The notes beneath the pieces are model-generated. The model was not told the DNA's origin and made no database searches. It saw only the letters and a program-made list of their open reading frames with translations. A stretch of 64,000 bases of DNA from Heterotrichella gracilis (Eukaryota > Sar > Xanthophyceae > Tribonematales > Xanthonemataceae), in assembly GCA_032358255.1 (NCBI GenBank), contig JAULBX010002889.1:79331-143330 (forward strand), written 5' to 3'. The position numbers and the translations under genes are program-made. This document shows, in pieces, positions 1 through 64,000 of this stretch (positions are counted from its first letter, which is position 1; every line of letters begins with the position of its first letter).

Positions 1-155
1 CCGATCAAAACCTCAGACCCACCTTTTGCACCTATATAGTCTTTCTCAAATAACGGGGATAATCATCATTTCCCGTGCGCGTGCACTTGCTCCACTTAAC
101 CCCCATCTCATGCCTAAGTCCGTTTACCCCATTCCCAGCAGGGGATTTTTTCCAG

Positions 156-1335
156 GCAAATGCTGTAGCCACTGCGGTCAACCTGATGGACCCTGAAGAA
201 GTGAGCCTCACCGCCACCACTTTGAAGGCATACGCGCAGGCGTTCACACAGGCGATGTCCAGTGGAAAATTGACCACAGCGGCACAGGTAGGTTACCTGT
301 GGAAAAAGCTGTGATCCCCCAAACCCTAAGCTTTGGCACAACGGGCATATGCCCTGCCAGGCACAAGTGCTGATGCAAATGGTGTCAGAGTGTTAGACTG
401 AGTGAATGGGAAGTGCTGCTATACCCCCCACGGGAAAAAGCCATTGGAAAGTCCAAATACCCTCTCCACACTGTCTTCACCAAATACCCTGCCGTTTATC
501 CGTTGCATATGCAATGTACTACGCTGAAAGTGTTCCACGCATCCAGAGTTCATCAGCTATTTCACTTAAGGATAGTGATATATAAGTTACTAATACGCAT
601 ATGGGCCATGCACACGTATTATAAAGAAAGTGGTAAGTTGCTTAGCATGGCTTGAACAGGCACGTTGGCTGAAAAAGAGACTCAGCACATGGAAACATGT
701 CTGCTATGGTCATCAAATATTGTGTGACACTGCTCTGGGTGAATGACTGGCATGGTCTTCCTCTCAGGCTCTTTCAGCAGCCATCACTCAAGGCGGGGCA
801 GTGGGCCAGGCCACTATCAACGCGCTGGCCAACTTTGCGCTTGGCAACTTTGCCACGGTGTCTGGGACGGACCAGTGCAAGGAGGCACAGGGCACTGTTG
901 CAGGTAGCGGAGGAATGCGCATTTTTGTCCGCAACCATGCATGCGTTGGTGCAATGGTTGGCACCAGGCCCAAGGCAGTGGTACAGGACGATCTTGCATG
1001 CTATCGCCAGTTACAAACATGTGCAGCATGCCACATCCCACACAATCTGATCGTGTACCAAAACTGAAAGGCCCAAACCTCTCACCAATTTGCCTTTGTG
1101 TAGAACATGTAATACAACATCATGAATTCGGTTGGTTGACCCACCTCTCCTTGTGATCACCCCTTTCCTTCCCCTTTCCCCAGCTGCCCAGGCACTGCCC
1201 ATTGCCCCAATCCAGAGCGGCAATCCCCAAGCCAGCGCAAGCGCCATAGGCACAGCCACAGCAGACACGCTCAAGAAATGCGCTATAATCCAGCAGTTTG
1301 GACAGAGTTCTGCAGCGCCGGCGCCAGCACCATAA
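156..1335 (+). CDS. Ala-rich, silk-like protein, 5' partial
   Basis: Three exons read in one continuous phase: 156-287, 768-903 and 1184-1335, with stop TAA at 1333. The introns are GT-AG and the phases match (0, then 1). The gene is cut by the window start, so the N-terminus is unknown. The visible 139 residues are rich in Ala, Thr, Gln and Ser in short alternating runs such as AQAFTQAMSSGK and INALANFALGNFATV, with two cysteines. I see no catalytic motif. Ala/Gln-rich proteins of this look occur in trebouxiophyte algae and resemble silk-like or wall-associated structural proteins; that comparison is from general knowledge. The function is not known. I am fairly sure this is coding because the phases and composition carry across both introns. 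Confidence 0.6.
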
Positions 1336-1337
1336 CA

Positions 1338-1652
1338 GGCATCGGAGGGGTGACACCGGTGTGGTTGCGTGCAGCGGCGCAAACAGTAGCCACTGCCATT
1401 TCCTGGGGCAATCACTCCAATGCAGCAACATTTGGTTTATTATGCCATGCCATTAGTAATGCGTTTGCAGCTGCCAGTGCAGCTGCCATTGCAAGCTGCG
1501 CCAGGCAGCTAGAGCTGCTGTTACCCTATATTGTGCAAATGAGGAAATTTCTCATGGCATCTTACAGCCATATCACAGTCATCTGGCTCATGTGGTACAG
1601 AAGCACTACTGATATTGGTAATACTGACCAAAGGTGCATGTTATGCAAGTAG
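1338..1652 (+). pseudogene. Ala-rich ORF, possible decayed paralogue segment
   Basis: Just past the stop of the silk-like gene, in another frame, an open stretch encodes more of the same kind of sequence (AAAQTVATAISWGNHSNAAT, then AFAAASAAAIASCARQ). An acceptor-like gtgcag lies at about 1370. It may be a duplicated, frame-shifted copy of an exon of the upstream gene, or an alternative 3' exon. I could not link it to the upstream exons in phase. Confidence 0.3.
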
Positions 1653-2241
1653 ATACACATGCTATTGTCAAAACTGCCTGGTATGTCCATAGGCACTGAA
1701 ATGTTATGCGCATGGATAGTCAAACTATACGCATGGCATGTAATGCACAACCCACTGATATTAAGAAACACACACTGTGTACACATCAGCTGTAATAAAC
1801 TGCAGCAAGTTTATTACAGCCAGAATTCTGATCAAAGTCGACTAATAGGCTAGGCGCTGACAGTGCCAGGCTGCAAAAGGGGCATGCAAGCCTTAGGAGT
1901 GCCGTCATGGTCATTGACAACCTAAATTACTGCAATACCAGGCAGGATGCTAACATGGCCCCAAAGTTGGGATGCAGACACCCCCGTATAAATACTCCAT
2001 GAATTGTTGTAATCCGTGACAGAGAAACTAAACATGGAGAGGGAAATAAATCGCTGGAAACCTGCAATTGCGCTGGCCCTGTTCCAAAAACTGCATTAGT
2101 ATGGAAATGTGCCGCTCTGGGACTGCGACCAGCTGCTCCAGGTTTGTGGACGTCTAAACAAAGCGTGGTGACCAAGGTCCAGACCAAAACAAAAAGCCTC
2201 CAATCAAAGTGGTTCCGCCCAATCAGAGTCACTTGAGCCAA

Positions 2242-2808
2242 TCAAAGCTTCCAATCAAAATTGAAATCAAAGCTTCCAGCCAACGCTTGGCTGACAATGG
2301 CTCGGACCTTCTCTGGGGTCCCCGGGTCTTGCACAGGGGTTATAGGCAGGGGCTCTGGGTCTGGGGGAGCCTGAATGCGGATAGCGGGCAACAGCTTGTG
2401 GACTGGGAGCACTCCTTTGATTTGCAATTCCGGGCCTGGGACCGCGTATTCTGGTATTGCAGTTTCCTGCTCCGGGAACGCATATTCTGGGATTGGCGGC
2501 AGCGCTGGTCGATACCTGGGTGATGCCGGTGGTGGGTTACACTGGGGTGCATTTGCCGGGCTTGGAACGGGGATTGTGGGTGCCGGTTCTGGGATTGGGA
2601 GGACCCGCTCTGGGGCTGGGAGTCCAGGATGAGCTATGATGGGATGTTCTGGGATTGTGGGCAGCGCTGATAATTGCCTCCCCTTCCTACACCTGTGCAT
2701 CTTCCTCCCCTGTTTCCTGCACCACCACATCCCTTGCGTGACAAATCCATCCGGTGGGGGTAAGTCTATCAGTGATAGCCCCTGAACCAGCCCCACCCCT
2801 ACATGCAA
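2242..2808 (-). CDS. Pro-rich ORF with IPE repeats
   Basis: An open frame of 188 codons on the minus strand. The C-terminal two thirds is a loose repeat built on IPE (IPEHP, IPEPAP, IPEYAFPEQE, IPEYAVPGPE) and ends in a more normal segment, VRAIVSQALAGSFDFNFDWKL broken into short helices. The DNA repeat (TTCTGGGATTG on the plus strand) could also be a plain minisatellite. The first 45 codons are low quality, and the true exon may begin after an AG near 2680. I know no family for it. It could be an exon of a larger minus-strand gene or no gene at all. Confidence 0.3.
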   Translation of the reverse strand: MHVGVGLVQGLSLIDLPPPDGFVTQGMWWCRKQGRKMHRCRKGRQLSALPTIPEHPIIAHPGLPAPERVLPIPEPAPTIPVPSPANAPQCNPPPASPRYRPALPPIPEYAFPEQETAIPEYAVPGPELQIKGVLPVHKLLPAIRIQAPPDPEPLPITPVQDPGTPEKVRAIVSQALAGSFDFNFDWKL

Positions 2809-3528
2809 ACCCTAGCAAACCCTAAACCATGACACAAGCCAAGGGGTGCTGGTGGTGGCTGCGCTTTCCCACCCCTGCAGAGCCCCCTCCCCTGCTTTCT
2901 GCACCACCACACCCCTGGCTGGACACCTGATTATGCACTCACTGGTGTGAAGAGCTCACAGCCCCCCCCAGATTTAGGGCTTAGGGTATGGGGTATATAG
3001 GGCACGAACTCACACCCATATGAGCTCCCAGGGGTTTGCTGCACCCCATTCACTTGTCACATATGCTCTCAGCTGCCCATGTCTTGCACACAAAGTGTGG
3101 TGTCTTAGGAGTGTAGGGGTACAGGGTTTAGGGTTTTAGGGTTTTACGCACCTCACCGCCACCGCCCTGCTGATGAACTCTGTCATGGGTGCGGCGTTGG
3201 GCGGAGCAACTGCTGCAGCGGGGGCACAATACTGAGTTAGGAAATCCCTAGGGTTCAGCCACTAGCTTGAGTGACTCAAGCAGAGCCCAAAAGCAGGAAA
3301 ACGCGTTACGGGACAAGAAGAGGTCAAGGCCTTAGGTCTTAGACAGGTGCTGCGCCAAAAGCTGCTCTACCCTAACGTAGGGCCCTGTTGTCTAAGGCTC
3401 TGAGCATCATGCTATTTCTGCAGCTCACTGGCAAAATGACAACCCCGCCAACGGGCCTTAACCTCGTCCATGCGCCCAGGAGGCGAGGTTACCACTGTTT
3501 AGGGTTTCAGATTAGGGTTTAGGCAGTG
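2809..3528. other. Non-coding stretch with telomere-like words
   Basis: No convincing gene. It holds a short TTTTAGGG/TTTAGGG run at 3124-3146 and isolated TTAGGG words near 2970, 3250 and 3500. A short plus-strand frame at about 3150-3237 encodes an Ala-rich peptide ending in a stop, but I cannot connect it to other exons. Confidence 0.5.
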
Positions 3529-4077
3529 TCAAGCTTGACTTAATTTGACCATGGTATGCATACCCGCGCTGTTCGCAATGCTGTCAACGCTGACAGCGAT
3601 GTTAACGGTAACACCTACACCCCGCCGTTGCGTCAAGGGCCTCAGGTGCCGACCCTCCCGCCGCTGGCCCTCGGCGCCAGCATCGGCAAGTTGGCGCACG
3701 AGCTCCGAGTGACCGCACGTCACCAGCACCTCTGCATCCGTTGGCCACGCCCCTAGTGAGTGCACATACGTAGTGGGTCCTCCATACTAGTGGGTGCTTC
3801 ATAAAATTGTGTGCAGGCGTGCGCACGGGCCCGGGGTCATCTGTGCCCTTGCAAGGGGGCCAGCACGGCAGCTCGATGGGTGGGAATTCCAGGCACCACG
3901 CTGGGATGGAACCATAGTCGGCATTGGGTCACGAAAGTGGATTAATATGGAGAAGAAGAGTATCTACTCACCCATGGCTCTACACAGTGTCCGCACGACC
4001 TGCTGCGCGCTGTCCAGCACCCCCGGGATGCCTGTGTGTAGCTGAAACGACTCGCTGGCGACGGGGCTCACTGGCAT
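3529..4077 (-). CDS. Small hypothetical protein, two exons
   Basis: Proposed minus-strand model: exon 1 is 4077-3972 (ATG to a GTGAGT donor, phase 1) and exon 2 is 3752-3529 (after CTAG, ending in TGA). The splice restores frame and gives 109 residues. The first half is convincing (SPVASESFQLHTGIPGVLD, then QQVVRTLCRAMGAWPTDAEV). The second half, after QLADAGAEGQRR, is less so. No motif or family is recognised. The start codon is the first ATG after an in-frame stop. It may be part of a longer gene. Confidence 0.35.
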
Positions 4078-5374
4078 CGCTGAGCCGAAAGCGGGGTTGA
4101 CGAACCAGTTTTACTACATATAAGGATGGGTTGGTGCTGGATACTTGTCATAAACCTGCAGCAACCACACGCTGTTTGGGTTTTTAAAAGGTTGCAATGC
4201 ACATGCATGCATGCAAGCATGTGTAGGGGGTAAGAAACTAACAGGCAAGGAGCTGTAGCAGCGTTTTGTCCTGGAAAATGGGCAAAAACACTTCAACAAA
4301 CTTAAGTAACAACAGCAATGGAGTCGAACGCGAGTTTGTTGAGCAACCACCTACCTTTGCGGGATTGGCGCGGGTTGCCACCATGCAATCCCTGTTTGCA
4401 CGCGCCGAGAAACTGTCCCCCTGACACTCGCTCTACAGGCAAATAGAGCGGCAACGAAACCTCATATCAGATTGTATCAGGTATTTCGGTGTAACAGGCA
4501 GGGCGAGTACTTCATAAACAAGAGTCGGTTCACACTGGTATTGAAGGGCTTCATGGGTAACGCAAGCACAGTCCTAGCTCAAAAGCCACTGTTGCACACA
4601 CAAATCACAGACTTTGACAGTTGACGTTAGCCGGAGTTTTGCAGTTATTTGGGCGCAGGTGCTGAGTGCTATGAAGCGTATGCCGTGTGTCTGGCACAGG
4701 ACTGGGCAAACCTAGCTTAAACCAAATCAGCTCTAGGGCAGGTGCAGGGCGCTGACAGGACCTGCCCAGCAGGTGAAGGGTGTGTTACACCTTACAGGGT
4801 GTGTTATACCTTCTTAATTACTGGGGTACCCCTTGTCTCAGGTGTACCTATGCCACGATGCACACTTAGCTGATTTCCTTGCAAGATAGGTGCAGGAAGA
4901 GGCAGCAATTGGTGGCTTTATTGTTCACACAGCCTATGTATGATCATGATAGGCTATGATACCCCACAAATTGCACCCACCAAAAGTGGCCACTGTCCTG
5001 CGCTCATGCCCAACGCTGACCACTGTGCTTTTAGTGCTTTTGCATGTTTGCAGTCTCGTACCCGCACAGAATGCTTCCAGGATGTTCACAGGAATATTAC
5101 ACTGTAGGAAAGAGTGCATGTGCGGGCCAAGCAAGGCTTCAACCCGCAACAGCCCGTTTGAAGCAAAACTGCGTACGCGTATGTGAATTTCAAATAGTTT
5201 GCAGCCGCAAGACTTAGTGCTAAACAAGCCCAAGATGTATCCCTTTCAAAAGTGCGCATAGTTGTTTCGCATATTTTGCATCTGCAGCTGCTGCGCAGAA
5301 CAACAACTGGGTTGTACAGCTTTCAGCGCACAAACTGGGCGGGCAATTAGCTCTTTCAGCCCTGCCTTGCAACG
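4078..5374. other. Stretch with no recognised gene
   Basis: Short open frames exist on both strands around 4934-5233, but neither has splice sites or a family match that would decide between them. A CATGCATGCATG palindrome lies at 4202-4213. Confidence 0.5.
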
Positions 5375-5740
5375 CATACCACGATGGCAAGGGGGGTGGA
5401 TACAAGCCAGTTGACAGGCAGACTGGGGCCTGAAACACCACAAGCAAGCAGCTAGGCGGGGGATTTTTGCGCAGCCACGTACCACGATATGCGCAGGGGT
5501 CGCACAGCCTCCAGCATACAAACCTAGACACGCAATAAGCTTTTTCAGGTATGCTTTGCGTGTCCAGGTTCTTGCGCTGAAAGCTGAACCGCCCTGCGCC
5601 CCTCGTGTACGTGACTGCCCACTAAAAATCCCCCAGTGCAGCTGCTGCTGGTGTTCTCAATTGAAGCAGAAGCCCCAACCCCCACAGTGCCCGCCACCTG
5701 GCTTGTACCCACCCACCTCGCCACCGTGGTACCCAACCAC
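5375..5740. repeat. Imperfect inverted repeat (foldback)
   Basis: The segment about 5375-5512 reappears in reverse complement at about 5585-5740, with the same order of blocks: taccacgatggc, tacaagcca, cactgggg-like, gaacacca-like, agcagct, ggggattttt, cacgta. The arms are about 140 bp and diverged. An extra copy of an outer block (cagctttcagcgca) lies at 5315. The right arm abuts the stop codon of the minus-strand coiled-coil gene, so its transcript 3' end could form a long hairpin. Confidence 0.55.
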
Positions 5741-5742
5741 AC

Positions 5743-7017
5743 TCAGCTGTCAAGGGAACCCCTCTGGCGGTCAGCCAGCTTCTTGTCTAGCTTCTTGTCT
5801 ATGCTCTCCAGGGTGGCTTGCATTTCTTTAAGGGTGTTGATCCACCCGTCATGCGTCACATCCAGTGCCGCCGTTCTGGCCACATATCCCTCCTGTTTAC
5901 CCGCCACAACCCCCAACCTCCCCGAAATACCCCTTAGCTCCCCCGCAACACTCCCCAGCGTGGTGTCCATCGCCTCGAGCCTGTGACTGGTGTCCCGGGG
6001 GCTCCCAGCACGGACGGCGTCCGCTTGGCTGTAGCTGCTGGCCACCCCAGAACCGGCGGCGAGGGTCTTTGTAGCATTTGACCTGCGACCTCTGTGTGGC
6101 AGTGCCCCAGTGAGATGACGCTCAGATCTGACGGCTGGTGCGCCAGTCCTGCAACAGAGAACCCACCTCAAAGTTGGCCGTGGCACATATGGCAAACCCT
6201 AATTAAACCCTAAACCCTGGGGGCTGGTGCGGCTTTCTTGCAACAGAGAAGCCAACTCAAGGCTTTGGGCCATAGCAAATCCTTAACCCTGAACCAACCT
6301 CACAAGCTGGCCATGGCAAGCAACAGGTGTCCTGCCACTCTGTGGGTGAAGCGGGTTCCGACATCATTCCTGCCAAGTATGGCAAGGGTGAAAAACACCT
6401 TGTCTGTGCACTCCTTTATGCCCCCCAAGCACTTCACCCCGACAAAATACCGAAGCATAGACTGTGCACCCAATTTTTGTTCTTCTGTTCGTGTATCAAA
6501 TAATAAACCCTAAACCCTAAAACCCTAATCCTATAACCCTGAACATAGGCTAGCTGAACCAGTTGCGCGCCTAAACGGGCTGCTACGGGACCTAGTGCCA
6601 CCTCCCCTTCGCTCATGAAAGTGGAAAGTGGCTTGGTAACAATTACCAAAAAACGTTGTAACTGTTACCCAGCAAACAGTGACAAGGGTAACTGCACATG
6701 CCATATGCATGCATATGCCATATACCCTTGGCAACTGGTAACACGACCTAGGTAGCCTTGGTAACAAGTGAAGAGCTTCCTCCAACTCCCTTTCGCTCTG
6801 AGCTAGTTTTCATCCTACCCAAAGCCCACTGTAACTTACAGTGCTAGCAACCGTTACCATACCTGGTGAACCCTTGTGACAACCCGGCCCTCCCAGTTCG
6901 AGCAAGCCGCCCTGCAACGTCATGCGCCACTACAGTCCTGGCAAGCGGGGCAGACGGCCTCCTGGCAGCCGTGAGCGTATAAGTGCACGGCCGAGCCTTG
7001 ATGGTCGCCATGGTCAT
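5743..7017 (-). CDS. Coiled-coil protein with putative plastid transit peptide
   Basis: Two exons: 7017-6884 (ATG to GTTGTC donor, phase 2) and 6148-5743 (after ttgcag, stop at 5743), giving 179 residues. Residues 1-45 are rich in Ala, Arg, Thr and Ser with few acids (MTMATIKARP, then LTAARRPSAPLART), as in a chloroplast transit peptide. The C-terminal 80 residues have heptad-like spacing (LEAMDTTLGSVAGEL, LKEMQATLESIDKKLDKKL) and are probably coiled coil. The middle is basic and Ser/Thr rich. No family is recognised. A second possible coding block on the same strand at about 6300-6460 (RYFVGVKCLGGIKECTDKV) lies inside the intron and could be an alternative exon, but it did not join in frame. 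Confidence 0.58.
6221..6290 (-). repeat. Exon echo (coiled-coil gene, exon 2 acceptor)
   Basis: Diverged direct copy of 6132-6205, which spans the intron end and start of exon 2 (ggctggtgcg, tgcaacagagaa). The two copies are separated by CCCTAA words at 6195-6219. Confidence 0.6.
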
Positions 7018-7807
7018 GGCTACAACAGTTTCGTGCAACTCCCAAAGCACTCGATGGCCCTTCAAACCGGATCGCCAAGGGTTGAAAAGCGGTAATGCAA
7101 ATAGGGTTGTCGCAGTGAGGGAACGTGCACTTGGCCTCGCCCAATAATGTGGCGGGGCGTTGGCTTGCAGTACTTTTGTAAAGAGCCCCTAGAAAATGCA
7201 AAAAACTGTTTACATTAAAAACAAGCAGCATAAAAGGAAAACCCAGCCACTTTTACTTCCAAATACTGCCGTCTGGAAAGACCTGCTACATGACAAATAC
7301 AAAGGAAAATATTTTTTTGAGCGCGCAGCTGGTTTGAAAAAGTGGTACCAACTTGCTACGTGACACTTAAAAAAGAGATGCGACTGAAGGTGCAGCTGGG
7401 TTGGTGAAGTGATAGCAACCAGTGTTTGCCAGCCCACCTGAGCGGGAGCAGCTGCGCAACCAGCACCCCCCATCACACAGCACCCCAACGCCCCCCATGC
7501 CACACCCACCACCACCGCCCCATCACCCTCACATCGTTGGGGAGCACAGGTGACACAGTGGTCAGCACACGATACCCACCACCACCACCGGCCCACCCCC
7601 ATCACGCACCCCCTCACAGCGACCGCCTACCATTGGGCAGCGGGTCACCGCCCCACCCACACTCTCCCTTCCCACAGCCCCAATGTAACACGTGGCAGCA
7701 AGCCTGTAGCCCTCCCCCCCCATACACACCCTCTCCCCTGCACTCCACCATGGATGCATCCCCTCAGAGCGCCGATGTGACAGGTGGCAGCGGGTCAGCC
7801 TCCCCCC

Positions 7808-10263
7808 TCACAGCGCCGATGTGACAGGTGGCAGCGGGTCAGCGCGCGTCTCCTTAAACAGGGTGCTGATGGCCTTGAAGGAGGGGTACTGCAGGGGGGG
7901 GGAAGGGGGGTGGTGGGGGAGGCAAGGGGTTGGGGGGTGGGGCCTTGAGGGAGGGGTACTTCGGACTGACGCGCGCTGACCCGCAGGGGAGGGGTGGTGG
8001 GCACTAATGGGGGAGCCAGAGGGGAGGGATGACCGCCAAACCTCATGGCAAGTCCCACACACGGATTCCAAACAATGCTCCTAACATCAAACCCCAATTG
8101 CCATGGTGACCCCATACTGGGTCCCCATATGATATCATCAGACGGGCAGTACTCCCACGCCCTCCGAAATACCATCTCAAACCCATAGCATTCTGCCGCA
8201 ACACCGGCAAACCCCACCCACCTGCCACTCCATCACATGGAACGAGCCAAACTTTTGCAACCCCCAAAACCTTTTAAAAATAACCCTACTGATTTTACTT
8301 ATAGCCCTACCTGCGTTGACCCCATCATCTGGAATGTCGCCATTTCACTGGTGGCCAAAAAGGCCCCGCTCTGTGCCAGGCGAGTCAGCGCCACCTGGCG
8401 GTCCCCCAGGCGCTGTGAGGACACCCCATCAACGATGATGTGGACCTCATACCCTTGCTCTGCAGGCAGGGGAGTTGGGATGGGGTGGGTTTCAAGGATT
8501 TTTGAGGAGGATTTGGAGGGTTTAATTGGGATTTGCGGGGTTTGGAAGCAAGAGTATGTGCGTGGCAAAACAGGGTACGGGTAACACATGCGGGCCAGTG
8601 GCACATGGCGCTTCCCTCAACCCAGGACACCCCGTCAACGATGATGGGGACCCCTTAATCATTCTCATGCTGATGGGGGGGTGGCAATTTTGCGATTTCG
8701 TGCGTGTGGGGTTTGTGGGTTTACATGCAAGGTGATGGGCTTGGTGGGCGCATGCGGGGAATGGTGTGCACAGGCCAGAAGGGGGATACAGCCTTGAACA
8801 GGCATTGGTGGGAGCAGACAAATGAAATGTGCCCATCAGAATACGTTAATGAGGGGGTTTGCAGGGCTTAACAACGACAGATAGAGTTTTCCTTCGTTTA
8901 CCGTACATGCCAAGTGCACATGGACTTCCACTGAAAGCGGGCAGGGAAAAGGTAAGGGTTTAGGGTTTGCGGCTTAGGGTTTAGGGTTTGGGGGCGCACC
9001 TATGAGATCCAGTGTGGTCTGGAGCACACACACGTGCGTCTCGATACCCACAATCAGAACCTGCGCCACGCACATGCGGCCATGCATCAGTGCCCACACA
9101 TCCTTAAGACAAGCTGTAAGCGCCCACACATATCCTGGAAAAAAAGTGCCTGTTCTCACTATTTTCCTCCTACCTTTTTCACATGTGCAAGCTTCCCTTG
9201 CATGTGGTCTGCCACCTCTGGCACTGCAGGGGGCACACACCAAGCTTTAGGGTTTTGGGGTTCACAGCATTTACCCTAATGGTATTCAGGGCGTGCCACG
9301 AATTCCATGTGCCAGATGGCGAAAGCTCATGACTTCGGATTTAGGATATTAGCAAGTGCTGATGACCAGGGTTACAAACCCCAATAGAGTTATCCAGCAG
9401 GGTGCCTAGGGTTTTGCTCACCCATCATGCTGAACACGGTCTTGGCCACCACCAATGCGCCAGGTGGCATACACTCATGACCAGAAATTGTGCTTCTTGC
9501 ACTAGAATTTCACTCACCCAGCGTGACTACCACAGTGTGCTAGGGTTGAAGTAGGGTTTTGCTCAGGGTTTGCTCACCCATCATGCTGAACACGGTCTTG
9601 GCCACCACGGGTGCGCCAGGTGGCAGGTGCTCACTGAGCTCAGCCACAGTGGGTCCTAGGGCTTTAGGGTACTGCTCCGTCACCACCACAGGGATGTCCA
9701 TCACGTGGGCAACGCGCACCTGCACAAGGGGAGAAGAAAAAATGGAATTCAGGTACAAGAGGAGGCAATGTTTTGTTTTTCAAATGCAAGTACCCAGGAC
9801 TTGAAAGCTTGCAGGCTCACAATTGGCACAAAGGTTTTTTATGCATACGGTCATTGCCAGGCGGCGCGCACAGTGCAAGGGTAAATGCCCGTCTTGCTGC
9901 GCCATTCAGTATCACCATTTACTTGAATAACCAATTCCACTGACTGCAAATTCACACAAGCAGCCCACTGAAGCGTGTGGGATTGGTCCCCACCTTTGCG
10001 GCATACCTAAGGTGATGGGCTTTAAGTTGCGCTCCTGGATGCGGCACGCTGTGCAAGGGTCACCATGTACCCAAATTAAATTGGATTCAAAACACACAAG
10101 GAATTGCAGGGGATCGGTCACAGCCACTCACCATTCGCTTTGCGGTGTCGATCACAGCCGGCATGCCTGCAATGACGGGCCTGAACCGCTCCTGTATGTC
10201 GCACACAAACAGGGCAGTTTCACTGGCAACGAGCTTGCCCAGGCGAGCCATGGCGCCACTCAT
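7808..10263 (-). CDS. Isochorismatase-family hydrolase (ISOC1/2-like)
   Basis: Five exons, all GT-AG and in phase: 10263-10132, 9719-9578, 9113-9000, 8459-8311 and 7888-7808, giving 205 residues, the usual length for the family. The cysteine-hydrolase core is complete: Asp in ALFVCDIQERF (residue about 22), Lys in VTEQYPKALG and Cys in GIETHVCV, the Asp-Lys-Cys triad position. These are followed by VHIIVDGVSS and the typical end YPSFKAISTLF. Animal ISOC1/ISOC2 proteins share this pattern; their natural substrate is unsettled, so I call only the family. Start: ATG at 10263; a second ATG at 10251 is possible. An acceptor-like ttgcag just upstream suggests a 5' UTR intron. Introns 1 and 2 and the 5' flank carry exon echoes. 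A TTTAGGG-rich patch lies at 8950-8990. Confidence 0.93.
9410..9470 (-). repeat. Exon echo (isochorismatase exon 2, 3' end)
   Basis: Near-identical direct copy of 9566-9625 (ctcacccatcatgctgaac onward), which holds the exon 2 donor. The words CTAGGGTTTTGC precede both copies. It ends abruptly at the ggtggca block. Confidence 0.8.
9999..10050 (-). repeat. Exon echo (isochorismatase exon 1)
   Basis: Diverged copy of 10157-10205. Translated on the minus strand it still reads IQERNLKPITLGMPQ beside the genuine IQERFRPVIAGMPAV. It lies inside intron 1. Confidence 0.7.
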
Positions 10264-10334
10264 GTGGACCTGCAAGGAGGCATGGCAACAATTAGGGTCT
10301 ATTTAAGGTACTTTGTGCTTGCCCTAGGGTTTGC

Positions 10335-10395
10335 GCTAGCACCAAGCTTGCACAGACGAGCCAACGGTCACTTATGTGGACCTACGAGGCAGCTT
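10335..10395 (-). repeat. Exon echo (isochorismatase start-codon region)
   Basis: Direct copy of 10227-10285, covering the start codon and the upstream acceptor (cttatgtggacctac beside ctcatgtggacctgc). In the copy the ATG positions are altered. CTAGGGTTTGCG adjoins it. Confidence 0.75.
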
Positions 10396-12257
10396 GACAC
10401 ACAAATTGGGGTGTGTTTAGGTATTAGATTTTGTGCATGACACCACAACAGGGTTTGGTAAGTGTGGATGTCGCAGGGTTTGTGGATGGTAACAGCATGC
10501 TTCAGGTGGAATAAAAGCTTGCTGGCCTGGGTGTCTTTAGGGTATTTACTGCACGCCGTAAGGGTCTTGCTTAGGGTATCCATTGCGTTGTTGGGGAGTG
10601 CTTTAAATCGGTGTTTGTTGTGGTACGTCGCTGCTGTGGCCAAGGCGACAGCGGGAGAGACACTATCAATGCCACAGCCAAGCCGTGTGTGTGCTGGTAT
10701 GGGAAAACATTTAGGGTTTGGGTGAGAGCAGGATGCGCTAACAGCTAAGCTGCTGAAGGTGTACACAAAAAAGGTTAGGAGGTTTTAATGGAATTTTTAC
10801 TGTCTCTGGAAAGGCATTGTGTCGTATGCGCGCCTAGCAAACCCTGCCAGTGCATGCGTGGGTGCGCGGCAAGGACCCTTTCGATCCGCGGCTTCGACTT
10901 CTCATTTGCAGATGTAATTTGTAATAGCCATGTCTAGGGTGGTCTGCAAGTGCAGGAGCGGGACAGCCTAGCGGGTCTATGTACGCATGCATGTGCAAGG
11001 GTGCATATGCATGCATATGTCGTTTGCGCGTCCATCCAAAGAACAAGGCATAGGCATAACCACAGATATAGAAACATGATCACCACCTTGCGGTTTCGAG
11101 GAGAACCAGAACAGCCTGGCCTTGAAAGGGCCACTCGCCTTCCAACCAACGCCTTGTAAGTTGGCAGTGTGCTTCCAACCATGCAGCAATGCAGAAGGCT
11201 GATTGCAGACCAGAAAGACACAAGCAGCAGGCAAAATCAGAAATTTGCTCCAAGCTTGGGTTTGCTTTGTCAGTTGCACGGCTGTCGTCGCTATCTAGCT
11301 AGCTAAATCAGTTGCAAATTAGCCTAGGGGGTAGTGGGGGCGCAGTGTACTAGGGTTGAGCCTAAACCCTAACCCTGGTCCATGCAATGCATAGGTCCGA
11401 CCTTGAAGAGGTTGCAAGCATAAACCCCTTGGTACTCAAAATGCACCCGACATATCGATAACATATGGAAACGCACAGCAGCGCAATACAAACCAGCTGC
11501 TGGTGTTACTGTTGGCATTGCGGTACAACCCCCGCGCAACCGTTGCAGACCATATGCAAGGCAGGCGCTGTGGATTATCGCAATGCAGAGGTCAAAGGAA
11601 AACACTGCCTATGCATCCCAATCCACTTCCTCTGCATGGCGTCTGCTTCGCAGTGCCCAGAGCTTATTGCTTCAGCGGGGTTGGTGTTTGGAAGAACGTT
11701 GTTGCACATGTAAACAATGCAGACGCAGCCACAAATTTTCCAACAATTTATTTGTGCCAATTTCCAATGACCACCCGGTGATTATTGAAAGGACAACATC
11801 AGCCCAGGAGGCAAGAGATCACACGCGGGGGCATCGTGATGTAGGATTGCCTTGCCAGGCATTTTGTGGCTGCCACGCTCAGCGATGAACTACCAACCAG
11901 TGTTTAGGGAAAATGCGCTATTGTGCGAGGTGTGCAGCAGATGGCTTGCTATCACAGTAACCCTCTAGCAGCAGAGCGCCAGCAGCAGAGCATGTGCAAG
12001 TGTGACCAGTCCGTTCACTGCTTGGCAATCCCTCTCAGTATATGCTAAAAACCAAGTCTGCTCCATGCCCACAAGCGAGACTTCATAGCAGCATATCTAC
12101 CACCCCATCATGTGTGCACTTCTCAAATGTTTGCAAACTTTGGGGGGGTAATGGCATGTGCAGGCATGTGCCCAGCCACACCTGGAAGACACTGCTAATT
12201 TACCTGCTTTGTATTGCAAAATTACGTGCATGCACACGCAATCTGGGAACAACCAAC
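10396..12257. other. Intergenic stretch without a clear gene
   Basis: I find no exon chain. Notable content: the palindromic gcatatgcatgcatatgt at 11003-11020, isolated TTTAGGG words near 10710 and 11360, and short open frames on both strands at 11090-11160 and 11580-11700 that lack decisive splice sites. Confidence 0.5.
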
Positions 12258-12510
12258 CTGGGTGGCGGCGGATTGCATGAGGTGTGCAGCTCTTGCAGCT
12301 GCTGTGGCCCTGGAAAGCACCTCGCTTATATCCTCCACGCAGGTGCCATCGTTCTCCGCGCGCTGCCCTTCACGAAATTTCACGTCATGCGTCACGCAAT
12401 CAGCGAGGTGGGTGCGCCCGCCGCCTCGCCGCCGTGCAGCGCACGACCGTGCTGCACCCCCAGGCGGCGGTGGATATCCGTGACAGCGGCGGTCTCCATT
12501 GCCTGCCGCG
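12258..12510 (-). CDS. Single probable exon of an unidentified minus-strand gene
   Basis: Between an AG at 12511 and a GTTGGT donor at 12257 the minus strand is open in a frame whose second half looks coding: HDVKFREGQRAENDGTC, then EVLSRATAAARAAHLMQS. Another minus frame in the first half also looks coding (METAAVTDIHRRLGVQHGR), so the true exon limits may differ. No family is recognised, and I found no partner exons. It would be divergent to the rhodanese gene. Confidence 0.3.
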
Positions 12511-12951
12511 CTGACTGGGATACAGTCAGAGTCGATTTAAAATGTGCTGGCGCTCGTTGGGCAGGGTTACAGCTTTGCAGCAGAGGAAAGAAACGCTACA
12601 AAAGGAGGCTGGCAGTTCTTCTTTGGCTGCAACTGAACTTGATGAGCCCGTTAACTGACACCGCGTACCGGTTAGCCCTCGGCAGGAGTGCCCCAGATCT
12701 CCACCAAGCATCCTTGGACGCAGCCCCAGTTTCCAAGGTGAGGGCATATACCCATGGCAGCTGCTGCCTCATACGTCGGTTCGGCCGGTGGTGTGATCCT
12801 GACTGGAAAACCAGTTGATACCTGTTATGTGCCTTGAACACGGAATGCAGTTGGTATGTTGCTTTGTGTGACCATTGTGTTTGGCAATGCAGGCATTTTT
12901 TGACCCAACCAACCACCTCACTTGAAAGAAGTTTCCAAAACTGCCACTAAA

Positions 12952-14008
12952 ATGACGCCCGCACACGACGCACAGCTAATTGCAAAGGTAAGCTACGCCT
13001 CTTGTTTCTCATATCCATTTTGGTGGTTGTGGCAGCTCATCTCACACCTCTTTTGCTGCTCCCCAGTACTTTGGCAAAGTCACATCAAAGATGGCCTCAA
13101 CGACCGCCCGGCCACACAACGGCTTCTCCACGTCGATGGCAGTGTATGACCGCACACTGTCACAGCAGCTCTCTGTGAAGGAGGCCTCTGCGCTGATGCA
13201 GGCCAAGAAGGCTGTGTTTGTGGACGTTCGGGACATGTATGAAGCAGAGAAGACATGTGGGTCCTGTGGTTTTGCCTGCGCCACAAAAAGAAGTGCTCTG
13301 CACCTGCCACACGCTGAAATTCCGTAAGTCCCTGTGGTTAAGTTCTCATACAAGCTGGTGCCAATTCACAGGCAAGATCCCAGACGCAGTGACCGCTCCC
13401 CGACACCTCCTCGCCTCTGTGGCCGATAGCAGCTCGCCACTCTTCAACTCCCTTTTCGCGGACAAGTCCAGGCAGTACGTCCTCTACTGCTCCAACGGGG
13501 ACAGGTATGCTGCCCTGTACCACAATCACTAGTTTGAAGTGCCTGATTGCTGTGGGCATGGCATGTTGCTTGCGTGGTCGCCCAGACACATGTCACTTGC
13601 CACCCCGAGCCGAGTCAGCCACTCACGAAAACTCCCCACTGCAGGTCCAAGGCCGCGCTGGCCACAATGCAAGGACTGGGGTTCAACAACGTCAAGTCGC
13701 TGTCGTCCTACAAGGACTGGGTGCGGGAACAGGCGCCGGTGCAGGCATTCACAAGGTGGGATTCACTGCTGGAACGATTGCTTCCAGCCTGTCGAGTGGG
13801 GTGTTGGCTTTAGGCCAACGATTGCTGAAAAGGCCGAGGGGGCTGCTAAACCACCCTTGATACAGTCCCAACAACCCCAATTTACTGAACCGATTCGCCT
13901 TTTTCCTGCAGGCCATCCACCCTGCTGAGCTCAATGGGTCGTGTGCCTGCCTCCGCCCTCCCTCGCCCAACCGTGAACGGAGCCCGCGTCAGCATGGCCA
14001 ACCTATAA
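12952..14008 (+). CDS. Rhodanese-domain protein
   Basis: Five exons: 12952-12987, 13067-13256, 13372-13504, 13645-13755 and 13912-14008 (stop TAA 14006), giving 188 residues. The single rhodanese domain runs from about residue 36 to 145: LSVKEASALMQ, AVFVDVRDMYEAEK, KIPDAV, the active-site loop YCSNGDRSKAA with the catalytic Cys, then GLGFNNVKSLSSYKDWV. This is a complete sulfurtransferase-type loop (C-x5 with Arg). The C-terminal 30 residues are a Ser/Pro/Arg tail. The donor of exon 2 is uncertain: 13256 fits phase, and 13268 would also fit and add four residues. The introns are short and almost free of telomere-like words, unlike most neighbours. The substrate is unknown. Confidence 0.87.
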
Positions 14009-14196
14009 GCTTCATCTCCTGGGTACCAACAGGGTGACATCAACCGCTTGAAACGTCTTGAAACGAACCTACTCTTCTCCTCCGACAACTGGACAGAATT
14101 GCTGCCACATGGCGTGCTTTTGGGACCTTAGTATTAGGGCTGGTCTTAGATGTGTTTGGAGTCCTGTCCCTTGCGTGAAAACAAGGCAATAAAGAG

Positions 14197-14201
14197 TGTA
14201 A
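14197..14201 (+). terminator. Putative poly(A) signal TGTAA (rhodanese gene)
   Basis: TGTAA lies 189 bp after the stop codon. This word is the common polyadenylation signal in chlorophyte algae. Confidence 0.4.
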
Positions 14202-14643
14202 GAGGAAGGGCAAATTGTTTGCAAGCCAAGATGGCCATTTATTTGTACAATTACTGAGCGCAAAGCAGTGTTGGAGTGTAGGGAGCCAGTGTGGCAGTGA
14301 ACAGTATGAGTGTATATTTGAGTGTGTATCGATGAGGGAACCAGCGATTGAGATCAAGTGTGAGATAGAGAGCTATGTGTATTTAGCAGTTTGCAATTAA
14401 ACCCTTGAAAGCTTTGGAGCAATTGTGACATGCTGTTACTTTGAACAGTGAACAGGAAAAAGTAGGATGCGCTACCAACAGCTTGGTATCAACATGACAG
14501 CCTTTGTAGTCCCACCTGCTGCAGCTGATAACAGCGACTCAATCGGGTGATCTATATCGCTGCCAGTCTTGTGCAAGCCTTTGTAGGGACCTGTAAGACA
14601 GAACAGCTGCCTTGTGTCGACACACTTTGCCTTCCCAGTTCTG

Positions 14644-14673
14644 AATCAGCCAACCATCAATGGTTGGCTGATT
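14644..14673. repeat. Perfect 14-bp hairpin
   Basis: Arms aatcagccaaccat and its exact reverse complement flank a 2-base loop. The hairpin stands alone in an intergenic stretch (14202-15300) in which I see no gene. Confidence 0.7.
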
Positions 14674-15334
14674 GATACGCAATACACTGACAGTTGTGGT
14701 TGTACAGATTTGTGTACCCTCAAATCCCTTATGAAGGCAACATGCAGAAATCTACTCTCATACAAAAAGTCCACGCCACTTGCTGGTATAGGTGATTAAC
14801 ATATTGAGCCAAGCTGTTATCGCTGTAACATTCACGTAAAGCAAGCTTTCCATTACTATGTGCAATGCACAAGTTGTCCAAAAATAGAAAACACCCCTGC
14901 AACGTCGTGCTAGTCTAGTCTACTGTCTAAGGAAATGCTGTCAACTCCTCTGCAAGGTGACAGAATATAACATATGGCAACATCTGCTGAAAACCTAGCT
15001 ACAACACATCTTCGACTTGTACCTTTTGGGCTGCAAAGCCATATGCATACGAAACCCCCCTGGCATGCAAAACGCCCCTGTGCTGATCATAGCTATAGTC
15101 TTGCTTACTCACTGACTGGAAGAGGGGAAAATAGAGGAAAAAACTAATAAACTACTGATTTCAACAACAGCAAAACAGTCTCCGACACACAGGCGCCAAT
15201 CTGACAACGCCAACTCTGCCTTGCCCATACAATGATGACCAGGATCTGAAGAGCCGCCAGGGAGTATGTTCCTGGCCATGGAATCCTTCCTTAGGTTTCA
15301 TCCTGAGCCATCATAATGAATGCCTAGAATGTGT

Positions 15335-15395
15335 CCCACAGGTAGTCCCCTTTGGCCCTGCCATTGTGGCCACCACATTCTGCCAACACCCTTTT
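15335..15395 (-). repeat. Exon echo (TauE terminal exon, 3' part)
   Basis: Minus-strand reading gives QNVVATMAGPKG followed by YLWDTF and a stop, beside QNVAATIGGAKG and HLWDTGKIC in the real exon. It lies downstream of the real stop. Confidence 0.75.
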
Positions 15396-15429
15396 AAACT
15401 GAAATGTTTGATGCTCCCGCTGGTCCTGA

Positions 15430-15625
15430 AATCCTTTGTTAGGGCTTCAACATATCCTGCCCCCCCCCCCCCCTCCCCTGTTGCCCAAGCCACTGTGGCC
15501 TTCAAACCCTTTGCTAGGGTTGCTGCACAAACTCGCTGGCCCCAGCTGGAACCCAATGTCAGGGTTTCTGCATGTCGTCGCTGGCCATAAAAAACCCTTT
15601 GACAGGGTTTCAGCATATCTTGCCC
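15430..15625 (-). repeat. Short tandem copies of the TauE stop-codon region
   Basis: Four spaced copies of a block of the form (A/C)AGGG(T)TTC(A/T)GCAtatc.tgcc start near 15435, 15504, 15557 and 15602. The last is the real exon end; the others are diverged. A long C-run sits at 15458-15472. Confidence 0.55.
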
Positions 15626-18600
15626 GTATCCCACAGGTGCCCCCCCTTTGCCCCCCCTATGGTTGCCGCCACGTTCTGCCCCACCAGGGCCAGGGTTGAC
15701 AGCGCCAGCAGTATGGCCATGCTGAACACAATGAGGCTGCGGCGCCTGCAGGGTACGGAAATGGGTTACAGACAAACAAACAGAAAGGCATTTGTCTGTT
15801 TGTTTGTTTAAAAGGGGCCACTGGGTGAAAATAGGGGCGGCACAGTTTGGAAAGGGGAGGGGACGGCTGGTGCCTGCAGGATGGCTATGCCACCAAACGT
15901 CTAAAGGCTGCAGCGCCAGGGGAGCGCGGGATCAGCGACACTGTTTAGGGTTTTAAGGGTTTGGCAGCGCCAGTAGTGTGGCCATGCTGAACACAATAAG
16001 GCTGCGGCGCCTGCAGGTGGGAAGGTTGATTGGTGAAACGAGGGGCGACAATGGGGGACAAGGGGTGTGGAGGACTGGTGCGCGCATGCGCGGGGAGGGA
16101 ATGCAAGGCGCTGGCCAGCCATAAAACCTAGGCCAGCGCTAGGGTTGACAGCGCCAGCAATGTGGTCATGGTGAACACAATGAAGGCTGCGAGGCACAGG
16201 CAATGGTCACCAGTCACCCCCTGTACATACACAACCTTGCCACACCCTGCCCCAGCACTCACCCCATGTGCTGCAGGATCCTGTACATGGCCAGCTGCCC
16301 AGCCCACGTGACCAGCAGGCCAATCACAAACATGGCGGCGCCGTAGTCCCAGCTGCACCACACAAAGGGACGATAACCCTCAGTCAGGGTTTGCCCGGGG
16401 TGGGGGGGATTCAGAGCCCCACCAACATTGACGCAGGGGAAGAAGGGCATTGGTTGAAGTTGGCTGGGGTGGTGGGTTCACAGCACATTGAAAAGACCCT
16501 TCGCTAGGTTTGGGCGGTGTGGAGGGTTTCAAGACAGCACAGAAGACATTCAAAAGACCCTTAAGCGATCTATGACCCACCGCAGCTCTTGATGAGAATC
16601 ATCGCCAACGCCGACAAGCCCTAGCGTAGGGTTCTGTGGTTCAGCAAACCCTAGTTGCACACCTGATTTGCCCAAAGGATATGAACACAACGCTGGCCGA
16701 TGCTGCTGTGAAGAGGATCATTGTGGCGCTGGTGGCTGCAGACACCTCCGGCAACACGCCCATCTCCAGCATCAGCGGACCCTGCAACGGGGTTTGCGAT
16801 TGGGGTTTAGCATGAGGCAAATCGAGCGCGAGTCAGCATATAACACAGCCCACCACCTTGCAACCCCATATTTCCTCACCTTTCTACCCACCTTTGCCCA
16901 AATCCTGGACATTGCAGACTACAGCCCGGCATCAGAACACAGCAGGAGGTAGGTAGGCCATTAAACCCGCTTCACACCCGCCACCAATCATCACCCCCCC
17001 ACTCCCCCGCCACCGAGCACAGCAGGGGATAGGTCAGCGCCCACCCGCCCTCCGGCAACCCACCATCCCCCCACCCACCACCCACCCACCACACCTCCCC
17101 TCTCCCCCCTCTCCTCACCTTGACTATCCCCCCTCCAATCCCGAACATGCCTGCGCACAGCCCCGCCACCGAGCACATCAGTGGGTAGGTGAGGGTGGTG
17201 CGCGCTGACCAAGCCACATCCCCCTCGCACCCGCGCCACCCAAGGTACTGCTGGAGCAGCATGAGGCGAATCAGCCTGGGGCGCACAATAAAGTAATGAA
17301 GTGAAATGCTTTTTAAGGATCATGGAGAGTAGGCCAGTGGCTTTTAACTCTAGAGCCATAAACTAAAAAATGGCATGGGAATGAAAAGAGGAAAGGACAT
17401 TTTGAAGACTGTGATAAAAGTATTACCTAGTGCGCAACTATGACCGCCATTAATGGAAGCACAGACATGTTGCGGCCAGTAGGCGACAAACCCCAAACCC
17501 TAACAGTACACTTTAAACCCTAATGATTACCTTGTTCGCACCACCGCCATCATGACCGCCACCAGGGGGAGTATTGACAGGGTGGCGGCCCAGTAAGCAA
17601 CCGACCCACACGCCACCTGCTCCTTGGCCAAATCTGAAGCAACAACAGCTGCAAGGGGGAGGGGGGCAGGGGTACAGTTTGTTGGAGAATCACAACTTTG
17701 GAAACAATCATCATTGTACCAAATGGCAGCGGGAAAGATTGCTCGTCTGGCACACATTCGACCAGGGTTGAGGGTAAGGATGGTGGCCCGAAAAGCCATT
17801 ATTGCCAAGGTCTGAAGCAACACTGCTGCGGGGGGAAGAGTGAGGGTTTGAACCAAAGGTGCGAGCAGGGGTGCCATCCTCGGTCCTTGTGCACTTTTGG
17901 GGGACTGATATTTGTGACGGGGGTTAGGAGAATGCCCCTTTAGACATGGATGCTTACAACGTCAACTGTAGGTCATTGGACACTTGCTCCATTAGGGCAA
18001 GGGTTTAGATTTTAGGGTACTATTCCCCCACCTGCAAACAGTAAGATGAGTGCCCCCAGCTTCTCCCATGGCACCTGGCGCTGGTTGGATTCCACATACC
18101 TGCGCAACACAACCCGGACAAGGGATTAGGAGTTAGCGAGTACAGCACCAGGCACCCATTTGACAGCACAGGCTCCCTTGACCTTGGCATGATGTTGTCC
18201 TCACCGCCACCTCAACCATAATTAACGTCACCCTGAAACCCTACAACTGTACGCACGCGCCATCTCGCATTCCTTTGTGAAGCTGCGCTTGACAATCTCC
18301 AGCAGGGTGTGACTCAGCACCTCACGAGATGATGCCCATGGCCCCAGCCCTAACGCTACACCATATGGACATTAAACCTATCTACATCATGCGCCGCTCA
18401 CCCCAAACCCTAGAAGTGATCCCCTTCAAACCCCAAAACGCACCGCGCCATCTCGTATTCCGTTGTGAAGCTGCGCTTGACATCCTCGGGCAGGGTTGGC
18501 TTGAGCAGCTCCCGAAACGATGCCCATGGCCCCGAGGCGCGGCGTGGCGCTGACATCAGCACAGGCTCATGAGATCCTGCCACGTCAGCATGACCTGGCA

Positions 18601-20489
18601 AAGAGGTTACGCCTGGCGCACCCGCATGTTCGCCCCCTTGGTGGGGAGGGTCCGCATCTGGGCTCCCGAATTGGCGGGGGTCCAGGTTTGGGGTGGGGGC
18701 TGGGCGGGCGTTGAGGGGGATTTCGGGGGTGGCTGGCGCCGCGATTGCTGGCGGGGAGTAGGTCAAATCCCCAGTGCTGGTGAACGGGGATTGGGGATAG
18801 GATTTTGGGCTGTCTGGGGAGAAGATTTCGTGGGAGTTGTGGGATCCCAACAGCGGCTGCATGCTGTTGGAGGTCGAGAGGGGGGTGGATCTGCGCATGG
18901 AGCTGGAAACCCTCTGTAGGGATTTGGTGATGGCGGTGTCGATGTCGCCCAGCAGGTCGCCTGTGCATGCACATTCCATAACATTGCTCATTATCATTTC
19001 TAGTCTTTTGTGATCAATGTTGCAGATTGCAAATCGCGATCACAGATCATGGACCGCGGCAGGATCCATGATCCTCCCTTCTCACCTGCGTGCACATCCT
19101 CCCCCCCATGCGTCTTGGCCAGGGGCGCAGGCAGTCCCCTGTCCTGCTGCTCCCTCTCCAGGTTCTCCTTGGCATACTGCTGCCTCCCCTTGGCCGCAAG
19201 CTTGAAGGTCATGTAGGTGAGGATGGCGCAGAGGAGGGTGGTGGTGACGCACACCGGGGCAAGCTGCGGGGAGGGGAAATAGTTATTTCTAAATTTAAAT
19301 ATGGACTGACAGAAGAAATGGAATTGGAACATATTTGTTTTTTGTCTAGTTTATGTTATTAACTTGCATGTCGTGTATGTTGCACAACTGGGTGGCGGAG
19401 ACACACACCGGGAGGCAAGCGCTGCACGGGGGGAGACAATATTTAAACCATGTTTTCAATGTTACTTGAATAAGAGCCTTCTTCCGTGATCGAGGATGGC
19501 GCACAGCGGGGACCATCACGCTTGTGAACCCCAAACCCCTAAACCCTAAGGATCTCACCTTGTTGAAATACCCTCCCGCCACCGCCCCAACAATGGTCGC
19601 CGGCTCCATGACCAGTATGAGGTTCCAGTCTATGAGGGGGCCTGGCCTCAGGGGGTGCTTCTTAGGTAGGTTGACAACCAAGTTTGCCAGGGCACCCGCC
19701 ACCACTGTGAGGTTGGAGAGGGCTACCGCTGGCTTGGTGCCAAACCCTACAGGAGGGTAATGACTTTTTACTAACGAGTCGTTGATGACTTCACATTGGG
19801 TGGAGTGTTGTGGTGTTGAGCCTTGCAGGTGGAGGAGGTGCAGGGGGGGGGGTGTTATGGTGTTTCTTAGGCAGGTTGACCAGGTGGGTGCGCCACAATG
19901 GACAGCTGGTTTGGTGGCAAACCATGCAGAGGGTGATGACGCCAAGGGTTGGTTTCTTGGGCGCTGCATGTGCACCGCTGCCTGCCTAAGCTGCTAGAAC
20001 GCATGCATGCATCTGACTATCACCAGCATGCATGCATATGGGGTGGGGGGTGTAGGGTTTCGCACCTAGCACCACAATGTAAAGCGGCACCAGCACACCG
20101 CCACCACCAATGCCACCGCCAGCCGCCACGAACAGCGCCACCGCCATTATAGCAAACGCCGCCAGGTCCCGGCTGTCTAGAGGCCACAAGGGTTTGTGGT
20201 TGAATGCCGAAAATTGGCGGGAAAGCACCTGGCCTTGACCCAAACCAAGCCACGGCCACCTCTGCCCTCCGTCCACGTCAAGTGGTGAGTCGTGACCGTC
20301 ATTGAGGGACCAGAAAGTAGCATTGTGTTGTGGTGACAACAGCTGGTGGCTGGAGGGAAGCGTGAGGTTGTTTCCCGTGGAGGCATCGGTATCAGGTCGG
20401 CTGTGTATCTCGGCGTTGAGGTCTGAAAAGTGCCAGAGCAGCAGGGAGAGTAGGATAAAAACGCTGGCAAAATAGCAGGGTATCCACAT
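15610..20489 (-). CDS. TauE/SafE family membrane carrier
   Basis: Ten exons, every junction in phase: 20489-20066, 19746-19559, 19263-19086, 18960-18444, 18099-18032, 17648-17531, 17275-17119, 16781-16663, 16352-16263 and 15745-15610, giving 664 residues. Hydrophobic segments alternate with loops as expected for a polytopic carrier. Family signatures: GGGIGGGGVLVPLYIVVLG, GFGTKPAVALSNL, LIDWNLILVMEPATI, TYPLMCSVAG with GMFGIGGGIVK, and GPLMLEMGVLPEVSAATSAT. It starts with a hydrophobic leader (ATG 20489). Plant members are near 450-480 residues; the excess is a luminal-looking N-terminal stretch and a roughly 170-residue Ser/Pro-rich loop in exon 4. Bacterial relatives export sulfite or sulfonates; the algal substrate is unknown. 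Partial copies of the last exon with intact acceptors lie within the last intron. Confidence 0.92.
15963..16017 (-). repeat. Exon echo (TauE terminal exon, 5' part, copy 1)
   Basis: Includes an intact ctgcag acceptor and reads RRSLIVFSMATLLALPNP then a stop formed inside a CCCTTAA word. If spliced it would give a shorter C-terminus in frame. Confidence 0.8.
16143..16198 (-). repeat. Exon echo (TauE terminal exon, 5' part, copy 2)
   Basis: A more decayed copy: the acceptor is altered to tgcctcgcag and the reading is FIVFTMTTLLALSTLALA. It ends in a CTAGGGTTGAC joint. Confidence 0.75.
16918..17048 (-). repeat. Exon echoes (TauE exon 7, 3' part), two copies
   Basis: Blocks at 16918-16962 and 17000-17048 copy the middle of exon 7 (ccgccaccgagcacagcag, gataggtcagcg beside the real 17162-17200). 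They lie in the intron that follows exon 7. Confidence 0.65.
17425..17495 (-). repeat. Exon echo (TauE exon 6, downstream side)
   Basis: A diverged copy of 17540-17600 (atgaccgccat, then gcggccagtaggcgac beside gcggcccagtaagcaac). Telomere-like CCCAAACCCTAAC follows it. Confidence 0.6.
17765..17842 (-). repeat. Exon echo (TauE exon 6, upstream side)
   Basis: Copies the start of exon 6 and its acceptor: gccaaggtctgaagcaacac beside gccaaatctgaagcaacaac. It lies in the intron before exon 6, so exon 6 is flanked by echoes on both sides. Confidence 0.7.
18250..18345 (-). repeat. Exon echo (TauE exon 4, 3' end and donor)
   Basis: About 95 bp, roughly 80 percent identical by eye to 18441-18536. 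It includes cgcgccatctcg (the donor region) and gaagctgcgcttgacaatct beside gaagctgcgcttgacatcct. Confidence 0.85.
19855..19945 (-). repeat. Exon echo (TauE exon 2, 5' end)
   Basis: Copies 19660-19762 in diverged form: tttcttaggcaggttgacca beside cttcttaggtaggttgacaa, and ctggtttggtggcaaacc beside ctggcttggtgccaaacc. Confidence 0.75.
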
Positions 20490-21032
20490 CCTGCTCGCAA
20501 CCAACGCCTCGGCCTTACATGGGTTTATGCGGCTTACCACGTTTTTCAAGGTGTGTTTCAAGGCATGAGTCAGCAGCAGATTTGGGCACGAGTCAGCAAC
20601 AGCAGCCCTTTGCCTTTGGCGAAACACAAACCAAGAGACCTGAACGTCACAAGGAAAGGTCACCCATGTCATGTATCACTCGTTTAAACGGAAGTTCGTT
20701 GTTCCGAGGAGGGGATGCCGTCAGGAACAGATCCCACCGTCCGCCGAATGCATAGGCGGCCAAGGCGGCGGCATCCCATCACGGAATTGTTGCATGGCAT
20801 CAAGTTGAGAGGGCTGGTGTTGAAAGCCTTTCAGAAAGGGCGTGGCCTGTTGTTTTACCCGGTCTCCTATCCATATCCCTGCACTGATATTTCGTTGCTA
20901 GCAGCACCTGCGTATATCCCACACGAACAATCTACTTCCTCGCCCACAGACCTTGGTGAACTTCTTGATACAGTGGGTCCTGGGCTTTCCAAACCATACT
21001 TAGCATCCTGGGAGCTACCAAGAGCAGCAGCC

Positions 21033-22161
21033 ATGCCTAAGGTCAACCCTCCCGAGCTGAAGGAGTTCATGGACAAGAAGCTTAGCAGTGAGTTTCCCCG
21101 CGTTTCGTTCCCACCTCCAAACGTTTACCTGCTGCTCGTCTCCTTGCAATCATCCTCACGCAAAAAGCATACGAAAGCCTCAGCTTTGGCGTGGTTGGTC
21201 ATCAGAGCAAGCTGAGCATTGCATCCCTGGGAGTGCCATATGCATGCATCTGTGCCTGTTGTCCGTCTCCTGGCACCCATCGTACACATAAGCCTGGTGA
21301 ACAGCGGCCATCATGGCAACTGCAAGCTTGTGATGCGTGTTATCCTTGAAAAGTGCCATATGCATGCATCTGTCTCTGGCGCATCCACTGATGTCTCTCC
21401 GGCGGTTGCTGAGTGGCTGTCCTCACAGTGGCATGCTTGTATCAGGAGGTATGTATGTAGCTGGCAGTAAGCAGCGTCTGGTGAAGGAGGGAGGGCGTGG
21501 GCGTGTGGGCATTTTTTGGGTGGTTGCATCCTGGGCACTTTCACCGTCAAATGTACTGAACCCCACCGCGCCGTGCAGTTTCCCTGAACGCCAACCGGCA
21601 AGTGACTGGCGTGCTGCGTGGGTTCGACCAGTTCATGAACCTGGTGCTGGACAACACAGTGGACGAGAAGCTCAAGGTGGACATGGGCATGGTGGTACGT
21701 GCAACAAACCTAGTTTAGGGACATAGGCATGGTGGGGACGATGGGGACACGGGCACGGGGTGCATACAAACCCTGTGTGATGCGATGGAGAATGCTGGTG
21801 GCGTCCTGGTGGTATGTTTTAAGCCCATGTGCACTGCACCCGCTTCATGAACCTGATGTTGGACTACACAGTGGATGAGGAGCGCAAGTTGAGCATGGTG
21901 GTACGTACAACCAAACCCTGTGCATAGTGGGGCGCATAGTCTTGGGGTTCCAGGGATAGCAGGCAGTACATGATACCCTTGGTAGTCCAGTCCCTGTGCA
22001 CTGTGTCGTGCAAGCCTGGCAAACACCCCACAGGTTCATGGTATCTGCTTGGGCTATCAGAATCCAGCATGGCGTTGTGCTGTATTTAAACCGCTGCTTT
22101 GCTGGTGCAGGTGATCAGAGGAAACAGCATCGTAACGATAGAGGCTTTGGAGCGGATATAG
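21033..22161 (+). CDS. SNRPG: Small nuclear ribonucleoprotein G (SmG)
   Basis: Three exons: 21033-21087, 21579-21694 and 22111-22161, giving 73 residues, the normal SmG length. The Sm1 motif reads VTGVLRGFDQFMNLVLDN and Sm2 reads MGMVVIRGNSIVTIEAL. The N-terminus MPKVNPPELKEFMDKKLS is nearly the textbook SmG start. The protein is one of seven Sm subunits that form the ring on U1, U2, U4 and U5 snRNAs in the spliceosome. The ATG is the first in frame and fits the family. Intron 1 holds two copies of a ccatatgcatgcatctgt block, and intron 2 holds an exon echo. A TGTAA lies at 22406. Identification is secure. Confidence 0.95.
21236..21376 (+). repeat. Repeated block with ATATGCATGCAT in SmG intron 1
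   Basis: agtgccatatgcatgcatct occurs at about 21234 and again at about 21353, 119 bp apart, each followed by a gtg/gtc-rich segment. The core is a palindrome. Confidence 0.65.
21822..21905 (+). repeat. Exon echo (SmG exon 2, 3' half and donor)
   Basis: Direct copy of 21620-21703. It reads FMNLMLDYTVDEERKLSMV beside FMNLVLDNTVDEKLKVDMG and keeps the gtacgt donor. It has no acceptor of its own. Confidence 0.85.
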
Positions 22162-23410
22162 AGGGCTGCTGGGGTTATGGGCCATTATGATGGCAGAAAC
22201 CATATGCTGGCCCTACTCTACCCTACACTTGTGCGCCCACCAGCCTGCCCAACAGCGTTGATCCTCCCTTATTGCGCTTTCCAAATGACAGACACACACC
22301 CCTGGACGCTTTGCTTGCCCTACGCTTATTTTTATTGCACCCATATTGACCCGTTTGGCTACTGTTTTTGGCCTTCCCCAGTGCGTGGGTTGTCCCAGGC
22401 ACCTTTGTAACAACCAACAGCAGTAATGACAATGGCACTGTGGAGTGTGGGACCTGTAGTGCTGCCATACGTCGCCAACCTGCAGTTGCCCTTTCCTTGA
22501 GGCCAGCGGTCGGTGCGTCAAGTCAGTGAACCGATTCGCTGTGCATCAGTGAAGCAGACGGCACTCCAATCTTACATGAGTGGCATGGTGGATGATGTGG
22601 ATACGGCAGTGGCGATGCATACCCTCCCAAGGGTTGGACAAGCACCTCACGTGCGCATAGAGGTTAAGCATGCCATGTGTAGCTACTAGTGCCGTCGTGA
22701 CAAGGTGCCATGCCTTGATGGCTGGCCGATTCCCTCTCTAGGGAAATCGGAGTATCCTAGTCACTGGAATAAACAGGGATAATGGCACCAGCAACCCAGG
22801 ACGTTTGTGTGGAGGGATTGCTTAAGCAACTGCCAACTGGCGTGAAGGGTTTCCTCCCCGGGTCAGTGACATAACAACCACCCCTTTCGCACCATGCCAC
22901 AGGACACTTCGTACAATACTAAAGCAAAGATACACTGCCACATCCACATTATCCTTACCCCGTATTGCAATACGTCACCCATCCAAACAACACTGTTTCT
23001 TGGCAAATGCGCACGCATGCTCGTTAAGGAGGTGGTATTGACTGCTTGTCTGACATACCACTTTAGCCCAACCTTGGATTCTTTCAAACTCCGCATATTT
23101 TATAATACCCCTGTACCCTCTTCCGCCAGTGGCTGCGTCCAGGGTATATGCACGCATCCCATGCGCTCGTATGTGCATGCATGAGGTATATATGCATGCA
23201 TAGCCGACGCGCATGCACACGCCAAGCAACCGGCCGGTGACGCAATGGGATGGAATTGATAAATGCAGCTCAAGGAGGCCTCAACTGAAACCAGTGGGCT
23301 CGCAGGAAGGGAATCATGGAAGAGCCTGGCTGATAAATAACCCTACCAAAAACCCTACACACCAGCACTATGACAGCAGACTCGCACTAATGGCGCACAA
23401 GGGAGGCACC
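22162..23410. other. Intergenic stretch; putative SmG poly(A) signal
   Basis: No exon chain is seen. A TGTAA at 22406-22410 fits the end of the SmG transcript. Two tgcatgcat palindromes lie at 23174-23202, about 210 bp before the PPR gene start. Confidence 0.45.
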
Positions 23411-26400
23411 ATGGCGGAGCTTATCACCCCAAACATAGGGGAGATCAGGAACCAGTTCCAGGCTGCTGTGAGGCGCAATGACCTGGCGGCAGCGAGGAGG
23501 GCCCACGTGAAGCTGCTGGAAGCTGGCGCAAAACCCTCGTAAGGGACTCTGAACCCTGCATGAAGCCCTGTAGTATCCTGACGAGTAATCCCTAGCGTAC
23601 GCCCTATCCCATGGGCCTGCATGCATGTGCACAGCTTAATACACTACAATAACCTCCCATACCCTGGAGAAACCCTGCCGAAAGCCCGACCAACCCCAAC
23701 CCCAAAACCCTAAACCCTAAGCCGCCTGTTGCATATCCCTTGCCACAACTGCTTCCCACTCCTCAGGACGCAGCACTGCAACACCCTGATCAGCCTGCAT
23801 GCGCGCGCACGCGACTTTGCCGGGGCGTTTGAGGTCTCAGACCAGATGGATGCGCAGGGTGTGCCCAAGGACACATACACCTATGGGGTGCTCATTAACG
23901 CATGCGCAAAGGTGGGGAACAACCCTAAACCCTAAACCCTTAGCCATAAGCCGACACCAGGGAGTGGAGCGGTAGTTCAATAAAGAAAAAAATGAGGGTT
24001 TTCTTATGCTTTCGGCGGAGCCTTTCATGTGCCGAAACAGTTAGATGCACAGGGTGTGCCCAAGGACGCATACACCTATGGGGTGCTTATCAACGCGTGC
24101 GCAAGGGTGGGGAAGTCAAATTATTAACCCTAAAACCTGCACAGCATGGTGGCTCCTGTTCTATGCCATGTTTTTCAATGCATTGGTCCGATACATTGGC
24201 ATCAGTCCCACTGCCCTGCTTTGGGGACAAGCATGTGCTTGTTCTCAAAACCTTTACAAATAGTGCCGGATGCGGCGAGAAGAAGAAGTAGAAGAAGATG
24301 ACGCAACGTGTTTTAAATCTTCTTCCTCGCAGGCCGCGCACCCCCCCTACGACTGCCTGCCAGAGCACGCCCAGCGCGCCCAGGGGGTGTACCAGGAAAT
24401 GCTGGATAAAGGGGAGGAACCCACACGCATCGTGGTGCATGCGCTCATGGACTGCCAGGTGGGGTTGGCATGGGGGTTGAAAAGTTGGGAGGGAATCTTC
24501 CATAGTGGGTGGAAATGATGAGGGAGTACCTCAAGGGGTTGCCACAGCCAAGTGCATCGATGCATGCAGCAGGACCCACCTACCAGTAAGCTTAGCTCAG
24601 GGTTCAGGGATACATCATATTACGCCACCCGCCCCCTTTCCCCCCTTCGCAGGTCAAAGCGGGGATGGTGGAAGGAGCCTTTGTCACTCTCGCCCACATG
24701 GTATCCCAGGGCATGGCCTCCAACAACTGGAGCTTTAGCATCCTCGCCAACACACCTTGATCCTGTGTAAACCCACATAGGGCTCCAGGTTTTGGGTTCC
24801 AAGTGTAGCGTATATGGTCTACATGTTGCACAAAAATCCCCCCCAAGTGCAGGCTAAAGCGGGGATGGTGGAAGAAGCCTTCTCCACTCTCGCCCACATG
24901 GCGTCCCAGGGCATGGCTCCCAACAACTGGACTTTCAGCATCCTCATCAACGCCTGCAGCAGGGCCAAGCAGCCCTTCAGGGCGCAGGAGGTTGTTGATG
25001 TGCTGATGCCGCGAGCCAAGGTGGCCCCCGATGTGGTCACCTGGAACTCGCTGCTGGGTGCTTTTGCACGAGCGCGGCATGTTGACGGTGCGCGTAAAAC
25101 CTAACCAAAAATCGTAAACCCTAGAGATTTTGCTTGGCAAACCCCTAAACCCTGCAGCTCCTCAGGGGGGCAGGAGATGGTACACCCTTTGAACAACCCT
25201 GCGGGCCGGGCATGGCCATTACGACAGTCACACACTACATTCATACCCTGCTCCCCCTGCTTCCCCTGCGCATGCCTATGCCCCCCTGATACCCCTGCAT
25301 CATACCCCCCCCCCCCCCTCACTCCAGGCGCCTACCACACGTGGCAGCGCATGCAGCGCGCGGATGTCCTCCCCTCTGAGATCACCATCCGCCACCTGGC
25401 AGAGGCATTCTCAGCAAACCCCGAGATGGCAGCGGAGATAGCGCAAGAGGCAAAGGACATACGCCTGCTCAAGCTGCACCAGCAGGTAAGTTATAAACCC
25501 TAAACCCTATATCAAAGACCCTAAGCTCTTAAGTAGAAGGCGAAGGAATTTTGCTTGCTCAAGGTGCATCAGCAGGTAAACCCTAAGCTCTAAACGGTAA
25601 CTCATGAAACTCTATACCGGACACAGCAGGATGACCTTAATGACCCAGTAGACCTTCAGCAGTGAGACAAATACCTACTTTCCACTCCTCAGGCGCCCCT
25701 CGCCACCACCACCACAGCCGCAGACACCCCACACCCCTCCCGCGACAGGGCCCAGCAGTCCCGCACCCGCATGGCCAGGTACCGCCAGGTGGACATGGAC
25801 ACATATGACCCCCGCGCAGAGAACGATGCGCCCACCGATCCCCTGTTCTTGGACCTGCATGGCATGAGCCAATCGGCTGCGCGTGTGGCGGTGCTGCGGG
25901 TGAGTGTGCGCTTACTAGATCAATTGCAGGGTTGTGGCGGGTTGTGCCTTGGTTGCACCAGTAAATGTTCAGGGTTGTGCTTTTGGAACGCCAGGTGGCA
26001 GTAGTGGGTACAGGGTTGAGGAGCACAGGGAGGTGTAAGTGACACGTCATCATGTATTAACGTGCGTTGAAGTGAAAAATACCTTTTTTATTTATTGTGT
26101 ACAACGTATCATGTATATTGAAATTTCACTTTTCACCACATCCCTCCCCCTGTTTCTCTCAGCGCCTCAACTACCTTGTGCTCACCAAGGCCAAGCAGAA
26201 GCCACCCACTTTTGCCGAGCTGGCCTGGGGACAGCCGCCATCCTCACTTGCCTCGCCAGGTAACATTCCACCCCAAGAAGTGCTCCCATCCCCAGCTGCT
26301 TCGGCCACCCCAGGCACCCCCCCTGCCACCCCCCCACATGCTTCCGGTATCGCCAGCTGGCAGGAATATGGACCCCTGTTGAACCAGTCAGGTGGCGCCA

Positions 26401-27263
26401 CATCAGCATCGGGCTCACAGGAGGAACCAGACCCTGCGCTAGGGTTTGGCGGCGCAGGGCGAGGGAGGGGAAATCCTGGGCTAGGGTTTGGTGGTGCCAC
26501 GTCAGCATCAGCCCAAGGGGAGGGACGAGACCCTAGCCTAGGGTTTGGCGGCGCAGGGCGAGGGAGGGGAAACCCAGGCGAGCGGCGAGGGAGAGACAAC
26601 CCTGGGCTAGGGTTTGGAGGCAAGGGGCGAGGGAGGGGAAACCCCGTGCTAGGGTTTGGCGGGGAGGGGCGAGGGGCGCGTGGGGGGCAGCAAGGGGGGG
26701 CGGGGCCATCGGACCATCAGGGGGGAATTGGAGCCTCCTCGGGAGGGAGCAAGCCTTCCCGCATGGACCATGGGAGGAGGGCAATCCCTACTGGAGGGGC
26801 AGGCCCATCCCCAGCCGGTTCTTCCCATCCCCGGTCAGTGCCGGACCAATCCCCAGCCACAGCTCCCACAGCCAACGCAGCACCACCCCCGACCCCATCG
26901 GATTTTCCCAATCCCGATGCGGCGCCACACCCCGCTCCCGGGGATTTGGTTATCATCACGGGGTTGGGCCGCCACTCCCGGGGAGGGGTTCCTGTCCTCA
27001 AGCAGGCAGCTGTGGAGGTGCTGGAGGGTCAAGGGGTGGTATATCAGACCTCGCACGCAAACCTGGGGAGGCTGGTTGTCCCAAGGGGTGTGTTGGAGGA
27101 GTATGTTGAGGGGAGGATGCAGTCGGGGCTGGAAAACCAGCTGTACCACCGGGCGGGGCAGCGGTATGTGGTGGTGGTGGCGGGCATCGTGGGGACCCTG
27201 GCGGCCATGTATGTGCTTCCCAAGGTTATGGCGCACAACTACCCAGTGTGGGGTGGGGAATAG
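23411..27263 (+). CDS. PPR-SMR protein
   Basis: Seven exons in phase: 23411-23538, 23767-23911, 24333-24458, 24853-25087, 25328-25485, 25693-25899 and 26163-27263, giving 699 residues. Residues 1-250 are pentatricopeptide repeats (for example RTQHCNTLISLHARARDF in part, KDTYTYGVLINACAK, NNWTFSILINACSRA, PDVVTWNSLLGAFARA), which bind RNA. An SMR domain follows, with LDLHGMSQSAARVAVLR near residue 316 and ITGLGRHSRGG near residue 600. Between these two halves is a Gly/Arg/Pro-rich insert of about 260 residues. The C-terminus has one probable membrane helix (VVVVAGIVGTLAAMYVL). Plant PPR-SMR proteins act in plastid gene expression; the location here is inferred, since no clear transit peptide is visible and a 5' exon may be missing. 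An in-frame ATG at 23390 is an alternative start. Confidence 0.88.
24005..24115 (+). repeat. Exon echo (PPR gene exon 2)
   Basis: Copies 23820-23915: gatgcacagggtgtgcccaa and acctatggggtgcttatcaa are almost unchanged, and a gtgggg donor follows. Telomere words CCCTAAACCCTAAACCC lie between exon and copy. Confidence 0.85.
24650..24762 (+). repeat. Exon echo (PPR gene exon 4, 5' half with acceptor)
   Basis: Direct copy of about 24845-24952 with an intact cgcag acceptor. It reads KAGMVEGAFVTLAHMVSQG beside KAGMVEEAFSTLAHMASQG. It runs into a stop after about 35 codons. Confidence 0.85.
25540..25582 (+). repeat. Exon echo (PPR gene exon 5, 3' end and donor)
   Basis: ttgctcaaggtgcatcagca followed by ggtaaac, beside ctgctcaagctgcaccagca then ggtaag at 25466-25490. 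CCCTAAACCCTA words lie between them. Confidence 0.75.
26440..26690 (+). repeat. Coding minisatellite with telomere-like core in the SMR insert
   Basis: The DNA unit centres on ctagggtttggcggcgcagg and encodes LGFGGAGRGRGNPG. At least five LGFGG units occur, in variable spacing. The CTAGGGTTTGG core differs by one base from two TTTAGGG words. Confidence 0.75.
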
Positions 27264-27876
27264 GGTGCGTGTTCCGGGTAGATAGGGACGTCCCTAGCAT
27301 ACGCTTATTTGATAAACAGGAAATATCCTTTTGGAATTGTGCAGGGTGCATACAATCTGATTTTTTTTCGATTGTTTGCAGGGCGCATGCAAGTGCAGCA
27401 ATAAGAACAACACATGTTTGCTACTCATTGACTTAGATAGCAAGGTAGCTCCAAAGTCCCAGCCATAGAGCCAGATTTGCAGTCAGTCTTGCACATGCGG
27501 CGCCAAGGCGCTGTCATGGCACTGTTTAATGTTTGCTATTGTGTGTGTTTTAGCCATTTTCATAGAGGCAGTAACCTTGCAAGAGCCTTGGCCTGAAGTC
27601 TATGTGCGCACGTGCCTCTTCATGAATGGCTGGTGAGGGGCATTGCGTGGGCTTGCCCGCTTGGGCAGAACCCTAGTCTAGGGTATCACACGCGGTGGGG
27701 TACAGGGCGGTGCTGACAGGTGGACCACAGGTGGACCGACCAGGTCGGAATAGGCAGTTTGCAGGTTGCAGACCTGAAATGGAGGATGATTAATATTGTG
27801 ATACACGGACCATGCGTGCCACGATACTGTCCTGGTGACCTTGCCGCATGGACCTTGGGAACAAAGAGAAAATGGC

Positions 27877-28160
27877 ATGCATGCGAATTTCCTGGATATT
27901 TCCACCATTTTTCGTTAGTAACACTTTCACCAGTAATACTTTCACGGTTCACCCCGGGGTACGTACAGCTTAAGTGCAACTCCATGAAGGACTGCCATGT
28001 CTCAGGAGCACGATGCATGCATGGTAAAATATGTGCACCACGCTGTGTGATGAGCAATACGTGGAGTGGAACTGAACTTGGAAACAAACCGTTTTCTGAG
28101 AAAATGCCTGCGAATTTCCTGGGTATTCCCCCCATTTTTCGTTACTTTCACGTTTCACCC
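27877..28160. repeat. Direct repeat pair, about 65 bp
   Basis: gcgaatttcctgg, attttcgtta and actttcac blocks at 27890-27955 recur in the same order at 28112-28160. No gene is seen in 27264-28674. tgcatgcat palindromes lie at 28013 and 28188. Confidence 0.65.
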
Positions 28161-28674
28161 CTTAACCATGCCAGCGCAGAATATATATGCATGCATGTGT
28201 CGCAGACCATTGGTCTGTAGAACGCAATCCACCTCACTTGGTATTTAGTTTCGCTGCGTTTGCGTGCAGGCAATTCAACTATCGAGTGTCACTGTTTTTG
28301 CCAACTCAATTTACTCCGCATTTCGCCCTTCTTGTTTGTGACAAACGGTTGTAGAAATTGTTGTAGGCAATGTCGACTGAACGCACCTGACGTAGCTTAG
28401 GAAGACAGGCGTTGTGCTGGCTGTTAGATGTGGTGAGTAGTATTGGGCGGTTTATTTGGACAATCGTGGCATGCGGGGGGCGTGCCATGCTGTCGTGGCC
28501 ACCCTTGCACTTAGGACGTGTAGGTAACTCCAGCTACATTTCAGAGCAGACCTTCACACTGTCAAAAACAGCTTTTCGGTGAACATATCTTGACTTCATA
28601 CCAGGCAAAGGTTTCTTCTTGCTACAGCCTCAACAACGCTGTACATTGGCATAGCAGCCACTAGACACACTTAC

Positions 28675-28848
28675 TGATAGCCAATACTTGTTGCTATTAG
28701 GCCGCAGGAATCTCACCCTTTTATCATCTGGCGGCAGGCTGTGCAATGGCGAAGCGTACTTAGCACGTTGGGAGCCATATTTCGTTGGTGTATCTAGCCT
28801 GGGGAGACCCTTGTAGGTGTTCATTCCCACGCGTGTCAATTTGGGCAT
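28675..28848 (-). CDS. Possible first exon of an unidentified gene
   Basis: ATG at 28848 opens a frame of 58 codons ending at a strong GTAAGT donor. The sequence is basic and well mixed (MPKLTRVGMNTYKGLPRLD, then SQRAKYASPLHSLPPDDK and VRFLRPNSNKYWLS), so it looks coding. I could not find the next exon toward 28300. It is head to head with the zinc-knuckle/DUF1995 gene: the two start codons are 72 bp apart. Confidence 0.38.
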
Positions 28849-28920
28849 ACAACCATCCCAGGATAAGCACTTGGGTGTACATCACAACCATGGGTTTCCT
28901 GGAGCCTGCGTGGTAGGCCC

Positions 28921-31900
28921 ATGTTGTGCTTGCCTATCCTGAGCAGGCTTGGAGCTTGGAGAAGGCTCAACAGCAGCAACAACAGCAGTCACAGCAGCAG
29001 CGGGAGGAGGGGGCTGCCAGTGCACGCTGCTGCACACCCACGGAAGGTATGGCAGGTGAATGCACGGGGGGGTTATGGCGGTGGTCTACAAGTAGCAGAG
29101 GACAGAAACCTTGTGCACTGACTGCTAGCCTGGCGGTACTGCTGCACTTGCACGTCCCTACCTATCTAACAAAACAACCAAAAACGTTTCTTCTACTATA
29201 TCTAACAGGATATGAAAAATTATCTTACTTAACTTGCCCTTTCTGCCTGTAGCAGGTAGCTGCAGTCACCAGCCCCACCCCACCCCCAAGCAGCCCATGG
29301 TGTCCGCCAGACCCCGTCAAACCCAGGTCAGTGGAAACCCTAAACCCTAAACCCTAAACCAGGTCAGTGGGTTGAGCCCAGCGCCTGTGCAGCCCTGTGG
29401 GGACACAGACCCCCCACCCACCCAGGTCTCTGCACACATGCTGGGAGCCACTTGAACTGCACCACACCCCTCTGCACACTTGCTGCGAGTCGCCTTGCAT
29501 CAAGAAATTCCATCCCTTCAATAAAAGCCTGTTGCACACTGGCAGCGCACTAACTGGTGTGCTTACTAAGAAATGCTTTTTCGGTGGAAATCCAGGACCC
29601 GCCCGCTGGTGAGCGCTGATGACCTCGATGCATCCCCACCTGGTGGCGATGAGCGGGGATCCCCAGCTGGGGACGACAGCCGGCGGAAATATGATGACGG
29701 CAAAAAGCGGTACAAGTCCCGGGGACCGCCCACCGAGGAGCACCGGCTGAAAATTCAGGCTGCCCTCAAGGGCCGCAACCTGGGCAAAACCCTAAGCGAC
29801 GACCACAGGAGGCACGGGCAAAACCCTAAAACCCTAAAACCCTAAAATCTCAAGCAGTGGCCGTAAGAACCCTTTGGATGCATAATATACAAGGGCGAGA
29901 GGGGGCCTGCGCTCCTTAGACCCTCTGCAACTGTACCTCGTCAGGTCACATCGCAGCGCGCAGCGCCCCATTAAACACTAAAGTCTGGGGTGTAAACTCA
30001 CAGGAGCATTTCCATGGGCATGCGGCGCGTGATGTCGCAGCGCGCGGCGCGGCTCAAGCGCAGCCTTGCGTCCCAGGGCAAGCCCAAGACGTGCTCCCTG
30101 TGCGGCCAAGTTGGACACAACCGACGCGCATGCCCCACAGCAACGCAGGGCCTTGTGGGGTCGCCTGTGGGCGATGCCGAGCCAGGACCACTGTTGTCAC
30201 CGCTGTCTGAAGCATGGGTGGCGGGCAGGGTGGAGGGTGGAGGGGAGGGGGAGGAGGGCGTGGGGGGGAGGGCGCTGAGGAAGGAGCGGGCTGCTGCTGC
30301 GCGAGCGCGGCGGCAGGTGCTGGCGGCGCAGGCGGCGGCTTCTCCAGCGCAGGTATGTTACCCGGGTTATTGTGGATGTTGTACAACTGTGCAACGAGAA
30401 ATGGTTATAAATTGCTCAGAAGGAGCACCGGTTATAGTACAAGCATCCTCAATCACGTGACTAATTGAAGGTACTCGATACATACAGTGCTACTGGAACA
30501 TACAAGCATCGTCATTCTTGCAGATCTGATCTCAGGGCAGCCATCAGCATGCCCTCTCATCCCATCACCACCACCCCACCCCCGCAGGCCGCCTCCGCCT
30601 CCCCACCCGCCGCCCGCCTGCGCCGCTACGTGTGTGCCCAGGGGGCAGTCTTATAGCAATACAAAAATGAATCTGTCACCCTTTGCACTCCCGCAATCCC
30701 ACGCTGCCAGCTTTCAAAAAGTTTTGTATCACCCACCCACACCCAGACCCACACCCAGACCCACACCCACATCATCAATACCACCACCATTACCGCAGGC
30801 CGCCTCCGAGCCTCCACCCGCCGCCCGCCTGCGCCGCTACGTGTGCGGGCACTGCGGCCAAGCGGGCCACAGCAAGCGCTTCTGCCCGGAGCTGCAGGCG
30901 GAGAACGCTGCGGCAGCTGCGGCGGCAGCTGTGGCAAAAGCCGAAGATGAGGCTGCCAGATACGCCGCACAGGTAGGTAGTAGATGCATGTGCTGCTGGA
31001 GACCTGTAAGCTTGCTACAGCGCGTTTCCCCCCCCAATGGTTTTTCCTTTTCCTTTTGCTGGGAATGCCGATGGCCATCCGACAAAACACATTTATTTAA
31101 CTAGAAATGGTTGCACCATTGCACCTCCCTACCTGCGCCATTTCATAGGAATATAACACCCCCCCTGGTGCATCCTACCCCCAAAACCACCCAACCACTT
31201 GACTGACCATTTCTCACTCTGGTTCTGCAGCAGCAGCTTCTGGCTAGGCAGTCTGCGGATCTGGCTACTAGTTCCGGCAGCCCCCCCGCACCCCCACCCC
31301 TCACCCGCCAGGGTCTTCCCGAGCCGCTGCCCACCCAGCCGGAGGAGCTGGTGGCACAGGTTGGGTTTGGGTTTGTGGGTTTAGGATTTTGTGCTAGGTG
31401 GCGCAACCAACCCAACCAGAGGAGCCAGTGACGGATATGAGGTTTGGGGCAACGGCTTGTTGTCGACTTCTGTGATATGTGTTCCTCAAACCCTTTTGAG
31501 AAGAATACCTTTCCTCTAGTAACATGCGCATATTCTTTAAGTAATGCTAGAATTTATTACAATTTATGTTAATGGTATAAGGTATACCAGTTGTATGCCG
31601 TGGCTTGCTGTGATATCTTAAGACCTGCAGTGTATCTTTCTAAGGTATGTATACCACCCACCGTGCAGGTTGCGGGTGCGATCATACGCGCATGGTGCGC
31701 TGGCGACAGGCGGCAACAGATCGAGCTGCCACTACCCTACGGGGCAGCCAACGACAGGGGAGCATGGTTCGTAACAGACCCTAATGACAGCAATACCCTA
31801 ATGGCAATGAAGCCCTGAAATGATGGGGACTTTTGCTCGCCAGCGGGTATGCACTGCTCTCATCCTTCCAGGGTGGTTTGAACAATGCCAGAAACGAGCT

Positions 31901-33524
31901 GCTTTTGGCGCAGCATGTGCAATACCTACTGCAATCTGGCTGTAGTGTGCTGGAATGTATGTAAACTAACTACCGGTAACTAATCCTCCACCCACACTAC
32001 CCAATCACGTGCCCCCTCCCCCCTTCTCAGGCCTGGTGGCATTCGCCAGCAGTTCCGCGCCGCTCTGCCTGTGGTTGAGGCGCTCCTGAAGCAGCTCAAG
32101 GCGCATGAGGGGCTGCAGGGCAGGCTGACTGCGGAGTGGCTGGACGAGTCGGACTGCGTAGGTGCGGGCTGCATGGATATGAATTACAAATACCTGCATG
32201 CAAGCAGTACCGATTACAATCACCTGCATACCATTTGTGCCAGTTATAGTACCATGCACTAAACTGGTGTCTGGCAGGGTTCCAGCTTCCTGTCCTGCCT
32301 TCCCTGCTCCCCTCCGCCCCTACCTCCAACCTCTCCCACACCCCTGTCTGCAGGCGCCTGGCAGAGCCCCACCCTGGCAGCCGTGCTGTTCCCCACCGCT
32401 GACACCCTGTCCCAGCTGCGGTCGCTGGATGGGGACGATGGCCGCCTGGTGCTGCTCATCAACCCTCAGTGGCAGCTCCAAGGGCAGATAGTGTCGGACT
32501 TTGGGTTTGGGGCCTCGGCGCGGCAGGCAGAGGAGTACGTGGCGCTGTTCCGTGAGGTGTACAGCCTGCAGCGGGTGGCGGTGGCGGGGGACGATGTGTG
32601 GGTGCTCAGGTGGGTCTAGGGTTTATGAACCCTATAGGGTTTAGGGGTGGTGTACAGCCTGCAGCGGGTGGCGGGGGACGACGCGTGGGTGCTCAGGTGA
32701 GGGTCGGGGTTAGGGTTTAGGGTTGTGTGCAACAGGCTGATGGTGGTGGTGGCGGGGAATGATGCGTGGGTGCCCAGGTGGGGGTTGAGGCGCGGGGTGA
32801 CGTGTGGGTGGTCAGGTTGGGGGGTTACAGGTGTGCGAATTTTTTGCGTGGCTTGACTGTGGCGGAAGGGGAAATTATGTGGGTGCTCTGTTGGGGGCGT
32901 GGGATGGGCATCCAGGTGTGTAAGAGTGCCAGTACACTCTGGAGTTGCAGTGTTGACCTTGCACCCCCACTGCGCAGGTGCTACCCCGGCAGCTGGCAGG
33001 CCTTTGCCTCCCTGCCCGGCAACCGCCCCCAGCTCCTCACCACCACCCCCGCCCGCCCCACCTACTCCGAGCTGGCGCAGGTGCTGAAAGCCCTCAAGGG
33101 TTCCCGCGCCAGCCGCAGCTGGGTGGACCGAGTCCTTGCGAGGGAGGGGGGCGGTGGTGGTGGCGCGGGTGGCGCCGGGTGGCAGGCGGGGTACAGCGGC
33201 GGCGCCCTAGGGGAGGGTATGCGTCGGCTGGAGGCGATGGAGCGGACTCGAGCGGCTGCGCGGGGCGCCGAGGCGGCGGATGCGGTGGATCGGCGGCGGG
33301 AGCGCGATATAATCACCGGGGAGAGTGTGCGGGACATCAAGCTGGACCCTGTGCTGCAGCTGGCGCGCTGGCAGAAGGCCATCTCCTCGCTGCCCAACTT
33401 TGCCGGCGGAGGGGGTGGAGGGGGAGGGGGGTCGCAGCAGGGGGGGGGCGCCAGGCCTCCGGTGGCGCCTCCTTTGGACGCTGACCGGGTGCGACCCGAT
33501 GGGTCAAATGCACCCGCGCCGTGA
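28921..33524 (+). CDS. Plastid-targeted NUMOD3 / zinc-knuckle / DUF1995 fusion protein
   Basis: Ten exons in one phase: 28921-29046, 29253-29326, 29596-29817, 30004-30352, 30799-30972, 31231-31359, 31669-31766, 32031-32161, 32354-32609 and 32978-33524, giving 701 residues. Residues 1-42 form a transit peptide (MLCLPILSRLGAWRRLN, then Ser-rich). A NUMOD3-like motif is at about 111-137 (EEHRLKIQAALKGR). Two CCHC zinc knuckles follow, CSLCGQVGHNRRACP (about 170) and CGHCGQAGHSKRFCP (about 273). From about 352 comes a DUF1995 domain: RRQQIELPLPYG, WPGGIRQQFRAALP, LAAVLFPTADTL, LLINPQWQLQGQIVSDFGFG, RCYPGSWQAF. The acidic/Gly-rich tail is disordered. The donor of exon 3 is GC (GG|GCAAAA), needed to keep phase. 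DUF1995 proteins are plastid or cyanobacterial and some act in photosystem assembly; the joint function here is unknown. Confidence 0.86.
30570..30641 (+). repeat. Exon echo (fusion gene exon 5, 5' end with acceptor)
   Basis: ccgcaggccgcctcc through cgctacgtgtgtg copies 30793-30845 almost exactly, including the acceptor, then breaks off before the second zinc-knuckle cysteine. Confidence 0.85.
32648..32895 (+). repeat. Series of four exon echoes (fusion gene exon 9, 3' end)
   Basis: The exon 9 end (ggtgtacagcctgcagcggg, then gtgggtgctcagg) is repeated at 32648-32699, 32728-32780, 32785-32818 and 32857-32895, with increasing divergence. Each copy keeps a gtgggtg..cagg donor-like end. TTTAGGGTT words stand at 32637 and 32711. 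Confidence 0.82.
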
Positions 33525-35085
33525 GGTGGTGCGGGGTGGCGCTGAAGTGGCAGGTGGGTGCTGCTAGGTTGGCGACGCCCCGGCGGTGGGGGGTGCGTTG
33601 GGATTGTGGCGGGATGGGTGGTGCTCGCAGGGATGAGTGGGGTGGGGTGGGGTATGCTGGTTTATTTTTGCTAGAGTTGAGAGAAGAGTCTGGGGATGGT
33701 GCAAAGTGGTGTGGGTGTGCGTTGCGTGTATCTGTTCTCCCAGAGGTGTGTACACTGCTTGTGTTTTTGCTCCCAAGCTTTGGGGTACGGTTGTTAGCTG
33801 AGGTACTAGGTATTTAAAGCTGGGTTGGATAGCTGGATTGGATTTTGGGGCTGTGGGATGTTCTTACTGATAGCAGGTGGGTGTTGCCACGAGGAGAGCG
33901 ATTGTGAAGTGAAGTTTTGAGACTGCAGTTTTGGGGGCAGGGTTGGCGTTGGTGCTTCGGGGCCTGCCATCCCGTTTTTTACTAAAGGCAAGGGGCCAAC
34001 TCGATCTATTCGGGGAAAGGTGTTACTCGAACACGGGGTGCACATCAGGGGTGCGCGCGGTTTTAGCTGGTTCGGCACTGCCCAATTATTTTGTTGGGGT
34101 CTGCTGTAAGCCTAGGAGCTTGCCACTGGCATGATAGTACCCGTGTCAGGTCAATGACAGCGCACTAAATTGCTTGCCGCTCTTGATTACTTGCGCGCCC
34201 ACAGCTGTTGTGCCGCTTTACAGGAACGCCGGCAGTGCCCATGCCATTGCCTGCTGTTGTTGCACAAACACCACTCGTCTCTGCCTGTCCCTGGCAGGTG
34301 TGGCAGTGTACCCAGTTGGTTGCTCATTGCTTGCTAGCATAGCCTTGTCAGAGCCCACAGCCGGGGGAACGTTCCATTTGCCTCTGCCTTGTCAGGCAGA
34401 TATCTGCACGATACGGGGGGCACAAATGGCTCCGGAGTTGCATCCGTTGCACTGAAAGTGTCCTCCCCTCAGAGAGCAGGTAGGACGTGGGCGCCGGAAG
34501 GCCGATCGTCGCTGGAGGATAACACAGGCGTATCCAACCCCCGCCGGTGTCGATAGTAGCACAGGCGCAGCACAAACTGTGTGCGGCCAATACCTTCTAG
34601 CTGGGGCTTCGTACTGGTCACTGGCTTCCCTTGTACCAGACTGTACCAGGCACAGGCAGAGCCTGGACATGTAAATCTGACGTGGAAGGTGCTGAATCCC
34701 CGTCTGAACAATGCCGCTTTTAGGGACGGTGTATGGGGATTGGTTCCAGCATGAAGCGGCGTCCTGAAAGATGGTGGGCGCCCAAATGTCCCTTGAAATC
34801 CATGCATTGAAGGGTGCACGGTCGCGCAATGGCACTCGATGTGAGTTCCGCCCTTGGCAATCGGGCTGCATTTAAACTGGGGTTCGAAAGTGAGCATATG
34901 TGACCCCGTGGTAGTGCCAGTGCGCTGGCCGCACACCAGAACTCATAAAGGCTGTTGCCAAACGTAAACGGCAGGAGAGGCAAGGATCCTACAGATTTGT
35001 TAGAGGCGTGGAGCGATGGACCAGCCTGGCAACCGCTGTTTGCTTTAGCCCAGCTGGAGCGTGGCCTTCAACGGAGCCTGGGGTA
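33525..35085. other. Intergenic stretch with uncertain minus-strand ORFs
   Basis: TGTAA at 34105 is a possible poly(A) signal for the upstream gene. Two overlapping minus-strand frames of about 155 codons cover 34392-34936 and I cannot choose between them, so I do not call a gene. Telomere-like words are absent. Confidence 0.4.
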
Positions 35086-38000
35086 ATGCGTGCAAGCCAT
35101 TACTGGTACGATGGGGTGCACGGCCCAAACCTGCCTGATGTCTTGCGTGGTGTCGTGTTGTATGGGCACGTTTGCTTCCTTGAGCGTATGATGCGTGCGA
35201 CGTAAGCGGACGCGGTACAAGTAGCCAGGAGGTTCGTGTCCTTGTGGACACTTTTTTATAACCAGTGTGTCTATGTGTCTCCGGCAGACCAGAGCAGTGG
35301 AAGGATTGCGCTTGGGTCCTTTCAGCTCCCGCAGCCTGTCTCAGATGCTCCATAACGGCCTGTGAGGAGCGTTTACTGGCTGCAATGAGGGCTGGGACGT
35401 ACCATGGTGGGAAGCCGGAGCGGGGTTTGGACGAGCTCTGTGCTGCAGCCGCGTCTCTCTCGAGAGCAGGTGGGTGGAATGCTCCCCAAAACCCCCAGCC
35501 GACCTTCATTGCACTGCATTGCTGACGCATTCTTGATGCTCAGTAGCAGCCTCGTATCATCAACTTCGCCTGTGATCCCTTAGCACACGGAGCCGGTGCA
35601 CGCTTTGAGTTTCTTGTGCAACCCTTGCCCTGGTGGTGGATGGGCTCTGCGCAGTAGGTGCTTGCCCTGTGTTGCCAATCAGATGCCCGCCAATAGCTGC
35701 ACCATGTTGCCTCACACAGGTCCCGTGCTTGCACCTTTGAGCACCAGTGCCCTGATAAGGTTGGGTACGTGCTGTATGGTTGCTCCTGCATAGCATTTAG
35801 TCACATCTACGTGGCGCACTTCGCGAGGGAATTTTCCTGAAGGGTGGCGAGTGGATGCGATGGTGATGCAGGCGTTTGCCTCGCCTCTCAAGTGCTTGGA
35901 AACGTTCTTTATCTATCGTTTCGTTAGTAGACGGCTCGCTGGTGCCCTTGGCTCGTTGTTACAGCGTTTCCTGACGTGCTCATTCCACACACTGAACGGG
36001 TTATCGCTGGTGGGCTGCAGGGGACGTGCCGATGGCTGGGGATCTTCTTGCCACACCAGAGGCGAGCGGTGCGTACTCGTTGAGAACAGCTACCTGGTGC
36101 CCCTTGCAACCTTGCTGTTTGTCACTGTCGTGGTGCACAGCCCTGTTGTTTGCACGGCCTGACTGCTATGTCGCCGCTATGACACATTGCCCCCATGTGC
36201 CCTTATGCAGGAGTGGCAGGGAACAATCACACCAGCGAGATTAAGGTCCGTTCCCCGCTGTTGGTGACATCATACGCTTGCCTTGGGTTGCTCCCTTGCT
36301 GCGCTGCACGGCCTGATGCCTTTTGCATCGCTCTAACCTAGCAACATTGGTGCCATGCAGGTCCAGGAAGTCGATGCCTTCGTGAGCGTCCATGATATGA
36401 TTCACGCGGCAATTGCCTCGTATGGACCACAGGCGACACTCCGTCAGGTAAGGGATCAGTGCATCTGCTGTGTTGTTGGCATAGCACCATGTCGAATGCC
36501 CCTTTTGATGGAACATTGCCCTCAATCCACACTGGGTTTGCCCAGTCGTGATCACTGCAGTCCCACACCACGGTCTCGCTGCTGTGCAGTGCAGCTTTGC
36601 CTGCACTTGTGCTGTGGGTTCACTCACTCTCACGTGTGGCAGATATACGCTGCTTGTCAGAAGAAGGGAAGGATTGCCTACAAGCGCTCTGGAGGGTCCA
36701 GGCTGATTACGCACAACGACCACTGGAAGAGCCAGATTAGGCACGCCCTCTACACCACAGAACGCTTCTCAAGGTAGGCTACCTCACACCACCGTATACT
36801 ATACCGCCTCCCCAACCCTTTTTGAGCCCCTCCACCTTCATTTGCCATGCAGCCCTTCCCTGCCATGTCACAGTTCCATCACCCAATGCAGATCCCTGCT
36901 GGGATCATCCACCCATAGCAGCCATATGTCATGCACTCCTGCCTTGCACAGCCCGCTGCCAAGCTCCCTTGCCACGCCAACCCCTGCCAATTTAACCCCA
37001 TCTGACCCCGATCCCATGCCACCTGTGCAGGATCAGCGAGGGCTCTGACTACTGGACGGTGTCCAAGAGCCACGCCAGGGTGGTGCCCCAGCTCACGCGC
37101 GTGCTGGTGCGCACCGACCCCGAGGCCATGTCCATCTGCGCGGACCTGGAGGACACCAAGCGGCCCTGCCGGAGCTCCCGGCGCCTGAGCGGGGGCAAGC
37201 GCCAGCTTCCTACAGACGCACCCTTCCCTGCCGTGTCGCCCAAGAACAAGCGCACAAGGTAGGGAGAGCGCCTGGACTGCAATGGGCCCTGCAATGGCTC
37301 CGGACGGGGCTTCACTTTTCTTGGTTGCAGTTGATCCTGGTGCACTTGCTGCCCCTTGCCAAGCACAGGCAATGCGCGCGTTAGTATTGGCTAAGGATGC
37401 TTTGTGTGTACCTCTGGGCACGCTGCCGCTCTGGTTGCTTGGGTGCCTGTACTTGCCCCACTTACACCGCTGCCACCCTTCCAATTTGGCACCTGACTGT
37501 GGTTGCTCGTCGACATTGCAGGTCCAACCGAACCGCTGCCAAGTTTGTGCACCTGCCAGAGCCCCCGACCGGCTCTGCAGCTTTTGAGGCCGCCAGTGAA
37601 AGCATCGCTGGCACGGGCTTTTACAGGACTCCCATCACCAGGACACCCATCAGGTAAGGCGCTCTTGAGCACTGATACTGGCTTGGAGCACAAATGTCAT
37701 CGAGGATCTTAGGACAGGCACCTTGGGTTGCCGCGTTCACCTGTATGCTGCCTTTGGCCAGTAGGCCTTAAGACTGGTTTGTGCTGGTCTTTTTGCGCAG
37801 CTTTCCTTATTGCCTCCCTGGATCCCACCCTTCCCTCCTGCCCTCCTCACTCTCCGTTCCCCCCCCTTGCCCCCTGACTGTTTCCTCCCCTTGTCCCCAG
37901 CTGCAAGACCTTGGACCCCCCTGCTGGCTCCACCCTCAACAGCGGCTACTACAATGGGTACAAGGGTGAGGGCGAGGGCGAGAGCAGCTTTGTGGACATG

Positions 38001-40616
38001 CAGCATATGCGCCGCAGCCTGCCAGGCTGGCAGCAGCCCAGGGTGCGTCCGGCAGGGCTGTGTTGGGCCGCAGCTTAGTCATGGTGCACAGGGTTGTGTT
38101 ACCGCCCGGCCAGAATTGGCAGTTTTTTGTCGCCAAAAGATGAAACCCTGTTCATTCCCCCTCTCCTCATCGTTATTGGGGTCGCGTAGCACTGTTTAAG
38201 GGTTATCTAGTGGGTGCCATCTCAAATAGCAGTCCCATGGTGGACCGTGCAGTACAGGTAGATACCAGTGTACTAGATTGCTTCGCCTTGCCCACAGCCT
38301 GGGGTAAGATCCTAGCCAGGAGCACCTGCTTTGGACTTCCCTGGGACACCTCTGGGCGGTGCCAAGTGCAAGCAGATGCCTCAGCAAGCAAAACTCCCGC
38401 CAACCCTGCGTGTGTGTGTGGTGCAGACCCTGAGGATGGCCAGCCCGCACCCCCCCGCCCCCCACCCATATGGCCTGCCCGCCCAGGTGCCCAGGCAGGC
38501 CTGTGCGCCACTGGCGCCCTCAGTGCTCTTCCCTGAAGGTAAGATACCGCCATCCCGCACACACCCTCGCCTTCTCATACAATGCTCCCCAGGGGGCCCT
38601 TTGGGCACATTTTTACCCTGCAGCTGCCTCCACCACCCCGGCCTAAAATGCCCCATGCGTCTCAGTCCTTGCCATTCGCACTCATAAGCGCCTCTGAACT
38701 GCTGCCGTCCAGCCCTCCCCTGACCCATTCTTTCAACCCTTACTGAAGCCCACCTCCCCATCCCCACTTTTTGCAGTGGCCAACACCGCCAGCCTGGCCG
38801 CCAAGCGCGCCCGCTCCGCAGAGGTGGAGAGCCCCCCGGTGGGCCCCAGCTACCACCTGCGCCCCCGCAGCATGATGCACAGCAAGCCGCCCCTGCCGGA
38901 GGCGTACGTGCAGTACTACCCGCCTGCAGCCGAGGCGGCCCCCGCGGCGGACGAGGACATGGCGGACAGCGCCATGATGTTCGGCCCCCCGAAGAAGCGG
39001 CTCAAGGTGTGTGCGGGGGCGTGGTGCACCGCAAGGGGCTTCTGCTGGTGACCAACCGCTGTCCTTGTGACTGTCACTGTGGCGCGTTAGGGTTTGAAAG
39101 CTGTTGTGGGCAGCTAAAAATGCTCTGGTGCAAACGGTGCTGATGGAACTGGTACTGGCTCCCGCGGCTCTGAGGCATGGACCAAAGTGCAGTGGTAGTG
39201 CAACGGTAGCTTGACCAAGGCCTCTTATTGTGTGCCCCAGGCGAAGTACAAGGCGGAGCTGGCAAGGGACGCAGCCGCCTCCAGCGCGCAGCACGGCACA
39301 GACACCAAGGGCAGCGCCGACGGGCGCCAGCCTGCGGCCGCGGCCCAGCCCGAGTCGCCCACCGTGGTGCAGCAGACTGGCGTGGCGGACGTGGAGGAGA
39401 GCAACATGGCGGCGACCAACGACTACGCTGCTTGTGAGTACCTCCTCCACTGGCAGGGTATCTTAGTACATCCATTGTTTCCAAACCAGGGGCACTGCCT
39501 TGCATCCTGGTGGTGTCCCTTTGTACAGGACAACCTTGGTCCCACCTGGCAAACCCTTGCCCTGTTTTTTACCTCCCCTATGCCGCAGTTGCGTGTGCCT
39601 CCCTTTGCTATTACCCCCTAGTTTCCCTCCCCTCCGCCGCAGCTACTCACTCCTCCCTTGTCCCACTGACACTCTGACCCCTTACATTTCCCTCCCCACT
39701 ATCGCAGTTGCACAGTTCTCCCTGGAGCACTCCTCTGCCGCTGGCACCGGGGGGTTCGCCAGCGCCAACTTTGGCTCCGCCTCCCTGCGCAACGGGCTGC
39801 GCATGCTGTCCGCCACCCCCTCGGGCTGCGTGCCGGTGTCTGACGCGCCCTCCAGCACCACCCCCGGCAGCGTGTCACTGCTCTCCCCGCGCTTCTCAGC
39901 ACTGCTGCAGGTGGGTACGGCAGTTAGCCACGCAACTGTGTCTGTTTAGTCACCCTGCCTGGGTGCCGACTGAAAACTGTGAGCGTTTCTGCACAACAGC
40001 TACCTTGGGTATTGCCACCTCCTTGTCCACCACAGGCAACAAACCTAGCTGCTGACCTGTACCTCCACTTCACACCTACCGTTTGGGCATAGCGGGGGCA
40101 CGTGCAAAGCCCTGTACTGCCTGTAGTGCATGCCTGATCGTGACCCTGAACGCCTTTCCCAATGTACCCGCAGGATGCCCGGTTTGCCAAGCCCTACCAG
40201 GTGGACATGTGCCGGTACGGGCCCCCTGACGCCACCGGGCAGCGCCGTGTGCTGAGGAGCCACACAGCGGCAGGGAGCTCAGACTCTGCAGACAACCAGG
40301 TGGGTGGCAGGTGCTGGAAACTGGCCCGTCAGGCTTGGAGGTGTTGGGCAACACAGGCAGCCTTGGTGAACGTTAACTACTTCCAGCACTACATGTTGCA
40401 AGGGGGCAGTGATCTTTCTTTTCCACTGGTGTAATGGTTTGAGTGTCCAGTGGGTTGGGAGCTGCATCTTTTGGTTCGCACAGCTGTCAGTGACATGTCG
40501 TTCTTACTGCATTGTGCGGATTCTGCTTGAAAGGGCGCGTGCATGTGCTTGCTATGCAGGTCGTTGCAGCTCCCGGGGTCAAGTTGGCCACCGGCACCCT
40601 TCAGGAGCAGGAATAG
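35086..40616 (+). CDS. Forkhead-like winged-helix nuclear protein
   Basis: Fourteen exons in phase: 35086-35201, 35288-35469, 36211-36245, 36361-36447, 36643-36773, 37031-37258, 37522-37653, 37901-38042, 38427-38538, 38777-39006, 39241-39433, 39708-39910, 40174-40299 and 40560-40616, giving 657 residues. Residues about 120-196 resemble a forkhead winged helix: helix 1 HDMIHAAIASYGP, helix 2 TLRQIYAACQKKG, recognition helix HWKSQIRHALYTTERF (forkhead consensus WqNSIRHnLS..xxF), then SDYWTVS as the final strand. The rest is low-complexity Pro/Ser/Ala with nuclear-signal-like stretches (SPKNKRTR, PPKKRLK). It is probably a DNA-binding regulator. The N-terminal region (YWYDGVHGPNLPDVL, ERLLAAMRAGTYHGG) is unknown, and further 5' exons may exist. 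The introns lack echoes. Confidence 0.75.
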
Positions 40617-42657
40617 GGAGAGCAGGAGGTCAATATGGGGGCTGGTGCGCAGCTGTTGGGGTTTTGGGGGGTGCAGGTTGGGGGGTTAAGGGTGGGGGAT
40701 AAGGCAGGGCTTGGCTATGCCAGCCTTCGGTGTGCAAGCTGTGCAGTTTACCAAGATCTAGGCCACTGGCGTGTGCCGTACAATAGGCAGGAGGTTTGTG
40801 GTGTGTGATGCATCAACGCGCAGGGTGGGCAAAGGGGGGCTGTGGGTTGCTGCGCAGCTAGCTGCCGTGGGGGTAGCGTGACCGAAACGTATGTGGTTGG
40901 AAACCCTTACACTGTTGGAAACGTTTCTTCTCAGTGATGGCAAGCCTGGGATATTTACGGCCGTTCTGGTCGAAACAGCAGCACTTGTTGCGCAATGATG
41001 TCCTCTGCAACACTTTTTTGGCACAATATCCTTGCACCGGTATGCAAGGAGGGAAAAACCCCAAAAAATATATTTATCACTCTTGTTGGAACGGCATCCC
41101 GGTCATGTACGTCACTCCCAGCGTTCCACGCACCATTTTCAATTTGGTTCCCCATTTTTGGCTCTCCAACTGGTGCTGCCAAGGGTCCGGTTTGGTTGGC
41201 CACACCTTGCTTCAATGGCCCTACCTAGTTTGTTCCTCCTTAGGGTGGGTCCACTGTCTCCAACTAATGTGCCTCCAGTGTTCCCTTGACAAAGGGGCGC
41301 TGACTCTCAAGGAGTAAGGTGGTGTTGCTGTATTGTGGCGACTCCTGCTGTGAACCGTGCTGTTTTCCAACACAGCAGGCTGCACGGGTTTTCTTCATGG
41401 GCTGGGTTTTTCACTCCCTGTGGCATCCATCTTTTGGGGGTGCCACTCCACGAACTGCACTGGTCTGTTAGCTACGTAGTGACTCAATAAGTTGGCTGTC
41501 CCTTGCGGAACGTTCACCCGCAAGGCAGTGTTGCAAGGCAAGTGTTGCTGAAGGTATGTGTGGGCAATCAGTCCCGTGTGACCAACCATAGTGCTCACTG
41601 TTTGCCTTGCTTGCGCGGTTTCCAAGTGCGCATGTGTGTCAAGGGTTTGCTTGTCACACGTGCAACGCCGCAGGAAGCAAACAAGGTTGGGCATAAGTGT
41701 GAAACCAAGTGTGCAAGGGGTCGCTGGTGGGGGAGAGGGTGGTGATAGAAACGCTGCAGGCCAGGAATCAATTCCTGGCAAGAGGTATATTGGTGCCAGC
41801 AGCAAAATGCTTTTGATATGCAGAGGTTTAATTGGCAAACTGGGTTTCACGTTTGAGTGTTTACATTGCTGTTGACATCCCCTTGTGCGTTGTGTGCTTG
41901 AACAATCAGCCTTAATCGGACTGTAACAAGGATCGATACCTTACCGGAGAGCTTCTGTGTCACGAAAGCTGGTAAAGAAGGTATCAACCGCAACTTAACT
42001 GGTTGGCTTGGCTCTGATGTCTAGCGAATACCCGCGCGGACCAGGCGGGCGAACCCTGGCCTATCCTCGGTCGGATATGGATGATATTCTCATGAGGAGG
42101 GGAGGTCAACTCGCCCCTGATTCCGGCAGTTCACGACAGGTGGGCGTTTGCAAATTCAAGCCGACATAATCTGACCCCCAAAGCAGTTGGGATCCCCTTA
42201 GGGATCGATGAGTATTCGCGAAATCTGAGGAGAAAGGTACTTTTTAGTCCACATGGGACCCAAATGTTATTTTTTGCCCATGTGACTGCCCATGTGATGT
42301 CCGCCGATGACTCACGCGGACCACAAAACTCCGGAAGGTCCATACGAAAGCCCCTTTTTTGCTGAAACCTTCGCGCCAAACGCCATCGGACAACGCTTAT
42401 GAAGGCACAGCCTCGTGTTTGCTGGACTCTTTACATGTCTGGGCAAGGTGAGGGAGAGATGCCTTGCTGCCCACACCACATTCTTTGCAAAACATGGTAC
42501 CAGGCATGGGCACGAGTCTTGGGTTTTGCGTAGCTAGCCACCCACCGACCAGTGGTTGCACACCTCCTCACGCGACCGCTAGACCTGGGTCCTCTGCTAA
42601 ACAATGCGATAAGTGAAGTCACTAGCAGTTGCCCCAACGTGTTCGCTGCAACGCAAC
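40617..42657. other. Intergenic stretch without a clear gene
   Basis: Open frames on both strands at 40930-41320 and 41395-41875 have no splice logic or recognisable domains. Telomere-like words are absent here too. Confidence 0.45.
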
Positions 42658-45600
42658 ATGCTGCCCTCGCCAAGGCATGGCAACGTCATCACGAGCGCCC
42701 CACTGCTCGTGGCCCGCCTCCCCTCCCCCTCGACGACTCCCGCTATTGGGCACCACCACCGGGGTCTTGCTTCCTACTCACACGTTGGGTCCCGACCACG
42801 TACACCATGCTCCGGCGCCCAGCCCCTATCACCCAACCGCGCCAGGCCAGGGGTGTGTGCCAGGAGAGATAGAGGCAGTGGCATGCGGGGAGCGAAACTG
42901 GCTGTGGCACACGCTGCCAGGCAGGTGGAACAAGACAAAGTGGTGTGGATCCAGACGAACAACAAGGTAGGATACAATTGTAGCGTAATATAGCTGATTG
43001 TACATGCCCACATTGCGCAGCCATATGCATGCATGTGTCTAGCCACCTCTAAGTTGGCATGCATACGGCAATCTGCAAACATTCACGCTACACGGCTGAA
43101 AACCGTACACTGCAATCTATACCTAGTCACTATTGAGGAGCACTCATGGCGCATCCTATATGCATGCGTGTCGGGCCCATTTGCATGCATAAAACCATGG
43201 ACTCGACGGCATGCTTTTGAAAGCCCAGGGCATCACTTTGAATCTAATGCCATTTGTGCGGGGTTTATGTCGCATTCTATGATTCAAGCATGCCTGTTGT
43301 GTATAGCCCACGTAGCCCACATGGTCCACTTGGTGGCCCTCAACCCTATCATACGCGGACTCACCGGATGCCAAAACCCTCCGGGCGTGTTTCGTCACTC
43401 ACCTGAGTGTCTGTCTCGCAGTATAGCTTGTGATCACCACTGCGTTGGAGCTGGGCTTTGACACCTTTGTCTTCCCGGAGGACCAAGGAGGGGGCCAGGC
43501 AGCATCCAGCTTGGCCAAGCTGCACGTGCTGCTGCTGCACCCAGATGGCAGGCTGATGAACGACAGTGGTGATCAGGTGGGGCGTTTTTTCAGATGCATG
43601 CGGATACCTTGCATGGGTGACGGTGGCAGGAAACAAGGTGCACAGCACTGTCTACGTCCGGCTCCATTGAGCACTGCTTAGGGTTCAGGGTTTAGCGTGC
43701 AGCTTCCAGCTTGGCCAAGCGGCTCATGCTGCTGCTGCACCCGAATGACAGGCTGTGCAACGACCAGGGGGTGCAGGTAGGGTGCATGGCATGCAGCAGG
43801 GTTTCGTATGTGCCGCGGTGGCGCAAACAAATATGTGCACTTCTAGGCTGTTGGGCTTAGAGTTAAGGGTTTTAGGCGGACCCAGCTTGGCCAAGCTGCG
43901 TGTCTGCTGCTGCGCCTGAATGGCAGGCTGGTCAGCGACCAATGGGAGCAGGTGGGGCTTTAATGAGATGCATGCTGACACGTTGCATGGGTGACGGTGG
44001 CGGGGAACAATGTGCACAGCATCGACCACACCCACTCCGATGAGCACTGGTTAGGGTTTAGGGTTAAGGGTGTTGGTCACGGGCACTGATCAGGGCTGAG
44101 GGTTCAGGCAATTCACTTTGTCTACAGTACCCCCTACACGTACACGCGTATACAGTGCTCTGATGCACCATGGCAACCCCCTCAGTACTCCTCCCTCACC
44201 GCCGTGTGCCATCGTGTGTGCCTCAGGTGGGCGTGGTGGTGGGTGTGGATGGAAGCACACAGGCAGCGGAGGCAGCGGCTGCGTGTGCGCCACCTGGCAC
44301 CGTAGTGGTGTTTGATGCAACTGATTGGCAGGTAGGTGTGGGGGGGTGTGGGGGTTGGTGCGGGTGGGCAAGTGGGTGGGATGGGTCAAAAATATGTTTG
44401 ATGCAGAGGACTGGTGTGTACAAGGATGCACTAGACAGGAAGCAGGCAGCGGGTGCCTCATATTGTAATTGTCATGCTTGTCATAATATTGTAAGGTAAT
44501 AGCAACTGTAATTGTGAGGGTGGCAAGGCGGTGGGTGTGGGCGGTTGAGAGGGGTATAAAGGAGTACTTGGTACTCCTATATACTAAGTACTCCTACGCC
44601 TAGGAGGACTGCAGGAGGATTGCACATCGCACTTGATGTGCAATCACTGTGCCTACCCCTGCAGGTTATTCCCGCAGAAAACCTGGTGGCAGCGTGCCAG
44701 GGCACAGGCGCCCGGCTATTGGCGGTGGTGGGGGGTGCGGCGGGTGCTGAGGTGATGCTGGGGGCGCTGGAGGTGGGGGTGGATGGGGTGGTGCTGCGCA
44801 CAGAAAACCCTAGCCAGGTGAGAGGGAAACCCCTAGCTGAACGGGGGGAAACCATGAACGTGCTATTTGCACCCTCTTTCCAGCATCGGTTCAAAATTGA
44901 AACTCTGTGTACTGTGGTGACTACGTGATTGTGTACTTATATTTCACGTATTTTTCACGTATTCTGCTGTACTGGAAATGATAAAAGTATGACAAGGGGA
45001 AAAATTACACAAAATGCGAGAATCTATTGTCTTTCTTTGTTGCCAGCCTTTTCTGTGCACCTCGCAGGTGCGACAGCTGGCAGAGCACCTTGCGCAGCAA
45101 TCCCAGCCCCCTCGCATCCATTTCGCAACCGCCCGAGTCACCTCCTGCCGACCGGTGGGGATGGGGGACCGAATCTGCGTGGATGTGTGCTCGATGATGA
45201 GGCCTGGGGAGGGCTTGCTGGTGGGCTCCTTTGCCCGAGGCCAATTTTTGGTGCACTCGGAGTGTGCGGAATCCAGCTACATTAACAGTAGGCCCTTCCG
45301 TGTGAACGCTGGGCCGGTGAGTGTGCAGCAAACCCAAAACCTGTAGCCCTGTAAGCCCAAACAGAGGGCCGGTATGGGTGATGGGGGGCAGATCAGTGGG
45401 CACGCAACCCTAAACGAAGGGTACTGGTGATAGTAGGTCAAACTGCCAATTTTGACAGCAGTAGGCTTTTGCCCCCATGTCAAAATTCAGCTACATTAAC
45501 AGCAGGCCCTTTCGGGTGAACGCGGGGCCGGTGCGTGTGGGGCAAACCCTACACTGTCAGGCCTGAAGTGTAAACCCTGGACCGTAATTGGTAGGCCCTT

Positions 45601-46684
45601 TCGGGTGAATGCGGGGCCGGCAGCAAACCCTAAACCCTGAGTGCCTGAAGCCCAAACCCACCCTGCTGGCTGATACGAGGCCGAACAGTGTGCAAGCAAC
45701 CCTACACCAAGGGCAGTAAGATAATTTGGTCCCAAACCAGGGGATTAACTATTATTTGACTTTTCACTCCCCTGTAGGTCCATTCCTACTGCGTCCTCCC
45801 TGGCGACCGCACCGCCTACCTGTCTGAGCTGTGTGCGGGCCAGGGGGTGATGGTGGTGGATGAGCAGGGGGCGTCCAGGGTGGCGGTGGTGGGGAGGGTC
45901 AAGATGGAGCGGCGGCCCCTGGTGCTGGTGGAGGCGCAGACAGAGAACGGCACCAGGTGGGTGTAATGCATCTCTAAATTAAAGTGAATTCATTTTTTTT
46001 TATCATTTTTGAACGACATGCCGGGGGCGCGCACAGACAGAAAATGGCACCAGGTGAATTGAATGCAATTCCAAGTCAAGTATATTTTAATCTAAAAATC
46101 ATGCGACAGGAAATGGCAGCAGGTGGGGTTAATTCTCTTTTTAGTTTACCTGTAATTCACTTGTAAACCAATTTCCTATACAATGGTGGTGGCGTGCGCA
46201 TACCAGAAGTGGTACCAGGGGGTCAACGCGTTTCCCCATAGCACCATAAATTGTACTAAAAACCATACCAGTTTTGGGTAATACAATGTAAACCTACGGT
46301 TGCCCAGCCTATTGTGAGGCCTCTTCCCCCGCCTGTAGGCACAGCATCATGCTCCAGAACGCAGAAACAGTGCGCTTGGTGGGGCCTCAAGCACACAAGG
46401 AAACCCTTCCACGGTCCATGGGAACCCTTCCCCAGGGTTGCATCACAGCCCTTGCCAGCTCAGCAGCAGCAGTGCCAATTGGCGCCAGCTCAGAAAGTGC
46501 AGCGCCGGGTGGCACTGATTCACCTGTGGCAGTGCCAGGTGGCGCCAGCTCGGAAGCTGGAGTGGCGCCCTGGCGTGCCATTTCTGTGTCCCTGCTCCAG
46601 ACGGGTGACCTGGTGTATGTGTATGAGCAGACTGCTGCTCGGCATACAGGCATTAGCATACAGGAGATGCTTGTGGAGCGGTGA
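42658..46684 (+). CDS. Archaeal-type 3-dehydroquinate synthase (AroB'-like), plastid-targeted
   Basis: Seven exons in phase: 42658-42966, 43427-43576, 44227-44331, 44665-44817, 45068-45316, 45778-45956 and 46339-46684, giving 496 residues. About 85 N-terminal residues form a transit peptide rich in Ser, Arg, Pro and Ala. The enzyme body follows: DKVVWIQTNNK, ITTALELGFDTFVFPED, PAENLVAACQGTGARLLAVV, then GMGDRICVDVCSMMRPGEGL, LVGSFARGQFLVHSE, SRPFRVNAGPVHSYC, VAVVGRVKMERRPLVLVEAQ and the end RHTGISIQEMLVE. Archaea use this enzyme to make dehydroquinate by an aldolase-linked route; plants keep a homologue of unsettled role. An Ala/Ser/Gly-rich insert of about 50 residues lies near the C-terminus. 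Introns 2, 5 and 6 carry exon echoes. Confidence 0.93.
43690..44075 (+). repeat. Two tandem exon-intron copies (DHQS exon 2)
   Basis: The unit 43500-43690 (exon 2 3' half, donor and about 110 bp of intron) is repeated at about 43690-43880 and 43880-44075. Shared blocks: agcttggccaagc, ctgctgctgc, cttgcatgggtgacggtggc, tgtgcacagca, gagcactg. Each unit ends in TTAGGG-type words (gcttagggttcagggttta, ttaagggttttagg, ggttagggtttagggtta). Confidence 0.9.
45484..45635 (+). repeat. Two exon echoes (DHQS exon 5, 3' end)
   Basis: agctacattaacagcaggcc through gcggggccggtgcg at 45489-45535 and taggccctttcgggtgaatg at 45590-45620 copy 45278-45320. Both are followed by CAAACCCTA words and a gcctgaag block. 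Confidence 0.85.
46030..46222 (+). repeat. Three short exon echoes (DHQS exon 6, 3' end)
   Basis: Blocks like cagacagaaaatggcaccagg occur at about 46033, 46105 and 46198, beside the real cagacagagaacggcaccag at 45937-45957. Confidence 0.7.
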
Positions 46685-46748
46685 TCGGTTGGGTGAGGTA
46701 TACTGGCTTGATACATGCTTTCCTCCCCCATCCCAGGTTAACCGCAGT

Positions 46749-46753
46749 TGTAA
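46749..46753 (+). terminator. Putative poly(A) signal TGTAA (DHQS gene)
   Basis: TGTAA 65 bp after the stop codon, about 390 bp before the next gene start. Confidence 0.4.
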
Positions 46754-47143
46754 CGTACAATTTCAAGTATCGCATATGCACAACCTTGCGTGCAAGTCCT
46801 GTCACTGGCTGACGCAGTCACTGGGGCTGACCTGGAGCTAGGGTTGAAGCTTGGGAGTGCTAGGGTTTGACCCTGAGGATACTCTCCCCGTGTTTTTAGA
46901 ACCTTTATCCACCCTGGTGTGAGATGACATCATAAATGCATGACACAAAGGAAACACAACGCCACTCTAGTTTGGCTTCGTATTGCTTTATGTAACGATG
47001 GAATCTTGAGTGTCTCAGAACTGCAGGCCCGTTCCTGTTGCACCACATCGTGGCGTCCTTTCACCATGGGTACCTGCGTCTCTTTGTTGGTCCAACGGAA
47101 TGGCTTCTTACCAGTTGTGTGTTCCTAGCTGAACGCAACAACG

Positions 47144-50100
47144 ATGCAGTATCCTGACTACTCCCAGCAGCAGAGTAACCAGGGAGGTAGGCCGTTGGTT
47201 CAGCCCGTTCAAGTGGCGCCAAAAGCCATGAACCAACAGATGTATGCTTTGAACGGGTACCAAAACCAAAACCAATACCAGTATCAGCAAGCACAGCAGC
47301 AACAGCAGCAGCACCAGTTCAACGACGGCCAGTATTACGGTGGCAACGGCTATCAGCAGCAGAACGGCGGGCAACACGATGCATACGCGCAGCCGAATAT
47401 GTACCCTCAACAGGCGGCCCCAATGTACCCTCAGGGACACGCGCAGCAAGCTCTAGCAGCCTCCTCGTATCCCCAACATTCCCAGTTCGGTCAAAATCCT
47501 ACGGATTTATATGGCTTCGCTCAGCAGGACCAGTTTGGCCAGGCCAATCAGGTGAACCATGGGTTCGATGGCTTCCAGCCCTCCTATGATCAGGCCCAGC
47601 AAGTGGGGTACGGGCAAGGGGTGCAGCCGCAGGGTTACGGCAACCAGTACCAACAGCCGCAACCGACCAACCTCCAACAGGGATACGGGCAACAACAGCA
47701 GCAGCAGCAGCCAAGCGATCTGCAGCCCCAAGGGTACGGTCAAGACCAGCAGTGGGGCCAGCAACAACCACCCCAACAGGTCCCACCACAAGAGCAGGCC
47801 TTCACTGATCCAGAGAGTGGTGGTGGTGGTGTGGGTGGGGTGTGGGCAAGGGAGGGCGCAGCAGAGGTGGGGCAGGAGTACCAACAACCCCCACCACAGC
47901 AGTCCTACCCTCAACCAGGGATGCAGGAGGGCCTTCCCCAGCAGGAAGTGCTCAACCAGCAGGAGGTGCAGCCCTACCCCCAAACAGGGGTGCCGAATGT
48001 GTTTCCACAGCCCGAGATGCCCCACCACCCCTTGCCTGAGATGCACCCACCACCCCACCAGCCAGGATATGGCGACCAGGAGCCCCACGCCACTGCCCCA
48101 GTGCCACACCCTTCGCAAAACCAGCAGGAGCAACAGGATGCACAAGCCTTGCACCCTCCAGAACCCCCCGGGGTTTCCACAGGGCCCCCACTGCCGTCCG
48201 ACGACACAGGGTTCCCTCCCCTCCCGCCGGACGACCAGCCGCCCCCCTTGCCCCAAGACCACCAACACCCACAGCCACACCCACAGCCACACCCAGCCCA
48301 GCAGTACATGGTGGGTATGGACCCCCCACCACCCACCTTTGGAAACCCCGAGGGCCAGTGGGGAGGGGTCGCATCCCTGCCCTCTATAGCAGGCCCAGGG
48401 CCCTACAGCCACCCCCACCAGCACCAGCATCCCCGATCCCCCCACCTCCATCACCAGCCCTTGCACCCCTCGGCCTGGCAAGGCTACCCCCCACTCGCCC
48501 ACCCCGCCCCCTACCCGCACCCCCAGTACCCACACCCCCACCCCTGGCCACACACACCCCACCAGTTCCAGCAGCCCAACGCGTTCACCCCCCACCGGCC
48601 ACCCCTCCACTGGCAACAGCAGCAACAACAGCAACAGCAACACTTCCAGCGGCCTGTCATCCCCACCCACCACCCGTCCATCCCCAGACCCACCCTCCGC
48701 CCACACGCCAGCCCCCAGCAAGCCGCACCGGTCCCTGCCCCTGCGCCTGAAAGGGTGCCCAGCCCCCAGCCTGCCACCATCATCGACGCCACGGAGCTCT
48801 TCCTTCCCCCAGGTAGGAAGATATGTTGTGAAAGGGGGGGAATGCGTATTGCATATTATTTATAGAAAGTTGATTATAATGGATATGAGTTCCAGCGATA
48901 CAGGCAGGGCAGCAGTCAGCCCTACATGCTTGCGCCACACAGTCCTGTCTATGCACTGCTTATAAGAAATTTTGCATTTGCATCGTATCATGCTGCATCA
49001 CACAACGCAAGGCTGTTTATAAGTCTGCTCGTTGGTCTACAATTCATGTACTCGTTCATTTGACAATCCCAGGGAGGGCCAAGCGGCCCAAGAAGATCGC
49101 CATCATCCTGCGGGGCCTGCCTGGGAGCGGGAAAAGCCACCTTGCCAAGAAGATCCGCGGGTTGGAGGTGGAGCATGGAGGGGATCCCCCCCGGATACAC
49201 GCCATCGACGACTACTTCATAACGGTGAGGGTTTAGGGTTTAGGAGCACGCACTCCACCCATGTGACTGCTAACATACGCCCACGTAGCCAGCAACAGAG
49301 TAACAGAATACAACATATTAGTGAGTATTATATTCAATACTTTGATGGAATGTCCGCCGCAGCCATGCAGCTTCCGGGTGGGGCGTTTATTATCCCGGGG
49401 AGGCATGCGCATGAAGTCTTTCCCTCCCTGTGTTACTGCACACTGCACTTGCCATGCCAGTGGTATTGTAATGTGCCCAGCTAGGTGACGTGACCTGGAA
49501 GCAATGGGCCCTTCCCAGCCCCTGCTGCTTGCCTGACCATGCATCACCCCCACCACCACCACCACCCCATGGCAGGAGGTTGAGAAGGAGGTGGCTGAGC
49601 GGCAAGCACATAATACAAAAAAACATCAACATTAACAAAACACCATGTATTTCTTGCAGGAGGTTGAGAAGGAGGTGGTTGAGGGTGAGGGGCCTAAGGC
49701 TCGCAAGCGGATGGTGCGGGAAATGGCGTATGTGTATGAGGAGGAGCTGGAAGGTAAGGGGTTAGAGGGTTTGAGGGTTTAGGTATAGGGTTGCAAGGTT
49801 TGGTGCGAGAGATGGCGTATGTGTACGAGGCGGAGCTGGAAGCTGAGGGGTTTAGGTTCAGGTGAGGGGTTATGGGAATGGAAGGGAAGGGAAGGTGGGT
49901 GCATGGATCAGGGTTTGGTTATGCAGCATGTGCAAAATGGCGTTAGTGTAACCATCAAATATGCCATCACTCCTCTGAATCCTTCTCCCATCTTTTCACA
50001 GCTTCCTACCAATCCAGCCTAGCGCGTGCCTTCAACCGCACTGTGGAGGAGGGGCGGTATGCTGTGGTGGTGGTGGACGCACCCAACATGAAGCTGGATG

Positions 50101-52630
50101 ATTTCAGGGACATGTGGTCGGCGGGGCAGGTGGGTGGGTGGGTGGGTGGTGGTGGTGGGGACCAGTGGGGTGTGCTTGGTGGTGGCGGTGCGTGGATGGG
50201 GAGGGGGAGGGGGGCTTCACTTGGTGGTAGAGGAGGTTGGGTGGTGGTGGTGGTGTGGGGAAGGGGGTGGTGGTGGGTGCACCAATGTGGAGCTGGATGA
50301 TTTCAGGGACATGTGGTGGGCGGGGCAGGTGGTTGTGGGAATTGGTGGTGTGGGGAGGAATGTGGGCATGCATCTCCACTTGCAGCTGAGGGCCGCTGCA
50401 TGGACCGTTGGGGTGTGAGGGGGAGGGGGATTGTAATACATTACAGTTCCGTAGTGGCGCAAAATGCATGCATTGATCCACGTGCTGTGCAAGTCATTGC
50501 AATACATAGAATGTGTCGGCGTTGCATCACCCACCACGCGTGTCCAATTGGCAGTTGCGATGCCGCCCGACACCCACTATGAGCTTGCCCTGCCACCCCC
50601 AGCTGCTGCTCCCTATTCCACACCCATCCCCTCCCCGCCTTCCTCCGCTGCTGCTCCCCCTCCACACACACACACCCTTTCAACATACCCCCCCCCCCCT
50701 TGTTTCCCCCCCTTGCAGCGCGCCGGGTACGAGGTGTATGTGCTGCAGCCGCCAGAGACCAATGTAGATGTGTGCCACCAGCGCTGCATCCACCACCGCC
50801 CGCTGTCCGCCCTGCGCTCTCTGGCCACCACCTGGCAGCCCCCCCCCTCCTTCTACACCCTGCTGGATGTGCGCCAGCTGTTGTCGGGAAAGCGCAGGCG
50901 CCCAGCCTCCGCCATCTCGGATGTGGATATGGAGTCGGAGGAGGCGGGGGTGAGGGTGGAGGGGGGGGATGATAGCGAGGAGGACGAGGCGGTGGCGGCA
51001 GCGGTGCGCGCGCAGACCAGCAAGTGAGTGCGGGGTGGTATGTGCAGTTGCATTTTGTGGTGGATCCTCCTCAAACGCCTGCGTGACCTGCCCTGAGTTT
51101 GCAGTTTCTTTACGGGGTAAATACGTGAATACCTGTCCTGTTGCTGCCGGAGCTCCTGTAATCAAGTGAATGGCACTAATCTCTCCTTCTTGATTTCCCG
51201 TTGGGCCCACAGCTGCCTTGTGCCACACAGCGCTGTCTCGGGGTACGGTATGCTGCCTAGGGTTGAGGGTGTAGGGTCCAAACTGCCCTACATGGGCCCA
51301 TTGGAAAGCACTCATCTGAAGGTCCACTTTCCAGTTTCCTGTGCTCACCACCCCTGCAACCCCAACAGGTGGTCCTCCCTGGATGATGATGAAGACGGGG
51401 AGGCGGAGGCGACCCCCAGTCGCGGGAAAAAGCGACGTGGGGATGGCTACGGGGGCCTGACCGCTGGCCTGGATGACATGCTGAGTGGGGCAGACCAGGT
51501 GGGTGATGGTCGGGTGGGAGCAGTGGGTCAGCTGGGGGTTGTGTGGTGATCGGGGTGATTAGGAGGAATTGTGTCTCCTGCTTTCTCTTATTCATGTCTC
51601 CTGCTTTCATTTCCTAACCCCAGGCCCCCTCTGCCCGCCCACATTCCTGCTGACATTATCATGTCAAATCTAACTTCACAATTTGAGACATGTATGTGTA
51701 CCTCCCCGCAGGGCCCCTCCTCTCGCACCCCTTCCAGCGCCTCCCTGGGCAAACCCCGCAAGCAGGTCCACTGGCCCGACCAAATGGACACGCCCAAGGG
51801 TGGGGGTTTCAGCATCGGGGGAGCGTCCACCCAGCAGGTGGGTGGTGTGCGATTATGGGTGGTGGGGTGGTGGGAGGGGGAGAGTAAGTAGTTTGTTTCA
51901 CCCCCTGACGCGCTTCCCCAATCTCCTAAATGCATCCATGGCATGTGCCTGCGCCTTCCTATTTCTGATACCCCCCGCAACACACACACACACACACATG
52001 AATTCTGGTAACTTGACACTCCCCTGCTGACGTGGTTTACCCCCCTTGCAGCTTGAGACTGTGTATGTGCTGACTGGGCTTGGCCCACCACCAGACGCTG
52101 GCCACGAGGACGCACACCTGTCGTTCGCAGACCAGGTAACCCTACAACCTTAAACCCTAGACCCTTGGCTCACCACCGGACGCTGGTGACAAGGACGCAC
52201 ACCTGTCAGTTGCAGACCAGGTGGGGTGCATCACCGCACAAATGTGAAAAATGTACTGTAATATTTGGTAAGTTTTTTTTTATTATGTGTTTTTTATTAT
52301 GTGCTTAATCTGAAAATAAGGGCCCGATACTGATGAGGCAGTGGGATCTGGATACGCCAATGGCACAGCAGTGGATGCCACTGTTCACCTAGCCACATAA
52401 CCATGCGCAGTGTGTGTTGAAGTTGCCCATGCGCGCCCATGCAGTAACCACGCCCTTTGCACAATCCATCCTTTCCCTGTGCAGGTTTGAAGACAGCATG
52501 ACATTCCACAACATGAATATAAACCCTAGATCCTGAACCCTAAACCCTTGCGCAGGTTCGGGCCGACAAGCAGGGCGAGCAGCAGCACTTCCGCAGCGTG
52601 CTGTTCTCACACAGGGCCGGGAACACGTGA
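47144..52630 (+). CDS. YLPM1-like P-loop nuclear protein
   Basis: Nine exons in phase: 47144-48812, 49073-49224, 49660-49753, 50002-50129, 50719-51023, 51369-51498, 51712-51837, 52052-52135 and 52556-52630, giving 920 residues. Exon 1 encodes about 555 residues of Gln/Tyr/Gly-rich then Pro/His-rich sequence, prion-like in look. A P-loop ATPase/kinase-like domain follows: IILRGLPGSGKSHLAKKI (Walker A), IHAIDDYF, a Tyr/Glu helix, ASYQSSLARAFNRTVEEG, YAVVVVDAPNMKLDDFRDMW, GYEVYVLQPPETNVDVCHQR, FYTLLDVRQLL. This order matches the C-terminal domain of animal YLPM1 and its plant relatives, nuclear proteins linked to RNA and telomerase control in animals. An acidic/basic tail has KQVHWPDQ, resembling the PP1-binding-type end of YLPM1. 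Introns 2, 3, 4 and 8 have echoes. Confidence 0.9.
48600..48645 (+). repeat. CAG/CAA microsatellite in YLPM1-like exon 1
   Basis: A polyglutamine tract encoded by mixed CAG and CAA codons. Similar shorter tracts lie at 47295-47315 and 47690-47712, all within the coding frame. Confidence 0.8.
49570..49607 (+). repeat. Exon echo (YLPM1-like exon 3, 5' end with acceptor)
   Basis: ggcaggaggttgagaaggag then gtggctgag copies 49655-49690 including the acceptor. Confidence 0.85.
49798..49862 (+). repeat. Exon echo (YLPM1-like exon 3, 3' end)
   Basis: gatggcgtatgtgtacgagg and cggagctggaag copy 49724-49757. TTTAGGT words surround it, and GTTTAGGTATAGGGTT separates exon from copy. Confidence 0.85.
50283..50332 (+). 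repeat. Exon echo (YLPM1-like exon 4, 3' end and donor)
   Basis: gagctggatg atttcaggga then catgtggtgggcggggcagg copies 50091-50131 with one or two changes and keeps the donor. Confidence 0.88.
52165..52225 (+). repeat. Exon echo (YLPM1-like exon 8, 3' end and donor)
   Basis: caccaccggacgctggtgac through agaccaggtgggg copies 52086-52140. CCTTAAACCCTAGACCC lies at the joint. Confidence 0.85.
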
Positions 52631-54589
52631 CCCTGCAAAACCCTAAGCAAGGGTTTGTACGGGCGGCGGGGAGCTTTAGGCCTGGGTTCCCTACTGGGGG
52701 CAGACCCTGGCTCAGGGTTTTGCGCCAGTCACCTTGGCCCCATGCAGGGTGTGTCGACGGCCTTCGGGGGAGTGCAGAGGGACTGGGGAGCGGGAGAGTT
52801 ATTTCAACAGCCAACATCTGATTGCGAATGCCGCCTCGAGAGCGGCAAAGAAGGCCTTTGCTGCTGTTTAGGGTTTAGAGTTCTGTCCAGGCAGCACAGT
52901 GTCCTTCATTGCCTTCTGTTCAAGTTTTTGTTGTCAATATGGTTCTGTGTGCATTTGAAAATGTGGCCTTTGTTATGGTTTAGCTAGGCGTGTTTTGCCC
53001 CCTTTTCATGCTGCACCTGTCCCCTTTCTTGGTGAGTTCTCAAGGGGTGAGTGGTGAGTGGGATCCTATGCGTTGGGAAATTGGCAGCAGGATGGAGTAT
53101 TGGAGCGTAAATACATGGTGGCAGCACAGGAATTGAGTCTCGTCGCACCAAGGTATGGCCCCCACACTGTCTACCCTAATCATCAAGTGCACAAAATCTG
53201 CACCGGCCTGCTTGCTCACCCCCACCCCCGCTCCATCAGTAAACTCTCATCATGTTTGGTCGTTTTTATTGTTTGGTACTCCAGGAATTAAAGCGTTCGA
53301 AAGTATATCAAGAAAGGAACAGGTGATGCCTGTTAGTTGCAAATATGTGAAATGGTTGCGCCTTTTGAAGCCAGCTAGCCAGGCACCGTTTAAGGCTGTA
53401 GAGTTTAGGATATTGAGGCCACATGTAAGAGCCGGGCCGCATGCCATGCAACTGCAGGTCCACACACCAGGCGCCGCGGATCACACCACCTCAGCCAGGT
53501 GCCATACCCTACCCCATGGCGTGCCTACATCCACACGCCACCCTCAAGACCAAGGCAGGGAAGCATACACTGCGTGGCACATCCGTTCAGATGGCAACGC
53601 GATGATGGCACATGGATGGTACTGCTACACTGAAGAAGTTGCGCGCATTGAGTACTGCATATTTGTTTTGAGACATTGGGAGAAAATTGGGGTCGGGGTC
53701 TCATCGTGTTTGGTAGAGATTCAGCCACAAAATATGAGGGCGGCTCCTAAGTCGAGCACTGACTTTTGCCATTTTAGATGCAAAGTATTGTGGCATTCCA
53801 TTCTGTTAGGTAGAGTGACAGGTACAGACTGTGTGGGTTGCAACGAACCTGCCTTGTAGGTAAATTTATGTACCATGACATTGTATACCATAGGAACCGT
53901 CTTGTCCCAGCGTTTTGCTTGCTTTCAGGCTTAGTCTAGGTGTTTAGGTTTTACGGTCGGGTTTCTATTGCTTGTCTCGTGCTATTAGATCAATCAATGG
54001 CGGTACATTTTTTGTGTGGCCGCACACCATGATGCACCATTGGTTCCTGGCCTTGGTGCCGCAGTAGCTGGTGTCAACGATGGCCACCGAGTCGGTGGGC
54101 ATTGCACTGCTGGTTGCGACCTGCAGAGGGTTGCTGACTCTGCAATTGGGCCACGACTTGGTTGAGAATCTCATCTGATGTTGTAATGATTAGTGTCAGC
54201 GATATCATTAAGCCTTGGCCTTGACAATAATCTGCAGCGCTACCTGGGCCTGAATTAGATGCCAGCTGGGCTTGATGCCAAGGCTCTGTGGTACTGACTA
54301 TTTAGAGTAGCATCAAACTATCAAACCATGTAAGTTGCGACACAGTCATCTCTTCAAGTGGCAATTAGGGCACATGTCATTGACACCCGTAAATTAATCA
54401 CACGTTCCTTATTAAGGAAATTTCAAGCTTTGATCACCCGGTGGGCGGGCGGCCCACATAGTTGTCAATGACCAAAGTCCACAGCCTGTATAGGTTTAAT
54501 GTGAACACGCATTGAATGCTCAGCCTGAGGAAAGCTATTAAATGTCGTAAATTATTGCATGCATATGCGATTATTGCATGCATGGCCAT
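52631..54589. other. Intergenic stretch; one long unexplained ORF
   Basis: A plus-strand frame of 234 codons runs 53155-53859. Its composition is mixed (AWHIRSDGNAMMAHGW, EEVARIEYCIFVLRHWEK), with no domain I recognise. It may be a decayed mobile-element fragment or chance. Telomere-like words are rare after 52870. Confidence 0.3.
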
Positions 54590-54725
54590 GGCCAGGTGAT
54601 GCCATCCAGGCGCTGCGCGGCCTGAGGCAGCCTGTGGGGGATCGTCCCTTAAGCCCCGCCATCATGATGCATGGCCCCAGGTATCACGCACCCCCTGGGC
54701 TGGGGTTTGCACCACACTTTCAGCG
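54590..54725 (-). repeat. Exon echo (helical-repeat gene, last exon 3' end)
   Basis: caggtgatgcc, gggctggggtttgcaccaca, cgcagccatacctccca copies 54890-55000 (caggtgatgcc, gggggcttgcaccacacgcg, cagccccgccatacctccca) in diverged form, downstream of the stop. Confidence 0.65.
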
Positions 54726-54866
54726 CAGCCATACCTCCCAGCAACATGACGTCCCCGGATGGTCTCTGCCAATTCCCTACCTCAAGCACCGTTGCATACG
54801 CTAAACCTGATTAAACTTGGATAAATTGTCATCTTAAGCTAGCTGCTAGCTTAAGGCTTATTTGGA

Positions 54867-57800
54867 TCAAATCATCGGCAGATGATCCCAGGTGATGCCT
54901 GTCGCCCCACCAGGCCCCGCTCCGCATGCCCCCAGGTATGCACGCACCACCTCCGGGGGCTTGCACCACACGCGCAGCCCCGCCATACCTCCCACCAGCG
55001 TGGCACCCTTGCCCTTGCCCCTACCCCCACCAGGTGGGGATGATCCCTGCACTTGCATCCCCACCATCTCATCCTCGTCCCAATCTTGATCATACCCCTC
55101 CCCCTGATCATGGCACCAATTGTACCCCTGATCATGGTTCATCTCCTGATCAGAGCAGCCATCCTCCTCATCCCACCGCCGCTCCATATGCCTACCGCCG
55201 CCCCTCACACGGCTGCCACCACCACCTTCGCCTGGTGGATGCAGGGCCTCCTCCCTTGCTGCTCCCCGCACACCCGCGACTCCCCCTTTCCCTCCCCTCC
55301 TCGCCGCTCCCTTTCCTCCCCTGCCAGCTTCGTGCAAATCCTCTCCCCCTTCCCCATCCTGCGCATCAAGGCCCAGGTAGCGCTGCAGCAGCTGCTGGGT
55401 GGTGCTGCAAATGGCTTTGCTGTGCTGGTCTTGGGCCCCAACCAGGTCAGAGCTGGGCTGCAAAATCACAACATTAAACAATAGAAACCGGCAGCACAAC
55501 ATCGTTGACAATCAAAGTCGAATTTGCGCAAATAGATGACACACAAGACATATCAGAATCGTTGCATGGGGGCACAAAGCAATTCAATCAGATGATGTGA
55601 AACGAAATGCATTTTGTTCTACATTACAATGGCCGCGGGGAAATGGAAATAGATATGCATACGTATACACAAGCAAACGCAATGTTAGATCTTTTATTCC
55701 ATGTGCACCCACCAGCGGGAACCCTGCTTCAAACAGCACCGCCCATTGATCAGGACCGGCATGGGTACAATGGCCAGCGCGGCCAGTGCTTGCGCGCACA
55801 CTTGCTTGTCCTTGTCACGCGCCTTGCACAACAATACCTGCAGGGGATATAGAGGATTTGCAGTGATGTTTCAATAATTGTACACCAAGCTACAGTAAAA
55901 TTTCCCTGTCTGTTATAATCTACTGTTGCAGGTTGACCGACCGAAGCCAAACACCGCATGCAGGGTTGCACATGAGGGTAGTACAATCCCGCCAGGTGCG
56001 CAGCCAGCTTGACTGCAGCATGCGCATTCTCACAAAACGGTCTTCAAAGATCAGTTGACAGCTTGAACACAGTTGTGAATTGTCATTAGAATTCCATTTT
56101 GAAGAGGTTCTTAATTTACACCCACCTCCACCAGCTGCCGCAGCTGAGGCGAGGACTCTGGCATGACCGCCAGGCGCATAGCCAGCTTCACAACAGCCCT
56201 CCGCATGCGCACAGAGGGGTCCTTGTACAGCGTGAACGACAGCATGTCAAAGGCACAGCACCTCCACAGCTTGGCCAGGGCGGCGCCTGCATGCCCTGTG
56301 GCCTCAATGGCGGCGTCTGCATGTTGGCCTGCAACCTTGTCCATGGCTGCAAACACGGAAATATTTGTGCATCAGGAAAATTATATGGAGTTTTATTGGA
56401 AGGTGTACGAGTGGGCAGCTGGGACAATGCACGTGCCAGCTGTAGCCATGAGACAATATGCTGCGCAATTGGCTGTCACCTTTGCATTTTTTTGCATATA
56501 TCGATGTGTGCATCCGAAAACCTGGTACTTTACGTAAGTACAACCACTTGTTGAATTGCTTGTCCTCAATGCTGTGGCATTTATGCATTCAATACCCTGT
56601 ACCTTGCACTGCCTCCAGCCGCACATCCAGGCAGCAGTTGCTCTGGGGCTGGAGTATCTCTGCGCATGCCATGAGCGTCAGCCTGGAGCCATCGACAGCA
56701 TACCTCCTCATCACGTCAAGGAGAGTGCGCACCCCTGCAAACATTGAAGATTTAAATTCATATGGATTTCTAAAACATCATCACCAACAACAAGTACACA
56801 TTTTCTCTTAGTTTGTGATCAACAAAGCAAAGAGAATGGGTGAAATGCCCTGGGATGTTAGCGGAGTCATCAGTTTCAAAGTCTCACTGGGTGAGTACCA
56901 TGGAACATACCACATAATGTATGCATGGTTGCCCCCCCCAGATTGACTCTGGAAAACTCCACCACACCCTGTATATACTGCAGCAACCCACCTGCCTTGT
57001 TGCTGCAGCATGGCAGATGTATCACCAACCCAACCACCGCTGGCCAAGTCTCAGGCTGCACCAACGCGCCACACATCGCAGCCTGTGCCGCCATCATGCC
57101 CGCTGAATCTGCCTCCACCAATGTCATAGCCACCAGCTCCTCCAGCACAGCTGCCAGGTGGGCCTCCCAGGGCCCAGGGCTGGTATCTCGCCAGGTGTAC
57201 AGCAGCTGCAAAGTTTGCAGTGCACACACAAAAGAACAAGATTCAGCGCTCAGCCAAGTCTCTCAGCCATATGATTGCAGATTAAAGAACTAAATCAATG
57301 ATCAATTTGTACTTACTGGCAAAACTTGAATTTGCAATCCCTGTGCTTCATTGGATCTTCACTCGAGTGGAGCCAGCAGCCAATCACTGAGTGCAAGCTT
57401 GGCACAGTGCATCCAAGATATGTGGGCATACGGTCACCTACCATGCATGCAATTGAATGAGCACCTTGAATGAAGTACTTTTACACACGAGGATGCGTCC
57501 AGTACATCCAGCGGGCCTACCTGAAATGCCCTCCTCAGCAGCTGTTGGAGAACATCAGATTGCAGATCGTGGGATGCAGCAGCAACTGCTGCGCACTCCT
57601 GCAATGCAAAATACAACAGGCACCAGTTAGATATCAAATATAGGCTGGCAAGGCATTCATAATGGCAAGGTACTACTAGTGACATCGGTCAGGGCAGGTT
57701 TACTCCATTGTAGAGTACAATTGTACAGATGAACAAGTTCCATGTTTTGACACAGCATTCTGAACTGACCTGAGCAGCTTGAATGATTGTATCAAACGCC

Positions 57801-59165
57801 TGGGTGATGTGCCCACTGGTAGACTGCAGCTGGAACTGCACCTCTTCAAGCACCATGGCGGTGATTTCATCCAGCTCCAGCATCGAACCCACGCCAAGGA
57901 CAGAGGTGCACACCATGAGATTCAGGCTCGCATTGCTGGTGAGCTGGGACACCGCGTTTGGCCGCTGGAGTGCAAACTCCAAGGCTAACCCCAGCGCTTT
58001 GTGCTGGTCGGAAAACACCAGGTGCTGCCCTGGAATTGGATGTGAGATTTTGTTAACGTTCCCCTCTTGCTGGTTGGCATGGACAGCTGAGCTTGCACTG
58101 GCATTGGCTTTTGCCAAAGTTGGGATTAACATAATTTTCAGGGACTGTGGGCTTAGGAACAGGTCCACGATGTGTAAAACCAGCGCTGCCCCTGCTAATC
58201 CATCCTCTGCGGAGTCAGATGCAGGCGAGGCGCCTTCATTGATGAGCGCAATTGATGCTTTCACCGACGAAAGGAGGGTGGGGAAGTACTCCAGCTTGGA
58301 CGCTGCGCTTGCACCGCCACTGAATAGGAACAAAACAGTTGCTCAGATTGCCTGTCTGCATTTTACACCTTCCAATTTATGTAATTTCAAATAATTATTA
58401 AAATTACATAAATTGGAAGGTGTAAAATGACTGAGGCTGTCTGGTGTAAGGCATGTTTCAAGCATATTCGTTCCAGGAGATCAGCAGTTGGACTCTTGGG
58501 CCTTCCATTGGCATTATATCATTGTCACCATGGCACTGCCAATGCACATGAGGCAAAGCATGCTGTTGTCCATGTGCATGCTTTGTCCCAGTGCACATGT
58601 GGTCTCACCTGATGCTGTTCCCCATGTGCATGCTCTGTCCCAGGAGTGATTGCAGGGCATTCAGGACCACGCGTTGCGCCAGCATCCTCAGCTCATTTGA
58701 CACACCAGCCTGAAATTCTGCACAATTTAAACCTTGCGTTACTGGCAATCAGCTCTCTAGGCAGTTATACTATCACAGCATGATGCACCATAAAGCTTTG
58801 TGCCTCTTCAATAGTCAAGGGACTGTGTCTACAATATACACATACCTGGTACCAATGCATAGACAGCATATGCCCATGGTTCCAACTACTTTATAATAAT
58901 TATGGAAGCCACAGGCATGCATGAGCACAATGCCAGCTTCCATGGAATATTGAATATGAATATCCAATAGTTGGAACTATATGGGCATGCACACTCTTTC
59001 CAATGGTCAGTGGGGTGGACTAGTTTGACAACCCACCATCTGCATACGACTGCAAAACCTCCCCAAGCTCCACCAGCATGTTTGCCTTGTCAGAGCCATG
59101 GTAGCGTTCAACATGCAGCAGGTCTCCCTTTATAGCCCCCTCCATGGCTGCTAACAGCGTTCCAC
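54867..59165 (-). CDS. Large alpha-helical (HEAT/ARM-like) repeat protein
   Basis: Exons read on the minus strand: 59165-59037 (start ATG probably 59145), 58717-58609, 58319-57770, 57598-57521, 57205-56992, 56734-56603, 56346-56126, 55837 to about 55760 (donor unclear) and about 55457-54867. The first seven junctions are GT-AG and in phase. The protein is nearly all amphipathic helices, e.g. NELRMLAQRVVLNALQSLL, LQQLLRRAFQLLYTW, VRTLLDVMRRYAVDGSRL, PSVRMRRAVVKLAMRLAV and LLCKARDKDKQVCAQALAAL, the spacing of HEAT or ARM repeats. The last exon adds an acidic, Gly/Arg-rich low-complexity tail. I could not assign it to a named family (condensin, Integrator and related scaffolds were considered). 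An upstream 5' exon is possible. Confidence 0.62.
58359..58429. repeat. Perfect 29-bp inverted repeat (hairpin or miniature element)
   Basis: Arm 58359-58387 (cattttacaccttccaattt, then atgtaattt) is the exact reverse complement of 58401-58429, with a 13-bp AT-rich loop. It lies in an intron of the helical-repeat gene. It is much more AT-rich than its surroundings, as expected of a recent miniature foldback element. Confidence 0.85.
58556..58592 (-). repeat. Exon echo (helical-repeat gene exon 2, 3' end)
   Basis: atgctgttgtccatgtgcat then gctttgtccca copies 58614-58645 (atgctgttccccatgtgcat, gctctgtccca). Confidence 0.75.
58866..58990. repeat. Imperfect foldback, MITE-like
   Basis: Ends gcatatgcccatggttccaa and, on the other strand, gcatgcccatatagttccaa pair across the element. 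Inner blocks (atggaagccacaggcatg and its counterpart) also pair. About 125 bp, in an intron of the helical-repeat gene. Confidence 0.6.
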
Positions 59166-60081
59166 CTGCAGAAAAGGTTAAAAAGGATGGAGGCTCCCAG
59201 ACTGGTGACAAGGTGACAGAGTACTCCTTGCCAATGGCTGCGTGCAGTCCTATATATATAAGAGCTTAATATAAGGGTCTTTGAGGCAAACAGTCGAGCC
59301 CAGCTAACCCAGCTTCTGTTTCGCAGGTCACTGAGAGTCAAAACTTGTCAAGGGTGCAGATGTATCTTAGGTAGATGTGTGACATACCTATCCACTCAGC
59401 CTGAGTCTCTCAGCGTGAAGAGTGACTCCAGCCCGACCATTCAATTGGTTCCCAGCCGTTGGCAACACTCTTTAAGAGTAAACGACACTGAACCGCTTTG
59501 TGGGTAGCCCATTGGAATAACGGCAATCAATACCTCAAGTGGTGTTGAGGTTTTCGAAGTTGGGTGGTTTCACTATGCCATCGTGCCCACTTTCAAATGC
59601 TCTTGAAGAAACCGTGCCCACTTTTACAAATGCATTGGCAATGGGCCCATTATCTCGACATGAAAACGAACCTATGATATATCGCATATGCATGCCATGG
59701 CGCTCGAAAAACCCTAGGGGCTCAAATTGAACCCTACAGGTATTGAACACCCACAACTCGTGATATTCGTGTCTGTATCTGCCCATGATTTCTGTATTAG
59801 TCCCCGCCGGTTGCTGTCGCATACACTCTCCTGTGATATCTGATACCATCTCTCCGTTCACCCAGCATCCACCTGGGACCCTTATGCACGAGTATGACAT
59901 GGGTTCTTATGCATGCATGCATATGCCCGACATCAAGTGAGTTATTGCAAACCACACCATATCATATATAGGTAAAGGTATATACCAGTTAAGAGAACCA
60001 GACTTAACAATCAACAGCACTGGTTGGACACCCGCCTGGTCGCTTGCTCGCCAAGCCGTTGCTTTCGGCCCCAATGCAGTC
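59166..60081. other. Intergenic stretch between divergent genes
   Basis: No clear exons. It holds a gcatgcatgcatatg palindrome at 59912-59926. A minus-strand frame of 121 codons (59535-59900) has no supporting features. Confidence 0.4.
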
Positions 60082-63000
60082 GTGCACCCTTGTCAGGGCA
60101 TCCCGACGGTGTCCTGCCAACAACGGACACCACAGCGGGTCAGGGCTGTTAGCGCCGTCGGTGGCGCTCGTCTGCGGCGCGTTGGCCCACTTGCCCGCGG
60201 CAGCTGGGGTGCAGGGCCCAACTCCCTTGTGCTATGCGAGGTGAGCCTCTCTACCTTCAACCCCTGTGTGAAACCACAACTTCCAGTACGTTGCTTGACT
60301 GCCGTGCTCCATGACCAGACCCGGCACCTTGCTCCTGTGCTCTCCCACCAAAAACCCTGTGCTTGTGTGAGTTAATGTCAACAAGCGCGTGGGCTGCTTT
60401 CTTGCAGGCTGCCCCCTCAGACCAACCCACAGCACAGGGGGTGAAAAACCCCGTGGGCGATGGCTCTGCCACCAGGAACCCCGGCGGACTTCCAACAATC
60501 TCTCTCAACGCGCTACCAGCGACTGACAAGGGCAATGTACTCAGCAGTGACGAAATGAGTATGGCGCTCCTTCATGCTCTACACATACCCTAAACCCTAA
60601 ACAGTTCCTTCACGCGGAGCACATACCCTAAACCCAAAACCCTTACTACTTCCTTGACCCTGAACACATACCCCAGGCGTCTCCCACCTCAAACCGCCAC
60701 TGGGGTGCTGGTACACCTCACATTTGGCCACTGTTTAGGGTTTAGGGTTTATGATTTAGGGTTTAGCCACTGGGATCATGCTGGTGCTGGTACACCTCAC
60801 ATTTGGCCACTGGTTAGGGTTTAGGGTTTATGATTTAGGGTTTAGCCACTGGGATACATGCTGGTGCTGGTACACCTCACATTTGGCCACTGTTTAGGGT
60901 GTAGGGTTTAGGGTTTAGGGTTTAGCCACTGGGATACATGCTGTTGCTGGTACACCTCACATTTGGCCACTGTTTAGGGTGTAGGGTTTAGGGTATAGGG
61001 TTTAGCCACTGGGATACATGCTGTTGCTGGTACACCTCACAGGCGGGGCACTGGTGTGCGATGCTTGCCACACAGGGCAAGAGACAAGGGCTCTGTTGGG
61101 TCGACACTACCTTGGGGGGGATTAACCAGCCATGTTTTTGGATTGTAGAGCAGAGGAGGGTGTATAATTCCGGGTTTAGGGTTTAGCCAGCGGCTCTCTC
61201 TTCCGCTGACACGCCCTAGGGCAGCTGCCACCTGTCTGTTGAGGAGGACACCCTGAACCCTAAACCCTGCACACATTGTATCAGAATAATCAGAACCCCT
61301 GGTGAGGTTCCCCTTGCCGTTGAGAGCTGACCTGAAATCCTACACCCTTATCAGGCCCTGGCAGCGCAAAGCTGTCCAGAAACCCTAAACCCCAAGCCCT
61401 GAGCATGCCTTGTTGGCGCTCACAGCTGATCTAGAACTCAACATAGTGCCATCCCCCACCCCACAGCTTGTCTCCTGGTACCAGTCGCTGCATGAGCGGC
61501 AGGCGGCGCTTACCCTCCAGCAGCACGCGCTTGATGAGGAGTGGATTGACTACACCGAGAAGAGGAACCAGCAGGCTGGCCTGAATCACGTGGAGGAGGG
61601 GGCGCAGCAGGTATGCGGCAGGGTCCTTGGTGGCTGTCCCGCTGGACACCTGGTTGAACATGGGCACCATGTAACTACCGGAATCAGCGGGACAAAGCAG
61701 GAATCCGCCGTGGCCCTGCACAGTTGTGGTACAGGAGGGTATGTCAACATGCCTTGTGAAAAGTGCCCCCCCCCCACCCCCCCACCCCACCCACCTTGTG
61801 CACAGTGGTCCCCAGCCCACAACGCATGGAGTTCAATGCCTGGGTTTGCAAGGCATTATGTGCCGCCCAACTATAATCCACCCCTTGTTGCAAGGTTGGC
61901 CTGGGCTCCAGCGCCCGTCTGTGAAACTAAATGATGATGAACAATAAGGAATGTATCCCCATCTGCATGCGTACCATGGTATTTCAGTCCCCTGTAAAAT
62001 GAACCAAAATGAGAACTGAATGATAGTATTACTTCTATGTAATGAATGATAACAAATAGACAACAGATAATTTATCTCTGTCCCCACATGGACCAGGCCC
62101 CGCTGCAGCCACGCAATGGCGCCGCGCCTGCCCAGCACAACACTGCAGCCCCTGGCATCAGCGCGCCTGGCGGCAGCAGTGGTGACGCGTTGGAAGAGCC
62201 CGGTCCGCCTGCCGAAGTGCTGCCACCTGGCGCAAATCCCATCATATTTCAGGGGGAGCAGTGGGCGGAGGCTGTGCGTGTGATAGGGGCGGTTAGTTGG
62301 TAGGTGTAGGGTTTAGGGCACTGGATGGGCAGCTCCCAGCTTTGGTGCCACTGGGGCAATGTGGTGGTAGGGTTTAGGGTTTAGGAACAGGGGTGCAGTG
62401 GGGTAGGCCACCGCACAGGTGGCAATGCAACAAGCCTACTTTTGTGTTGTTTGAGTGGAAGCAGTGGGACTTGTTTGTTGATTCAGGTGTGTGCTTCATA
62501 ATGTGAGTGTTTCCTGCTGTAACCCCAAAGTCAGACGCAGCACCCTGTCCCATACTCGCATGCTAAGGATGAAGGATTGTGGGTGGTTTATGTCCTTGCT
62601 TCTGTAATTGTCGCTTGGGTTGGTGTTTAGGGCTTAGGGTGACGTCCTTGCTTCTGTAACTGACGCATGGGTGGGTGTTTTGCAGGCTGGCAGGGCAAAA
62701 TTCTTGGCTACAGACCCTACAACCTAAACCCTAAACAGTCCTGATCTTCACGCCAATCTTGGCTACAGACCCTAAACCCTAAGTCCTAAACAGTCCTGAT
62801 CTCCACGCCAATCTTGGCTACAAACCCTAAACCCTAAACAGTCCTGATCTCCACGCCAATTTTGGCTCAACGTCAACCCTAACCTCTAAACCCTACTGGT
62901 GTCCACGCCACTTTCGCAGGCTGCCAGGGCAAAAGAGTTCAGCATGGACAATGACATACTCTTGACCGTTCCAATTAAGTACCCAGATAGTGACGATGAG

Positions 63001-63908
63001 GATGAGGATGAGGATGAGGGCGATGGCACCACCAAGACCATCACCAAGATCATCATCCAGCCAGACGGCCAGCCAGAGCCCATGCATGAGATGAACAAGT
63101 TCCTCCCCGCAAGCCTGCCGATAGATTGCTTCACGAGCTTCCAGAGCGTGAACATGCCACTGGTGTACACGCTCGGCATGGCGGACCTCATGCACGCGAT
63201 AGACGCGCCGCTCAGGTGCATGCTGAACCGCATCTTGCACAAGAGGGGCCTGCGCCGCCTGCAGCGAGCGCAGGAGGTGTTATGGGTAGCTGAGGACTAT
63301 GCTCACACAGAACGGTTTTGTATGACAAGCAGCAGTTGCGGGAGTGCGTCAAGGAGTTGGTGCACGAAGTCACTGGCAACGGGGAGGAGTGGGACGTGGA
63401 GGTGCTGCTCCGCCTACACCCTAAACCCTAACCCGTAAACCCTAAACCCTAACTCTTTGTGACAGTCACTGGAAACGTGGAGGCCTGGCACGTGGAGGTG
63501 CTGGTGCCTTGAATCTTGTTTATAAGGAACTGGGACTTTGAAGTTGTTTTGTGTATTTTCTTTTTTTACTGACAATCGGGATATTCAGTAGTTTTCCTTT
63601 TGTTCGTTTATTAACCATTGGGATGTGCAGGTGCTGCCTAAACCCTGAACCCTAAACCTTACACCCTACACCTCAACGTGCAGGTGCTGCTCAGCCAGTG
63701 GGCCAAGGCTAGCGCCGAGTGGCACCTGCGGTCTTGTCTTGACTTGTTTTACGCAACACCTGCCACCTTTGACGTGTGCAACCTGGTGGAGCTTGAGCAG
63801 CTGCAGCGGCTGGTCAAAGATGACAAGGACTTTGATCCCTACCGCGAGCTCACGATGTTCCTGGCCATCGCTGCTCACAAGGAAAGGCAGGGCGAGCTCA
63901 ACTGGTGA
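60082..63908 (+). CDS. Unrecognised acidic protein, 5' end unresolved
   Basis: Exons with good phase: up to 60240 (open from 59941, no ATG; Arg/Ala/Ser-rich, transit-peptide-like), 60408-60558, 61467-61610, 62097-62291, 62920-63278, 63311-63401 and 63684-63908 (stop TGA). A linking exon between 60558 (phase 1) and 61467 (phase 0) is missing from my model. The protein has a helical segment (QSLHERQAALTLQQHALDEE), a Pro/Ala linker, an Asp/Glu run (SDDEDEDEDEGDG) followed by KTITKIIIQPDGQPEP, then a compact C-terminal part (NMPLVYTLGMADLMHAID, VLYDKQQLRECVKELVHE, ASAEWHLRSCLDLFY, ELEQLQRLVKDDKDFDPY). I do not know the family. The introns are crowded with telomere-like minisatellites and exon echoes. 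Confidence 0.6.
60700..61040. repeat. 80-bp minisatellite with TTTAGGG core
   Basis: Four full units and a partial one with period 79-80 bp. Each unit is ctggtacacctcacatttgg, ccactg, two to four TTTAGGG-type words, then ccactgggatacatgctg. It lies in an intron. The units are nearly identical, so the array is recent. Confidence 0.9.
62590..62716 (+). repeat. Tandem duplication plus exon echo
   Basis: gtccttgcttctgtaattg and gtccttgcttctgtaactg are a pair of about 50-bp units. The second runs into gtgttttgcag followed by gctggcagggcaaaattctt, a copy of the acceptor and first codons of the exon at 62920 (cgcaggctgccagggcaaaa). Confidence 0.8.
62695..62919 (+). repeat. About 60-bp minisatellite running into a splice acceptor
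   Basis: Four units of the form cttggctacaraccctaaac, ccctaaacagtcctgatctc, cacgccaat. The final, decayed unit (gtccacgccactttcgcag) supplies the acceptor of the exon at 62920. Confidence 0.85.
63422..63455. repeat. Short CCCTAAA run
   Basis: Four or five CCCTAAA-type words in a row directly after the exon end at 63401, between the exon and its echo. Confidence 0.85.
63462..63640 (+). repeat. Exon echoes (unrecognised gene, exon before last)
   Basis: cagtcactggaaacgtggag then gcacgtggaggtgctgg at 63464-63505 copies 63367-63406. A shorter gatgtgcaggtgctgcc at 63622 resembles the acceptor and start of the last exon (63680). Confidence 0.7.
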
Positions 63909-64000
63909 CCAGTTTGAACGGTCGTGAAACAAGCAGCGGGGGTCTCCATGCCGGTTTTGGTTGGGCAGCCAGCGGTTGCAGCATGAATGCCCTGGTGGAC

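Follow-up and report, generated by a model that had tools for sequence, protein, structure and literature searches.

Three published systems are close to the one described here. In vertebrates, Pace et al. 2009 (PMC2671141) attributed short local duplications with junction filler to break repair and counted 824 probable cases across the human genome, using a method that excludes copies within 50 bp; the donors comprised four partial exon/intron segments and four full exons, and the duplicated exons were without constraint. Nergadze et al. 2007 (PMC2246262) likewise attributed mammalian interstitial telomeric sequences to break repair; the flank was duplicated at 6 of 130 loci in rodents and 4 of 25 in primates. 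Schimmel et al. 2021 (PMC8355091) described small direct tandem duplications, mostly under 100 bp, that arise when complementary 3′ overhangs are filled in on the two sides by CST-Pol alpha, CST being a telomere-end complex, and are then joined in a Ku-dependent way.

The phenomenon described here, decayed copies (echoes) of neighbouring exon ends lying in introns, is a dense, telomere-linked variant of this known repair-mediated duplication. An initial annotation of a 64,000-nucleotide stretch of the Heterotrichella gracilis genome (the window) had reported about 35 copies of 20-190 bp and had seen no named system that matched them. The latter statement was too strong, as repair-mediated duplication (PMC2671141) and telomere-repeat insertion at breaks (PMC2246262) are published. 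Among the matches listed in open PMC full text, no title or opening of an abstract described exon-end copies or telomere repeats throughout algal introns.

The exon-end echoes in the introns of the window (Table 1) are confirmed as genuine. Self-comparison of the window (blastn, word 7, E<=1e-3) identified 35 direct-repeat pairs at offsets below 500 bp, in agreement with the first count, and none at 500-3000 bp. There were no inverted pairs below 500 bp besides three self-palindromes, and the six inverted matches at 500-3000 bp were telomere-repeat runs. Twelve shuffles of the window in 40-bp blocks gave neither direct nor inverted pairs. The four graded copies that had been noted at 32648-32895 are all present, two found by blastn and two weaker (32789-32820 and 32859-32895), each of the weaker ones being equalled in 0 of 1,000 shuffles. 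Further pairs, starting at 2704, 6133 and 8418, lie 5′ of the range first given. The window has a GC content of 55%, and Rfam and tRNA scans of it returned no matches.

Table 1 Direct-repeat pairs, exon ends and echoes in the window
Feature	Positions	Strand	Identity	Spacer and remarks
Pair; putative exon at 9410..9625, predicted from sequence because the region is without gene model	9410-9469 / 9566-9625	-	93%	GGTGAGC donor-like site, minus strand; spacer 96 bp, TAGGGTT adjoining second copy
Pair without gene model	10223-10310 / 10336-10423	.	76%	Spacer 25 bp with CTAGGGTTT
TauE/SafE-like gene (Pfam TauE), 15684..16191: last modelled exon and acceptor	15693-15752	-		
TauE/SafE-like gene: echoes upstream in intron	15958-16017; 16133-16191	-	92%; 88%	
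Exon end and donor / echo	18438-18533 / 18251-18345	-	83%	Spacer 92 bp, CCCTA-type motifs
Pair without gene model	21632-21710 / 21844-21917	+	80%	GGTACGT donor-like end in each
PPR gene: exon end and donor / echo	23843-23940 / 24038-24138	+	83%	CCCTAAA in each
PPR gene: echo / acceptor and exon start downstream	24649-24751 / 24849-24951	+	85%	Spacer unique (genome search)
PPR gene: exon end and donor / echo	25448-25505 / 25538-25595	+	76%	With CCCTAAAC
Non-coding pair, outside gene models	27877-27931 / 28104-28159	.	86%	
DUF1995 gene: echo / acceptor and exon start	30563-30634 / 30773-30845	+	86%	Spacer partly minisatellite, present elsewhere in genome
DUF1995 gene, 32556..32895: exon end and donor	to 32609	+		Four graded echoes; telomere runs 32617-32646, 32710-32724
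DUF1995 gene: echoes	32649-32704; 32742-32785; 32789-32820; 32859-32895	+		
DHQS gene: three mutually similar copies	43499..44072	+		Offsets about 200, 376 bp; telomere runs 43678-43695, 44051-44065
DHQS gene, 45270..45713: exon end and donor	45270-45351	+		
DHQS gene: echoes	45484-45565; about 45591-45713	+	84%; 	One echo rendered as repeated peptide by gene finder
Acceptor-side pair in 49572..49852	49572-49599 / 49656-49683	+	96%	
Donor-side pair in 49572..49852	49697-49763 / 49787-49852	+	84%	
Pair	50066-50161 / 50266-50359	+	83%	
Exon end and donor / echo	52079-52137 / 52164-52222	+	86%	26-bp spacer is a CCCTA-type repeat
Pair	54669-54743 / 54924-54997	-	82%	Second copy within last modelled exon of minus-strand gene
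Exon end and donor, 63368..63672	63368-63448	+		Telomere runs 63418-63452, 63637-63658
Echoes of preceding exon end	63464-63503; 63619-63672	+	88%; 78%	
Pairs	2704-2743 / 2886-2925; 6133-6171 / 6222-6260	.		AAACCCTA-type repeats in both spacers

Beyond the window, 24 samples of 10 kb were drawn from the assembly and 21 of them used; two at GC 36-37% and one reading as N were left out. Pairs were found in 15 of the 21, and the six without any were kept in the denominators. Over 274 kb of genome, 109 direct pairs below 500 bp stand against 3 inverted ones, with 5 direct pairs at 500-3000 bp, which bears out the first description of the copies as local and in the same orientation. The listed pairs have offsets of 58-449 bp and alignment lengths of 22-285 and form 77 independent clusters, about one every 3.6 kb. 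Four of the 109 sit in satellite arrays at 60704-62910 and were dropped, leaving 105 in later sets. An assembly artefact, as the low-GC, contaminant-like contigs in the assembly might suggest, is extremely improbable: the copies have diverged by several to 30%, their decay follows codon position, and they were seen in separate samples.

Genes were modelled with an HMM that had been trained on this very sequence and used no transcripts. A control of the kind proposed in the initial annotation found a match to the adjoining exon end in 36 of 248 predicted introns (in the window, 8 of 59), against 2 of 248 with their own ends reverse-complemented and 1 in 2,480 trials with the exon ends of other genes. 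Pairs touch 8 of the 11 predicted genes of the window, the models without pairs being those that start at 12392, 12952 and 36847.

Like the vertebrate duplications of PMC2671141, the copies lie close together and are up to a few hundred bp long, with unrelated filler in most. Unlike that set, they amount to 77 clusters in 274 kb, with 0-3 inverted and with telomere repeat in the spacer, although the two densities are not strictly comparable because the methods differ. Direct orientation and shortness are shared with the duplications of PMC8355091, which are described as tandem, whereas most of our copies are separated by filler and the duplicated stretch, x, reaches about 200 bp.

The dominant anatomy is not plain tandem: most pairs have the form x-filler-x. 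The spacer measures about 40 bp or more in 76 of the 105 and is short or absent in the other 29. Had replication slippage or unequal exchange produced plain tandems whose register was later broken by insertions, deletions and new rounds of duplication, the spacer should still resemble the flank of the tandem unit. Across 72 spaced pairs, right and wrong pairings of spacer and flank scored alike (means of 11.5 and 10.7 against 10.6 and 11.9). The right pairing led by more than 8 in 11 of 72 on one side (reverse 6) and in 5 on the other (reverse 10), so that a few pairs may be decayed tandem units. This comparison rules out plain decayed tandem duplication for most spaced pairs, and the tandem process suggested in the initial annotation is not supported in that form, the spacer also being enriched in telomere repeat. 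As a general account, slippage is quite unlikely, even with the 29 short-spaced pairs, the tandem arrays found by TRF and the array at 32556-32895, which resembles repeated tandem rounds with the youngest copy adjoining the exon; it also leaves the telomere motif inside, and not outside, the copies without explanation.

Intron content can also change locally, with the protein unchanged, through duplication of AGGT stretches and through introner elements. Unlike in AGGT intron gain, no new introns were seen here: in-register donor and acceptor copies were found in 0 of 277 introns at scores of at least 28, which rules out this route, and at a score of 24 in 1 of 277 (control 1 of 1,382). Only the in-register column counts, because many of the 48 high-scoring own rows are short introns with overlapping 120-bp windows. 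The first description of the copies as graded in age and not a dispersed transposon family is supported. Unlike introner elements, the four of the 76 spacers that were searched against the genome belong to no dispersed family: three were unique, the fourth had only a 33-44 bp minisatellite tail in common with seven other places, and no dispersed intron family appeared.

The telomere repeat of this genome is TTTAGGG, with arrays at contig ends, and its motif is found at interior sites above chance (5,629 two-unit matches, but only 5 when the pattern is reversed), as the mammalian sequences of PMC2246262 are made of their own genome's repeat. In contrast to the few duplicated flanks of that study, 56 of 214 telomere runs (score >=36) lie between direct duplications here, against 39 of 660 control sites and 0 of 214 for inverted duplications. 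Clean cases are L017:3049-3147, where 41 bp of CCCTAAA-type repeat separate two copies of a 29-bp x, and L027, where a 20-bp x surrounds a telomere run. Of the 76 spaced pairs, 36 have the motif up to 40 bp inside the copies and 15 have it outside (13 against 6 of 24 in the window, 23 against 9 of 52 in the other samples). Per cluster, it is inside only in 14 and outside only in 3 (p=0.013), a placement that was noticed and tested on one and the same sample.

The edges of the copies bear on synthesis-dependent strand annealing, in which a broken intron end would copy a nearby exon end and reseal, so that only x is inserted, at a distance, and the spacer is original intron. This mechanism, proposed for the 824 human proximal duplications (PMC2671141), accounts for spaced copies and junction filler. 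However, filler would be expected at the outer edges of the copy too, whereas the motif marks the two inner edges in 28 and 23 of the 76 pairs and the outer ones in 7 and 10, the latter being the random-intron level. The stretch after a working donor should likewise be original intron, yet it carries the motif in 10 of 20 donor-type pairs, compared with 12.2% of random intron stretches. We consider strand annealing unlikely.

The x-filler-x form of most pairs, their direct orientation and short range, the motifs inside the copies and the neutral decay, all observed here, would be explained if the echoes were neutral scars left by the repair of double-strand breaks, in which ends are filled in and filler is captured, and if they persisted where splicing can tolerate them; we judge this somewhat probable. 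The repair mechanism, which we infer from sequence, would start with a nick in each strand, the two lying some 20-200 bp from one another and giving complementary overhangs. Both overhangs would be filled in, so that the stretch x between the nicks is present on each side; filler, in many cases a piece of telomere repeat from the same genome, would be captured, and end joining would produce A-x-filler-x-B. Where x spans a splice site, one copy would serve as the working exon end and the other would become intron, and the intron would therefore grow. Ku-domain matches on two contigs indicate only that such genes exist in the assembly.

If telomerase had extended both broken ends, TTTAGGG should follow copy 1 and CCCTAAA should precede copy 2. 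The orientations are even in the 105 pairs (in the 40 bp that follow copy 1, 15 pairs are G-type and 16 C-type; ahead of copy 2, 19 and 16), and this route was rejected; the telomere part must therefore come from capture or templated copying. Counter to the break-repair model, 40 of the 76 spaced pairs are without the motif near their inner edges, the motif stands beside the working acceptor in only 4 of 20 acceptor-type pairs, and the 29 pairs with short or no spacer could be simple tandem duplications.

That copies flank exons both ways, as first described, is seen in 30 donor-side and 30 acceptor-side assignments among the 105 pairs (two counted as both), class counts that are approximate because the HMM takes some echoes for exons and gives no reliable model in the first 12.9 kb. 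A process acting on exon-intron junctions had been proposed from this pattern, which is not supported in that form. In raw counts, 60 junction-touching pairs were seen where 23.7 were expected; after matching for age, 18 exon-touching pairs stand beside 17 non-coding ones, a ratio of 1.06 where space alone would give 0.69. The focus on exon ends mostly reflects ascertainment: they are conspicuous mostly because purifying selection keeps the parent recognisable.

What remains as a lead for a junction effect is that younger copies end unusually near splice sites. Among pairs at >=86% identity, 14 of 22 have a copy whose intron part is at most 8 bp long (simulated decay gives 24%), as have 6 of 21 at 80-86% (8% simulated); at 66-80% it is short in 1 of 17 (9% simulated). 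A junction-targeted process, for instance breaks or RNA-templated copying that accompany transcription or splicing, would duplicate exon ends in particular and would fit these younger copies, the raw excess and the lean of intronic telomere runs towards CCCTAAA on the sense strand (51 introns against 24). The small age-matched excess, the oldest class and the existence of non-coding pairs argue against it, and donor bases are present in the copies, so any template was unspliced; such targeting seems very improbable. The clustering of copy ends near splice sites is not predicted by fill-in and capture. For the question of which acceptor context is ancestral, pyrimidine tracts were compared in 11 pairs: C+T is 0.66 upstream of the echo and 0.61 upstream of the working acceptor, with a background of 0.52.

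The copies decay neutrally and are presumably discarded by splicing. Mismatches between exon and copy at codon positions 1, 2 and 3 are 9.1, 7.7 and 16.7%, a ratio of 0.50 (interval 0.41-0.60; 56 pairs), and the copies are taken as dead because a 1:2 ratio is that of one constrained and one neutral sequence. The gene finder reads some echoes as extra exons and places several in open frames (e.g. the DHQS and PPR models), as working alternative exons would be; with the mismatch ratio of a neutral copy, this reading is extremely improbable, and tandem exon duplication for alternative splicing was rejected on the same ratio. Whether the process is continuing, as had been suggested, is answered in part: exon-part identities run from 75-80% up to 98%, but young copies are fewer than middle-aged ones.

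These scars address the open question of where intron lengthening comes from when transposons are few. The copies do lengthen introns, as initially proposed, since within predicted genes the insertions amount to about 9.2 kb, against 75.5 kb of predicted intron, and own-exon pieces are still recognisable in more than a tenth of the predicted introns. Median intron length is 370 bp with an own-exon match and 259 bp without, to be read with caution because length itself gives room for matches. It is possible, if doubtful, that a telomere-linked break-repair route works at an exceptional rate in transcribed DNA, tends to break near splice sites and, rather than transposons, is a main cause of longer introns; older intron may then be largely scars decayed past recognition. 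Since codon positions 1 and 2 of the parent exon hardly change, each scar has its own clock, by which past break repair and the growth of introns could be dated from a single genome. The process is tied to telomere biology by the repeat that the scars contain, and the echoes mislead gene finders.

Comparing the window with itself yielded 35 direct pairs (same-direction copies) less than 500 bp apart, and no inverted pairs apart from self-palindromes; 12 block shuffles of the window gave 0 pairs, so the dense exon-end copies claimed in the initial annotation are real. Across the window and 21 usable 10-kb samples from elsewhere in the assembly, of which 15 contain pairs and 6 do not, we counted 109 direct vs 3 inverted pairs below 500 bp and 5 direct vs 6 inverted pairs at 500-3000 bp. 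As this excess is direct and short-range, the pairs reflect local duplication, neither chance nor dispersed repeats.

Setting aside four pairs in satellite arrays left 105, with A-x-filler-x-B (a duplicated stretch x on either side of a spacer, between outer flanks A and B) as the usual form, and the anatomy described initially was nearly right. Correct and wrong flank pairings scored alike in 72 pairs with spacers of at least 40 bp (11.5 and 10.7 vs 10.6 and 11.9; 8.4 and 8.0 after shuffling). Replication slippage, or plain tandem duplication, would be expected to produce tandem units, and most pairs do not have that structure; the 29 of 105 with a shorter or absent spacer may be simple tandem duplications. 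Three of four spacers searched against the genome were unique, and the fourth has a minisatellite tail common to 7 other places.

Gene models came from an HMM self-trained on the 274 kb, which predicted ~290 introns and reached the splice consensus CAG|GTGNGT (donor) and TGCAG|G (acceptor). Five of seven window proteins gave Pfam matches above cut-off (Rhodanese, TauE, PPR, DUF1995, DHQS), one sub-cut-off matches only and one none. The comparison of introns with their own exons, suggested initially, bore out the claim: 36 of 248 predicted introns matched the end of their own flanking exon, upstream or downstream, vs 1 of 2,480 trials with exon ends of other genes and 2 of 248 with reverse complements of their own ends. 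The figure of 36 is probably too low, because the gene finder took several echoes (decayed exon-end copies in neighbouring introns or flanks) as exons. Since splice-like ends and frame are kept, echoes become repeated peptides in the models, and automatic annotation of this genome may contain such false exons.

Exon-echo mismatches in 56 pairs numbered 85/939, 73/942 and 157/939 at codon positions 1, 2 and 3, a ratio of 0.50 (bootstrap interval 0.41-0.60). One half is expected if one sequence is constrained and the other neutral, and much less if both are working exons; the echoes are therefore dead copies, decaying neutrally. Exon-part identity in 50 pairs was at least 95% in 7, 90-95% in 13, 85-90% in 19, 80-85% in 9 and 75-80% in 2. 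The process is old and was active into the recent past, and is perhaps slowing. Detectable events added ~9.2 kb to predicted genes vs 75.5 kb of predicted intron.

By raw count, junction pairs (60 vs 23.7 expected) and exon-internal pairs (20 vs 14.5) exceeded expectation, and intron-only (7 vs 12.6), intergenic-only (15 vs 48.3) and exon-exon pairs (3 vs 5.9) fell below it. However, exon-touching pairs stay visible longer, because one frozen member halves the divergence rate. After age matching (identity ≥88% vs ≥77%), 18 exon-touching and 17 non-coding pairs remained, a ratio of 1.06 vs 0.69 expected. The raw excess behind the proposed aiming at junctions thus holds, but most of the targeting does not: the focus is mostly ascertainment, i.e. 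what selection leaves visible. The intron part of the copy was ≤8 bp in 14/22 pairs at ≥86% identity, 6/21 at 80-86% and 1/17 at 66-80%, vs 24%, 8% and 9% in a decay simulation; either breaks favour positions close to splice sites, or the simulation is weak.

The assembly (68.5 Mb, 903 contigs; window GC ~0.55) has several contigs whose first bases are perfect TTTAGGG arrays, and we therefore took this as the telomere repeat. TTTAGGGTTTAGGG occurs 5,629 times in the assembly vs 5 for the reversed pattern, in a count that takes in contig ends and matches that overlap. Coverage by telomere 8-mers is 20.7 bp per kb in predicted introns, vs 2.8 in exons and 9.1 in the remaining sequence. Of the 76 pairs with spacers of ~40 bp or more, 36 carry the motif inside the copies, no more than 40 bp from the edge, and 15 carry it outside (by independent cluster, 14 inside only and 3 outside only; p=0.013); more than half have none near the inner edges. 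Direct duplications flank 56 of 214 telomere runs vs 39 of 660 control sites, and inverted ones 0 of 214. Synthesis-dependent strand annealing should mark the outer copy edges too, and no such mark is seen. The motif occurs in balanced orientations at the two inner edges; this argues against telomerase extension of each broken end and favours capture or templated copying of the repeat.

With the anatomy, orientation, range, neutrality and telomere placement of the pairs established, the best fit is break repair with two-sided fill-in and filler capture. Staggered breaks would leave complementary overhangs, fill-in on each side would follow, and filler would be captured before the ends are joined. 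Published accounts describe fill-in duplication (PMC8355091), insertion of telomere repeat at breaks (PMC2246262) and local repair-mediated duplication (PMC2671141). Ku-domain matches, of candidate algal origin, lie on two contigs. The exon-end copies are a strong, telomere-linked form of known repair duplication, not a categorically new system.

Located features (window positions unless a sample is named)
Feature	Position	Description
Self-palindrome	5377-5731	imperfect, 355 bp, 68%
Self-palindrome	58359-58429	short, 71 bp, 94%
Gene models with echoes built in as repeated peptides	23390, 30014, 43726, 47228 (starts)	
Tandem repeat in predicted coding exon	26391-26675	telomere-like CTAGGGTTTGG units, read as protein LGFGG
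Spacer	30635-30772	ACCCACACCCAG minisatellite; last ~40 bp match 7 places on other contigs
Satellite-like arrays	60704-61041 and 62702-62910	80-bp and ~55-bp units with telomere-repeat runs; excluded from pair counts
Clean telomere-filled pair	L017:3049-3147	
Clean telomere-filled pair	L027	

Samples L002 and L020, from two contigs, have a GC content of 36-37% and almost lack the telomere motif; these contigs are probably contaminant or organellar. On the sense strand of introns in the 274 kb, telomere runs read CCCTAAA in 51 introns, TTTAGGG in 24 and both in 11 (p=0.0024); transcripts with G runs may be selected against, or a process linked to transcription could produce the lean.
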